Origin: Morchella semilibera
Taxonomy: Eukaryota; Ascomycota; Pezizomycetes; Pezizales; Morchellaceae
Direction of reading: 5' to 3'
Length of the DNA: 64,000 nucleotides
NCBI GenBank assembly: GCA_009192285.1
Contig: CM018605.1
Location: 1,326,530-1,390,529 of the forward strand
Shown: one piece after another, positions 1-64,000 of the stretch
How the letters are laid out: each line of letters starts with the position of its first letter
How positions within the stretch are numbered: position 1 is the first letter of the stretch
The notes under the pieces: generated by a model
Database searches by the model: none
What the model was told of the DNA's origin: nothing
The model's input: the letters and a program-made list of their open reading frames with translations, nothing else
Program-made: the position numbers and the translations under genes

Positions 1-1229
1 GGTATTATCTATGGGCCGAGTAACTCTCGGGGCTTGTCTATAGCCATGTCTTCTGGGGTGGGGCTGGACGGTTTATCGGGACTGGAGCGAGGGAGGAAGA
101 TAACTACAGGTCTGAGTTATCAGTAATGGTCTACGAGGCCGCGTGGCTTTTACGTCTCAGTACACGACTACTCTAGGGGCAAGTCTGTTTCTAGGCTGGG
201 GGAAGAAGTGGTTGCTGGAAGAAGCTGTCGTAGGCCTTGGATTGATCATAGAATGTGCAAACCTCTACTTACGGTATGATATTATCAAATTTACGAATCA
301 AACCACATTCCTTCAACATTACGCGCTCGCACACCTCCAGCAAAATCACCCAAGCGAGACAAAAACTAGGCATTCCATGAGTCTTCTGATCGACATGATC
401 TGTTGTATTAAGATGTCAATTATATAGTTATATATTGAGTCGTGCTCGAGACGTATAAATCAAATCCTGGGACTAATTAAAGGCATTGGTTACCCAAAAC
501 ACGGATTGTATCTAGGCGCTTTGCTCGTGTATCACATGGTGTTAAATGTGCAGCTTTGATACCGTATAGGTGCGGTTTCTGGGTCTCCGCAACTATAGAT
601 AGTTTATTATAACTACCTTCTCTATAATATAATAAGAGCAAGGAAGTCCCTTGAAGTAGGGAGGCACTGCAAGACAATTATTCATCCCATTGGGCTGCCC
701 TGGCATAAATACCACAGGTCATGAGCTCTCAGTCTTTACTGGTTATCGTAGATATATATTTTGAGTGTATCAGTTGATACTTGATGCTATTTTCAAGACA
801 GGATACCGAACGTTTATATATAATTACCCATGACCACACCCTCACCCCCCCCCCAAATTACGCCAAAGTGTATAATATCGTTATCGTTATCGTACGAGTG
901 CAGCGGCTAGCTAAGCCCCCCATAAACAGCTGCTGCCTGCCCTAGTTTATGCTTACGCACTACGACAAATATCTAGCATATTGATCATTGACATATGCAC
1001 CATCTGACAATCCGACAGATCGAGCCTCTGTACTACCATTAATCTCCACTTGTGGTGAATGTTGGTAACATCGCGGGATGCTACAGTGATTGTAATTTTC
1101 TTTGATGAATACGAGACAGGCATGGGTCACGACATTATTTAGGCCCACATGCGGACGTAATATTTGACTAATAATAGATATTACTCAGTGGAGAAGGGTT
1201 CGTGCCAAGACCTTTGAGGGTTAGTAATA

Positions 1230-1556
1230 CGGGTATTTCCAATGTTCTCATGTTCATACTTACACCACTAGAATTTAAAAATGTCGCTTATTTAAATCTT
1301 TTATTAATAATTTCACTCAGTTTTAATTTAGGGGCCATTCTCACTAAGTCTTTCTTGATTGGAGTTGATTGGCGGCAATTTAATTCTGGCACCCCGAGTA
1401 CAGAAGGCTGTGAGGAGCCTCCGTTAGGGGGATCTTGTCCTGAGGTGTCTGCTAAAAAAAGTTTAATTGGTAGACCTCCCAATAGGGCATGGTTTATGAT
1501 ATAATTTCTCTTAAGTATAGAGGCGGTGCGAGGTTCGATTCCCCGTGCCTCCATAA
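1230..1556 (+). other. Possible mitochondrial-derived (NUMT) patch with tRNA-like 3' end
   Basis: The patch is AT-rich at its start and ends in a sequence that looks like the T-arm and acceptor of a tRNA: a GGTTCGATTCC loop near 1532 followed by a 3' end like GTGCCTCCA. A D-arm-like stretch (AGTTTAATTGGTAGA) lies near 1458-1475. I could not fold a complete cloverleaf, because no 5' acceptor half pairs with the 3' end. It may be a broken organellar tRNA with flanking sequence inserted in the nucleus. This is a weak call from composition and motif shape only. Confidence 0.3.
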
Positions 1557-2110
1557 AGATTTCAGCAGGGGGATGGGAGAGTTGGTGATATTCCTTTGTC
1601 GGGCATCAAGATGGTTGGTGGTTGAGATGTTGCGAAGCGCCTTTTTTTTTTAGATAAAACTTTCGGGAGAAAGAGAGCTATCCTTGTAACAGAGGAATAG
1701 TCTCTGTTATATATCGCCCCGGCGGTTCTCGTAACTATGCTGTTCTGACTCACATCATGAGCTGAAACATCGTCGAGTGATCACTCGTGATCTAGACCAA
1801 CCCGCGAATGCCAAGGTTTCACATGTACCTCCATGTAACTGTACTTACTCTGTCCTCAGTCAGCTCTAAAACGCAACCCTTCTAACTCCCGATAACTTCG
1901 TGCGGGATCGGAGTATTCATGTGGGTACCCCCACCCCCTACCGAGGCCCGAGGAGTTGGGGGGGGGGGTGATGTGACGCGGTGTTGAAAATAACAAAGTA
2001 ATAAAACCCCGAGTTAATATCCAACTGTGGCTGGTGAGCCTAAACGGTTTTAATTCGGAGAGCTTTGAAGTAGATACGTACGTGTGTATGAGTGACTGTA
2101 TCGGAGTGAA

Positions 2111-2141
2111 ATGGATGGAATGGAATGGAATGGAATGGAAA
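2111..2141. repeat. ATGGA pentanucleotide microsatellite
   Basis: About five to six tandem copies of a TGGAA/ATGGA unit, visible directly, in intergenic DNA downstream of acl2. Confidence 0.85.
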
Positions 2142-2900
2142 TGAGGGCTTTTTAGGGGGTGGGGGTAATGCGGTATCTACTCTATATATGGGCTAGAGAC
2201 ACTACTTTAGTGGTGCAGGACGATCCAAGAGTTTGGGCCCGATAGCTGTAATTAATCCACTGCATATGATGCTCTGATCTCGTGCGTGTAGCTTGGTATC
2301 TATGTCGTTATTGACAATGTGTTCATGTGTTGGAGAGACCGATATGCGCTACTTACATGTACCTCTGCCTGGAGGTTGACCTGAGGACAATGCCAAGACA
2401 TGTATGTATGCCTAATACATATTGAGCTAAGTACTAGCACATGTATATGAACGACACAATACCGATATGATGCCAAGACAATGAATAATAGCATACATAA
2501 TACAGTCCAATGATAACCATTTCGGGAGTGTCAACACATAAGAAAACCCTTATAAAAGGAAGACGTCACTGTTAACAAGATATCCGGATTTGAACATCAC
2601 CAGTACTATTTGTAGCGGGTGATAACCTATGATGAAGTTGACTACCCCGAGTAGTGTAATGTAAATGGAGGCAACGATGATTCAAAAGCAGTATCTTTGA
2701 ATACGCTAAAGCTACATGTATCTAATTGAGGGGGTGGTTCCCCCAATCTCTCATAAATCGCCCCAAGTTCTGAATTACGAAAGAAACCATGAATTGCATA
2801 TTCGCTAGAAAAAACAGAAAGCCAGGATATTTTTTTTTTCTCTAATGATCCGATTTAACTATATTTATTTTTCTCCCAATAATTCAAAGAAAACACCCAT

Positions 2901-5048
2901 CTAACCGCTGTACTCCTGGATGTTTCCGATGTTCTTGCCAAGGAGAGCCATAGGCACGATACCGGAAACGTGACACTCTGGTCCGTACACATGCATGTCC
3001 AGTTTCAGCTCCTGTCCAACAGCCTTGATGTTCTTTAATCCCTCCTGGTAGTTGGGACCAGCACGACGGACCCAGATCTGAACCTTGTGCTCAATGAGCA
3101 CAGGAGCAAACTCACGGAGGGCACGGATGACACCCTTGAAGGTAGATGCAACGTTCTACGGTAAAATATTAGTTTTGCGGAAAGTTTCCGGGGTACAGGA
3201 GAAGGCTTACAGTGAAGTTGGCAATACCACCACCAATAAAGAGAACACGGCCCTCAGGGTGGATGGGCGCGCGCAACATGAGATCAAAGACGGTGCGGGC
3301 ATAGAGGTATGTCTGTCCCTCAGTGGGCGCACCAGAGTATTCTCCGTAGTTGGCCAGTTCACTGGAGAAACCGGATGAGGCAATGGCGTCGGCATAAACG
3401 ACTGATGCACCACCTCCGGCGACGAGAGTCCACACTCGGCCGACAGGGTTAAGGACGGTCAACTTAAGGGAAGCACCGGTCTTAGCATCAAGGGATGCAA
3501 TGTAACTAATGGACAAGTTAGTCTCTACTGCCCAACCCTAACCCCTTGGGGTTTAAAAGAGCGAAATGGCTTACGCTTCCTCCTTGGTCAGCTCACGACC
3601 AAATGGAGCAGGGAATTCCATTGGTGGGCCAGCATCGATAGAAACAGAGTCGCTTCCAACAGGTCTCAGTCCCAGAGCAGCTGGACTCCTGGCAATGGCC
3701 CATTTAGCACCGCACTCAAACTCGGCGGTCTGATCAAGTTTTGCTGCCAAGTCCAAGAAGTGGACCTGAGCTGAGGTTTTATCCTCGTTGGGGATAACGA
3801 CCAATGGGTTGATCTCGAGGTAACTATAAATGAAATTTTTTAGAAATTGTATCAGGAGCAGTATGCGAATACAAGGGAACTAACGTGAACTGGCAGTCTA
3901 CATAGACGGCATAAAGTCTTGTGATGAAGTCAACAAGGACATTGTGTACACCTGAAGGAACGTTCTTCAAGAGAGTCTGAGCAATAACCTCGTTCGATGG
4001 GTACCTAGCGTAACGAGTTAGTAAAAAAAAAATAGTGTAGGATTTCTATTAGAAAACTTACTTTGATAGATCGACGGGAATCAGAAGCTTCTCAGCCTTC
4101 TCGTCAACATCACCAACATCCACACCTCCTTCATGAGTAAATAGGATCCAGTCACCCTATATAACACGTATTAGTGGTTGTTTGGTTATTTGTTTCAGGC
4201 ATTATAATAAAACATCACAACTTTTTGGCAACAGAAAGTCACCAAAAAGCTTCTAGAAAGCAAGGACAAATAAGGAAAAGACAAATATATAAAAATGCAG
4301 ATCGAAGCCACTTATGTCGGGTAATTAAACTGAAAGAAGTCCGATAAGCGAGAAAACGGCTGCAATGCAGGGTCTGATACAGGGGAGTGACGGTGCACTC
4401 TTCCGAAGAAATCGACGTTGGAAGGGAGACATCCGCTCGACCGAAAGTACATAAAGCTTTTGAGCTCCCGCGATCCAACGGCAACCCGACCACTGCCAAC
4501 AACAACACATACAAGACGCGAAATGCGACACAGTATATACGAAAACAGGAGCGGAAAGGACAGGGCTTTGTTCAAGGAATAAGAAATTAAAGGGAGGACT
4601 ATAAACTGACCTCTCTGACTGAGTGGATATTGATGTAGTATTCCTCCTCAGGCTTGTGTGGGCAAAATGGCTCAACCAAGAATGTTCTCAGGTAGCCCTT
4701 AACAGTCTCAACCTGAACCTCTTTTCCAGCCTTCTGCTCGATCCAGGCACGTGCCTCAGCCCAGGTCTTGTTCAAGGTCAACAATCCGGCCTTTCCACGT
4801 CTCTTGATAAGCTGATCTGGCTTTGCAACGAATCTGGCACCCTGCTCGAGCAACCATGGGTACTGCTGTTCGGCGGCATCGCAGACAGCGGAGGGAGATG
4901 ACCCCTCACCAAAGAACAGAGAAGCAAGCTTTGGTGGAGCATTATGGGGAGGAGTGGGGAGAGTTGAAGGGGCGATGACCGCAGAGCGGGTGAGGTGGTA
5001 GTTGAGGATGGCCTTCCCGTCGGCCTCGTGGATGGATTTAGCAGACAT
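2901..5048 (-). CDS. acl2: ATP-citrate lyase subunit 2 (citryl-CoA synthetase, ATP-grasp half)
   Basis: This is the smaller subunit of the two-gene fungal ATP-citrate lyase, which makes cytosolic acetyl-CoA and oxaloacetate from citrate, CoA and ATP. Six exons on the minus strand read 5048-4611, 4156-4062, 4004-3885, 3823-3575, 3505-3211 and 3155-2901. All junctions are GT-AG in matching phase and give 483 residues, close to the usual length of about 480. The N-terminus starts [12 protein letters not shown] and includes the ATP-grasp segment with [14 protein letters not shown]. The middle has YLEINPLVV, typical of succinyl-CoA-synthetase-type ATP-grasp enzymes. The C-terminal half contains [10 protein letters not shown] and ends in QEYSG. 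The gene is divergent from acl1, so both are probably driven from the 1.35 kb gap and expressed together. No break is seen. Confidence 0.96.
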
Positions 5049-6394
5049 TGTGGGGCGGTGGATAAGATATCAAAAGCAACGAGAAAGATGGAGATGGAAA
5101 TGTAGATGGAGATGGAAACGGAGGTGATGGAATTGAATTGGAGATTAAAGAGAAGAGGGGAAGGAGAGGAGGAGGAAACAGGTCAATTGATGAAGTTCAG
5201 GAGAGGTGTGGGGTTGGCGGGCTGGTCTTGAGTCTTTGAGAAAACGGGAGGGGTGTGAAGCAACAGCCTACCCTGGGGGAATACGGGACTTCGGTTGAGA
5301 GCTGCAGAGACAGCAAACTGCAGTACGCCGATTCAATTCGTTGGGCTTCGAGTTTTTTTTTTCTCGGCCCCCCAAACAGAACGAGTTGGGGACAGGGAAA
5401 CTTATCCCCGCTACTTTGGTCAGATAATTAAGCTGGGTCTCCGATGTTCCCATTTCGGGGTAAACATATACTTTTGTGGGTCTGGTGTACCAACCCCGAG
5501 TAAGCCCACCTTTTAGCCCCACCTTAGACCCTGCTACCCCACTATGGCTATTTTGGGCTAAGATCGACGATCTAGTACACTAAAGCCACAATTACGCCAC
5601 GATAGAACCCCTCGTTATCAGACCAAAACGAGTTATTTGTCGTTTGGCTCAGGGTGTTTTACGGGTCCCAACAGAACAAGGTGATTTTGGAATGTAGCGC
5701 AAGGCTTGCAGGTCCCAGGTTGACGACCAACGGGCCAGACGCTTCGGGTCCAATGTCCCCAACGATCTGGGCTTGGATTCAACAGCCGAAAAAGAAGAAA
5801 GACTCCCTCACGTCCCCGACCTCGTTCCTATTTCTCTGTTCTTTCCGTTCACTCCATTCCCCATCCTACTCTTCTTCTCATCTCGCCCCTCGTCTTTCTC
5901 CACCTCATTGTCCTGGCATACATCTTGTGAGTGCTCTGACATTCAAAACTCCATCCACTTCCTCCCCGCACCTTCACTGACTTCGACGCTACAACCAGTC
6001 TACTATCTAATTCTTCACACCACCACATCATTTCCACCTCCTTCTTTGAATTGTTAAAGCGAATTGAATTGGTATGTTGAGCACTTCCCCGCTTCCCCGT
6101 TCGAATCTTCTGTGTTCGGACTGCATGAGGATCAAGTGAGGGGTTCAGCTAGAAAGCTTGAGGAGTAAGGAAGAGTGGGTGTGTATGCAGTGCATTGTTG
6201 TACTTGCATTGGGTGTTCTCTCTGGTTGCGATTGCACGCTAGATTGTTGCTATCACCCCACCTCATTCCTATTTCTCACCATTGCTTGCTCTTTCTCAAT
6301 TCCATCAATTATCTACCCAAAGCTTCAACTCACCTCTTCAACTTTCGCCGTTTGTTTTGCTAACTCCTCTAATTTTAAGATTTGAGCTTTCGAG
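5049..6394. promoter_or_regulatory. Shared divergent promoter of acl2 and acl1
   Basis: This 1346-base gap separates the start codons of two subunits of one enzyme transcribed in opposite directions. Strongly pyrimidine-rich stretches at about 5800-6060 and 6240-6380 precede acl1, as in leaders of highly expressed filamentous-fungal genes. A GTATGT near 6072 and AG-ending pyrimidine tracts before 6395 would allow a 5'-UTR intron. No convincing coding frame is present. That it acts as a bidirectional promoter is inferred from position and the known adjacency of acl1/acl2 in ascomycetes. Confidence 0.6.
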
Positions 6395-8711
6395 ATGTCT
6401 GCAACTCTCGCTCCCCCCTCTGCTGATGGCAAGCAAGCCTCTGCAAATGATAACATCCGCCGTTTCACCGCCCCCTCCCGTCCGAGGTCTCCCCAAGCAG
6501 AGCACACTCTTTTCCACCCCAAAACCCGTGCTTTTGTCTATGGACTGCAGCCTAAAGCATGCCAGGGAATGCTTGATTTCGATTTCATTTGTAGGTGTCC
6601 TAATCTTGATGGATAGCTCAGTACATGTGATGAATTGAGATGGGTTTCTGCCGTTTCAAGCGCCGGGGTTGATGGAGAAGTATTCTTACACTGTTGCATC
6701 TAATAGGCAAACGTTCAACTCCCAGTGTAGCTGGTATCATCTACCCATTCGGAGGACAGTTCGTTTCCAAGATGTACTGGGGAACTTCCGAGACCCTTCT
6801 CCCTGTCTACCAAGCTGTGGACAAGGCTTGCGAGAAGCACCCCGAAGTTGACACTGTAAGACTCCCCGGAAGAAAGAATCTAGTGCACCCTATCTGACAA
6901 GAACAGGTTGTGAACTTTGCCAGTTCTCGTTCGGTGTATAGCTCTACCTTGGAGTTGATGGCGAAGCCACAGATCAGGACCATTGCCATCATTGCTGAGG
7001 GTGTCCCAGAAAGGCGTGCCCGTGAGATCATGCACATTGCTCAGCAGAAAGGTATTACTATCATTGGGCCTGCAACCGTTGGTGGTATCAAGCCCGGTTC
7101 ATTCAAGATTGGTAACACCGGTGGTATGATGGACAACATTGTCGCATCTAAGCTGTACCGCCCCGGATCTGTTGGATACGTCTCCAAGTCTGGTGGTATG
7201 TCCAACGAGCTGAACAACATCATTTCTACAACCACAAACGGTGTCTACGAGGGTGTTGCCATTGGAGGAGACAGGTACCCAGGAACCACTTTCATTGAGC
7301 ACTTGTTGAGGTAAGCTCTTGTTGTTTTCCCAGACCTTGCCCTGGATCTATTATCTCATGGATAGTTTAGATATGAGGCCGATCCCCAGTGTAAAATCCT
7401 TGTTCTCCTTGGTGAGGTTGGAGGTGTAGAAGAGTATCGTGTTATCGAGGCTGTCAAGTCAGGTGTTATCACCAAGCCCATCGTCGCCTGGGCCATCGGA
7501 ACTTGTGCCTCTATGTTTAAGACTGAGGTGCAGTTCGGACATGCCGGTTCGTTCGCCAACTCACAGCTCGAGACCGCTGCTACCAAGAACGCTGCCATGC
7601 GTGAAGCTGGTTTCTACGTCCCTGAGACTTTCGAAGACTTCCCCCAGACTTTGAAGGAGGTTTACGAGGGACTTGTTGCTGCCGGAACTATTGTTCCTCA
7701 GCCAGAGCCGATCCCACCAAAGATCCCCATCGATTACTCATGGGCTCAAGAGCTAGGTCTTGTCCGTAAGCCAGCTGCCTTCATTTCCACCATCTCCGAC
7801 GACCGTGGTCAGGAGCTGTTGTACGCTGGTATGCCCATCTCTGATGTCTTCAGAGAGGAGATTGGTATCGGAGGTGTTATGTCTCTGCTGTGGTTCCGTC
7901 GCCGTCTACCAGACTATGCTTCCAAGTTTTTGGAGATGGTTTTGATGTTGACAGCTGATCACGGTCCGGCCGTTTCTGGTGCCATGAACACCATCATTAC
8001 TACCAGAGCCGGAAAGGATTTGATCTCTGCTTTGGTCTCTGGTCTGTTGACCATCGGAGAGAGGTTCGGTGGTGCCCTTGATGGAGCTGCTGCCGAGTTC
8101 ACTGGTGCTTTCGATAAGGGCCTGAGTCCCAGAGACTTTGTTGACACCATGAGGAAGCAGAACAAACTCAGTGAGTATTTTATTTCCAGTGCTGTGTGGG
8201 ATATAATGCTAATTGGCTCAAAGTTCCCGGTATCGGACACAAGGTTAAGTCCCGAAACAACCCCGATCTCCGTGTAGAGCTTGTTAAGGAGTTCGTCTTG
8301 AAGCGATTCCCATCACACAAACTCTTGGACTACGCCCTTGCCGTCGAGTCCGTCACCACAAGCAAGAAGGACAACCTGATTCTCAACGTCGATGGATGTG
8401 TCGCTGTCTGCTTTGTTGACCTTATCCGAAACTGCGGTGCCTTCTCCGCCGAAGAGGCCGAGGACTACCTGAGAGTAAGTAATCCGGTTCATGCATGTCT
8501 ACCAGAAGCCCTACTAACGTCATTGCAGATGGGTGTTCTCAACGGTCTCTTCGTCCTTGGACGTTCCATTGGTTTGATTGCCCATTACCTCGACCAGAAG
8601 AGACTCAGGACTGGTCTCTACAGGCATCCTTGGGATGACATTACCTACTTGCTCCCCAACCTCCAAGGAAACGCACCCGGAAACGAGGGGAGAGTGGAGG
8701 TTACTCTTTAA
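6395..8711 (+). CDS. acl1: ATP-citrate lyase subunit 1 (citrate synthase-like half)
   Basis: This is the large subunit of fungal ATP-citrate lyase. It carries the phosphohistidine CoA-ligase region and the C-terminal citrate-synthase-like lyase domain. Six exons (6395-6590, 6707-6855, 6907-7310, 7371-8170, 8224-8474, 8529-8711) join in phase to 660 residues. Visible marks are [11 protein letters not shown] near the start, [13 protein letters not shown] containing the histidine that is phosphorylated in this family, and the lyase-domain segments [19 protein letters not shown] and [10 protein letters not shown]. The protein ends in GRVEVTL. Exon 1 ends inside a Cys codon, at a GTAGGT donor that restores [12 protein letters not shown]. 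The product acts in the cytosol with Acl2, feeding lipid and sterol synthesis and histone acetylation. The frame is intact. Confidence 0.97.
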
Positions 8712-9287
8712 ATTAAAACCGAAGAAAAAAAGGTACAAAAAAAATATTGATATACGTAGTAGACAAAAGTGGAATGTCGAAATGTGTTTTTTCTTTCTTA
8801 TCATGGTTCTAGAGCGTTGAAGGACAGGAATGGAATTATGTTATTGTGAATTCTCTATACCCGATATAAGATAGCGAATGGTCCTTGACCTTGCTTTTTT
8901 TATTTGAAGACTGTGATTCGCAGCCGTTTTCTATTTGATTGATGTGTGCAAGTGGCATGGAGGACTTGAGAGTCACCACAGCTCAGACAGCACAATTGGT
9001 GTGTACAGAACCACAATACAATCGTTAAGGCCATGATCAAGTGGTGATACGCAATAAGTATGAGTCTTGTCATGCATCCCCGCTGTATAACGATGCGTCA
9101 AGGCTTATTTATGCGATTGAGTGAGTGAGTAAGTGAGTGTGAGTCGCAACTGCGAGTCATCCTGCAGCCCACCCCACCATACATATGCCACTGTTATTTA
9201 CAAAAACACCCCCGCTTCACACAGTTCGCTCTCGATCTCACAACCATAACCTCACAGAAATTCCCATTCACCTCTGCTACATCAACA
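8712..9287. other. Intergenic: acl1 3' region and upstream of the TPT1 gene
   Basis: A 576-base gap between two same-strand genes. It holds an AT-rich tail after acl1 and an AGTG-type microsatellite at about 9116-9145. A short C-rich leader lies before the ATG at 9288. I see no gene. Confidence 0.6.
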
Positions 9288-10401
9288 ATGTCCAACACCA
9301 ACCCCAACAACACTCCCACTCCCACCCCCGAAACTCGCCCCACCCGCGGAGGCCGCGGAGGAGGCCGCGGAGGAGGAGGCAACAAAACCAACGACGATCG
9401 CACGATCTCAAAGGCACTCAGCTATACGCTGCGCCATGGCGCCGAGAAGGAGAAGCTCAAACTGCGCAGCGACGGGTACGCTAACGCTGCGGAACTCGTG
9501 AGTTTCCCCCCCTTTCATCCCATGGCGGTGAGAGGCTGACAGATGGTTGGTAATATAGCTCGCGATGCCAAAGTTTAGGAAGCTGGGGCTCACGTTCGAG
9601 AGGTTGCAGAGGCTCGTGAAGGAGAATGACAAGCAGCGGTATACGCTTGTTCTGGCGTCGTCGGTGAAGGCTCCACCAGCTGCTGAGGGTGCGGTTGGTG
9701 ATCCGGCCACGGGGGTGACTGTCTCGGGGGTCCACAATGATAGCAGCGAAGGGAAGACCGCCGCCGCCGCCGTCGCCGCCGCCGCCGCCGCAGTACCAGC
9801 AGAGACCGAACCAACCGACGCCGACCCCGCCCACTACCTGATCCGCGCCACGCAGGGGCACAGCATCGTCCTCTCCTCGGCCTCGCTCTCGCTCACGCCG
9901 CTGGACGCACGCGCGCTCCCGGTCGCCGTGCACGGCACCTTCTACGGGCCCTACGAGGCAATCGTGGCGTCGGGCCATCTCTCGCGCATGGGGCGGAACC
10001 ATATACACCTTGCGGCCGCGGAGACAGGCGTGGTCAGCGGGATGCGCAGGGACGCGGAGGTGCTCGTGTATGTTGATGTGCTGCGCGCCGTCGAGAAGGG
10101 GGGCCTCAGCTTCTGGACCAGCGCAAATGGGGTGGTGCTGACGGAGGGGGACGCGGAGGGGAGGTTGGACTTGGGGTTTGTGAGTAGGATTGTGGAGAGG
10201 GCGAGCGGGAGGGTGTTGTGGGAGGGGGGGAGGGTGGTCGGGGAGTTGCCGGAGGGGGTGAAGGGGAGGGGAGGGGGAGGGGGCAGAGGGGGGAGGGGGT
10301 GGGGGTGGGGTGGGAGAGGGAGGGGTGGTAGGGGCGGGAGGGGTAGGGGCGGCGGTAATGTGGTGGTGCCGGAGGAGAGGGTGGATGCGGGGGACCCGTA
10401 G
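9288..10401 (+). CDS. TPT1: tRNA 2'-phosphotransferase with RGG-rich termini
   Basis: This enzyme is the last step of tRNA splicing. It moves the 2'-phosphate at the splice junction to NAD+, giving ADP-ribose 1'',2''-cyclic phosphate. Two exons (9288-9497, 9559-10401) give 350 residues. The N-terminal winged-helix part shows ISKALSYTLRHGA, SDGYANAAELL and VKENDKQRYTL. The ADP-ribosyltransferase-like part shows RATQGHSI, HGTFYGPYEAI, GRNHIHLA and VYVDV, which are family landmarks. Three additions are unusual: an N-terminal RGG segment (about residues 20-31), an Ala-rich insertion from a GCC run (about residues 136-148) just before the catalytic half, and a Gly/Arg tail (about residues 303-335). 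The tails could bind RNA, which is inference. Codon use is more GC-rich than in neighbouring genes. Confidence 0.93.
9765..9795 (+). repeat. GCC/GTC trinucleotide repeat coding for an Ala tract in TPT1
   Basis: An interrupted GCC run within exon 2 of the 2'-phosphotransferase gene. It encodes Ala with one Val and sits between the two halves of the enzyme, where length change should be tolerated. Confidence 0.8.
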
Positions 10402-11458
10402 TGGTAGTTAGTTCTGGCGCGGGAGGCGCTGTATTTGTAAATTAATCATATAGGATCACTTGGTTTGGGTTTTTTGCTTTCCTGTTTACTTGTGGGTTGG
10501 TCGATAGCTTTTTTAAAAAGATGCATAGATAATCATTGAGCCCCTCAGTATGCGTTACTGCTAACAGCCAAATAAAAGCTTGTTATAAGGGGCAATCTCT
10601 CAATAAAGGTACATGTAATCTCTCAATAAAGGCACCACCCTTTCTTTCTTTTGTTTGTGTACTTGTATAAGGGTACATAATATACCAAATCAAACCTCCA
10701 CCGCTATGGAAACCCTCCGCTGTAGTTACCGGCACTTAATCTTAGTCCCGGTACTGTCTACCGGCTGGTTACATGTATTCAGTACATTACAATCTACAAG
10801 GCAAAGGTCTCTTGACGGCTGTGGCTGAGTACTCTGAGGTAAGTATGTATGCACTTCATGTATGTCTTGATGCTCCTATCACGAAAACTCACTCGGTTCC
10901 TTGGGCCTCAGGGATAGGTTTCGCGGATTACATACAGCCCATCGATCGCACCACCCACGGAGACGACACACCCGACCGCCCTCAATCTACCTGGAGAGTA
11001 GGTACATACAAGCTTATTCCGACCTCGACCTGGGCGCACGGGCCAAGTGTTGCATCATGAAGAAAAAAAGAGTGCGTGTGTGTGTGTGTATGGGCGCGTT
11101 TCTAGAAGTCTGCCGGAAGCTCTGGGGCCCGGACATGAGCCCATCCTCTGTAGATCTGCGGGTTGCTCTGGTGCCGAATTCAACTCAACTCAACTCAACT
11201 CAGGGACTGCCGCGTTGCCAAGGAAGGAAGGAAGTCAGCCAATCAGGGCACGTCAATCTAACTTATCCGCCAGGGGGGCCGGCAATCAACACATCGGATA
11301 TAAAGTTCAGCAATCGACCCCAGCTACAGCCACAGAATAGCAATAACAACAACAATAACAGCAAAAACGTACAGGAATCTACATTCACGTCGAGGAATTA
11401 ATTTGAATTGGGGAGTCTCTTCTCTCTCTCTCTAGCAAGACACACACCACTCACAACA
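10402..11458. other. Intergenic: TPT1 3' region and sterol reductase promoter
   Basis: No gene seen. It contains two TACATGTA palindromes (10610, 10770), a five-base AACTC satellite (11180-11202) and a GT-rich stretch near 11072-11088. A TATAAA lies at 11299-11304, about 155 bases before the sterol reductase ATG. A CT-rich tract at about 11415-11435 fits a transcription start region. The TATA assignment is inference. Confidence 0.55.
11180..11202. repeat. AACTC pentanucleotide microsatellite
   Basis: Four to five tandem AACTC units, visible directly, about 260 bases upstream of the sterol reductase start. Confidence 0.8.
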
Positions 11459-12883
11459 ATGGGCCACGAGTACGAGTTTGGTGGCCCGTAAGTCCAAGAC
11501 CCCCCCCTAAAAACAAGCAATTGAGCCCTTATACTTACACAACCACCCACAACAGCCTAGGAGCCTTCGGCATAACTCTCGGAACACCCCTCGTCACGTA
11601 TGCGCTCTACTTTGCGTGCAACGAGGGGGGCTGCCCGAACCCAGCACTGCTCTCGGACCCCATCGCCCATTTCAAGGCCGAGCTCTGGCCGGGCTGGTCG
11701 GGGCTCTACTCGTCAAAGGTCATGGCCTACTATGTTGCGTACTGGTTCGGCCTCGTCGCCCTGCAGTACATCCTCCCGGGAAAGACCGTGCTCGGGACTG
11801 TTTTGAAGAACGGTACCAGGCTAAAGTATAAGCTCAATGGTATGCTCTCTCCCCCCTCCCCCCAGGTCCAATTGGATAATGCCAGTTCTGGTGCCTAGTT
11901 CGGCTGACTGACGGTACCCCCCACAGGCTTTGAATCCTTCATGCTAGTCCTCAGCTACTGCGGCGCAATGACGTGCATGGAAGGCCTCAGCTGGTGGCTC
12001 TGGCCCTTCCTCTGGCAGCACTTCCTGCACCTCATCACCGCGACCCTCCTCTTCGCATTCACGCTCTCCGTCTATTGCTACACCTCCTCCTTCTTCACCG
12101 GGGAGCCCCTCGCCACCGCCTCCGGAAACCCGCTCTACGACTGGTTCCTCGGGCGGCCGCTCAACCCGCGCGTCCACGCCCTCGACCTAAAGTCCTTCTG
12201 CGAGCTGCGCCCCGGAATGATCATGTGGCCTGTGCTCAACTTTGCCTTCCTGGCACGCCAGCACGCCGCGCACGGGTACGTGTCGGACTCGATGCTGCTC
12301 GTCAACGCATTCCAGTTCTGGTACGTCTTTGACGCGCTGTGGAACGAACCCGCCGTCCTCACCACCATGGACATCACCACGGACGGCTTCGGCTTTATGC
12401 TCGCCTTTGGCGACCTGTGCTGGGTGCCACTGACGTACTCCCTCCAGGCGCGCTACCTGGCGAGCTACCCCGTGAACCTCGGCCTCGCGGGGCTGGCAGG
12501 CGTCCTCGCCGTCCAGGCCGCCGGATACACAATCTTCCGCGGCGCAAAACGGGACAAAGAATGTGTTCCGCACGAACCCGGATGACCCGCGCGTCAAGGG
12601 CATCCAGTATATCGAGACAAAGTCCGGGTCGCGCCTCATGGTGTCGGGCTGGTGGGGCGTCGCGAGGCACATCAATTACCTGGGCGACTGGGTGATGGCA
12701 TGGGCGTGGTGTCTGCCGACCGGGTTCGCAACCCCGGTAACATACTTCTATGTCGTCTACTTTGCCATCCTGCTGGTGCATAGGGACCGCAGGGACGAGA
12801 GCAAGTGTAAGGCAAAGTATGGCCAGGATTGGGAGAGGTATACGCGTGTGGTGAAGTGGAGGATTGTGCCCGGGGTGTATTAA
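11459..12883 (+). CDS. ERG24: Delta(14)-sterol reductase, with an apparent one-base frame break
   Basis: This is an ER membrane enzyme of ergosterol synthesis that uses NADPH to reduce the C14-C15 double bond. Exons are 11459-11487, 11556-11839 and 11927-12883. The N-terminus MGHEYEFGGP leads into LGAFGITLGTP, then several hydrophobic membrane segments. The C-terminal family signature LMVSGWWGVARHINYLGDW is present, followed by a typical ending WRIVPGVY. The frame breaks at an A4 run at 12546-12549. Upstream reads to a stop at about 12585, while the conserved continuation NVFRTNPDDPRV is in another frame. Dropping one A would make the two frames continuous and give about 422 residues, a normal length. 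As written, the copy would lose the last 105 or so residues including the signature. A sequence error seems more likely than a pseudogene because both sides are well conserved. Confidence 0.92.
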
Positions 12884-13730
12884 TCGGTAGGGGGATAATG
12901 TGGGTATTGTAGGAGGAGGATGAGGAGGCGGAGGGGAGAGGGAGAGTTTATGAAATGTATAATAGATTGCGATATTGTTTGGTAGCATTAGTGGGGACAA
13001 TTAATTGTGATGTGGTGTCTGAATTGAATTGATTATGTGAAAACAACTATCTACATGTGTAAATCTCACCCAGCACCAGCACTGTTTTTTCTTTTTTCTC
13101 TCTCTTTTGCTTGATGGAATAGAATAGATGTAGCTTATGATCAGCATTGCCCCCGTATATGTGTGTTTGGCCGCATCGCATATATGGATGACCACCGACA
13201 CCCCCCCCCCCACCGCACCGAGGTAAGCGGCTGTGTATCTGTCTGGGACGGGGGTATGTGGCTGAGCGGCTATAGGGAGCTTTTATTGGCTGGCTATAGC
13301 TAGCTAGGTAGCTTCTTGCCAAAGGGTAGGTCGAGTGATATCCTGTGACTCTGGTTGTTGGTTTGTCTATAAGCCCTGGTTTGGTGCCGGTAGAGATGCT
13401 GCAGCTGGGGGGGGGGGGTGTTTTGTACGCTGTAGGTCGTTATGTATGTGTTGGTTTGGCTAAACTTTTGGTTTAGGTTGGATACCTCATACTGCCCGGT
13501 TGTTTAAACTGCCAGGGGTGCCGGAAAGTGAAGCAAAGACTCGATCTACAACTCACGGTTTCAACCACATACGACCCAATTTTTTAACCCTAATGAAGCA
13601 ACGATATATATATGGTATACAGAGTAACGAGAGTATAAAGAATTGATCGGTCATATTTAAATAAAAGAAATTAAGGTGGTTGTGAATTCACTAAGACCTC
13701 ATTTAATTGTGCAATCCCAAGCTAGCCGTA

Positions 13731-14085
13731 CCCAGAGTATCGGAAAGTGATGCACGTCTTGACTAGACAACACCTAAATACACCCAAACACACCAACTCG
13801 AAATACTTTCTAGGTGGAGTTTCGAGTATATATTCCCTGGAATGTATCTAGAGATGTCTGGATACTAAGTTTTTGCGTTATAGGGAAGAAGTCACTTCAA
13901 GCTAGTAGAAATGATCATGAGTGGTAAAGGTCACAGGAAAGAATTGATAATAGACTATGTTTTTTGGTTCCTGGCTAAAATATGTATCTTAACGCTTATA
14001 TTAGCCTGGAGATAATTGTATGTGGTATGTAACCCTCTGGTGGTTGATAAATTATGAAATGTGCATCAATTTCCGACACCCTGAG
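13731..14085. mobile_element. 355-bp MITE with 25-bp terminal inverted repeats and TA target duplication
   Basis: The left terminus (13731-13755) and the reverse complement of the right terminus (14061-14085) match at 21 of 25 positions, sharing TCGGAAA and TGATGCAC. Both ends abut a TA dinucleotide (13729-13730 and 14086-14087), as expected for Tc1/mariner-type target duplication. No coding capacity is present, so it would be a non-autonomous element mobilised in trans. The superfamily is inferred from the TA duplication alone. Confidence 0.72.
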
Positions 14086-14095
14086 TACATACATA

Positions 14096-14514
14096 GCACC
14101 CAGTGGTTGGTGCCGGAAGGTGATGCAGTGGTCAAATACGGTATGAAAAATACGGGAGGGTAAAATAACTACCAATACTGTATTCTTGCCACATAGCTAG
14201 CGTATTGACGGGAATATCGTAGTGCTCTTTTTTGATACTGTAGCTGTGGTAAGAGCTAATATGAGCAATTAAATGTATTGCCTCCCATTTTATTACTACC
14301 TCTTGTCACAAAGTGTTCTTTTGCAGGCTAAAAATCCTAAATCAATGACCTAGAGAGAGAGGGGAGGGAAATGCAGATCCTATTATTATAGAGACTCGTA
14401 TTCCATGCAAATGGCTAAAACATTCATGCTGTTCAAGCATTGTGTTGTGTTAAAAGGCCGGAATTCAGAGTGCCTCTCTGTCAAAGGTTGCATCACTCTC
14501 CAGCACCCCCGGGT
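14096..14514. mobile_element. Second, degenerate MITE-like inverted pair
   Basis: GGTGCCGGAAGGTGATGCA at 14109-14127 faces an inverted relative at 14489-14507, with about 16 of 19 positions matching. Both resemble the termini of the 13731-14085 element. The outer bases and target duplication are not clear. A further single copy in direct orientation lies at 13517-13535 without a visible partner. Confidence 0.45.
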
Positions 14515-14932
14515 ACATGTAGACCACACCCATTTGTACCATAGGGCTTTTGTGAGCATTGATTCGTTTTTAAACACCCCCCTTGGACTGTAGATAGAGG
14601 TACTGTTATCTATATACTATATAGCAATGTTAAAGTAGACTCAAGGCCATATGGATGGAGTACAAGTACTATTGTCAGTGAACTTGGAGGCTAACAAAAA
14701 CCATCCCATTTGCCTCCGGCGCTCTGCTGCCTACATACCTATCCATATACGTGATATATTCAAGTAGTTTAAACACCACAGAGTAAGAGGAATAACCATT
14801 AAAAAGGCAAAACGCCACCTTGAGGCAATCCTCCGCTACAAAGAAGTACTTGGTATATATACATGGACATATCAGGCCCGCACTAATAGGAGGCCAGCTT
14901 GACAGGGTTGTACCTATTAACTTTATGTATAC

Positions 14933-16100
14933 TTAAAAAGGTCCCCAGCTCGCTGTCGCGGTTTTGGTCTCTTTGCCCCTAAAGTCGTCCAAGCTGAGTC
15001 CTTTCACCTCATCGTAAATCTTGCAGATCTGGGCCAGGAGTTCCGGGAGAGTGTCACAGTTCTTTTTATGATCGTAGACGGTCTTCTTGGAGCATCTGCA
15101 CTGCTCTCTCAGCCCACACTTTAAACAGCGTTCCATTGGAAGATATTCAATCCGAAAACTCTTGAGTCCCGTATATATTCTCTCAATGCTCATTAGGGCT
15201 AACCGGTCAAAGTCCTCGGCGACACCCAATGCTATGAACCCTTTAATCATAGAACCGAGAATTATGGCATCACAAGCTGCACCATTTGTCGGTGCTTTGC
15301 ACGTGAGCTTCCACCAAGGGTAATAGTAGCGCTCACGATAAGGGCGCGCAGCTTCGGACATGGATTTGATGTATTCACTTCTTTTTTGGTGTATCCTTTC
15401 TTGAAATGACAATCATGCATGGTCAGGCCCCACAAAATATTGGTATCCTAAGATGCGAAGAGCTCACTTACTCATGACAGGATCTGGTATCAGCAAGGAG
15501 TCAAAAGAAATACCGTCTTTCGTTGTGAAACCTGGAGTGAAAACGTATGAATAAGTTCCCTCGAGTATGAACTTTTTTGAAAGCTCCTCAAAAACATCGC
15601 CTATCTTAAAAGTCCAGGCGACGAACAACCATTTCTCGTATCTTTTCTGTAGGATGTGTTCCTTCCATGGATGCACCCATGTGTCAACCCACTGTGATAC
15701 CCCAGCAGCACAATCGTACTTATCACATACGATTGCTAGATCGACGATGTTCTGGAAGGCCAGCACTGTGGGTACCCGGTCGTTTTGGCAGTGCAGAGCT
15801 AGGAGGATAATGCCGAGAGCATCTGGATTATCGTCCATAAGGGAGAGGTGATAGGGCTCAGGGCTACCGGTTCCTTCTCGAAGCTCACGGGCTTCTTTAA
15901 AAGGAGAGGATGGGCCGAGCATGGCGCGAAAAAACCGACGATGTAGCGCAAAGCACTTGGGAAGCCGCCTTGATGGTTGCAAGCCTCCCTGAAGATGATA
16001 TTTGAATCATGATGTCGCCGTGGGCAACAATCTCCAAGTTCGCCGTAGGTACGTGACCCGTACTAGGTGATGAACTACTTTCTCCGGGTGTTCCAGACAC
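14933..16100 (-). CDS. BTB/POZ domain protein with an apparent one-base frame break
   Basis: This is a fungal BTB/POZ protein of the large family that mediates protein-protein contacts, in some cases as cullin-3 adaptors. Its own role is unknown. Exons are about 16100-15472 and 15399-14933, joined in phase across a GT-AG intron. The BTB fold shows EIVAHGDIMIQ, then a VLCATSSVF helix, FRAMLGPSSPFKEA and a hydrophobic ALGIILLALHCQ segment. The second exon has a Cys-rich patch (CLKCGLREQCRC). Reading changes frame at an A6 run on the plus strand (15929-15934). One base fewer joins SSVF to FRAMLG exactly as in the family. The 5' end is uncertain, because the conserved frame meets a stop just upstream of 16100 and has no ATG before the GDIM methionine. 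A short upstream exon is possible. Confidence 0.75.
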
Positions 16101-17108
16101 TTAATTATACAGGTTAGCTGGGATCAGATGTATATATGTAACTGTACTGTGGAACGCGGCAAACTTACTTATTGTTGTAGGCACTTATTCAGGGGGAGCT
16201 CAAGTTTGTAGGAGTAGACTGTGTTTTACTACTTCTCTCGAAGCCCTGGTGAGCTTGGGGTATAGTTTCATGCGTATAGGATTAATTGTACTACGGGTGT
16301 AGGGGTAAGTCTCCAGAACTATGGCCTGTTGCAACCATGGCCGGCGTAGTTCTGGAGACTTACCCCTACCCCCCGTAGTACAATTTGTGCGGGGTTACAG
16401 CTCTACATAGCTTGGATGCCTGAACTGCACATTACTCATAAGTATTTTGCGTGGCAACCGCATCTAAGTAGATACATGTACTTACTTCTAGCAACCTACA
16501 GGTGTCAATTTGTTAGATTTAGAGTAGTTTGAACTTTTCACTTGATAAGTTGCGTAGACGCCTGTAATTAATATCTATTGGGCAGTAGATCTTGGCGATC
16601 GAGTGTTTCCTGTCATGCATCATCACTCGGTATTTAGGCCTAACACATCATGTAATTATGTCAGGCATCCAAGTATCCTTGGTGGGAGGCCTGAGTTTTT
16701 AACGACTACTTTAGTATTTACATACGTTGATTAGCCTAGTACCAGTAATCTAGTAGCATTTCAGCGTCGTAGCTCCTCTTCACATGACGAGATTGTATAT
16801 AGAGCGGAAATTTCATAAGGCATCCAACATAAAGTTAACAACGACAATATTGACACTTCCCCTACCCCAGATGTTTCGTTCTTGTGGATTTATTTACTAT
16901 AAAAACTTCTCGTCTACCTGACCGGACCTCTATATATATCGCATAGGCCTCATTATACATTTTTTTTCTTGAGGCTCTTCGCTACCCGTTGATCCTCCTC
17001 TTCCCTTTACCTTGGCAAGGTTGTGGAACCTCACAATCCTGCAAGTCTCCCGTGTACTAACCTTCCCAACCACAAGCCTATTACCTTGCTCTCTGTTGAT
17101 CCTCCTCA
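16101..17108. other. Intergenic spacer with a long perfect-type hairpin
   Basis: The gap lies between the divergent BTB and Gfd2-like genes. Apart from the hairpin at 16284-16385 and a TACATGTA at 16473, I see no gene. A pyrimidine-rich leader precedes the ATG at 17109. Confidence 0.6.
16284..16385. repeat. Inverted repeat, about 38-bp arms with 25-base loop
   Basis: Arms at 16284-16321 and 16347-16385 are reverse complements except for one substitution and one G-run indel. The loop contains GGCC on both sides. It could be a small foldback element or the source of a hairpin transcript. No terminal duplication is obvious. Confidence 0.85.
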
Positions 17109-18823
17109 ATGGCATTCTATCTCGAGGTAGTAAAGCTACGACAGTGGCCTTATAAAAGGCTCACCAAGGCCGACCAACATGTTGTTGCTCGGTTTTTTGA
17201 TTCCGAGCCTTTTTTTGCTCACGGCTGGGATATGTTAGTCCCCCTCCCAACTAGATTCATTTTTTTCTCCATTTCCTCACACCCATGCAGCTACCATTAC
17301 GAGACAAACTCCCACGACTTCTATTTGATACGTTTCGACCAGATCCTGGAATTCTTTGCTCAAATCACCGCTGAAACGGGGCTTGGTGCTTTCAGAAACA
17401 TCTCACCCAACAAAGTTGCCTTTCGCATGGACCCAGACAATGGAGGCGAGCCCTACTTTGTAGGAACAGTTGGAAGCAAAGAGGAGTTTGACAGGCTTAA
17501 GGAAATGACACTTTTGGACGGAAGTTCGGGGGGCGGGGCAACCTCCCAGGATAAGATAAACAAAAAGCTCAAACAGAGGGAAAAGACCAGAAGAAACTTT
17601 GATGGGTGGAGAGCGCAGGTCAAGTCTGCGAGGAACTATCTTGGGTTTGACAAAGACGCTGCTGAAGACAATATCAAACCAGTATTTGTGAGTGTCGATG
17701 TTGAATCTTATGAATACAACCACGATGCAATCACAGAGATTGGTATATCCATTCTTGATACTGCTCGGCTCCCGCCCAGAGGCACTCAATACGCCGTCGT
17801 TGTCAACACCGATTCAAACAGTCCAAACTACGTACCGCCAATGGATAACATCCCCGCTATTCCTCAGTCCAGGGCCGATGAAATTTTAGGGCTTATTGAG
17901 TCTCATCACTTCCGGATAAAAGAATACCGCCATCTCCCGCAATGGCAATTTTGTCAACGACAATTCAGATTACTTTGGTTTCGGAACCTCTGAGCATATA
18001 CCACTCAAAGACGCACCTGGAGTTGTTGCGAACTATTTTCGTCATGTAGATGCTCGGGGACAAAGGAGGAGGGTTGTTCTTGTCGGACATGACACTAAGA
18101 CAGATGTTGACTATCTAAGAAAGCTTGGATATAACGTTTTAAATATCGCTGATCTTGAAACCATGGACACGGTTTCTATGTGGAAGGCTATTAAATGGGA
18201 ATCTCAGGGTAGAAGCTTGGGTAATCTCCTGATGGGTTTGGGATTAGAAGCATGGAATTTACATAATGCCGGTATGTTACCCATCTCTTCCGCCAGTTAA
18301 ATACCTCCGTTCCCACCAAGTAAGCTCACCACCTGCCGGGTATGAGTCCTTTCACACTCGGGATCTGGCCGCTCAAGCTGCAGCCAAGAGATATTTGTGT
18401 GGGAATCGGACGCTACGCCCGGTAGGAGGTGAACTCCCTGGACAGGGAACGAGAGTATACAATACTCGCCACCTTTTACTAAAAACCTGTTGATGCAATA
18501 TAGGGAATGATGCTGCGTATACCCTTCAGGCTGTCGTAAAAATGGCTGAAATGGGTCTTACAGAGGCCCAACCAGAGGAACCGGGTTCCCAAGCGGCTTC
18601 CGCCAGTAAAGCTCGTACCATCGCCCGGGCCGAAGACATCCAGATAGGGGTTGCGGACAATGATGATGATGATGCAAACACACGTCCCATAGGCTGGAAG
18701 ACAGCTAAGCAAGAGAAAGGGAAAGCTGCAGTGAAACCAACTCCACCTCCGGTCTCGATCCCTACAACCAAACGTCGCGATAGTGGGAGTGAGGGCAGTC
18801 CATTAAGTATGGATGGATGGTGA
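17109..18823 (+). CDS. Gfd2/YDR514C-like protein with DEDDh exonuclease fold, apparent frame break
   Basis: The C-terminal half is a DnaQ-like (DEDDh) exonuclease domain of the Gfd2 type. The DVE motif is in FVSVDVESYE, the second Asp in VGHDTKTDVDYL, and the His/Asp pair in HNAGNDAAYT. All expected catalytic residues are therefore visible, although the substrate is unknown. The main exon runs 17109-18271 and the last exon 18504-18823, across a 232-nt intron. A 57-nt GTTAGT...GCAG segment at 17234-17290 is probably also an intron; removing it joins GWD to YHYETN. The frame breaks at a C3 run (17936-17938). One C fewer gives the continuous EYRHLRNGNFVNDN and carries on to the end. The C-terminal tail is polar and low in complexity, with a run of Asp (NDDDDAN). 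Confidence 0.82.
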
Positions 18824-21800
18824 ACACTTGTTTCTTCCTCTATTCTATATCTCCTCCCCCCCCCCCTTTTTTTTCGTCTTTCAGTCGATTTCGCCATTCA
18901 ATTCTAACCACTTATGACGCATGAAAATTGGAGGAAGACTCGCAGAGTCTGTTAGAGTTTAAAGGAGAATGACCCCCCAAATCTGTATTTCCGATGCATA
19001 GTTGTGAGGCTTTATAAACCCAGGCGTAGAAAACCAACAAATCGAAGCTCACACTCAAATTCTCTAAAGGCTGTTTCTAGACTATCTTTCACAAGAAATC
19101 TAGCTCTCTAGCTTATATATACTAGACCTAGGTGGACCTGGCGGGATATTGGAGCTTTTATATTTCATTGGATCATGTGTTATCACTCGTAAAGTTTCAA
19201 CAGGCCGCGCTACTGGTTGATTGGTTTGGTCACAGGCCCGCGCGAATATTGCGAGCCTAAATTCATTAAACAGAGGGAAATGAGACGCGACAATTCCAGA
19301 GTACACTATACTCTAACCATTAGGGCTATTAAGGAGTATATGTAACATCTTGAGTATACGTATTGATAACAGGTGCGTGTTGAGTATAATACATGTTGCA
19401 AGTTGCGCCGCATGTAGACTGCCACCATTGCAGAAGCCTACCGAGATTCAATGGCCTCTGAAAAACCGACCGAAACCAAGGCTGGATAAAACCACCCTTA
19501 GTCTCCCATACATCACAATTTCTAAAACGCTTGTTGCATATTTCTAGGCTAAGCCTTAATGGTAAGGCATCAGTAACCCCGAAGATGCAACTATGAAACC
19601 CGCCAGCCAAGTCGCAGATGAGCTAGCGTAGAGCGAATCAGAAGTTGTTGCCCACAACGGGACCGTTTAAGTGATTGCTGCCGGTACCGGATTGATGGAA
19701 CTCAGGAATTCCCCCACATCAGGTATGTGTGGAGTGGGGACATAAATCCCAAAATCCTTAATATGGCTACAATTCCAATTTAGTTTATGTTTTTTTTTCC
19801 ATGTCGGTAGTAGGTACTCTCTACCTGAGGGTGATCGTCGTTCTAGAGCCTCTTTGGGTTGACATATTCCATCATGTCTTAGCCAATGGCCTTTGCACGT
19901 TTCCGATGTTACGCGAAACAGGGATATCATTGACCCATGAGAACCGGTAATCATAAATTTGCGGGAAAAAATGAATCCCCAGAGGGTATGAACACTCCAG
20001 GAGTCGAGTGGTGTATGCGGAGTCTTACGTAACCCCCTCACACAGCTCCTTCCATAGCCAAGCAGACACGCTCGTGCACCCTTTCTTATGCACGTGGGTT
20101 ACAAAAAAGTATTTGAGCTTTCATGTCAAGATGCCTATCATGTAGGCCGCCTTGCTGGTCCGGTGGCCATGGGGGAAACATACATGTAGTAGTAAACACC
20201 AAAAGGCCAACCACGTGTTAGATGCAGATCGCGCCAGAGCCCGATGGTGATGGACTCTCTTTAATCATATGTACCTATGATTTCCACTTCTACCTCAAAT
20301 CCCAGAGGCGCTAAGTCAGCAGATGCGAAGGTGAGAACTGCAAGTTTAGTTAGTATCCGCATAAGCACAGACTTCGAACTAAGGACTGTATACTTTGTGT
20401 ATCATATATTTAGGCATGGGTAAGCTTAAGCTTGCTTGATGTGTTGTTTAGTACTTGTTACGATCAGTGATGGGCCGGCGGATAAAGTTTTGCGATCCAG
20501 AACAGTTTAAATTCACAAGCCTTGGCATAGTCACCCCCATCACGCCCAATTGATCACGCAAATACATATTGGCTTTCAGCAGGAAGGCTCGAAATGCACT
20601 ACCGATTTCCAGAAGTGCACGCGCACAGCACCATATACATGTAGAGTAGGTACTATTTCAGACTTAACTGGTCAGGAATAGGCCTATTTCTTTCTAGAGC
20701 ACCTGCTCATTAATTTACAATTGGAAACAACCTGCTGCGTAATGGTCCATGCACGCAGGGTGTTGGGCTAGGGCATAATTCTCCATACATGAGTGCAGAG
20801 AAACTGAGAATCCTGTTCTCAGTGTGCATTTCAAAATTGGTTTCAGGACAATTGGCCCCCTGAATATGTAGGTACCTACATGTACACTCAGTACAAGTTT
20901 GAATGAAGTAGAAGTTCTTGGCAGTATATGTGTTCAAATTTATGCACACTTTTGACTTACACTAAACTCGAGACTATGGATACTACATGTATATATGGAT
21001 AGTGTATAACATTTTGGTATATATACAATATCTACAGTGATAAACATAATAAAGGTCACAAAGCCATGGTGATGGCTAAAATGTGTTTTGGCCTTTTTTC
21101 GAGGCAGCCTGTCGTCGACGTGGCCCAACTGTCTGCTTGAGCGGCGGTGGTTGTCACGAGAAGCTGCAGGTACAGCCGACAGCGTGACTATATCCTTTTT
21201 TTTCCCCCACCCAACCCAATCAGGAGATTTCAACGCCACTGGTCTTCCCAATCATTGCCCTCTGGATAGCCAGGAATTAAACTCACCTTCTTCTGCTGTG
21301 TGCATGTTCTGTACTAGCTGAACCATGCCCCCTAATTTATTGTGGGGTTTAGCTCTTGCCTAGAAGTGTCCTCCCGAAATCATGATTTCATCAAATGGCG
21401 TATATATCAATTACATGAAATAGTATCGATTATTATCAATATATACATGTATATATATATATCAGGCTCACACATGATCCTTGAGGTGATATCAGATGCA
21501 TTAGCATTCTCCATCAAGAAACCTAATCTAAAGAATTCAAGGTTTGGTATCTTCGTTTGATAAACACTCGGTTTATCTGTGAAGCTATTTCACGAATCCG
21601 CGGATGTGATTGTGACTGCTAATTGTACCGTTAATCAAGTGTAATTCGGAGGATTCCGGATTGGTAACTGTGTGGCTCACCCGGTCATTCCCGGTAGCTT
21701 CAGGGTTCGATGATACAATTAAACATCCATTTACTTTTAATTCTTTCTGACCCCTCCACTACCCCACGTACTTATCAGATATCACCATCTCATATTACTA

Positions 21801-22721
21801 CTCCGATGAACTGCCCGCGATCACTGATATTTTGGTTGATACACTCCCACTAAAAACGGGTACATGTTCGCTTGAACCAAAATACTAGCACCCGTGGTAA
21901 CCAAAAGTTCTTTAGGCCTACCACAAAGGATCCCCCCTCCCTCCCCACACTCCGTCCCCCGCACGAAAACATAGTTGGAACATCTGCAGTTGACTTTATC
22001 CGCTATCCGTAATCATCACCATAAACATCATCCCGTCTTAGCCCCCGTTCAACTAAGAAACAGAGAATATGAAGAGTGAAGAGAGATTTAAAAACATCAA
22101 AAGAAATAGGAAAAAAAAAAGAAATGTAAAAACTCAAACCCGATGGCATCGACCAACAAGATCAGTTAAGATCTGCTAGAATCCACCTACCCCCTTCTGC
22201 CCCTCCTCATTTGAGACAGAAAAGCGCATTAAAAAACCTTCCCGCAGAAGATCAAGTTAATGACTCCACAGTACCTTTTTTTTTGTGTTCTTTTGTTCTT
22301 TTGTTCTTTTTTTTCCTTCCCTTTTCTCATGTTGTCCTTGCCAGCTCTTCTCGTATACTCCAACCCCCATCATCCCAACATAGCAGTACAACATGATTAA
22401 AACAAAATAAGAGGCGCCATAAGCCAAAGATGACAAGTTGAAAGAACCTAATCGTCCAACTTTGCAAATAGCATTCTAACAATGAACGCCTGTGAGCCAT
22501 AACGTGGAAATATCTTCAGGCCCTCGAGAAAAAATTAAACAAAATAATCAAAACCATGTATGCCGGAAAGAAAAAAAAAGTCCAAAAGCGGATATTATGA
22601 GGAATAAAAGAAGAGAGGAGATAAAAAAAAGTGGAATAAATAAAACGCCCGAACAAACCCGCCAGAACCGCCTGCCATTGTCTAAAAGCAAAATCCCAAA
22701 AATGCAACGCCCTGATAACAA
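18824..22721. other. 3.9 kb gene-poor spacer
   Basis: The gap lies between the convergent Gfd2-like and Stb3-like genes. Open frames are short and show no family motif. Several TACATGTA palindromes occur (20181, 20636, 20877, 20984, 21444). A solitary TTATCACTCG motif at 19180-19189 matches the termini of the foldback at 26.1 kb. The last 700 bases are A/T-rich with homopolymers and probably contain the Stb3-like 3' UTR. Confidence 0.55.
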
Positions 22722-23876
22722 TCAAACCGAACTGAGTTTAACCAAAGCCTCGACCGCTTCCCTCTCCTCTCGTGCCCTGAGCACCGCCGCAGGGCCCTCG
22801 TATCCGTTCGAACTGTAGAAGCTAGAGGGTTTTGTCTGCCATGTTGGTACAGATCCGTAACCGACAGCTGGACTCCCAGCAAACCCGCTCAGGAAGCCAT
22901 CAGATGTTATGGGGGAACCAGCCTGTCGTCGAAGCATGGCAGCACCCATTTGAGCCCAATCCTCTTCATCAGTCATATCCGCATCTTCTTCCTCTGACGC
23001 GTGATCGTCAAGAGACATCATATCAGCTTCGTTCTCGTCTTGCTCCATGGTATCAGGATCTTCTGAAAGATCAGAAGCTTCCTCTTCCGACTGAACGAAT
23101 ATTCCAGATTCACCGGTGTAGCTTGTGGAATGGTTCATCGATGTGGCTGATAGGAGGCCATTCGATCTAAACATTCCATTGGACTTGAGTCCACATGTTG
23201 AGGTTGAAAGGACTGAGGTAGCAGGCGAGAGTCCCCGTGACGCAGTTCCCTCGCGGTCCCTTGGTAGGTCATCCTTCATTCTAGCATCCCACCGACCCCA
23301 GCCAACTTTCTCGAAAATCACATCCCCGTTTACACCCCCAGCTTCACCCTCACTGCCACTGACACCCCCTCGTCCCTCCAGAGCACCAACAACAAGCCGT
23401 CTCTGCCTTGCTGGGGGAATGGTGCTAAACCCGGGAATGTTCGAGATAAGGTGCGCTGTTACATGACGAATAGCTAAGGGGCCATGTTGGAGCAAGATCC
23501 CGGGCAAGTGGTACTTGGCTAACAGAGCAGGGGTGATTGCTCCAGCAGCTTCTGAGAGCTGTGGCCCCAGGCTGTGGCTTTCGGTCGTAGGGAGCTTGGA
23601 AACGCCACTAACACCTATGTCGGAGACATCAACATCCGAATCTGTTGCACCCTGACGATCGCCTAAGCTACAGCTCTGCTTCAACTTGTGAAGTGGAGCA
23701 AGCGAGGGTGAAATCGAGGTTGGTGGAGTTGGGAGGTGGTATTTCGCGTCAACATGGTCCGGATGAGGGAAGGTGTTGTTGCTGGAAACAGTAGCATCAC
23801 CGCCACGATGGAGGCGGGAGCTTAGGTTGGAGATTGTGATGGCCGCTGGGGTGGAAACGGTGGTAGAAGTGGCCAT
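22722..23876 (-). CDS. Stb3-like Sin3-binding protein
   Basis: The protein has 384 residues in one exon from the ATG at 23876 (MATSTTVSTPAA). The Stb3 (putative Sin3-binding) domain spans about residues 110-220, with ITPALLAKYHLPGILLQHGP, AIRHVTAHLISNIPGF, ARQRRLVVGALEGR and a VGWGRWDAR segment. In yeast, Stb3 binds ribosomal-RNA-processing promoter elements and recruits the Sin3 histone deacetylase. The same role here is inference. The C-terminal half is acidic and Ser-rich (SEEEASDLSEDPD) and ends with an Arg/Glu-rich helix. The reading frame stays open upstream to 24137, which would add 87 residues. I prefer the inner ATG because the extension resembles translated leader sequence and is not conserved-looking. 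'STB3-like' rests on the domain only. Confidence 0.85.
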   Translation of the reverse strand: MATSTTVSTPAAITISNLSSRLHRGGDATVSSNNTFPHPDHVDAKYHLPTPPTSISPSLAPLHKLKQSCSLGDRQGATDSDVDVSDIGVSGVSKLPTTESHSLGPQLSEAAGAITPALLAKYHLPGILLQHGPLAIRHVTAHLISNIPGFSTIPPARQRRLVVGALEGRGGVSGSEGEAGGVNGDVIFEKVGWGRWDARMKDDLPRDREGTASRGLSPATSVLSTSTCGLKSNGMFRSNGLLSATSMNHSTSYTGESGIFVQSEEEASDLSEDPDTMEQDENEADMMSLDDHASEEEDADMTDEEDWAQMGAAMLRRQAGSPITSDGFLSGFAGSPAVGYGSVPTWQTKPSSFYSSNGYEGPAAVLRAREEREAVEALVKLSSV

Positions 23877-24999
23877 GATTGCGAAAAGTAGTGATTTGCT
23901 ATTTGAGGAACTGGAACAAGTTTTCACAGGGTCAGTGTCTCCGTTCTTATACTTGCTTCGTGAGTCACATGGCAAGCAAGCCCACAAAGGTTCCCGCAAA
24001 GGTTCCCACCAAGGTCTCCCCCAGGCGGTAGGCCAACATAGGCTAGATATTGCCAATAACAGAGAAATCAACTGAACACTTGGGGATAAGTGGGGGGGAA
24101 AGCTTACATGAAGTAGCGACGCGAGAAATGTTATCACTCACTGGTAGTGAATAGTATAGAGATGTTGTTGGGTGTACTGAGCGAGGAGGAGGAACTGCTT
24201 TGAGGAGAAGAAAAGCAGAAAGAAAGGAATGGCAAGGGCAACGTTAAAAGTGGAAATCTGGACTGGGGGGAATAAGTAATTATTATTATTGCATGTAAGG
24301 ACAGGCCTACGGGCACTGGCCGCCGTACTGGTGATACGGGCGAGCCAGGGCTTCAGCAAGTGTCTCGGCTTTGCTCTTTGGGCGCGGGGGTGCCGCATCG
24401 CAGCATCATTTGCGGCCTTTTGTTGGGTCCTGCTGTACACGCAAAGAGACACTACTTGAAATGCACACACATGAGAGAATGCTTGTCTTGGATGGGCACC
24501 AGAGCGGAATCCGGGATGAAGAGATATGTATCCCCAATCTATGGATTGGATGAATCCAAGGGTAAAATATGTTGGAACCGCATCGAAATAATCAATCAAA
24601 GAACACCGGGAAAATTGCGGAAAGGTATGGAAGAAAGGGGCCGAAGTGCCTCGGTCATTGATGCGAAGAGCATCTAAGTATTTATGTGTACCTAACTATG
24701 TGACATGTAGGTACATGTACTTGCTCTTTCACAACATCTCTTATCGAACCTGTGGAAAAAGATGCGGGCGGATGGATGCACAGCGGTTGGTGATCGATTC
24801 AGGCGTTGGTATGCCCAATTTTACCAATTTTACGGGAAATAGCTATCTATCTCTAGAGTACATACAGGGGGAACTGGGAAAGGGGCGTCACAGAAGTCGC
24901 CCAAGAGACTATTTGACGAAGGGAAACACCCTAAAACAAAGGTGAGTAATTTGAAACGGAACTTTGTTTGTTCTCAGCTGTGTATGGCTTCAAAATATT

Positions 25000-25044
25000 T
25001 GTGTGTGTGTGTGTGTGTGAATGTGGTGTGTGTGTGGTGTGTGT
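25000..25044. repeat. GT dinucleotide microsatellite
   Basis: About ten GT units, then an interrupted continuation of GTGGTGTGTG type. Intergenic. Confidence 0.9.
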
Positions 25045-26090
25045 TCTTCTAAGCTGTCAGATCATTTGTGTGGTTGTCGCTGTGGACTCGAATTATCGCG
25101 TACTAATCTTTATCTAACTGCTGGGAATGGTTAGTTGTTGACACCCACGCCTCTAGTATATTTTGGGCCACAAACCTGTGACTGCTTCTTGAAAACATGT
25201 ACTTATTATACTAGCGATTTACAGCTTCGTTGGTCAAGATTAAATACTAGCAGCAATCACAAAATCTCTACCGAGTGCCGAAGTGATGTTGTCGTTGTTT
25301 GAGGTTCCATCTGAGCGGCGTCAGAAATTTGATCTGCGTACTGCTGCAGGCACCAAAGAATAGAACCTGAGCAGTAAGCAATCCATGAAGGGGTACGTAC
25401 CTATTGGGACGAACAAAGAGCCCGGTTAATAATCACAAAGCAATGAATTAACTCGAGATCATTAAAAGAAGAATTCAAAGCTACGTTATTGTGACGATAC
25501 CGACCCATAGGGTTGATAGAGGTTCTTTAAGGATCAAATCGGTTGAAGTCGGAGAATTGAGAACGTGAACAAGCCACGTGAGATTTCAAGTGGCGGTCAT
25601 TGATCGTTCCAAGGATAGAAAGTCGCGATAGATCCGAGAAACTCGTTTTCCAAGTTTGCCATTTTGTTTCTGGTTACATGGATCAGCGGTGTCAACCGCT
25701 AGGGTGAAAATGTGCAAGAAAATCCGGGACTCACCTCCGCAGTAACGCCCTGACAGGGGATCTGACGTCGGTGGTAATAAATTCAATCGTAGGGCTTTCC
25801 AAGCTTTGGCGGCAGAACATAGATGGTATCTATCCCCTTCCTAACTCATATAGCAAAGTTTTTTGTAAAGGTGTGTTATTCTCGATCAGGATGAACTGCA
25901 TTGTCACTGTTGGATTATGATCTGTACCGCCAATTATCCAATTCCGATTGTGACAAAATCAACCTGCAGTTATAATCCTTATCTGCAGTCAGGTTTGTTT
26001 CCCTTCCCATCGAGATGAAGACATTAGAAGCAGCCGGCTGCACTTCCCGATCTGGATGGATTTTGTGCATAAGACGCTAGTTCGTTAAGT

Positions 26091-26284
26091 CACAGGTTAT
26101 CACTCGGTGACATCTAAATCACAGCTGAGATTTAGTTTAATTCCGTCAATTATAGCTGTGATTTGGCTGTTATAATTTATAATAGGCCAAATCACAAAGA
26201 TAAGGTGATGTGCCCAACTCTCGAGAGTCTGCAAGTGACTTTGCTGCTCACCACTCCATGAGATGTATCGAGTGATAATTTGTG
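26091..26284. mobile_element. Candidate short foldback/MITE of about 194 bp
   Basis: The left end 26091-26114 and the reverse complement of 26262-26284 share CACA, TTATCACTCG and ACATC, about 19 matching positions. Internal copies of AAATCACA in both orientations make the element foldable. The flanking duplication is unclear. A solitary TTATCACTCG at 19180 may be a relic of the same family. Confidence 0.5.
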
Positions 26285-27400
26285 CGCCGAATACACTTAT
26301 TCGGAGGGTTAAAAATGCCAGTATCATATATGAGCGAGTTTAACTGTCCTAGAACGAGTTTCTAGTTGTTTCGTTTTTAGTCTTGATTTTTCGTAACAAA
26401 AGCTATCGCCATTGATGAAATGAACTCTGGTAACTTTACGATCCGGTTTGTAGAATGTATACCTCAGATCTAATGTGTGTTTTACATTTCAAGAGGGTCT
26501 AGAGATGTCTTCCCTAAAGCCAGCAAATTGAGACAGGACTATGGTGGCCTATGAGGTGTGTCGATCCACCTCTTACGTTCATTAAGGGACCTCTCCATTT
26601 GTTAAGACGTTCCGATTTAGGCCTGTTTTCTACATAAACTCGGGACAGGTATCTGTGAAGCCTGAAATAAAGGCGAATAATCCTCTAGGATCGAAAAAAG
26701 AAGATAGAGTGATTCTAGTCGCCCTTATTCTCTAACCTTCGCCACGGATATGATCCTTATTCGGGGGATGTTCATGATACTGTATCACTGAGCTCGGATA
26801 TGGACTTGTTCGGGCAGATAGCCAGGCTTGGTCCAGATGACTACTTAGATCTTAATATTAGCAGAAAACAGGTCCTTGCCCATTCATTCAATACCCTAGA
26901 CCCTTCCCGGAACGGCCTCGGCTTTCAAACAGCAGCTATTATCAAATTCCTCCCTCATTTCTTACCCGATACGTGCCGCCCCCCCCCCCCCCCGCTCCAC
27001 CCTCCCTTGGGGGAGAAAATAGAAATGAAAAAAGGGGGGGGGGCTTCTTCTAATCTGGAATACATCTACCCAAGAGTTAAAATGCGACCCCCAATCAATG
27101 GGGGGTGCTAGTAGGACAGATGCCAACGAGTTGGACGAGGAACATGCAATGAAGAAAAGCATCGAGCTAGAAAGAGGCGGAGATGAGTGTAAGAGTGGTG
27201 GAATCTATATGTGGTGCTTGATGACGGACTTTGATGATGAAAATTATGTTGGTTGCGGGGAAGGGGCAGTGGTGAGAGAAAAGAATGGTGGATGATACCA
27301 AAAGGCAGGGGAAGGGAGATGGATGGAAATGGATTGCGGAGGGGGAGATGGAGTCATATATTGGAGCAGATTGATGGTTGGAGAAGTAGATGGAGACTAG

Positions 27401-27454
27401 TCTCGTACCCATCCCCTACGAGCAGTGCCAGCCGTAGGAGGGCTGGGTACGAGC
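27401..27454. repeat. Imperfect hairpin
   Basis: CTCGTACCCA at 27402-27411 pairs with TGGGTACGAG near 27444-27453, and an inner CTACG/CGTAG pair flanks a 12-base loop. Its function is unknown. Confidence 0.6.
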
Positions 27455-29142
27455 CTAGATGGAGACGGGTTATGCATATGGCCACAAGATGCTACGAGAC
27501 GGCTCGACCCGTCATATTATGTACATGTAGTAGCCCCAACCTACATGTACATGTAGTCTAGTACTAATCTCCTACGATTACTCCAAACCTCCAGACACTT
27601 ACAAGATTTCCCAACAACAACCACAGTAGCGGCTGTCAGTTGACAAAACCCGGCGGTTCACAGACATTCACCGGCGCCGACCACCCACGGACAGATAAAT
27701 ATATTGTAACAGCAATTTCTACGTTGTCATTCATGAATAGTGGACCTGCCCTATCCGAGAAAACCCTTTATGCTCGGAGGATATTCCAGCTAGCTGAAGA
27801 ATACATGGAATGTGTTTCTGATAAACTACCTGACTAGAGCCGGTGAACAAGCAGAAATCTTAGTTTATGCCGTTTATTAGGGGACACAAGAATAAGGATC
27901 AGGTATAGATATGGACTAAGGATCCACCAAACTATTCTATTTATTGATGACAGATATAATGTTTACTAATAGATTGGAGCCTACTAGGACGCCCACTTAA
28001 AAGTAATGATGCATGCACTGAGCGTATGAGCATTATTCTTTTTACAGACATCTACCACGGCTCTTGTACTAGATTTAGATACTCCAACTCAAAAAATTCC
28101 AGACACAAGATTAAGTAAAGCCAATAACAAGCTCTGGGCACTGAAGAGTATGAACCAGCAATAAATGGAACCTATAATTTCTATTCTTAGTCTTGCCGAG
28201 CATATATCTAGGTTCTACTATGTTTGAGTTACCTGGGGGTAATCTAAAAGAGTGAAGTGTTGATGCACGCACATCCCTCCATCACGCACCAAATCGATTC
28301 TCGTCAACAACTTCGCATGTAACTCCACTCGCCCACGCTGTAGGAGCAGGTGGTACAGTAACCCAACCCAACCCAGAGTTCCTTGATAAATTGGCCCGGG
28401 CCGTAAAAAACTTAGTCCAATCTACACATTTCCTGTCCGGGCCAGAATCAAAGCATATGCATCATAAACATATATTAGGGTATCTGAACCCTATTACCAA
28501 AAACGGGAAGAATTAGTAGAGTAGTAAATTCAGCACTATCCCCGAAAAGAACACTGCCAAGAGGCAAGGACGAAGCACGCCCCAATCATTGACCCTAAGC
28601 CAAACTTACATGTATCTATGCTATATTTAAAGTACTGGACCCCCAATAGGCAGTGCCCAAGTCTGCTAAAATATACCAGAAAATAAAGTTGTTAATTAGA
28701 GAATCTTTGATGTGATGATAAAAGAGTACTATGAAGCCCCCCCCCCCCCTAATCGAATACCTTCTCGTATTGTGTTGATCTAAAATTTGGGAGGCCGAGG
28801 TTTCATACTAGAGAGAATCAAGGAAGCGAATATATTCGATTCATTTATCAGCTAGTCCAATTATTTATGTCGGCGTTTTCTGATTGAATCTTGTGACCTT
28901 GTACTAGTACATATTTTTCTCCGAGTTAATTTCCAGTATCCCTCTAGGCCTTAATACTCACTACAAAACATCTAGAATATAATGCCTTGTGAGGCCTTGT
29001 GGTGTGATCATGTTACTGGAAGAGCTCCAATAAAGACGCAACAAAAATACATACTTTACCGCCTTTGCCCATCACGGTGAGAGGCTTCAAATCTCAAAAT
29101 TCAACCCAACGGGAGCAGATATAAGTCTTTAACTACAGCACC

Positions 29143-29227
29143 GACCCCGACGGGACTCGAACCCACAATCTTTGCCAATCTCGATCTTAACCGGAAAGCA
29201 ATGCGTTAACCATTACGCTACGGAGCC
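29143..29227 (-). tRNA. tRNA-Arg (anticodon CCG) with 13-nt intron
   Basis: On the minus strand the sequence folds as a complete cloverleaf. The acceptor GGCTCCG pairs with CGGGGTC, allowing wobbles. The D-stem GCGT pairs with ACGC. The anticodon stem TTGCT pairs with GGCAA, with loop TTCCGG before the intron. The T-arm is GTGGG, loop TTCGAGT, CCCGT. The anticodon reads CCG (Arg). A 13-nt insertion directly after the base 3' of the anticodon is where nuclear tRNA introns sit. Mature length is 72 without CCA, so removal needs the splicing pathway that ends with the TPT1 enzyme encoded at 9.3 kb. Confidence 0.88.
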
Positions 29228-30128
29228 ATACTTGGCAAGTTACCATTTTGATTATCTACGCCCTAAAGCCTGAAAGGTCAACCACTCCTCCAACGTGGCA
29301 ACGAAACGATAGAATTCATACCGGCACGATCTTTGACAGTCTGCAGTTGTGAGTGATATCTTATAACTGTGAAATAAGCTACCCCCTCCCCCTAAGTGGT
29401 ATTTAGAGCGGATACTGGACTTATAAGAGATTACTATAAAGTACATGTGCCTGCCCACATTCCGAGGTGCCCTCCCATTTAAATAACAATACATGTATTG
29501 AACCTAACATACCAGTCTACCCAAATTGGTTTCATCTATTTGCATGCCTATCAGATTATCAATGGCGTTGAGCATGAGAACGGGTTCAACCCTCCCAGTG
29601 TTACTTTGGAAACCGGTAAAGAAGCCTCTGTGATCCAAGCGGAAGTATTCTGCAGGCTTTAATCGAAGCACTCAATTCATATCCAGAGGGAAACCAGTCC
29701 TGTTAATTGATTCCGATTCGGCACCTATAACAGTTCGTGACGGATGTGTTCATCAAATCATGCCCGAAACACATGGCGTTCTCTGTTAGAGAGAGAGGAA
29801 TTGAGGGGCCCGGGGGGTTTACCCTTTGGTGCTGATTCCAAATAATAAGGTTCTCCTCTCGGAGTAAATGCCCAGACTCACGTGCATTGAGGCTCTCCCC
29901 TCGCATGAACTTCCCAAGATAGGATAGCTTCAAGGATAATTCAGGGATTCCTGCAGGTATGAGAGCAGTTTTTATGGGCTGCGATTTGCTTGCCCGATCT
30001 CTCTCGCCTCAAGTGACGCAATTCCCTAGATGCCCCATCGACGTCGACATCCGCCCCTAAAAAGACTCTACAAAATCCCTCCCCATTATCCAGGATTTCC
30101 TTTCTGAACAATCATTAGAACAGTAAAC

Positions 30129-31227
30129 ATGGATGCAATGTCTGCATTACCACAGATATCCCATCTCGAGGAGATAACCTCCTACAGCCATACAATCGCG
30201 CCATATCTCCACCAGCTCTCACTCTCTCACGTCCTCCCGCTTCTACGTCGTGAGGTATCACCGACGGAATGGTACCTCTCTACGAACCCACTCATCTCAG
30301 GGGCGATTTTCGCGTTGTTCATAGCTGGTTTCGTGCTGGTTATGAGTGAGCTTAACAGAAACTACTCCCAGATCGATAGATTGTGGGGTCTGCTGCCAAC
30401 GTTCTATATCGGCCATTTTGCCCTATTTGCACGCCTGTCTGGGTTGAACACCGAGCGGCTAGACACACTACTCATGTTTGGATTTCTATGGGCTGCACGA
30501 TTGACATTTAACTATTGGCGCAAAGGTGGCTATAATATTGGCTCCGAGGATTACCGGTGGTAGGTTCAAAACCTGAAATCACACCCTAGAGAAATGTAGT
30601 TAACACATCAGCAGGAACTTTGTCAAAGAGAATATCCCTCCCATCGCCTTCTTTGCACTCAACGTAATCTTCATCTCATTTATTCAATCGATTCTCCTCC
30701 TATCCATCGCCGCTCCTTCCTACGCCATCCTTCTATCCGCCCTCCTACCCGAAACCGTCCGCCCATACTGGGACACGCCAGACCTTATATTTTCCCGCTT
30801 CCTCCTCGTTGCACTCATCACCGAGGCCTTCGCCGACCAGCAACAATGGGCTTTCCAGACGGCGAAGGCATCCTACCGCGCTACCGGCGTGGTTCCCTAC
30901 AGTTTTGAAAAGGAGGACCTTGACCGCGGGTTTGTTGTCACGGGGCTGTGGTCGTTTAGTCGACACCCTAACTTTGCGGCCGAGCAGACCATCTGGGTGG
31001 GCGTATACCTATGGAGCTGCTGGGTCGGTGATGTGGTGTGGTATTGGGGCGCGATTGGGGCCGCTAGCTACTGTTTGCTATTCCAAGCGAGTACGCCACT
31101 CACAGAGCGGATTACGGCGGGAAAATACAAGGAGTACAAGGAGTACCAGATGAGGGTCAACAAGTTTTTGCCCGGGTGGAGAACTTTGATGGGAGGTGAT
31201 GAGCTCAGGGTTAAGAAAGAGCTTTAG
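30129..31227 (+). CDS. DUF1295 / steroid 5-alpha-reductase-like membrane protein
   Basis: Two exons (30129-30559, 30615-31227) with a 55-nt GTAGGT...GCAG intron give 347 residues. The junction restores DYRWNFVKENI. The protein has several hydrophobic segments (ISGAIFALFIAGFVLVM near residue 58, VIFISFIQSILLL and others) and ends with the family pattern GLWSFSRHPNFAAEQ, the NADPH-side signature of the steroid-reductase-like DUF1295 group, then KYKEYKEYQMRVNKFLPG. Members are multi-pass membrane proteins related to 3-oxo-5-alpha-steroid 4-dehydrogenases and isoprenylcysteine methyltransferases. The true substrate is unknown. The start was chosen at the first ATG of the conserved frame. Confidence 0.9.
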
Positions 31228-32713
31228 TTGAGATTATTGTGAGCACGGTAGATTGATTAGCCAGTAGCTTGTAAGGCGAGGAGGTCAAACGGTAATTCTA
31301 ATGTCATCTCTGTATACAATTAATATCATGCATTCCACATCGCCGGGTTCCCGTCCATCTACCTCTAACAATTCCCAAACCTCACACAAGAACAAGTAAA
31401 AAAGAAAAAAAAACCCCTTATGTAGCTTCCCGCCCCCACCAAAACAGAGTGACATACCATGATCCTAACCCTTACCCTTATTGCACAACCCCAACCCACA
31501 CCAAAAACAACAACTCATTGCCTCCCAGGACCACAATTCCAAAATCCCATCTTCCGACTCTCTTGTCCTTTCTCCCCCCCCCCCCCATACCATACAGTAT
31601 CGATAACGCTCGTGTGCCACGTACATGCAGGGTGAATTAAGAGGGGGGTTGAGGGGTCCAGATTTAAATTTTACAACCTCCCCCCCGGGCCAACCATAAA
31701 TTACACCGACACAGGGGAAGGGGGGGGGGGGGTTTATGATTTATGGTTTGTGGGTTTGCTGCGGTTGGACATGCCTGTGCAGCCCCCCCATGCAGGCTGT
31801 ATGTAGATATTCTTTTTTTTTCTTCTCTCTTTTTGCGCGGACCACACCTCGGAGGCCGAGGAAAAAGGCGGGGTGGGAGGGGAGAGGCGGAAGAGTAGGT
31901 AAAGTAATCTACTATTCTATTGGAAAGCAATTACTGGGGGCCAGTACGATGCCCTACCATGTGAGGTACATAAAAAGCTTCCCTGCCCTGACAATAGGCA
32001 TGGAGGCTGCGCATTGAGCATTCGTGGCTGGATCTTTGGACAGCCAGTGGGTGAGTGCACTAGTGATCCGAGTGATATATCATGACTGGCCACACACACA
32101 CACATACAGCGGGACGAGTGAAACATTATCCCATCCACTCCGATGCGAAACATGTGTGTGTCTCTATATTATATATACAACTAAAAGGCAAACCAACAAG
32201 GAATCGTAGCAGGACAGCGTAAAGACTCCCCCATATCGCTTCGCCCCAAAACAGACCAACAGGAACGGAAAAATCAGAATGATTCGAGGAGAAGGAAGGA
32301 AAGGGGGCAAACTTAATGCCGTTTATCGTACATATACACACAACAAATAAGAACGAAAGAAAGGAGAGAATATGCAGGGAAGCAAACATGCAGCGTGACT
32401 GTACCAACCCGCAGCCTCGGTCTCACCAGTAGTTTCTTAAAGTGTGATTCAAAAAAAAAAAAAAAAAAAAAAACAAGGAGCAAAAAAGTTCCCAACACCT
32501 GGTGCCAATCCATGCAAAAGTCAAAGAAGATGTCCGCCCAAAACCAGTAAAGAAAAAGTCAAAAATCAAACGATAGAAGGGGAGAAAAGTTAAAAATAAA
32601 AAAATCTAAGGGTAGAAGCATTCGCCGTAGGAAACGTTTATCAGTGGTCACTATACAACAAACTATCTTTCAAGTCTGTAAAAAAAACAAAAGAGGAACA
32701 AGGAGGCCCCAAG
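31228..32713. other. Intergenic between convergent genes
   Basis: This 1.5 kb holds two 3' regions. It contains long homopolymers (C near 31570-31585, G near 31719-31732, A at 32451-32473) and a CA/GT-rich short repeat near 32090-32104. No gene is seen. Confidence 0.6.
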
Positions 32714-34628
32714 TTACGAGCTCTCCAAGACATCTAAGTCCTGCATTCCCGTGCTGAAATCCAGGACCAAGGTGCGATTGTCCTGACTAGTGCTAATGAT
32801 CCGTCTGTAGTCGGCCTTGGCGGACAAGATCCATGTCGAGTGGAACCTCTGAATATCGAGAATGAGCTTTCCCGAGTCCAAGTCCCAAACTTTCACGCTC
32901 TGTAGTCAACGGGTCAGCTTTTAGTCGAGCGCGAGTAGAAAAAAGCGCGGGGTATCACAAACCTGATCATAGGATCCCGAAACAATTCTCCTATTTCGGG
33001 AATCCAAGTGGAGTGTGCGAACCAATAGCGAATGCCCCTGCAATATCCTAAGACACTCGCCATTGGTCGCATCCCAGACCCTGATGTCCTGATCATTTCC
33101 ACCGCTGACGATCGTCTTCGCATCCTCACTAAACTGCACGCATGCAAGGCCCCTATTGTGGCCTGTGAAATCACGGACACATTTTCCAGTGTCCACATTC
33201 CACAGCTTGATCAATGCATCCCCCGAAGCGCTAACAATGAGATTTCCACGAATAGCGATCGCATTTACGGGGCCCCTATGGCCCGTGAGCTGGCGGAGGA
33301 GTCGCCCCGTCTTGCGGTCCCAGATGCAAATAGTAGTATCCTTGGAGCATGAGACGATATGTTTCTTATCAAAACACACATCCAGAACACCAGCCGTGTG
33401 GGCGCTAAGCCGCATGACCGACGTACAGGAAGGCAGCGACCAAACAATGCAGGTGTGATCGGACGAACCAGAAACCAGAATCTCGTCGTCAAACTGGAGG
33501 CATAAGACCGAGGCGTGGTGGTAACCTGAAGAGCCTGCGTGCGGTACAACCCTGTCATTGGCTGCCGCTGCGCCTTGTCCCAGGACCTTGAGACACTCTC
33601 CTGTCGCAATGTCCCATATCCTAATGGTCTTATCGCGCGAGCCTGTAATGATTTTCTTCCTGAAACCGACAGTCAATATTGTGAGAAAGGGAAAGCCGTT
33701 TTTTGGTGAATAAACATACTCATCAAATTGCACACAGTAAACGCTATCTGTGTGTCCCTTCAAGTATTTGGCAGTAACTTGACCCTTCTGCCACCTATGA
33801 TTGAGTTCCTGTCTGACCATAAACATCTTCTTCCAATCGTTTCCAGGCCGCGACTTCCATGGCCCATGCTCGTCCCTGAACACGTTACGCCAGACATGGC
33901 GGTCGCGTGCAGCATTCAACCACTGGTGCGATACAGATTCGCAATTTACCAAGCTCTGGTGGTCCAGAAAGGATAAGATATGTGCAGTAATTTCCGACGG
34001 TAGGATTCTCACAAAATCTGTTTGGCTCGCCCCGTTGCCCCGTTGTAAGCATAAACGATCACTCCTAGGCCGGGAATTGTTTCCTCCCCCCGTTGTGCGA
34101 CAACCCCAATAACAACAGACGACAACAACAACAACAGACGGTAACAACGATGGACATTGGTGGTCACAAACCTTTCCTAACAGCCGTAGTATCTTGTGAG
34201 TAGAAGCACTCCTCATTATCCTTTTCGTCAATACCGATGCCGCTCTCTCCGTCTCCCAGTGTAATTTTTGCTTTCCTTTCTTTCATTCCGTGGTGGATCA
34301 CGCCGGCCGAGTGTTCATTCCCGGAGGAGGTGGGGGAGGAAGAAGAGGAAGAAGAAGAGGACAACCGAAGGGAGTGGGTGGCCCTTTGAAATAGTCTTCT
34401 AACACTGTTACTGGTTCGCCTAATAGGGTGAGAGCAGAAGGTCTCTAGTCTAGAAGCGGACGCAGCGTCGGTGACGTGGGCTGCGGTCTCATGTCGAATC
34501 TCGGGGACAGTTGAAAAAGGGAGCGACATGTAGGACGACGGGAGCTTTGACCGGGTTGCTGGACGAGACGAAGCAGAAGCAGCAGCAGCAGCCGTAGTAG
34601 GGGTGCCGAGCATGTTGTATGTAGGCAT
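32714..34628 (-). CDS. F-box/WD40-repeat protein (SCF substrate receptor type)
   Basis: Four exons on the minus strand (34628-34172, 34017-33720, 33659-32963, 32899-32714) join in phase to 545 residues. The N-terminal 150 residues are Ser/Ala-rich and probably disordered. The F-box follows (ILPSEITAHILSFLDHQSL, then VWRNVF). After it come seven or so WD40 blades, with GSRDKTIRIWDI, GSSDHTCIVWSL, CSKDTTICIWDR, ASGDALIKLWNV, GGNDQDIRVWDA and SVKVWDLDSG recognisable. F-box/WD40 proteins bring phosphorylated substrates to the SCF ubiquitin ligase. The specific target cannot be told. The order matches the Pof1/Pof11/Fbw class. All splice sites are GT-AG, two donors being GTTTGT. Confidence 0.93.
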
Positions 34629-37600
34629 TATTCTATCGTAGAAGCGCCGAGCTATACTATTATTCTATGTAAAAAAGGGTCTCCTTGAAACGCGCGCGCC
34701 GTGAAGAGTACTTGTGGTGATAGTATGAGGAAAAAAAATAAAGAAATATAGAAAAGGACGGGGATATCCGATATTGGAAAGAGATGAGCCGGTTTAAAGA
34801 AAGTGCAAAAGCCCACGAGACTTCTTGATGTTAGCAGCAGAGAGCGCTGGATCACGAAGACAGACTTGATGCGGGATGACGGTGCGGTGAACGAGAGGGG
34901 TAGCAACAGCAGCAATAGCTTTTTTTTTTTTTTTTTTTTTTTTTTGCTGGGATGGGGGGGGGGGGGGGCGGATGTATCAATAATAGAATGGGGGTGACGG
35001 TCACGTCTTGTGTGATGAATGAGGGTGGTTGGGTTATTTGGTTGTGGTTGTGGTGGTGGTGGTTGTGATGGTGGGAGGATGAGGAAGTTGATATCAATCA
35101 GGGAGCACAAGTTGGATTGTAAATAATGTAGAGGCAGGCAATAATCAATCCCTGAAGGGGATGGGGGGAGGGGGGGGGAGGGAATGAGAAGATGAACCAG
35201 CTGATGCCGCTCAAAACATTTAATAGTGGGGGGGGGGGATGGTGGAGGATGCGGGGAAGAAGATTTTAATGTTGTAGATACGAAAAGCAGTTCTATAGGT
35301 TCGGGATAAACCAGGGAATAAGTCTTCAAGCTATCAGGAGCTAGGAGACGGAGGTTTTAGATGGGTTGATGGGGATGGGATGAAGAGTGAGGGTGGAGGG
35401 GATGTCTATGTAGGATGTATGTATGTAAGTTATGTATGTATTACACGTACATGTATGTACCTGTCGAGGAGTAGGAGTAAAAAGGTAAGGGATTATTGTG
35501 AGACTGCAGTAATGCTACATTTATGTACATGTGCCCCCAATATAATACTACATGTACATGTAAGTTGTATGTTCTTGTGTGGAGGAGGCAAACATCCCTT
35601 TCTCTCTTTCCCTTTCAACTGAGTTCTCTCTTTAATTTCATCTTTCCCCCCTTTTCTTTTTCTCTATTTTTTTTTTCTTCCGTGAGGCGCGTTTAGCTAT
35701 CAATTGAGTGCTACACATTATCTAGGGGGAAAAACAGAAGGGATGGACTAAAAAAATTAATAGGAAAGAAAAGGGTCCACACCAATTTGGGAGGCTCGTG
35801 GGGAGCAGCAAGAAAAGCCCGGTGGTGGCGGAGGTTATTTTGTTAGGGAAACAACTTTGCAAATCACGGGCAGCTTATGGTTAGCTACATGGCGTAAGCC
35901 AGCCCAGAGCAGTTACCTTGGTGACGGTTGCATAGGCAACACCCAGTAGACAACAGTTGCCCTCTCTTCCAGATGTCAAGAGACCCACTCTGGTCTTCCC
36001 CTTCTCTCCCCCATGCTCATCCAGCAACTTCTTCCGCGTGAGTATTTTCAGTGTTACAGACCTGGCACGCCTGCTTGCGAAAGAATTACATACATACACC
36101 TCTCCTCCATATTTGCCTTTGCCTCCCACCCTAACCGAAGGAGGGGACCCTGGCTATCCTGGGGGAATAGCTTCTTCTTCTTTCTACCCTATCAGAAGCA
36201 TGAAATGCTACCCATCCCCCGGCAAAAATCTAAAAAGAAAATCACCGAAAATCTCTGGGCGCTTGATTTAAACAACGCCTGCATATCAAAAAGTAAATCA
36301 AAAGAAGAAAGAATCGTTTTTCTTCCCGCCGCCATCATGCTTCTTGACTTACAGCCCCAGTCGAGAACCGGTAGATCCCCACCCCCAATCACATCAGAAA
36401 AGTTTGAAAGAAGAAGAAAAAAAAACATGATCTGCCTCATTGCATATTCCTCGCCTCAAACTTTTTTTTTAAACCCCCGATCGGCTTACATTTAACGCGG
36501 GGAGCAAGACAGCATGAAAGCTACACCTCCGCATATTAACAGCTGTGGAAATCCTTATATCAAATTCCCACCGAAAAGGAAGGCTTCCGAAACGCGAGAG
36601 CAGCTGACCAGCCAGTAGGCTTCGTTGACCGAGCAAATACCGGCCGGTACCTGCAGGCTCCAGTGATCTTGTTGGTTTGTTGGTTCTTCTAAGCTTAAAC
36701 TTAAAACTTCTCAGGTACAAGCTCCAAGGACAAAAAGAAACAAACAAACAGAGGACATCTCTTCGCAGGAAGAAGAAGGACAAGCCTGCCAAGGCCCTCC
36801 CTCCATCACTGACCCGGGAAGCCAAAACCCGAACCGCATCGAACGACCCCCAACAGTCCTCCCCGGGATTTCATAACGGCCTGTCTTTTATACATGAATA
36901 ATTGACGAATGGGTTAATGACGTAGAAAAAATAATGCATAGCCTGAAATATTATGGGGAAGCTAAAATGCTTCCCACCCCGAATATCAACTTTCGCGATA
37001 CTTAGGTAATTGTCCGTCGTGCTCATGAGCCGAATCTTACGGGCTGGCCGAGGTCTTAATAATCCCCACCCCGGGAGTTGAGAAAGAGAGATTTGAACCC
37101 AGGGCGAAATGAAACCGAGCGAAAGAAAGAAAGAGGTAACGAGTGGCGCTTTAAGGCCCGCCTCGAGCTTTGGAGAATTCGAGACCGAACATAGATAGGG
37201 TACAATTCGGACCCAGCCCAGAACTTCCTTCTCCCTTTCTCCTTTACTCTCTTTCCTTTTTTCTACCTCTCCAGGATGTCGAGCGGCGGCAAATGATAAA
37301 CGAACTTGCGTTACGGGCCCAGGTCCCCCCGGTGAGCCGTGCGTCAAACCAAGCCCCAAGGGTTAGGGGAAGACTTTCTGGATGCGGGCGATAGCACCGT
37401 TATTAATTTATTTGAAAACTGCCCCAACCGTTCCATGCAGATCCCCCACTAACTTGAGTTATGTTTTCCGGCCGTCTATCCTCCACATATAGCATGGAGA
37501 AGGTAGGTATAACAAACTTTCCTTTCTGTTATCGTCGATGGGAGATCTTCGGTAATAACAGCAAGGATTTTGCTTAGAAGAAGCTAGAGTACTTTACTAA

Positions 37601-39074
37601 CGATTGTGAGAAAAAGCACTCCGGGTTTTCGGTATCGGATATCGGAGCGTCAGCATCTGTACCTATTCTAGGGACTTGCTGGGTACATAGCATTGTATGT
37701 AATCAATCGCACCGGATCGGGCACGGGAAACTCTTAGACTGCACATGCCTAGATAATCTAGATGTGCAGTAGCCCACATGTATGTGCGGACAAACATTTG
37801 GAAGTAAAGGCTCGGAACGGCCCCCATGGTTCCGGCGTTGTACTGCCTGGGTGACGTGACGCTCATGGGAAATCACTCGAGGTGAGGAAGCAGCGCAGTG
37901 TTACAGCGTTCTGCTAGGTAGAGGAACGCGCGGCATGGAGATTTCTTCCGTCAATGTTTCTAGAGCCAGCAATAAGATCACCGAGATTTGAATACGAGCC
38001 AAAGCCAGCTTAATGAGCTCACCTATTGAAACATATAGTCGACGGCACCATATAGTCCTGTGTTTATGAGGCGAGGCGATATAAGAATATGGTCTATGGA
38101 GGTGCCTAGATTATCAGTTTCTACCTCAGTAGTGGTAGTTATAATATAGCTACTCGGCCCTATTTACTCAACTATCCGATAACACCACAGCCCGGGGGCT
38201 CTTATGGGATGGCACCACTCAGAGTTAGCAATGATCCATATTTAGGGGTTGGCGCCTCTGCCGAGGGGAGTAGCAGACCGATTAGAGGAGTCTTTTGAGC
38301 TTAAAACTGATTATTGAAACAAAAAGTGGAGGGGACCCTCTAATAGTTACGGTCAAAAAACAAATTTTTTTGACATGACAAATAAAAGCACATTTGCATA
38401 TAGTTTGGAGTCACGTATCTAAGCTATAGCTACATCACATTAATATATTAATTAATACTATATGTTTAGTTATCCATAGTAACAACCACGTTATAGGCAT
38501 GGCCGCAAAGGAGCTCCAAGAGCGGGGTGAACGTCCAAATTACAAGGGATCTACTTTTCCACCCGTACCACCTCGGTGTGAATACATGAGATGGGCATAG
38601 TTGAATCGAGCAAAGGATGGATTATTGGACAGCTGGTTCATCACTGAATAATGTTGTCTATAGGTGACTTGATTGGCAAAGATGTCGTCGGGAGAACGAT
38701 GTTTGTCAGCTTAAGCTGAATATCAGAGTCCATGCACGGCCCATCACGCTATGTCATCTGGTGCCCAAAGTTTCGGTCATGAAATCTTACTCGGAAGGCA
38801 ATGTGAAGTTAAAGTGATGCATGATATACTGACGGGCCGGATATATGGCCAAACAAAAAAACAAAATAAGAGCAACAGTGGTATAGAAAGCTAGCACCGA
38901 AATGTGTGATACTTATCAAAAGAAAAGAAAAAGAGGAAGAAGACTACTCAATACCCGGGTACCCCCCGACCCTCTCAGACCACACGATCTTACACCTTTA
39001 ATAGTAATTCCTAACGTTATAGCTCAAGGTCAGCACCAATTAGCACCAATTAGGATCACAACAGCCACATCGTA
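34629..39074. other. 4.4 kb gene-free spacer
   Basis: The left part is the F-box gene's upstream region, with a 26-base T run (34920-34945) next to a G run (about 34954-34967). TACATGTA occurs at 35448, 35549 and 35555. Pyrimidine-rich patches are present (35600-35690, 37220-37275), but no frame has family features. A 162-residue minus-strand frame near 36871-37359 and others look like chance. Confidence 0.55.
34920..34967. repeat. Poly-T (26) next to poly-G tract
   Basis: An unbroken T run is followed within ten bases by a G run of about 13-14. Such tracts are prone to sequencing length error. Confidence 0.9.
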
Positions 39075-39890
39075 CTAATTCCCAAGCAAATACTCCACAA
39101 CCTGCGCATCCCCCCTCCTCGCCGCCAACTCCAACACCGACTCCCCGTCCCTATCTCTTACCCCCACATCTGCCCCAGCCCGCACTAGCACTGCCACGAA
39201 ATCCACCGCACTCCTCCGCATCCCCTCCTTTATAGCACGCCACCCCACCGCTGTATGCAATGCTGACGCCCCCTTCTCCCCCCAACTCGCCCGCGGATCC
39301 GCGTTGTGCTCCAGTAGCAGCCGGACAGTGTCCATATCCGACTCCGACAGTGCAATGTGCAGCGGCCGCATCACATTATGATCAAGTGGGTTTCCCTCGA
39401 CGCAGGCACCGCGCTCAAGGAGTGTCCTACAAAGGTTCTTACGGCCCATAGTGACGGCCCAGGCGAGGGCGCTGGTGGTGCCCGGTGCGCTTCCGACTAT
39501 GGCGTTGGGCCCCGTCGTGAGGATTTCCTGCAGCGTGGCCTCGGAGAAGGGGCCGGGGGCGGTATGGAGGTGGGTGTTGGACTGTGTGCGGATGGTGAAG
39601 CTGAAACCGTGCCGGAGAAGGAGGCGGAGGACCCTTGTGTCCCCCGGGAGAACGAGGGAGTGGAAGAGGGCCTTCTCGGGGCGGGTATAGGCTCGCAGGA
39701 TAAGCTCGGGGATAACGATGGCGTGGAGATTCCGGTTTGTTTGGAGGAGCGGCAGAATGGAGGGGAGGTGTAAGGGGGGTGAGAGAATATGGTCTACAAT
39801 TTGGAGGATGAGCTCGATGGGGAGGCTTTCAAGGCTGGCGCGAGGCGGGCCAGCAAGAGAGACAGCATCTGGTTCCGCGTGGGCGGACAT
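39075..39890 (-). CDS. F-box-like/ankyrin-repeat protein
   Basis: A single-exon gene of 271 residues. An F-box-like segment (SLESLPIELILQIVDHIL) lies at about residues 18-35. Ankyrin-type repeats follow: LRLLLRHGFSF, NLCRTLLERGACVEG, RPLHIALSESDMDTVRLLLEHNADPR, ALHTAVGW, LVRAGADVGVRDRDGES and VVEYLLGN at the very end. Ankyrin repeats bind proteins. F-box plus ankyrin genes are numerous and fast-evolving in ascomycetes, so the specific role is unknown. It is GC-rich compared with the AT-rich flanks. The start is the first ATG of the frame (MSAHAEPDAV). No introns are needed. Confidence 0.85.
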   Translation of the reverse strand: MSAHAEPDAVSLAGPPRASLESLPIELILQIVDHILSPPLHLPSILPLLQTNRNLHAIVIPELILRAYTRPEKALFHSLVLPGDTRVLRLLLRHGFSFTIRTQSNTHLHTAPGPFSEATLQEILTTGPNAIVGSAPGTTSALAWAVTMGRKNLCRTLLERGACVEGNPLDHNVMRPLHIALSESDMDTVRLLLEHNADPRASWGEKGASALHTAVGWRAIKEGMRRSAVDFVAVLVRAGADVGVRDRDGESVLELAARRGDAQVVEYLLGN

Positions 39891-42800
39891 GGTGAGGATG
39901 ACTAGGTAAAGACAGTACAGTACAAATGAGTTTATTCCTACCTGGTCAACTGCTAACGAGCGTTCGAGTACTCTGAATGGTAGGAGAGCCGGTACATGTA
40001 CTTATATACCAACAATATAATATTAGGCTTGGTGTGATGGTTCTCTTAGGAACGTGATCGCCTTAAATAAACTTCGTCTAAATACTAGTGCTGTCAATAT
40101 TCCAAAATAGTGTGCCTTGTGATCAAAAAGCAAAGTCGTCCCCCCAACTCTTGCGAGTATATTCTATTCTATTTGCGACCCAATTAAATCATTCCAAATT
40201 GGGGTCTGATTATCGAGTGATTGCACATGACGCACGGCAATATCATACAGCATTCCACGAGGCTAGTGTTTAAGATGCGAGTGATTGCCATTGATAGGGT
40301 CATAAAAAGAGGCCTGTGAGGGCAGCCTGTACATGTAAAGTTCAGTAGTTGAAACATGAGTGTTAAAATTGGAATTAGTTCATTCATGACGTAGACTACT
40401 ATATATGTAAGGGACAAACATACTGTAGGGGATCAATGGCTTTAATTATCTGTACACTTTTCAGTCAGGCCACCCCCCTATTTTGTGTGTTTTGAGTTTT
40501 TTGGCGGACTATTAAGGATACGCCTTTCACGATCCCGTTCTGCTTTGCTTCTTCGTCTCAAGCATAATGCTAAAGAATCATGGTAATGTCCACGGTAATC
40601 TACAAGGGGAGAACAGATGGAATATGGCACCTAGGCCAATTATATCTAGATATCCAGCACTCATAAGCGAGAGAATTTGTCGGTTGACAATCACGGAATA
40701 TCACTCACCTTTATATTCCGTGGTTATACGTTACGACCAGGCTTTGCTTGCAACACGTCAACGTGTACTACTTACATGTGCGCTGAGAGGCATGTACGAG
40801 TATAGTATGTATATTGACTAGACACAAGATCTACGGGCACTACTGGCCTGAACCTGTCAGTAATTAAGATATGGCCCAAGGGATAGAGCATCGGCAGCAC
40901 GGAGCACCCGACTACATTCTGTCTGTAGAACTCTGTGTGCACTTCAACCTTCTTGTACGCCTTCCACTCAAGCCCCTTCTCCTGACGTTATCCAATGATT
41001 AATGTCCATTTATGCGCTCCTACCCGAAATTATTCTGTTCAACATCTGTCATATGGCCCATAATTTAAGGAGTAGTAGCGTTCGTGTGCTCGTGTACTTA
41101 TAAGGCAGTCTAGTCGCCTACGCGTTCATACCAAGCCAGCAAAGTGAGATCGGCACATAGTTGGTCCTAATCCACGGATATAATCATAGCCCTGCCTGCC
41201 TGTATGTATTGAATGATGAGGTGTCTGTATACCAGTGGTCAGCAAGCAGAGAGATGCTCGTTATCAGACCCCACAGTAGATGAATGATGCTGTTGTGAAG
41301 GTGTCTGTTAGTGTTAAAAAAGCATTTCTAGCCCCCACATTCAGCCGCTGTTCGTGACCAGAGCATAGATAAAAGAGCATAGGCCGTTTTCTTGACGCGT
41401 TAAGAAAAGCCAATGATTTCTCTCATCTCCACCCGCATATACATGTATATAATGAAAAGGTTCGAATTCTTCGGTAAGCATAGATTCAAAAAAGAACCTA
41501 TGCTAAGCACCCACGATACGAATACCATTTATTTTAGCCAGGGTGTATTCAAAATCCAGTCCCAAGTATCTTCGCCCCTACTCTCCCAAGTACTGGATCA
41601 ATATATCCTTCACCACAGCAAATAGCTTTTCGTGCATAGGCGGGCTGGAAAAGGCGGCGTGGTTCCAACCCAGCGGTAGGGTTCAGTAATCCTTGAACTC
41701 TCGGCTGAGGACGAGGCCAAGGGTTTTATATTTTCATCCGGGGACAAAAGTATTTTATCTTCCGTCGTGCTAAATGATCTTGGTTCATTAATTTCTCGGC
41801 GCTGACTATCCTTGCATGGGATTGCAGTTCACAGATCTAAAGTGTTTTCGGAAGCCTTTCGGCCCGAATACCAGACCCAAGATCCCAAGAATCTAGGCTG
41901 CATAGTCATGCCGAAATCGTGACGCGGCCGAACGCAGGCCACGCCTTCAAGTCTCCCGATGTGAGTCGTTGACGAGCAAACTAGGATCCAGGGCAGGACT
42001 GTCATGCTCGATGCCCAGGTGACTGACAGATAAGTGTGAGGTTTCACACGTCCGGTCAGACATTATGAAAGCATAAGTTTTCGGTAGAAAGCTCTAGAGT
42101 TCGTTGTAGATCTTAGTCTTATGATTCCGGTATTGCGTTTTAATGCCTTGAGCCTCGAGCCTTGGAGATCCTAGAGTCTAGGCTGCATGCATATCGATCC
42201 TCAAATCACTGCTGTGTGCAGGCTGCCACAGCAACAAGTAGTCGCCTTGGTAGTAAATTCTAGGGCAGGGAACCCCGCACCATAGACACAGGTATAATAG
42301 ATATATATCGATTTTGTTTATCGCGTACGGATAGAAGTGAAGATCGAGATATATATGTAGTTCCATAGTCCAGATAAACTCTCCGATGAAGATTACGACA
42401 AACCTGTTTTCAACGCCTCTATGATAGTGTAGAACCCCCGCTCGGGGTTGTTCCGTCCGTCGTGACTGGTTTAGACAAGACTGCGCAAGTTTGGTGGAAA
42501 AGATAAGGCTTGTCACGGCAGATAGAAAGTGCAGTAGAGTATGATCATGCATACCAGGAACATGGGAGCCGCTTAAGTATGTCGCGATATGCAAGATGTT
42601 CGTGGAACCGAGTTGTTTGACACATAGACCATCATGCAGTTCGGTTTTTTCGAGGTCCTAAAGGCACATGGAGAGAGCTCCGGGCTGCGGGGTAACGGAT
42701 TGACTTGCAAATTTCTTTCGTTAGCATACAGCTGAGCTAACTTGGCAAGTTCCTAGCGGAAGATCATCACGATTGTGAGGCCATAAGGCTGCATTCACTA

Positions 42801-45171
42801 TATGTCACTCGTCCTCAAAGTGTAGCCACTTTTCACCCCTCACCACTCTTCCTTCTCATCCAATATGGGATTTGCGCAACTACCGAGGTTGATATATCAG
42901 GGCTCGTCTCAGCCTCTAAAATCTTGGTGGTGAAGTTGCAAGCCACTAGCACTCCCCGCATGACGTTTCCCATCTTCTTGTCGTCAGAGTCCAATTGTTA
43001 GTCGAGTGAGTGGGTATAATGATATATATAATAGGGCCGTAAGACTATCATATCCCTAGTAACAAAAGTAACCGCATAGTACTTTGCATCTAGACAAAAC
43101 CCAAATCTTCGGATACGCACTAGACGCTTTATAGGACAGCAACTGCCCACTGAAATTGTGGTTTCCTCCTGGTAGGTTGGTTGTGGTAGTTATGCGGGCT
43201 CCGGTGACTGATAGCTTATGTCTACGAGATTTTCTCCCTTCTTCGATCAATGAGACTGACAGTTAAAGTAGATGCTACGCGCCCCTATGACACATCTTCC
43301 TGAACTTGTGAATTTCTCAACCGCGCGCTGCCTGCTGCAACGCAGGCTCCGTGCCCCATAGTGGCCTGGTTTAAACCTTAAGATAAAAGCCACCAGCGCC
43401 ATCACCTTTAATACTCAGAGCGAGAGATCTAGAGCCTAGATGAGATGAAAAAATTGTGAAAAATGCTTACAGCGGAATCCAATGATCTCGAGCTCTATCT
43501 CATGAATTGTAAGCTTGTGAAGCCTGATGGCATATTCTGTTTCTCTGATTCGCCAAACTGTGGTTGGGAAACATGGTACACATGCAATCGTAAGACGGGC
43601 TGAAACACATGCGGCGCTTATCCAGCATCCAAAAGTCAGGGGCACCCGAGCGTCTCGAACGGTGAGGCTCGTTGGATGAGGGGAAAGAAGAGCGGGACAG
43701 GGAGGCCAAAAGCGCTACTCATGCCTAGATCTCGATTTTCCGACACACCGAAAACCTGAGGTGTGTCTAGCTGGAACCTTGATATCTCATGGTCCCAAGA
43801 TCCCGCCAAAGGCGAAAATCCCTAAGCTATGCGGAACCACTGCCTAATTAATGACCAGGGAAAACTGGTGCTGGACTGGACAGGTCAAATGATATTTGGG
43901 GCAGAACAGGATCAGTGACATTGGAGGACGTAGTGAAGGCAAGGCTTCGATTTATCATTGCCGGAAAATGCAGATAACAGGCAGGCGTCTCTCAGTGTTC
44001 AATAAACGGTCAGAATGAATTACTCACATAAAGAGTGGCAATTTATCGAATTGACAGACTTGATATGTGTGAAACGAATAGCTAACTCTATGTAAAAATC
44101 GAGTTATCTACCTATGCATACAAGAGTTTTTTTTCTTTCTTTCTTTCTCGGGCAGTACGATACACAAGATCTGAGTACATAGAACTGTAGAGATGTATGC
44201 ATGAATGTATGTATATGCAGTGGGGGGAGGGGGGGGATAGGGAGTTCATAGAGCGGGCTGCAGCGTACTCCTCCCCCATCAGGAGATGGTGTTGATATGT
44301 CTGGTCTTGTCCTCTCTAGCCGTAGTCTCCACCCCTCCACCTTTATCCTTCCGACGCCCCCTCCTCGCCTCTTTGCTCCCCAACACTAGGATTTGCTGTA
44401 GTGATCTGTTGTTCGAACAAACAAAAAAATTAAAAAAATAAAATAAAAAATAACGCCTACGTATCACTGCTACCCATCTAGCAGGTTAGGTCAATAGATA
44501 TCCCAGCGGATATCCGGCCGTAAAAAATTTCACTCGTTCACTCGTTCGTTCGTTCCCTCGCTCGCTCGCTCGTTCGTTCTTCACATCAACACCAACCCAG
44601 TCTGCGGCATCTTTGAATTTCAGCCATCAGTCAAACCTATCATCATCACTACATATCTCACGGTGGCCGTGACTTCTTTCGTTCTACGATTTCATATCCA
44701 TTTCTAGATAGCCTACACCCCTTCTTTCTCTAGCATAAGCGTAACTACATTAGTCCCCCACCTTGGTCGCTCAGACAGAGCTCACATCCCATCATCCCCA
44801 CGATAGCATTAACCGAGAGTAGCGACACGTCGTCCCGATATTACGGCAGTCCCTCCGACCAAAGGAAAGATAAATAGTCTGAAGGGCCCCAACTCTCGTT
44901 TCGCCACTTCCTGGTTCATAGTTTTTCACTTTACTGTTGTAGAAATCGAAGTTTTCGCCCACGTCATCGTAAGCTACCATTCATAATTGACAGGAATAAA
45001 AAGTACCACTTCGCTCACTGTTAACTCTTATCTGACTGATCTGTCTTTGCAGTTCTGGGCTTCTATACCAAGAGCCAACCCTTTTTCTTCTTCCCCGCAC
45101 TGTCGTATATCACCTTATAGCCACCTGGGACTATATCTTTCTTCCTTTGTTACAACCATCCTGTTCACGTC
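39891..45171. other. 5.3 kb gene-poor spacer upstream of MAPKK
   Basis: No supported gene. TACATGTA occurs at 39993, 40330 and 41440. A TCTAGGCTGCAT motif recurs near 41895 and 42178, hinting at an old duplication. A small hairpin lies near 41478-41504. A TCGT/CTCG satellite sits at 44531-44580. The last 400 bases are pyrimidine-rich and look like MAPKK leader, possibly with a leader intron. Confidence 0.5.
44531..44580. repeat. TCGT/CTCG tetranucleotide microsatellite
   Basis: Tandem units of CTCG and TTCG in the MAPKK upstream region, visible directly. Confidence 0.85.
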
Positions 45172-46795
45172 ATGTCCACAGCCCAAGTCCCACTCCTGCG
45201 AGCACCAGTTCCCTCCCGTGGTCCTCCTCGCCTTGGGCTTTCAATCCCAGGGTCCCCAAACAATGCACCCCAACAGCCCATTCCACAGCTCAATACTCAG
45301 ATGAACAATGGATATTCTGCGCCGGTTCTCGGACCTCCTCAGCCCAGACGTGGCCCACCTAAGTTAAGTCTAGCAACCCCCGGAAACCCAGCTCCCCTTT
45401 CGATAAGGCCTGTCCAGCAGCAGCAACGTTCATCGTCATATGCAAGCCCAGTAGCTGGAGCAAATCAGCAGTATGCGGCTCTGGGTTTTGCTATGACGTT
45501 GAAGAAACAGGTGCGGAATTCACCTGATACGGGTGGGGTGGGCGGTGGATCCGCTATCCTTGGAGGAGTAGGAACGGGCCGAAGGGGGAGCATTGACTGG
45601 GAAAACGAAAATTTGGATGCAGACGATCTGGATGACGAAGGATGGAAGAGTGCTAGTTCAAACGGTAGAATCATAGAATTGGGAAGTCTTGGGGAGGGGG
45701 CTGGGGGTGCTGTGACGCGGTGCAAGTTGAAGGGCGGGAAAACAGTTTTTGCTATGAAGGTTTGCCCCGCATTTCCTAGGAGCTGTATCGGGCCATTATC
45801 TGAATCATGTAATTGACATGGGGTACCCGAGTTAGATCATTACCACAGACCCCAATCCCGAAGTCAAGAAGCAGATTTTCCGAGAGCTCAGTTTCAACAA
45901 GGAATGCTCTTCGCCGTATATTTGCAAATACCACGGTGCATTTATGGACGTCTCCTCGGCAACTATCTCGATCATCATGGAATTTTGTGAGGGTGGCAGC
46001 TTGGATAGTATCTACAGAGAGGTGAAAAAGCTCGAGGGCAGGACGGGAGAAAAGGTTTTAGGCAAGATCGCAGAGGGAGTATTGGAGGGACTGACATACT
46101 TGAGTGGAAGAAAGATTATCCACAGAGGTTTGTGGTCCCAAATGAAATTTGCATGTCTAGTTCACTAATTTATAATGAAGATATCAAACCATCGAACATT
46201 CTTCTTTGTAGAAATGGGCAAGTAAAATTATGTGACTTCGGTGTTTCCGGTGAACTTATTGGTTCTAAAGGCAATGCCGATACCTTCATTGGCACATCAT
46301 ATTACATGGCTGTATGTTGACCTACATACTTCGAAATGCTATCTGCTAACTTTCTAATTTAGCCTGAAAGAATTCAAGGGCACTCATACACCATCACTTC
46401 CGATGTTTGGTCTCTTGGGGTTACCCTGCTTGAGGTTGCTCAGCACCGTTTCCCGTTCGGAAATGAGGCCGATAGTGGTGGACGCGCTGGTTTGATCGAC
46501 CTCCTCACATATATCGTTCGACAGCCAATCCCTGAACTCAAAGATGAACCTGATCTCGATATCAAGTGGAGTGATAATTTTAAATACTTCATCCGTTGCT
46601 GGTATGTTGCCTAGTGCTTTCTCCTTTTTTATTTTCAGTGCTAACTTTGATATTCACAGCCTCGAGAAAGATACTGCAAGGCGAGCTAGTCCTTGGAGGA
46701 TGTTAGAACATCCTTGGATTATCGAGATGAAAAATAAGCGTGTCAATATGGCAAATTTCCTGGGACAGGTCTGGGGCTGGAAACAAGTTGGTTGA
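45172..46795 (+). CDS. mkk1: MAP kinase kinase of the cell-wall-integrity type (Mkk1/Mkk2 family)
   Basis: This is a dual-specificity kinase expected to act between the Bck1-type MAPKKK and the Slt2/Mpk1 MAPK. Five exons (45172-45759, 45836-46127, 46181-46311, 46363-46601, 46660-46795) give 461 residues. The first 160 or so are Pro/Gly-rich with docking-type basic motifs. The kinase domain shows the Gly loop LGEGAGGAV, the ATP-binding Lys in VFAMK, the catalytic HRDIKPSN (split by an intron within the Asp codon), [10 protein letters not shown], an activation loop with [16 protein letters not shown], and the C-terminal MLEHPWI...VWGW typical of Mkk1/2 rather than Ste7 or Pbs2. The subfamily is judged from the loop and the C-terminus. 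No break is seen. Confidence 0.94.
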
Positions 46796-49700
46796 GCCCA
46801 TGTGGGATGTGGGTGGGTGATATGGCCACAGCAATATCGCTCCGAGAATTTTTTGAGTATGGTTGGAAAAGTTTGGGTCCGCATAAAATTACTTATTGGG
46901 GCATCATGCATTTATTTTGTCACAAAGTCTGCTTCAAGCAATTTGTGGTGGTTTTTATTTCTGGTTTGGCACTGCATTTGGTACTAACCTGTTTATTTGT
47001 CTTTATTCTTTCCTATATCTTTCCCTCTTATTTTATATTATGGTTGGGACCTTTGATGTGATGGGGACCTGCATGTGAGCTTGGGGTTTTTTTGTGGGGA
47101 ACCTTGCAATACTTGGCGTGATGTCTTATCGCTCTGGGTACCTTTATGGTTACAAGGAGAGGGTGGGTTGCTTGGCACAAGGGTCGCGGGCGGCATTTAG
47201 ACCTTCCCTTGGTAACGCATAATGATACGCCTCTGCCGTGGTTGCAGCTCACATTTACTTTAGTTTTCTCTTATGAGTTTTATTTGGAGTTATGGTAATC
47301 CGTTGTGGTGGGTCCATGGCGGTTGGTATCTTTTTTTCTTCCTCTTTTTCCCCGACGAATCTCAATATTCTCAATAAATAACTAGGAATTTTATATAAGT
47401 CTTTTTCTCGTAAAAAAATAAATTATTTTGGATATTCCGTTTACGCTCAATCTGATAAACATTGCCGATCCACGAGGTCAATGATTCTTAGACGGGTTTC
47501 CTCTCATTGTGCCGGCCAGCACCTAGACCACTTTGTCTCTTTCTATAACACTAGATCATGGAAATCATTGGTTTTAGGGCATACCTCTGGTTATCTGCGC
47601 GTGCACATAGCCCATTCCATACTTTTGTATCTTTGTCAATCGGGAAACGGACTTTTGTAGCTCAGTCTAGTAGAGTCCCCAAAGAGCTAGATTTCAACTT
47701 AAGCCTTCTTTTTGTCGGTTCTCCGTTGAAATCTTTGAGTGCGGTCTAGACTCGTCTCTTCTAAGCTTGTAAGGTTCATTGTCAACAATGAGCCAGAGTA
47801 TCCAGACGGGGGCGCTAGTGATGCTCACTGCCGCTGTAATCCTTAAAACTCTTCGCCCCAGCGCTTATTTCATGGCTAGGGGTACTTCAGAGAAGCATTT
47901 CCCTATCATGTGATAATGGGATCCCAAGTCTCGGCGTGGCTCTAACGGTTTTATATTTTTTTCTTGGCAACTATTATCACCACGTGTGCGGAGGTGGGCC
48001 GAACTACAATCTTGCGACTCTATTTAGTGCCATTAGGATGGCGAGAAATTGGCAGCCAAGCCAGAACGCTCGCAGACCTCTCGTCTCTTTTCGTGATGTC
48101 TATATGTACCCTTTCGTCTTGCGTTAGCTGGCATTAATGGCCTGCGTACTCAGCTGTTGATATGGGGGTAATGCACAGTGGATTTAATATTTCCTTTTGA
48201 TCCGAGACTGGTAACAAGTCTGAGGGAGGCAGTTAACTGTGGTATGAGACTAGAACGGGGGCTCTGATATGGGGGTTGGTATGATTCCCATTGGAGCTCA
48301 AGGCACCTTCTGATCGCAACCACAAGGCTCGATCAGTCAGTTATCTGGATACCCAAGTCATAAATGAAACCCTTCTGCTCTTCTACAGGCGTCCGCCCCA
48401 GGCTTCTTTACAAAGGGCGTGTCAACTTTGAACGACCCCAGAAGGTTTCTTCTCTGGCTACTCGGATCTGTGACGATTGATTGGCACACGGAGACGGTCT
48501 CGACTCTCGGGGCCGATAAGCTCCCCCTCGTCCACTTCCTCAAGTAGTTGGGAAAAGAATTCCTTTAATTTTTGAAAGGCTGGTCTAGTACTGGCTAGCT
48601 TATACTTTAGAAATCCTTGATAAAGTAATTCTAATCTCTGGTGTCAGTTTTATTTATTGCTCCATCTCTTTCCAGAGGGTCTTACTTTACTTCGTTCATC
48701 ACTACATGTATTCCCCCCACACTGCAGCGTGGAAATAAACCCGAATTGAGGCCTTAGACTAGCCAACGGAGACTTCCCGGTACCGGTCAGTAAGTATGGT
48801 TCATGAACCAAGACATGGTATGGAATTTGAGCACCGAGTCAAGAACTTTGCGAACTGCGAAACTTTCTTATATTACTCCTGCCCTCTAAGCCTCGGGCTA
48901 AATGTCTTGCATATGCCCTCCAAACCGCAGGCTTGCAGAGGCGATCGATCATTGTGGCCGATACTGTTTTTGCTGGCGCTTAGGTGGTTTCCTTAGAAGC
49001 CGAGAAACACCTTCAAACCAGATTACTGTTCTAAGGCTCTCAGTTAAAGGTGAATAGACATCAGGAATGCACCTTAAACAAGCTTAAACCATGTTCCTAG
49101 GCGAGACACGTAAGACGCTGACACTCCAGGCCTATTCCATCGCGCAACTGTTACTAAGATTTAACCAACGAAGCCAATTCAATCCATACACACAAACTAC
49201 AAGTCAAGTACGTCGGTGAATTCTCCTATATTACGCCCCTCTGTTGGCCATGGGGGACGTGATTTTTTATTTATTATTTATTTTTTGTAAGCTGACAAAA
49301 CAATGTTGTCTTACTCAGGATTATAGAGCCACTTAAAAACGCAAAAAAAAATTATTTTACATACCAGTGGTTGTTATCAGAATTTCCGGTCTATTATTCG
49401 GCTACAATTCCAAGAATATCACACTTTCTCCATCGAATGCCTTGGCTTTGCCGAGTGATATTCTGTGATGCTTGGCCTTCTTGGAGTCCCACAGCCCAAT
49501 ATGTGGATATACCCCACTTGACCCCAGTTCTGAGTGCCCAGTAATCGTTGTGGCCCTTATTGCTATTGATGAATATAATATATAAGTACATATATGTCTC
49601 AAAATCTTTAATAAGAGAACACCGTGTACTGATACCACAAGGTAGTCGATATTGGGTTCTCCTCCCAATAGCCTATTGGGATACGGAAATTTACCCGTGG

Positions 49701-52435
49701 ACTTACCATTTATTATAAAGAAACCGAGTAGCTGCTGATAGATCTAAGAAATCTTTGCCCTTCTAATACTATTATCCAGGCATAAATTGATTGCATGTGC
49801 GACCTGCCCTAATGAACAGCCGAACCTAATATTTACTTATAGGATCCCTGCAAGTTATTCTGGCTTACTTTACGAACAAGGTGCATACGTATTTTCCGTC
49901 CCTTCTTGCCCTTCGGAGGACCGCAAAACTAGCGAGATACTCGGATAATATAAGGGATACCAAAAAGTAATCACGCAATGTAATGAATCTTCTCAAAAAC
50001 GATGGCCAAGAGAAAGCACCACCAATGATAATTGGCATGGCTTGGAAAACTGCTATTCCTTGGCTGCCAAGCATTAAACCAATAGTGATATCTCATGATC
50101 GAACATTTGAAGCCACAGCGCTTTCTTGCATTCATGCAACCCTTTCCATGCCGCAGTCCCGCCTCAGGTTGGTAGGTGAGTCATGTGTCGAAGGGCGTAA
50201 GTAGACGATGCTGTAACCGAGATGTGGTTGAAAAGGTGCAGAGTGAGATTGACCGTTTTGTAGCCTTACATTGTATTTATGATTCGCTCACTGACCAGGC
50301 CGTGCAAAGGTCGGATTGAAAATAACAAGTATGTATGTAGACACATCATACATTATTGAAAAATTGTCCGAGTCACCACCACCTGGTCGATTGTTCAAGT
50401 GACATGAGTCGGAGGAGATCAAGTTGTAATTAGCGCCAATGGTGAGGTCACTTTGGACTAGAGTACAACGGCTTGATAGAGTTGCGTTAATGTGCTGCCT
50501 GCCGGGAGAATCAATCACATTTAACAGGGTGATATGATGGTAGAGATGGATGGATACTTTACATGTACTTACACCCAAGTACAAGTACAGTTTTTGAGCC
50601 GGTACATGGTTAAAAACTTCCCATGACCATGGATCTAGTAGGATTAACACTGTACCTACGTGCATATCGATCTTTAGAAGATATACATGTATGTACATGT
50701 ACGGATATGCCAAGGATTTCTGTATCGTGATATCTCATGACCCAGTTAAGGCTTGGGGAGGTCCTTTTTTTTGGTCTGATATGATACTTCTAAGCTGTGA
50801 GCCTCGTTTAATCGACTTGTTCAAAAAGGTTCTTATATATATTGATGTACTCCACCCCCTCCTTTAATAAACCGATTACAGCAACCAGTACCACGTACAG
50901 TACTGTCTGTACAGAATACGGCCGCGGAAACTTTAATAATGCCATGCCAATGTCGATGACGACGCTGATACATACGAATTTGAAGCCAACAGAGTGGAGA
51001 CGGGATACCCCGAAGAAGAACGGTGGTGTCCAAGCGACGTTATGAGAGGAGCCTGACGGAGTGACAGTTCCGCGAGTCGGCGGAATGGAATGCATCTCCC
51101 CAGCGAGTTAAGCCAGCGACCGTGGGCCAGCATCTCGACCCACAGCATCTCGACTAAAACGGAAATACGAGCCAAGAAAATTTTTTTCATACTGGCTCGG
51201 CGACGTGGGATCTTGCTGCTGCTGGTGCTTTTATTCATCTTTGCCCTAACCCCTGCCTTTTTGATTGAGAGTGTAGTTACGTTACATGTGACGAGAATTC
51301 ATTATTGTTGAGCAAGGAAGGTCCAGTGTTCAGGTCAGTGGAGGAGTGGAGAAGTATTTCTTTTTCTCCCTCTTTCTTTCTCTCTCATTTTTTTTTATTT
51401 TATCTTTTTATTTTTTTATCCCCCCCCCCTTCCTCTTTTCCCATCCCTCGGTCGTTTTCTATCAAGTTTTCATCTACAACGATACCGGGGAGAATGGAAA
51501 CAACGATTCCCTTTTTTTTTCTTTACCCCGTTTTGTAAAAACGGAACGATCTTGCACTGCCTCCTTATTTCGACAGGATAAATTGAGTGCTCACGCATGT
51601 TTGGCGGCAGTAGGCGGTCGAGGGGGCTCAACGACCGAATCAGAGGGCTCGTACGGCTTGGCAGGATAACGCCAAGGAAGGCCAAGGAAGGCCAAGGATA
51701 AAGCCAAGAGATTTTGAGCCGGAATAGTATTAGATGCCAATAGTATTTGGCTTGGACGGTGGCACCCCCCCAATCTCCAACGCCATCTGCTTCCACACAA
51801 GGCTCATGGGCAGCAGCACTGGAAAAGGTGAACAGGACGTTCCCAACCCATTCCCCCCCCCCTCTCTCTTTTTTGAGATTGCTATGCTTTGCTTTAATGT
51901 ATGAACGTAAATTTGCATGTAAGAAAGTGTGTAGTGGTACTTCAACGGATGGTCTGTTCGGGGGTCTACTAATACATGTACTCCCTCAGTTCCCTTAGTT
52001 TAGTCTTTAGTAAAAAGTCTTGCATTACAACATTACAAGTAAAAAAAAATTCCCTTTTCTCGTGCCTCCCCCCTCGTGGATTTTCTGGAGCCCGCCACAC
52101 TTCTTCTTCTAAAGTTCACACCCACACCCACAACTACTACTACCTTACCATCCCCCATATCCAATCCAGTATCATCGTTCTTCCCTTCCCGTTGCTTGTT
52201 AATCGGGACGCTGCCCTCCTTCTTAATCAAGACCTTCTCCATTACTCATTTACAGCTGCTCTTCCTTTCCTCATCCTCTTCTTGTAGTTTTTTTTTATTC
52301 TAACCCCCTCCCCCCCCCCCACTTTATTGAACCAAAAAAGGTCCCCTCCCCCAACATATTCATAAGTGTTCCTCCTTCATACCGAGGGACCCCGCAGCAA
52401 CCATAGATTCCATTCACTCCATCCTCGACCAGTTC
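46796..52435. other. 5.6 kb gene-poor spacer, then the pacC upstream region
   Basis: No supported protein gene. The first kilobase is the MAPKK 3' region. TACATGTA lies at 48703, 50560, 50684, 50694 and 51973. From about 51300 the strand becomes pyrimidine-rich with poly-T and poly-C runs. A cluster of PacC-type sites at 51671-51708 is listed separately. The pacC start codon probably lies in an unrecognised exon near the right end. Confidence 0.55.
51671..51708 (+). promoter_or_regulatory. Tandem PacC-type binding sites (four GCCAAG)
   Basis: GCCAAG occurs at 51671, 51681, 51691 and 51703. The first three are exactly 10 bases apart and separated by GAAG or a near variant. The core recognised by PacC zinc fingers is known to be GCCARG. 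The sites lie about 730-770 bases upstream of the first recognisable pacC codons, which suggests autoregulation. That is inference; in Aspergillus, pacC itself is alkaline-induced. Confidence 0.6.
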
Positions 52436-54797
52436 GTGTCGGCTCTTCCCCCCTCCTCCTCCCCCACCTCATCCTCTCCATCTACCCAGCAACAACAACA
52501 ACAGCAGCAGCAGCAACCATCTACAGCGCCCACTTCTGCTCCTCAGCAGCAGCAGCAGCAGCCTCAGCAGCAGCAACCTCAGCAACAGCAGCAGCAAGCT
52601 TCCCCAGTATCTTCCAAGCTGGCTGTCCCACAAAGTCCCGCGACGGCAGCGCCCGTCGCTCCAAGTACTCCGTCGATTCCAGCAAAGGAAGAAACAAACC
52701 TCGCCTGTCAATGGAATGGCTGCCAGGAAAAGTTTGATTCGCCAGAGGAGCTATATGTATGTTGACCCCGCAATGCTGTTTCTCGGTTAGTTAGAAGTCG
52801 GGCTTTGTCGATGTATAGAGAAGGGGGACGTGTTGTGTCGTGTTATTTGTCTTGGAGTTTAAGAGGCTGGGCATTTTTTCGTGTTGAGGGGCTTTTGCTG
52901 ACGTGACTATCAACCTCATCAAAGAACCATTTATGCGATATCCACGTCGGTCGCAAGTCAACTAACAACCTATGCTTAACTTGCGCATGGGGCACCTGCC
53001 GGACAACAACCGTAAAGCGCGACCATATCACTTCCCACATTCGTGTACATGTGCCGCTTAAACCGCACAAATGTGAGTTTTGCGGCAAAGCCTTTAAGCG
53101 ACCGCAGGACTTGAAGAAGCATGTGAAGGTAGGGGCGCTCTTTCGCTGGACTTCCGCAGTTACTTTTTTTGTCTACACTTTCAAATCTTTCCGGGTTCTC
53201 CGCTGACATCGCTTTATCGGCGCCATGTTCCACAGACACATGCGGACGACTCTGTCCTGCTCCGCAGTCCGGAGCCGGATGGTACGGGCAGACGCGCATC
53301 GGGCGTTCATCAGGCTCGCGTGGGTGCACCTTTTGCTTCAAACGGGTATGATCGTGGGAGCTCATTGCTTTCTTTACAGGGAGATAATGTACACTCTCCG
53401 TACACAACTAGTGCTGGTATGCAGCGTGAGTGATCTTTTATGTCGCATAAAACAGAACAAATGACTGATATTTATCATTAGCCCTTGCAGCCACCGCCGC
53501 ACAGGCATATTATGGTAGTATTCTCCAATCTCATAATTTTGGTACACATCCTCATTTTGTGTCAGGCATCGGGGGTTATTACCCAGCTCCGAACGGTGGA
53601 CAAAACCCTGGAGTTTATTATTATCCCCCCCCTCAACCTGCACCCCAGCAAGATGGAATGAACCAGCAACCGCAGCCTGGCGGCGAAAGCAAAAAGCGTG
53701 CATTTGAAGGCGTAGACCAATTCTTCGAGGACGCTAAAAGACACAAGATCCAGCCGGTTTATGATGGAAACATGGCACAGCGCCTCTCCGCTCTTCAGCA
53801 GTTTGTCCCTACCACCTCCGGCGAGACCGTTGACTTTAACGGACACCATGCTGCCACCGTTACTGCTCCGGCTGCTGGACAAAGCCAATACACGCTTCCG
53901 TCTTTGCGTACGAAGCAGGATCTTATTGACGCTGACCATTTCCTGACCCAGCTCTCAGCCAATGTATACGAAAGTCCTGCGGCAGCGGCGGCGGCCGGTG
54001 TCCCCGCTGGAGGCCACTTTACTCAATCTTACCGTAATAACCAGCCAACCTCCCCACACGGTACGCAGACACAGCAGCATAGCCCTAACCACACACCTGG
54101 CCACGATAACGCGCCTGCTGCGGCGGTGATTATGCAAGCGTCGAATTCAACCAGTTCGGGTGGCACATCTGCTTTGACACCCCCAACATCAAACTACACA
54201 ACCTCTCACTCGCCTAACCAGCAGCATGCGACGCCACCTTCTTCATCGCCCCAGTCCGCATCCTCTATGTACCCAAGCCTTCCAGCTATCCCAACCAGTA
54301 GTGAGGCATACCCTGCACCTGTCTCAACAGCACCTGCATCCTCTCTTGGTCCTACCTTCGAATCAGAGCAAAGGCGTAGGATCAGTGTTGGTGTTTTGCA
54401 AAGAGCGAAGCCAGTTCAGGCGGATCAAGATGTGGATATGGATAGGGATGACAATGCGGACAAAAAAAGTGAGGTATCTGACAGTCTTATCGACCCAGAA
54501 CTCGGCGCCTTGTCGGCCGAGACTTCTGTTCCGGCACCCCCCGAAGACCCTGCGAAGGAATGGGAAAAGAACATTGAGCTCCTTTCGAATCTCAGGGATT
54601 ATGTTAAGAACCTGTTACAGGAAGAAGAGAAAAAAGAGCTCTCGGAGCAGGATCAGGTAATGACCGATCAAGACGGTGGTATCAATGCAGAAGCTAGTCA
54701 GGAGGGTGCCGATGGCGGAGGGGCCGAGAAACAAACCGAGGAGCAGACTGATGAGCAGGCTCTCTACCCGGTACTTAGGGCAGTGGCCGTTGCCTAA
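52436..54797 (+). CDS. pacC: pH-response transcription factor PacC/Rim101 (5' end unresolved)
   Basis: This is a zinc-finger regulator of ambient-pH response. Exons 52436-52756, 52925-53128, 53236-53425 and 53491-54797 join in phase to about 673 residues. A Gln-rich N-terminus (about residues 20-58) leads to three C2H2 fingers: [10 protein letters not shown] with [37 protein letters not shown], then [25 protein letters not shown]. These are essentially the PacC pattern. The C-terminal part has [30 protein letters not shown] and an SLIDPEL segment, and ends VLRAVAVA. The first base given is only the left limit. The frame there opens with GTG, and no ATG lies between it and the in-frame stop at 52328, so an upstream exon should supply the start. 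Confidence 0.93.
52492..52597 (+). repeat. CAG/CAA repeat coding for poly-Gln in PacC
   Basis: Interrupted CAG/CAA runs in the first recognisable pacC exon give three or more poly-Gln blocks broken by Pro, Ser and Thr. They lie before the zinc fingers. Confidence 0.9.
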
Positions 54798-56308
54798 GAG
54801 TTTTAAGAGCAAACATTGCATCTCAATAAAATGGGGGATGGAGGGAGGGTGCCCATAAGAGAGAGGGGAGAGAGTAGGACCTATTTTTTTATTTTCTTTT
54901 TTTTTCAGTTGTTGTGGTCTCTTTTGTTGGGATAGGTTGTAACGTTTCCTTGATTTCTTGTTCTACTTAAGTATTATTGGTCTATGTATGTTCCGTACTT
55001 TCACTTCTCACGTCCTTCTTTTGACATCTCAAAAAGAAAGGGTGTACCCTTACTGCCTTTGTTGAAAAGAGGGGCACCTTTTTCTCTTATGATGAATCTT
55101 TTGGTGTGGCTTCTATCTTGGGTTGCTGTTGAGATGGTATTTCTTTTGATGTCTTTTTTGTCAGTCTGCCTACACCCCAACTATCATGCGAGCAAAAACT
55201 ATATTCTATAGGTGGTGGTGATGGGTGGGATAAATGGGAGGTGTTTCAAATTTTCATGACTTGTTACATTCGAAGATTGCCATTTTGAAAAGAAAAAAAA
55301 GAAAAAAGATATGTTAATAAAATGTCTATGATCCCGAATATGATTGTGCCTGTTCTACAACCCCTATTATTGCTTTAGAACGAGGCTCTAAAACTTGCAT
55401 CAAGCTTCCCGAATCCAGGTCAGCCTTGCCATGCCAATCGGGTTTAAAAGTCGTCGTCAGTGTGCTTTTGAGATTGTGCAACTCTCCGCTCTCTGGTATC
55501 TGAACGCTCCACTTGTCTTCATCCGATCTCTTAGCTGTGGCTTGGTACGGTTGAAATCACTCGGTCCTCCCATCCCATCTGCCAGATTATGCTTGGCCCC
55601 AAGCCAAACCAAGCCAAAACCAAGACTTCAGCCCTTGACGACCTGCCGTTTGAGCTGTATGGGTATACGTACTCATGTTGTGTTGTTGTTGTTGTTGTTG
55701 TTGGGAGAGGTCTAGTATCCCCAATTACGGGAGATCGGTGAGGATGGATGAAATCTAAAGCATGGGGGAGGAGGAGGTGGAGAGAAGGAGGTGGTGGTGG
55801 TTGTGTTGAAAGGGTGTCGTTCGAATGACGGCTGTCTTAGGGAACTGTAGACTAGTTCTGGTTTGCGTCCGAAAATTAGAGTATTGAGACCTTTCCTGAA
55901 GAGAGTTCCCCCTTAAGCTTGTGTGAAATAAAGTATGGTAGATAGAGCGGGTAGATATATCCATATGGAACATGGAACATGCCGTCCGCAAAGCCTTGTC
56001 GTCTGGCTGGACCTCGTGGAGCACGTTTAAGTTGACCTCACCTCACTGCACACCCAACCATTCTGATACGCGCCAAGTCCTCGAGCAGTCAGAATTTCGA
56101 TCCGGTTTTGATCCCCGTAGGGCCGATAGTCGGGCTTCCACGCTGCACGGATCACCGCTAGCTTTCAGGGTACATACTCCAAGCTGTGGAGTGCCGAGGA
56201 GAGCCGCCGAGATACGATAACATAACCTCCCATTTGCGCAGAAAAAAAAAAATCAAAATCCAGCAGCGTAATTAGTATAAGCCCCCCTGGAAATATCCTG
56301 ACGCAAGG
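54798..56308. other. Intergenic: pacC 3' region and Bor1-like promoter
   Basis: No gene seen. A GTT microsatellite lies at about 55677-55704. GCCAAG cores, on either strand, occur at 55592-55597 and 56072-56077, the latter 230 bases before the transporter ATG. Confidence 0.6.
55677..55704. repeat. GTT trinucleotide microsatellite
   Basis: About eight tandem GTT units between pacC and the Bor1-like gene. Confidence 0.85.
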
Positions 56309-58951
56309 ATGAGTACGAGTCAAGAATCGATCCAAGTCGCTGAAACAGGAGCGGGAGATATGGAAAGTTCTTCAATATCGTTTAATGGGGTGTCTGAGAA
56401 GAATTGGGGAGAAGGTGGTCATGGCCATGGCCAGGTATGTGCTGTTGTTGTCTTGTGCTTGTGTTTTGGTTGCGGCGCTAACATTGGATGGAACGATGGC
56501 GTCGTCGCAGGCTCGATTGGAAGAACAACCACCGCAGCACACGGCGCACACGAGTCGGTTGTCCACGACTATCTCAAGAGGCTCAACTGGTGGCGGGACA
56601 GCGAAAAAGACGATGTGGTTGGGGCGTGGAATGATCAATGACATTAGGAGGAGGGCGCCATATTATTGGTCGGATTGGACCGACGCGTGGGATTATAGGA
56701 TTATCCCTAGTACGAGTAAGTGACAACGCCCAATAAAGTATCGTGAATTTTAGTACTCATGATGGTTTTGCAGTTTATATGTTTTTTGCGAAGTAATAGC
56801 TCATATCCCCAAGAGAAACGGTTCTCTAAAAAAAAAAAAACTCTAAACGGCTCAACCACTAACTGCTTGAAATATAAAGTGTTTTACCAGCACTTGCTTT
56901 TTCGTTTGATATGTGAGTAATGATTTCAGTAGTGGTTGAACTATCATTGACTCCTGTTATCCGTACCAGGTTCGAGAAGACAAACATGTCATACGGCGTG
57001 AATGAAGTATTACTTGCCTCCGTACTCGGCGCTGTGGTATTTTCATTTGTGGCTGCGCAGCCACTGTGTATTGTAGGTGTTACTGGACCTATCACAGTGT
57101 TCAACTAGTAAGTTTCCATTTGATTGACCATGGGCATAGGTTAGGGTATTGTACTAATGCTTTGGGTAGTACTGTTTACGATATCGTAACTCCAAGGTAT
57201 TTCTATCTCAAAAGCATAGTATTGATGTAGCGCCGAATAACATCATAAACAGAGGAATTCCATACTTCAAGTTTATGTGCTGGATTTGTCTGTGAGTATC
57301 CAATGCGAACTCCCGGCCTGTCAGCTGAACTAAACGGAAACTTGATCAGGTGGTCAATGATCATGCATATGATACTTGCCATTACGAATGCCTGCAATGC
57401 GGTCAAATGGGTCACTCGCTTCTCTTGCGACATCTTCGGGTAGGTACTTTATCTTTATACTCTATCCGAGTGTATACTTATCGTGCTCACACATTAGCTT
57501 CTATGTTGCTTTTATCTATCTCCAGAAGGGAATCCAGATTTTGACGCTCCAATGGCATGCAGGTGATGCTGCTGCCCATCTTTCCATCTCGATCTCATTA
57601 CTTGTGTTAATGGTCGGGTACGGATGTGGGGTTATTGGGGATAGTAATCTTTTTAAACAGCCAGTCAGGACGTTTTTGAAAGATTATGGCACACCCCTAA
57701 CTGTTATATTCTTCACGGGCTATCAGTTTATCGGGAAAATGGCGGATATTAAACTGGATCAGCTCCCCATCTCGAAGGCATTTCATCCGACAGTTGAGAG
57801 GTCGTGGCTGGTTGACTTTTGGAATATTGAAGTCGGTCACGTATTTTTGGCAGTCCCGTAAGTGTGCCCAGCTTTTGGCGGAGAGGCAGACTTGGGAATG
57901 TGCTGACAGTCGTTGCAGATTCGCAATTCTGCTGACTATTTTGTTCTACTTTGATCACAACGTTTCTAGTCTTATTTGCCAGGGAAGTGAATTTCCGCTG
58001 AAGAAACCGGCCGGATTTCACTGGGATATCTTCATTCTCGGAATAACCACCGGCGTCGCTGGTATTCTTGGACTCCCAGCTCCAAATGGCCTTATTCCCC
58101 AGGCACCATTCCACACTGCGTCTCTGTGTGTCACACGAAAGAGGGTGGATGATGCGGAGGAATACAAGGGCAAGACTGAAACCGTGATTGACCATGTTGT
58201 TGAACAGAGGGTCAGCAATCTCTTGCAGGGATTGATGATTTTGGGAATCATGACTGGTCCGCTGTTGATAGTTCTTGGATTGATCCCACAGGCCGTGTTA
58301 GCTGGATTGTTCTTCGTTATGGGTATCCAGGCGTTGCAAGAGGTATCTATTTCTCCTCCCAACTCCGAAGAACTGGAAGCTAACGACATCGAAGAACGGA
58401 ATGACGCTCAAGATCGCTTACCTCCTGAAGGATCGTGCGTTGACCCATGGCGGAGATCCATTGAATAGATGCAGAAAGGGAGCGGTTTGGACGTTCGTGG
58501 CCATTGAACTTGTGGGATTTGGAGCAACATTCGCGATCACGCAGACAATTGCTGCCATCGGGTATGTGTTGACTTGATAATAAAATAAAACTCTGGAGTG
58601 AGCTAATTATTGTCTAGATTCCCGGTGTTTATTCTTCTGCTCATTCCTGCAAGGACAAATATCCTGCCAAAATACTTCACTGTTGAAGAATTGGGGATCC
58701 TGGATGCGCCAACTGCATCTCCCTTTACCCTGGAGTCAGCCGGTGGCAGCTATGGGGACTACCCGGAGAGCGTCGATATTAGTCCTACAGATTCTGAGAC
58801 AATCGACACAGGGGCTCTCTCAGATAGCGATGAGAGTGTTATGGAAAGGGGGGATTCGATGAGATTGGAAAGGAGGAGACCTTCAGCTGTGAGACCCGGC
58901 AATGATGCTGAGATTGGGGGAGGGCCACAGCATAGACGGGCACGGAGGTGA
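56309..58951 (+). CDS. BOR1: Bor1-like borate/bicarbonate-family anion transporter
   Basis: This is a multi-pass membrane protein of the HCO3- transporter (SLC4-like) family, close to yeast Bor1, which exports borate. I join 12 exons: 56309-56434, 56511-56715, 56774-56792, 56880-56912, 56970-57107, 57170-57196, 57253-57291, 57350-57439, 57498-57857, 57919-58342, 58395-58561, 58618-58951. They give 653 residues, all in phase. Landmarks are RRAPYYWSDWTDAW, YGVNEVLLAS, QPLCIVGVTGPITVFNYTVYDI, YLQKGIQILTLQW, FYFDHNVSSLICQ, LGLPAPNGLIPQAP, LQGLMILGIMTGPLL and AAIGFPVFILLLIP. The C-terminal tail is acidic, then basic. Exons 3, 4, 6 and 7 are tiny (19-39 nt), so automatic models may miss them. The direction and substrate of transport are inferred from the family. 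Confidence 0.92.
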
Positions 58952-59438
58952 AAATATTGATTAGATTTAATTCACTTTTACCAAGTGAAATTAAGGTTGT
59001 AATAGGGGACCAAAAGTAAATTAGAATATGTATGTAATGACCACGAACTAGATATCACGAATTGAACCGCTACGAGCTTTAACTATCATATAAAAGGCAA
59101 AAATATACCTGCACATGCACAGATACAACAAGAGTGCTTCGTAACTCCATCTGGATTGACAGGATATAGTAAAACGTGGGGCTCATTTCCAAGGGTTACC
59201 AAGGGTCTTTTGGTCTTGGCAGCTAAACAACATTGTTATGCAAGTGGGGGAACGGATTACAACCAGAGCTCTCTCTTCTCCTGCAGGTTCGACCACCTCC
59301 GCAACGCAACCTTCTCACTCCATCATCAGCACCTTTCATTTGCTTCCACTGTGCTTAACCTCTGCACCTCTCTTGCATACCCGTTAGAAAAGCAGCTAAC
59401 ACACTCTTCTATCCATTTAACCAATTAACTCTGACATC
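58952..59438. other. Intergenic between transporter and EB1 gene
   Basis: A 487-base gap. CT-rich sequence at about 59275-59420 looks like the EB1 leader. No further gene is seen. Confidence 0.6.
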
Positions 59439-60551
59439 ATGGGCGAATCAAGGTACAAAAACACAAACAGAAAAAAAAAATCCCAATCCCCCGCCCCTGT
59501 TCAACGACCCTGCTCAATAAACTCCCCCGCTTCCACGGCTTTTTTTTGCGGCTCCGCTGATATCGCTATAGACAAGAACTCCTTAACTGGGTAAACAACC
59601 TCTTGCAGCTCAACATCACCCGCATAGAGCAATGTGGAACTGGGTATGCTCCTGATTTCTTCTCGTTTGGAACTTGCCTTGGAACTGATAGCTACTTTTT
59701 TGAATAGTGCCGCTCTGTGCCAGATCATGGATTCTATCTATGGTTAGTTGAATCCTCGAACGATGGCGGCTTTGAAATTTGAAGGGGGCTTGAACTAAAG
59801 ATCAACAGGGGATGTGCCTATGTCGAAAGTCAAGTTTAACGTTAACACCGAATACGCGTATCTACAAAACTTCAAGATCCTCACGAGTACGCGTTCCCCC
59901 CTTACTTGTTGAACATGGTGCGTGTTATACATGGGACTTTTTCTGACCTCGACCCTGCGCCGCCCCCTTTTTAGATGTCTTTACATCGCATCAAATCGAG
60001 AGGCCGATCCCCGTCGAGCGTCTAGTCAAATGTAAATTCCAGGACAATCTCGAGTTTTTACAGTGGACAAAGCGGTATTGGGACCAATTTTACCCCGGCG
60101 GAGACTATGATGCAGTCAGTCGTAGGGCAAAAGCGGGTACAATGGGAGCAGGGCCGCCTGCGCCTGCTGCCAGGTCAAATCCAGCTGTGAAGCGTGGAAC
60201 TACGCCAACTGTTGGAGGAGCTGCCCGTACCAGGACTCCCTTGGCGGCGCCAATAGCGCTGCACTCCAACAAGAAATCGCCTCGTTGAAGGAGAATGTTA
60301 CCGGTCTCGAGAGGGAAAGGGATTTTTACTTCAGTAAGCTGAGAGATATCGAATTGCTGGTCCAGCGCGCAGTCGAGGAGACTCCAGAGATCGAGCAGGA
60401 CGAGGAAGGCCTTGTCAGGCACATTCAAGCTATTTTGTACTCAACAGAGGTAGGAGACGTCCCCGATTATGAACCAAAAGCAAAGGCTAATAATGAGAAG
60501 GATGGCTTCGAAATACCTGATGCGGTTGAAGAAGACGCCGAAACTTTCTAG
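59439..60551 (+). CDS. EB1/Mal3/Bim1 microtubule plus-end protein, apparent one-base frame break
   Basis: This protein binds growing microtubule ends and recruits other plus-end factors. Exons are 59439-59452, 59572-59643, 59708-59742, 59809-59886 and 59975-60551. A 14-nt first exon (MGESR) joins the calponin-homology domain: QELLNWVNNLL, CGTGAALCQIMDSIYGDVPM, KFNVNTEYAYLQNFKIL, then KCKFQDNLEFLQWTKRYWDQ. A Ser/Pro/Arg linker and the EB-homology coiled coil with ERERDFYFSKLRDIELL follow, with an acidic tail. The frame breaks at a C3 run (60238-60240). One more C restores TPLGGANSAALQQE and about 258 residues, the usual size. As written, it stops before the EB-homology dimer domain. A sequence error is the simplest reading, since the downstream domain is intact. 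Confidence 0.93.
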
Positions 60552-61270
60552 ATGATTCGCACCATTCGAAAACTTCACTGCTACAACTTCAGCGTGTTTT
60601 TTTGTCTGCGCCTTGTGGGTACCTAGTTGATCGTTTCCGTTTCACTCTTTCCGGCCCCTTCATACCTGTTTGTTACTTTACTTCTGTTACCTTACTACCT
60701 TGTATTTTCACAAACCCTTCAATTCTACGCTGTGATCGGTTTTCATTTTTTCTTTTGCGTTCTTCATCCTGGGATTTAGGGTAAAAGCGTGGCTTGGTTG
60801 ATTTTCTAAGCGTTTGGTCTGTCTTTGTGCATTGAGAGTGTGTCCGATACTGGACCATGGCCAGTATAATTTGGATACCTAGATGAGTAGGGAGGAGGAG
60901 GAAAAGCCATAGCCATAGGCGTATTTCTGTATTGAAAACACGCAACAAAAAAAAACGGGAAAACAAAAAGAAAAGAAAAACAAATTTCATTATATCTTAC
61001 GGGTGTGTGTAGAGTTATTACGGTTTAGAATTTTAAATGTGTACTGCATATATTCGGAGATTTCCATATTATGACCAAGGATTCAAGAAACGTGACTAGT
61101 AAAGCGGCACTTGGGACACCTCAACCATTCGTTCAACGTCTTAGAACACGACAACTCATCCAAACCTAAAATTTAATATCTTCAAGTTCCCTCCTCCCCA
61201 AACCCAGGATATCTTCGTGCAGGGTATATGCACACCCTAGAACAGATCTACAGATAATAGACACAGCGCA
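60552..61270. other. Intergenic between EB1 and USO1 genes
   Basis: The EB1 3' region is T-rich, with A-rich runs around 60945-60985. The USO1 leader begins somewhere before 61271. No gene seen. Confidence 0.6.
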
Positions 61271-64000
61271 ATGTCACTATTCACAGGAATCCTCCAGAGC
61301 CAAGCTCCCCCGAAGCAAGATGCGACCTCAACAATCCAGACATTATGTCTGCGATTATCAACGAGTACTTTACTGGAAGACCGGAGAGCAGCGATTCAAG
61401 GATTGCGCAGCTTCGCAAGGGAGTACAAAGAGACTGTTGCATCAGGAGGGCTGAGAGGATTGATTGGCACGCTGAGCAAGGATGCTGAAGACGTCGACAC
61501 TATCAAAGTAGTGCTGGAAACACTCCTGTTGTTGTTTGTTAAAGATGAATCAAATGTTAGTTCAATCATTACCGGGTTTCTCTTTCAATAGCTACTACTA
61601 GGGGGGGGGGGAGCTGTGTGTGGTGGGGTGAGCTTGCGGGGTTGGATAAGCTAGAGCTGTGGTGGAGCCTACATCAAATACTGACTACTGTGCGCAGCCG
61701 GAATCCTCGGAAGATATAGCATTGTGGCTCACCGATGAGTTCACTCAGGTTCGCAGCCCCTAGATTTGGGTTTTGGGTCTCAGCGGGCTGATTCGTGGGT
61801 GTAGAAGCAAGAAAATATCACGGTGCTGATCGATCTCCTACAAGACAGTGACTTCTATATTCGCCTATACACGCTGCAGCTCCTAGTCGCAATTCTTAAT
61901 AATCGACCTTCAAGAACCCAGGAGTGTATCCTCACAGCTCCCTTGGGGATTTCCCGTCTTGTCTCGGTTCTCGATGACAAGCGGGATGCGGTCAGAAATG
62001 GTACAATTCTTCCTCCATTGCTTCATACCTAGACCCTTTTGATCTAATATCTTTTAGAGGGAATCCTATTGATAATAAATCTTTCCTCTGGTCATACCGA
62101 TATCCAGAAGCTTATTGCCTTTGAGAATGCCTTTGAAAAGGCCTTCTATATAATTGACTCTGAAGGTGGCGTTGAGGGCGGTATCGTAGCTCAAGACTGC
62201 CTACAGCTGCTATCAAACTTACTATCGTATAATGTGTCCAATCAGAGTTTCTTCAGAGAGACCGGTTGTGTTCCTAAGCTAGCAAAGCTATTTGAGTTTG
62301 ATCAAAGAGATGTGGCACCATATGCGAAAGACCAGAGGGATACTAATATTCAATATGCGACGAGAGTTGTAAGGTTATTCGTTGTTCCAGGAGGGTTGGG
62401 GACTACAGCAAATCAGACGGCATTTTTCAACGCGGGTATCCTGCACCTAATGCTGATAATAGCATTTTCGGCTTTCAGCGATTATCCAACCCGGGCTGAG
62501 GTAATAATAAACCCTCTAAAAAGTTGGGAGGGCTCATAGCGCTGATCGTGACTGGACGCAGGCCTTAAAAGCAGTCGCCGATTTGATCCATGAAAACGAC
62601 GTCCTCCAGGAGAACTTTGCACAAATGAAGGTTACTTATCTAGATCCCACCGTCCCACCTGAAGTTCAGATACAGCAGTTTAAGCCGGATGATATGTGTT
62701 ATGTCATTGAGGGTTTACTAGACTTGGCATTGTTGACTTCATCAATCAATGCGTTTAATGCAAGACTGGCTGCCTGCCGGTGCCTTGAGTCCTATTTTGC
62801 AGGGAATCAGCCAGTGCGGTTGCACTTCCTGAATCACGCCATTAATCTACACATTAATGGAGACCCATCCGCAAATATTCTCACATGTCTGATAAACCTC
62901 GACTCAGATTCTCGTGGTGATCCATATCGTGTCTGGCTCGCAAGTGTCATCTTTTTGCATCTTGTCTATGATGATGAGGAAGCTAAGGCGCTTGCGACTT
63001 CTGTAACTGAAGGAGACGCCGAGGCTGGCGAAGAGGTTGTTTCGGCGATTCAGAGTATATCTGCCAACCTGGTAGCTGCTTTAGAACACAACTATGATCC
63101 GCGAATAATCGTTGGTTATTTGATGCTGCTGTGTGTGTGGTTATATGAAGACTCGTCAGCAGTTGATGACTTCTTAACGGAGGGATCCAGTGTACAGTCG
63201 TTGGTATCGGCAGTGAAGCAGAGTAGTAATTCGAATGTCTTGGTACAAGGGCTGTGTGCATTCTTTTTAGGGGTTTTGTATGAGTTCAGTCATAAGGACT
63301 CGCCCATTCCACGGTAAGGGCCCCAAACAATTAAAGCTTTGGGGAATATTTATATTGACTTGAATTTGTAGGGCCACACTACACCCTATATTAGCTAGTC
63401 GTATGGGACGAGACCATTACCTTAACAAAGTCACAAAGTTGCGGGAAAATCCTCGTGTACGAGACTTTGAAGTTTTCATGGAAGCTCCCATGAGTAGAAG
63501 GGGGACTGGACTTCCAGATGTGTTCTTCGATCACACTTTCATCGACTTTCTAAAAGATAACTATAGCCGAATACTGCGGGCCATTGACAAGGATCCTTCA
63601 GAAGCGCACACAGGTTCGAATGGCAAATCAAACGGGATATCTGCAGAAATGCTGGAATCGCTCAAAACGCAGCTTGAAGAGAAAGAGGAAGAGCTGTCAC
63701 AGCTGCAAACAACAATCCTGACCCTCGAGCAGCGAGTAACGCAAGAGCAGCACGAAGTGCAGAAAGTAAAAGAGGCAGCTGCAGCAGAATTGCACCGGCA
63801 GAGGGAGGCAGCAGAAGCGTTGCGGCGAAAACATGGAGCCGACGCCACTGCGGCTGCCGAGAGAAATAGGGCTGCCGTTGCGGAAATCCAGCGGGTTAAG
63901 TGGGAGGCAGAGCAAGCAGCACGTGAGAACATGGCATTAAAGAGGCGGGTAGGTGAGCTTGAGAACGAGATGAAGAGAAGAGTGGCAGAACTGGAGGGCC
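61271..64000 (+). CDS. USO1: Uso1/p115 vesicle-tethering protein (3' end outside the window)
   Basis: This is a Golgi tether that links ER-derived vesicles to the Golgi through an armadillo-type globular head and a long coiled-coil tail. Exons are 61271-61555, 61698-61748, 61805-62000, 62058-62500, 62562-63313 and 63372 to the edge. Head landmarks are LRSFAREYKETVASGG, DFYIRLYTLQLLVAILNNRP, GILLIINLSSGHTDIQKLIAFENAFEKAF, DCLQLLSNLLSYN, FFRETGCVPKL, then FFLGVLYEFSHKDSPIPR, ASRMGRDHYLNKV and DHTFIDFLKDNY at the head's end. From about 63640 the sequence becomes a Glu/Gln/Arg-rich coiled coil (EEKEEELSQLQTTILTLEQR) that runs off the window. All junctions keep frame. The head is complete; the tail is truncated by the window only. 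Confidence 0.95.

Follow-up and report, generated by a model that had tools for sequence, protein, structure and literature searches.

Apart from two homopolymers, the palindrome TACATGTA is the commonest 8-mer in the Morchella semilibera DNA that we sampled (254 kb and 304 kb alike, palindromes being counted once per place), and our analysis suggests that most of its copies are transposon scars and not control signals. More precisely, the majority are probably footprints left by the excision of Tc1/mariner-class DNA transposons, or of non-autonomous MITEs belonging to them, with ends CA...TG. Support for this comes from the origin of one site in a 6-bp insertion, from the target context, from the tandem statistics, from the confinement of the sites to non-coding DNA and from the presence of Tc1-like transposases. 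If most copies are indeed excision scars, the word would serve as a tally of past transposition, giving the frequency, places and times of element departure, together with the host's end joining, and the commonest non-homopolymer word would owe its abundance to DNA repair after transposons, not to selection on gene control. Motif finders take such palindromes as regulatory, and among published motifs one from an oomycete is identical to TACATGTA.

The window is the whole stretch of 64,000 nt that was analysed (GCA_009192285.1, contig CM018605.1, positions 1,326,530-1,390,529, forward), and coordinates are relative to it. It contains 28 exact copies of TACATGTA, where Markov models of orders 0-3 give an expectation of 0.8-1.5 (P for at least 28 copies at most 5.3e-26), the initial annotation having reckoned with roughly one to two per 64 kb. 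The runner-up among palindromic 8-mers, TATATATA, has 12 copies. Twenty-six of the 28 coordinates listed in that annotation were exact, the other two (27543 and 27549) being off by one and lying in reality at 27542 and 27548. The sites are the following, all exact matches with no strand assigned, the last resting on a gene model as well.

2354..2361, TACATGTA site
2713..2720, TACATGTA site
10610..10617, TACATGTA site
10770..10777, TACATGTA site
14514..14521, TACATGTA site
16473..16480, TACATGTA site
20181..20188, TACATGTA site
20636..20643, TACATGTA site
20877..20884, TACATGTA site
20984..20991, TACATGTA site
21444..21451, TACATGTA site within a TA-rich tract
24712..24719, TACATGTA site
27522..27529, TACATGTA site
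27542..27555, two TACATGTA with a common TA (27542, 27548), apparently from two hits on one TA
28607..28614, TACATGTA site
29490..29497, TACATGTA site
35448..35455, TACATGTA site
35549..35562, two TACATGTA with a common TA (35549, 35555)
39993..40000, TACATGTA site
40330..40337, TACATGTA site
41440..41447, TACATGTA site
48703..48710, TACATGTA site
50560..50567, TACATGTA site
50684..50701, TACATGTA-TG-TACATGTA, 10 bp apart (50684, 50694)
51973..51980, TACATGTA site that a crude gene model places in an intron

Over-representation, first claimed for the window, extends to the whole genome, where 22,206 sites were counted in 56.76 Mb against about 1,080 expected from the base composition of the window. 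The genome count is somewhat inflated because some contigs are duplicates; in the one duplicate stretch compared, contigs C9 and C10 are identical over 9,992 bp. Samples were made up of the window plus 19 ten-kb stretches (254 kb) or 24 such stretches (304 kb), taken at round coordinates, and the figures for the 304 kb sample rest on 110 sites and 17,860 TAs, the duplicate stretch L033 being left out. In the 254 kb sample, and also in that of 304 kb, TACATGTA has the top Markov z-score among non-homopolymer words at orders 3, 4 and 5, and the comparison with a Markov background proposed at the outset thus gave a count far above expectation. The reversed string ATGTACAT occurs 3,723 times genome-wide but is not a clean control, since 15 of its 19 sample copies overlap or adjoin TACATGTA. 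The excess is tied to the exact word: TACATGTA stands at 23x its order-2 expectation, whereas its twelve one-mismatch neighbours stand at 1.1-2.5x, with transitions higher on average, as expected for decay of an exact product.

Further clues come from the letters around the sites. The 110 sample sites have a longer symmetric context, T-A-N-notT before TACATGTA and notA-N-T-A after it. A at -3 or T at +3 is found in 140 of 220 flanks, compared with 29.5% beside all TAs (p 1.5e-17 at -3; 2e-8 for T at -4), and this share is the highest among 35 palindromic 8-mers with at least nine copies. Genome-wide, both letters are present at 8,039 of the 22,206 sites (36%; expected 8.7%). The same flank fraction is seen for the ATGTACAT control (1,407 of 3,723), a point against an excision origin that we ascribe to the overlap with TACATGTA. 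Read as TA + CATG + TA, the context fits a footprint that Tc1-type excision would leave at a target of Tc1-like form, ANN-TA-NNT. The partial footprints TACATA/TATGTA have an A-3 fraction of 0.43 and are weakly raised, at 1.8x expected versus a median of 1.6 for TA-NN-TA words; so weak a rise may count against excision as the source of the sites, excision repair elsewhere being varied.

Evidence for an insertion comes from a site (L001:1946) lying in an old repeat family, for which 40 of 104 candidate places were scored, the copy itself and duplicate contigs being among them. The six bases are absent in all 13 other copies read, ten of which have a plain TA, and on this alignment the site arose by a 6-bp insertion at TA. 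A tandem pair (L003) shows a 9 bp difference at a TA in a messy comparison, which would suit one full and one partial footprint. The empty-site comparison covers these two sites, one of them clean, both in loci chosen for tandem copies and neither among the 110 sample sites. A looser self-search yielded eight further weak alignments near chance (E 0.009-0.026), with the site in both partners in five rows and other letters of equal length in three, one of them TACGCGTA; a six-base step was not seen in these eight. We infer that the insertion at the one tested site was caused by excision, and we extend this to most of the 22,206.

The proposed mechanism runs as follows. An element with CA...TG ends would insert at TA, preferably within ANN-TA-NNT, duplicating the TA, and would leave through staggered cuts placed two bases within either end. 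End joining would then fuse TA-CA to TG-TA, giving TACATGTA, that is, the empty site plus six bases. Each TA in a scar is already half of a preferred target and could be hit again, which would produce (TACATG)nTA runs and pairs spaced by 10 bp, and scars would subsequently decay by mutation. Insertions in exons, we propose, would be selected out, so that scars remain in spacers and some introns.

Positions relative to genes were taken from crude gene models; the first was used, a strict model is reported alongside it for CDS overlap, and a second model, which over-called introns, was dropped. Genes for ERG4/ERG24, an F-box/WD40 protein and ATP-citrate lyase, together with short introns, would suit a filamentous ascomycete. 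None of the 28 window sites lies in predicted CDS and one (51973) is in a predicted intron; predicted CDS comprises 16.7 of the 64 kb by the crude model, against an earlier estimate of a third. Over 304 kb, a single site of 110 falls in CDS by the main model, although CDS makes up 112 of the 304 kb, and none of 110 in the 56 kb of CDS of the stricter one. Confinement to non-coding DNA, as the initial annotation had it, is therefore borne out with these crude models, both in the window and as exon density over the sample.

Such confinement, like the exact palindrome and its symmetric flanks, would also suit the main rival explanation, in which a plentiful homodimer, whether a transcription factor or a chromatin protein, binds TACATGTA through the half-site TGTA-NN-TA and selection maintains the sites in spacers. 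The same word is abundant upstream of genes in Phytophthora, where the available text of PMC3520976 compares it with IRX homeodomains. We nevertheless think a homodimer site unlikely. The one cleanly comparable site came from a 6-bp insertion at TA, and one-mismatch variants are hardly enriched, unlike those of a tolerant binding motif. IRX homeodomains have an Ala-50 form; a six-frame search at E<=0.001, in which intron-split domains can be missed, found no IRX-type homeodomain, the sole Homeobox_KN match reading WFINARRR across an exon junction. Promoter-free convergent spacers are as dense in sites (0.97 per kb; 22 in 22.8 kb) as divergent ones (1.02 per kb; 29 in 28.5 kb), tandem spacers having 25 in 45.6 kb, all by crude models. 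A higher density in promoter-bearing than in promoter-free spacers was thus not seen in the 304 kb sample, which argues against a promoter-only signal. Upstream of predicted starts, the nearest 300 bp have few sites and the stretch from 300 to 1000 bp has more (28 in 27.2 kb), a pattern that a regulatory explanation could use and that counts against excision scars. Of the causes first offered for this DNA, a protein-binding site, a nucleosome-related site, a methylation target and a spreading micro-element, the last came closest, since the evidence is for a trace of mobile elements, while a protein-binding site leaves the 6-bp insertion, the context and the spacer densities unexplained.

An excision origin calls for elements of the right kind, and a profile search gave 69 DDE_3 matches in the genome. 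One element (L031) has a frame with DDE_3 and HTH_Tnp_Tc3_2, its transposase having Sleeping Beauty as nearest among solved structures; with CAGC..GCTG ends and target TAGG^TA...TA^CCTA, it fits both the CA..TG ends and the target context of the TACATGTA sites. Its type (TACAGC) is low-copy, with 13 end-like matches within 3 mismatches, which makes it a doubtful source of the scars. Some 109 ends are related to this type, against 2 and 10 for controls, and the seven with letters shown all start TAAAG, not TACA. Two MITEs were set aside on the target context, CAGTACAATCTCG with A-3/T+3 in 6 of 18 flanks, which is background, and TACAGTACC with 0 of 3 flanks fitting (40 places scored of 234 candidates), so that no source family was found among these two and the TACAGC type. 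When TA-flanked inverted repeats were scanned, CA came top of 16 dinucleotide ends with 5 matches versus 0-4, two of the five being one element in two registers and two looking like chance; with target context included, CA had 7 matches, 2 of them strong (at least 12 of 14), and CC, GA and TG one strong match each. The lengths of TACA..TGTA pairs showed, apart from zero, only small peaks at 4 and 6 bp.

That no source family emerged among those examined would favour a source other than excision for the 6 bp inserted at TA, such as an end-processing product at transposase-like nicks or a six-base micro-element. We judge this improbable, and we know of no mechanism besides Tc1 excision that yields exactly TACATGTA. 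The product is, it is true, more uniform than usual excision repair, which was varied in rice, with 8 of 94 excisions perfect in the available part of PMC4423477; Tc1 excision, however, makes exactly this word according to the accessible text of PMC3520976, and Tc1-like elements are present in the genome.

The tandem copies noted in the window recur genome-wide, with 501 doubles and 23 triples beside 22,206 singles. The doubles imply a rate of 1.1% per TA, from which 17 triples would be expected; this fall-off matches independent hits on TAs, not slippage. Pairs 10 bp apart (TACATGTA-NN-TACATGTA) number 606, the reversed pattern 37, and long tandem arrays were not seen in the genome. Microsatellite slippage, or a low-complexity bias of spacers (TACATG repeats, TA-rich tracts), could draw on the existence of tandem copies and on the mild enrichment of other TA-containing words, but it is very improbable given that singles dominate, that the excess belongs to the exact 8-mer and not its neighbours, and that positions -12 to -5 have no significant structure at the 110 sample sites. 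An RNA-level signal on either strand, by way of UGUA elements in 3' ends, is hardly credible: UGUA is present on both strands of TACATGTA and is used in 3' processing, but there is no excess near stop codons, with 4 sites in 11.6 kb (0.35 per kb) at 0-200 bp downstream of stops and 48 in 85.3 kb on all 3' sides.

Taken as an episode in the history of the genome, excision scarring would mean that a now nearly vanished Tc1-class element entered and left about twenty thousand places, some 0.67% of TAs, with near-uniform exact repair, a proposition on which we find ourselves almost evenly divided, with doubt slightly ahead. Twenty thousand scars with few elements left need an extraordinary history, and this counts against an excision origin. 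If it is true, the top non-homopolymer word, and perhaps Phytophthora motif-1 too, would be a fossil trace from which past transposition could be dated and mapped with no surviving element.

Several known systems invite comparison. HIP1, the highly iterated palindrome of cyanobacteria, is likewise a genome-wide 8-bp palindrome but a different word, and it occurs in coding DNA too, which TACATGTA avoids. In fungi, mimp is a MITE moved by impala; this genome, too, has short TA-flanked elements whose ends are of CAGT type, and they are candidates at most for the source of the scars. Cutting by Tc1 leaves CA/TG end remnants between target TAs, and Sleeping Beauty and Tc1-like elements have the target form ANNTANNT. 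The C. elegans Tc1 footprint has the same eight bases, a duplicated TA target around CA/TG end remnants, but in the available text of PMC3520976 taCATGta is described as a rare footprint left when Tc1 excises, whereas here the word tops the non-homopolymer 8-mers of the sample. By title, no paper announcing genome-wide TACATGTA scars was found among the matches listed, and PMC10629817, in its available part, concerns a repair oligo irrelevant to them. For ZB, a Tc1-type element, the accessible portion of PMC7913693 describes a palindromic AT repeat around the target TA, as in SB and Bari and possibly common to Tc1-like elements, in the form ATATATAT, where the TA has A at -3 and T at +3, as at our sites. 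Our sites favour T at -4 and A at +4 as well, and the preference is read from scars and not from insertions. Promoter motifs of Phytophthora have reportedly been the subject of another study as well. Phytophthora motif-1 is the same abundant palindrome upstream of genes, proposed in PMC3520976 to be a transcription factor site bound by a homodimer and judged there, in the text available, too conserved and too abundant for a transposon footprint; its four printed examples match A-3/T+3 in 3 of 8 flanks.

The initial annotation described TACATGTA, readable as TA, CATG and TA, as strongly over-represented, with about 28 copies in the window, and this is borne out: an exact count gives 28, against 0.8–1.5 expected from Markov models of order 0–3, and the positions listed were right save for two that were off by one. 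The window, a part of contig C3, is typical of the genome in TACATGTA density (0.44 per kb in the window, 0.39 per kb overall), with 22,206 copies across all 56.76 Mb and 23 contigs against ~1,080 calculated from base composition. Genome-wide counts are probably inflated by duplicate contigs, since C9 and C10 are identical across the 9,992 bp compared and other contig pairs yield paired hits of equal score; C12/C13 and C21/C22 are candidate duplicates from such hits. With every palindrome scored once per place, TACATGTA was the commonest 8-mer after two homopolymers in a 254 kb sample (the window plus 19 ten-kb stretches) and again in a 304 kb sample (the window plus 24), and in both it had the top score among non-homopolymer 8-mers at Markov orders 3, 4 and 5. 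In the larger sample it reaches 23 times its order-2 expectation, with its twelve one-mismatch neighbours at 1.1–2.5 times their own. GTACCTAC, TAGGTACA and TACTACTA are likewise over-represented there and might be marks left by other families.

Tc1-type elements insert at TA, duplicating it, and their exit can leave CA and TG, giving TA-CATG-TA. An element of this type inserting at a TA, duplicating it and later departing would leave the CA and TG of its two ends as TACATGTA, and the TA of an existing scar, hit anew at a fixed rate, would give rise to doubles and triples. We consider it probable that the TACATGTA sites are mostly excision scars of this kind.

To look for TACATGTA sites in repeated DNA, we compared 33 loci with one another. 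Two were found, L001:1946 and L003:2062, both in loci fetched for their tandem copies, and none among the 110 sites of the 304 kb sample. The first sits in a ~135 bp repeat (40 places scored of 104 candidates), of which twelve further copies, plus that at L012, were read at this position. The L001 copy reads ...AAAGC-TACATGTA-CCTTTTTG; six of these bases are absent from all 13 others, 10 of which have a plain TA, the remainder having CA (L054), TG (L056) or being nine bases shorter (L052). Since the plain-TA copies are 77–82% identical to L001, the simple reading is that TACATGTA would have arisen here through a six-base insertion, flanked by A-G-C-TA-C-C-T, i.e. ANN-TA-NNT. At L003:2062 the difference from the neighbouring tandem copy amounts to nine bases, located at a TA; one full and one partial footprint with a one-base change would suffice for it, a compatible but not a clean case. 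A looser self-search gave 13 alignments over TACATGTA sites, five being the L001 repeat again. The other eight, weak and near chance level (E 0.009–0.026), comprise five with TACATGTA in both partners and three in which a different sequence of the same length takes its place, one of these being TACGCGTA, aligned with L019:4439; they neither support the footprint reading nor raise a strong objection to it.

Slippage would be expected to make long arrays common; the genome counts are 22,206 singles, 501 doubles and 23 triples. A fixed re-hit rate of 1.1% per scar TA, taken from the doubles, predicts 17 triples; the rate for all TAs is ~0.67% (22,206 of ~3.33 million, scaled up from 17,860 in 304 kb). 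Pairs separated by two bases and sharing a TANNTA context number 606, the reversed pattern 37.

Base usage around the 110 sites is non-random, with T at -4 (p 2e-8) and A at -3 (p 1.5e-17) preferred and T scarce at -1 (p 0.005), the remaining positions from -12 to -2 giving p above 0.08; the left-flank preferences are mirrored on the right. Of the 220 flanks, 140 carry A at -3 or T at +3 (33/56 in the window alone) vs 29.5% beside all TAs, a share not surpassed by any of the 35 palindromic 8-mers counted nine times or more. Genome-wide, 8,039 of 22,206 sites (36% vs 8.7%) have both. The reversed control, TACATGTA with its letters in reverse order, has an equal share with both (1,407/3,723) and is not independent, because 15 of its 19 sample copies overlap or adjoin a TACATGTA. 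ANNTANNT is a form of the palindromic AT repeat around a target TA. That the sites bear the footprint word and a Tc1-like target context together suggests a footprint.

Short non-autonomous transposons (MITEs) and a further element in the window and the fetched loci (L numbers)
L015:8491-8643, MITE with CAGTACAATCTCG inverted ends, 149 bp between TAs
L015:8867-9006 and L017:2653, MITE starting with TACAGTACC
L002:1653-1929, MITE at a TA with CCTACCC..TTCGTGA inverted ends
window:16284-16385 and L005:4815-4904, short element with inverted repeats, its ends of the CTACGGGGGTAGG type

DDE_3 has 69 matches in the genome, duplicate contigs included. An element at L031 has a 378-aa frame with DDE_3 and HTH_Tnp_Tc3_2, nearest to Sleeping Beauty among solved structures; its ends are CAGC..GCTG, its target is TAGG^TA...TA^CCTA, and its type is scarce in the genome, with 13 matches at up to 3 mismatches. 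Of ~109 related ends across the genome (2 and 10 in the reversed controls), the seven for which the sequence was displayed begin with TAAAG. The CAGTACAATCTCG MITE (35 matching pieces genome-wide) was rejected as source, the target context being absent (6/18 flanks). The TACAGTACC MITE, more numerous (234 candidate places, of which 40 were scored, the majority at 86-88% to the query) and perhaps a recent burst, was also rejected, with the context in 0/3 flanks read. The source family was thus not found among these three, and our confidence in excision scars is a little reduced by the 0/3 count and by both testable sites coming from tandem-picked loci. The L002 MITE has a TACATGTA site on either side (L002:1643 and L002:1928), which looks like a landing within a scar pair; for it, too, ~109 related ends were counted across the genome. 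The CTACGGGGGTAGG-ended element is common to the window and another contig. L007 and L028, and likewise L009 and L010, have 5-6 kb of repeat in common, which by eye includes in part a Gypsy-like reverse transcriptase fragment; TACATGTA is absent from these four stretches and from L011.

Confinement to non-coding DNA, also proposed initially, agrees with crude gene models: in one trained on long frames, with 112 of 304 kb predicted coding, 1 of 110 sites falls in coding sequence and 3 in introns as predicted, the other 106 being intergenic, and a stricter model places none inside its 56 kb of coding DNA. When each site is allotted to whichever predicted gene end is closest, up to 3 kb away (70 predicted genes), 56 sites lie in 78 kb of 5' sides and 48 in 85 kb of 3' sides, with 3 in the 16.6 kb up to 300 bp upstream of predicted starts and 28 in the 27.2 kb from 300 to 1000 bp.

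TACATGTA may instead be a protein-binding site, most of all at a subset of its places. The identical palindrome, Phytophthora motif-1, is interpreted in PMC3520976 as bound by a homodimer, IRX-type homeodomains being given as a hint. A binding site, however, leaves insertion at TA unexplained, and also the fact that convergent spacers (22 sites in 22.8 kb) are as dense as divergent ones (29 in 28.5 kb; tandem spacers, 25 in 45.6 kb). IRX homeodomains have Ala-50, whereas the one Homeobox_KN match in the genome at E<=0.001 reads WFINARRR.

For excision scars, a parallel is C. elegans, where the same word is cited as a Tc1 footprint but a rare one; the citing paper rejects a footprint origin for the Phytophthora motif owing to its conservation and abundance (PMC3520976). 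TACATGTA scars at comparable density are announced in no title among the literature matches listed. In target choice, the parallel is with Sleeping Beauty and Bari: a Tc1-type element described in PMC7913693 favours as they do a palindromic AT repeat around TA, a target mark that the TACATGTA sites share.
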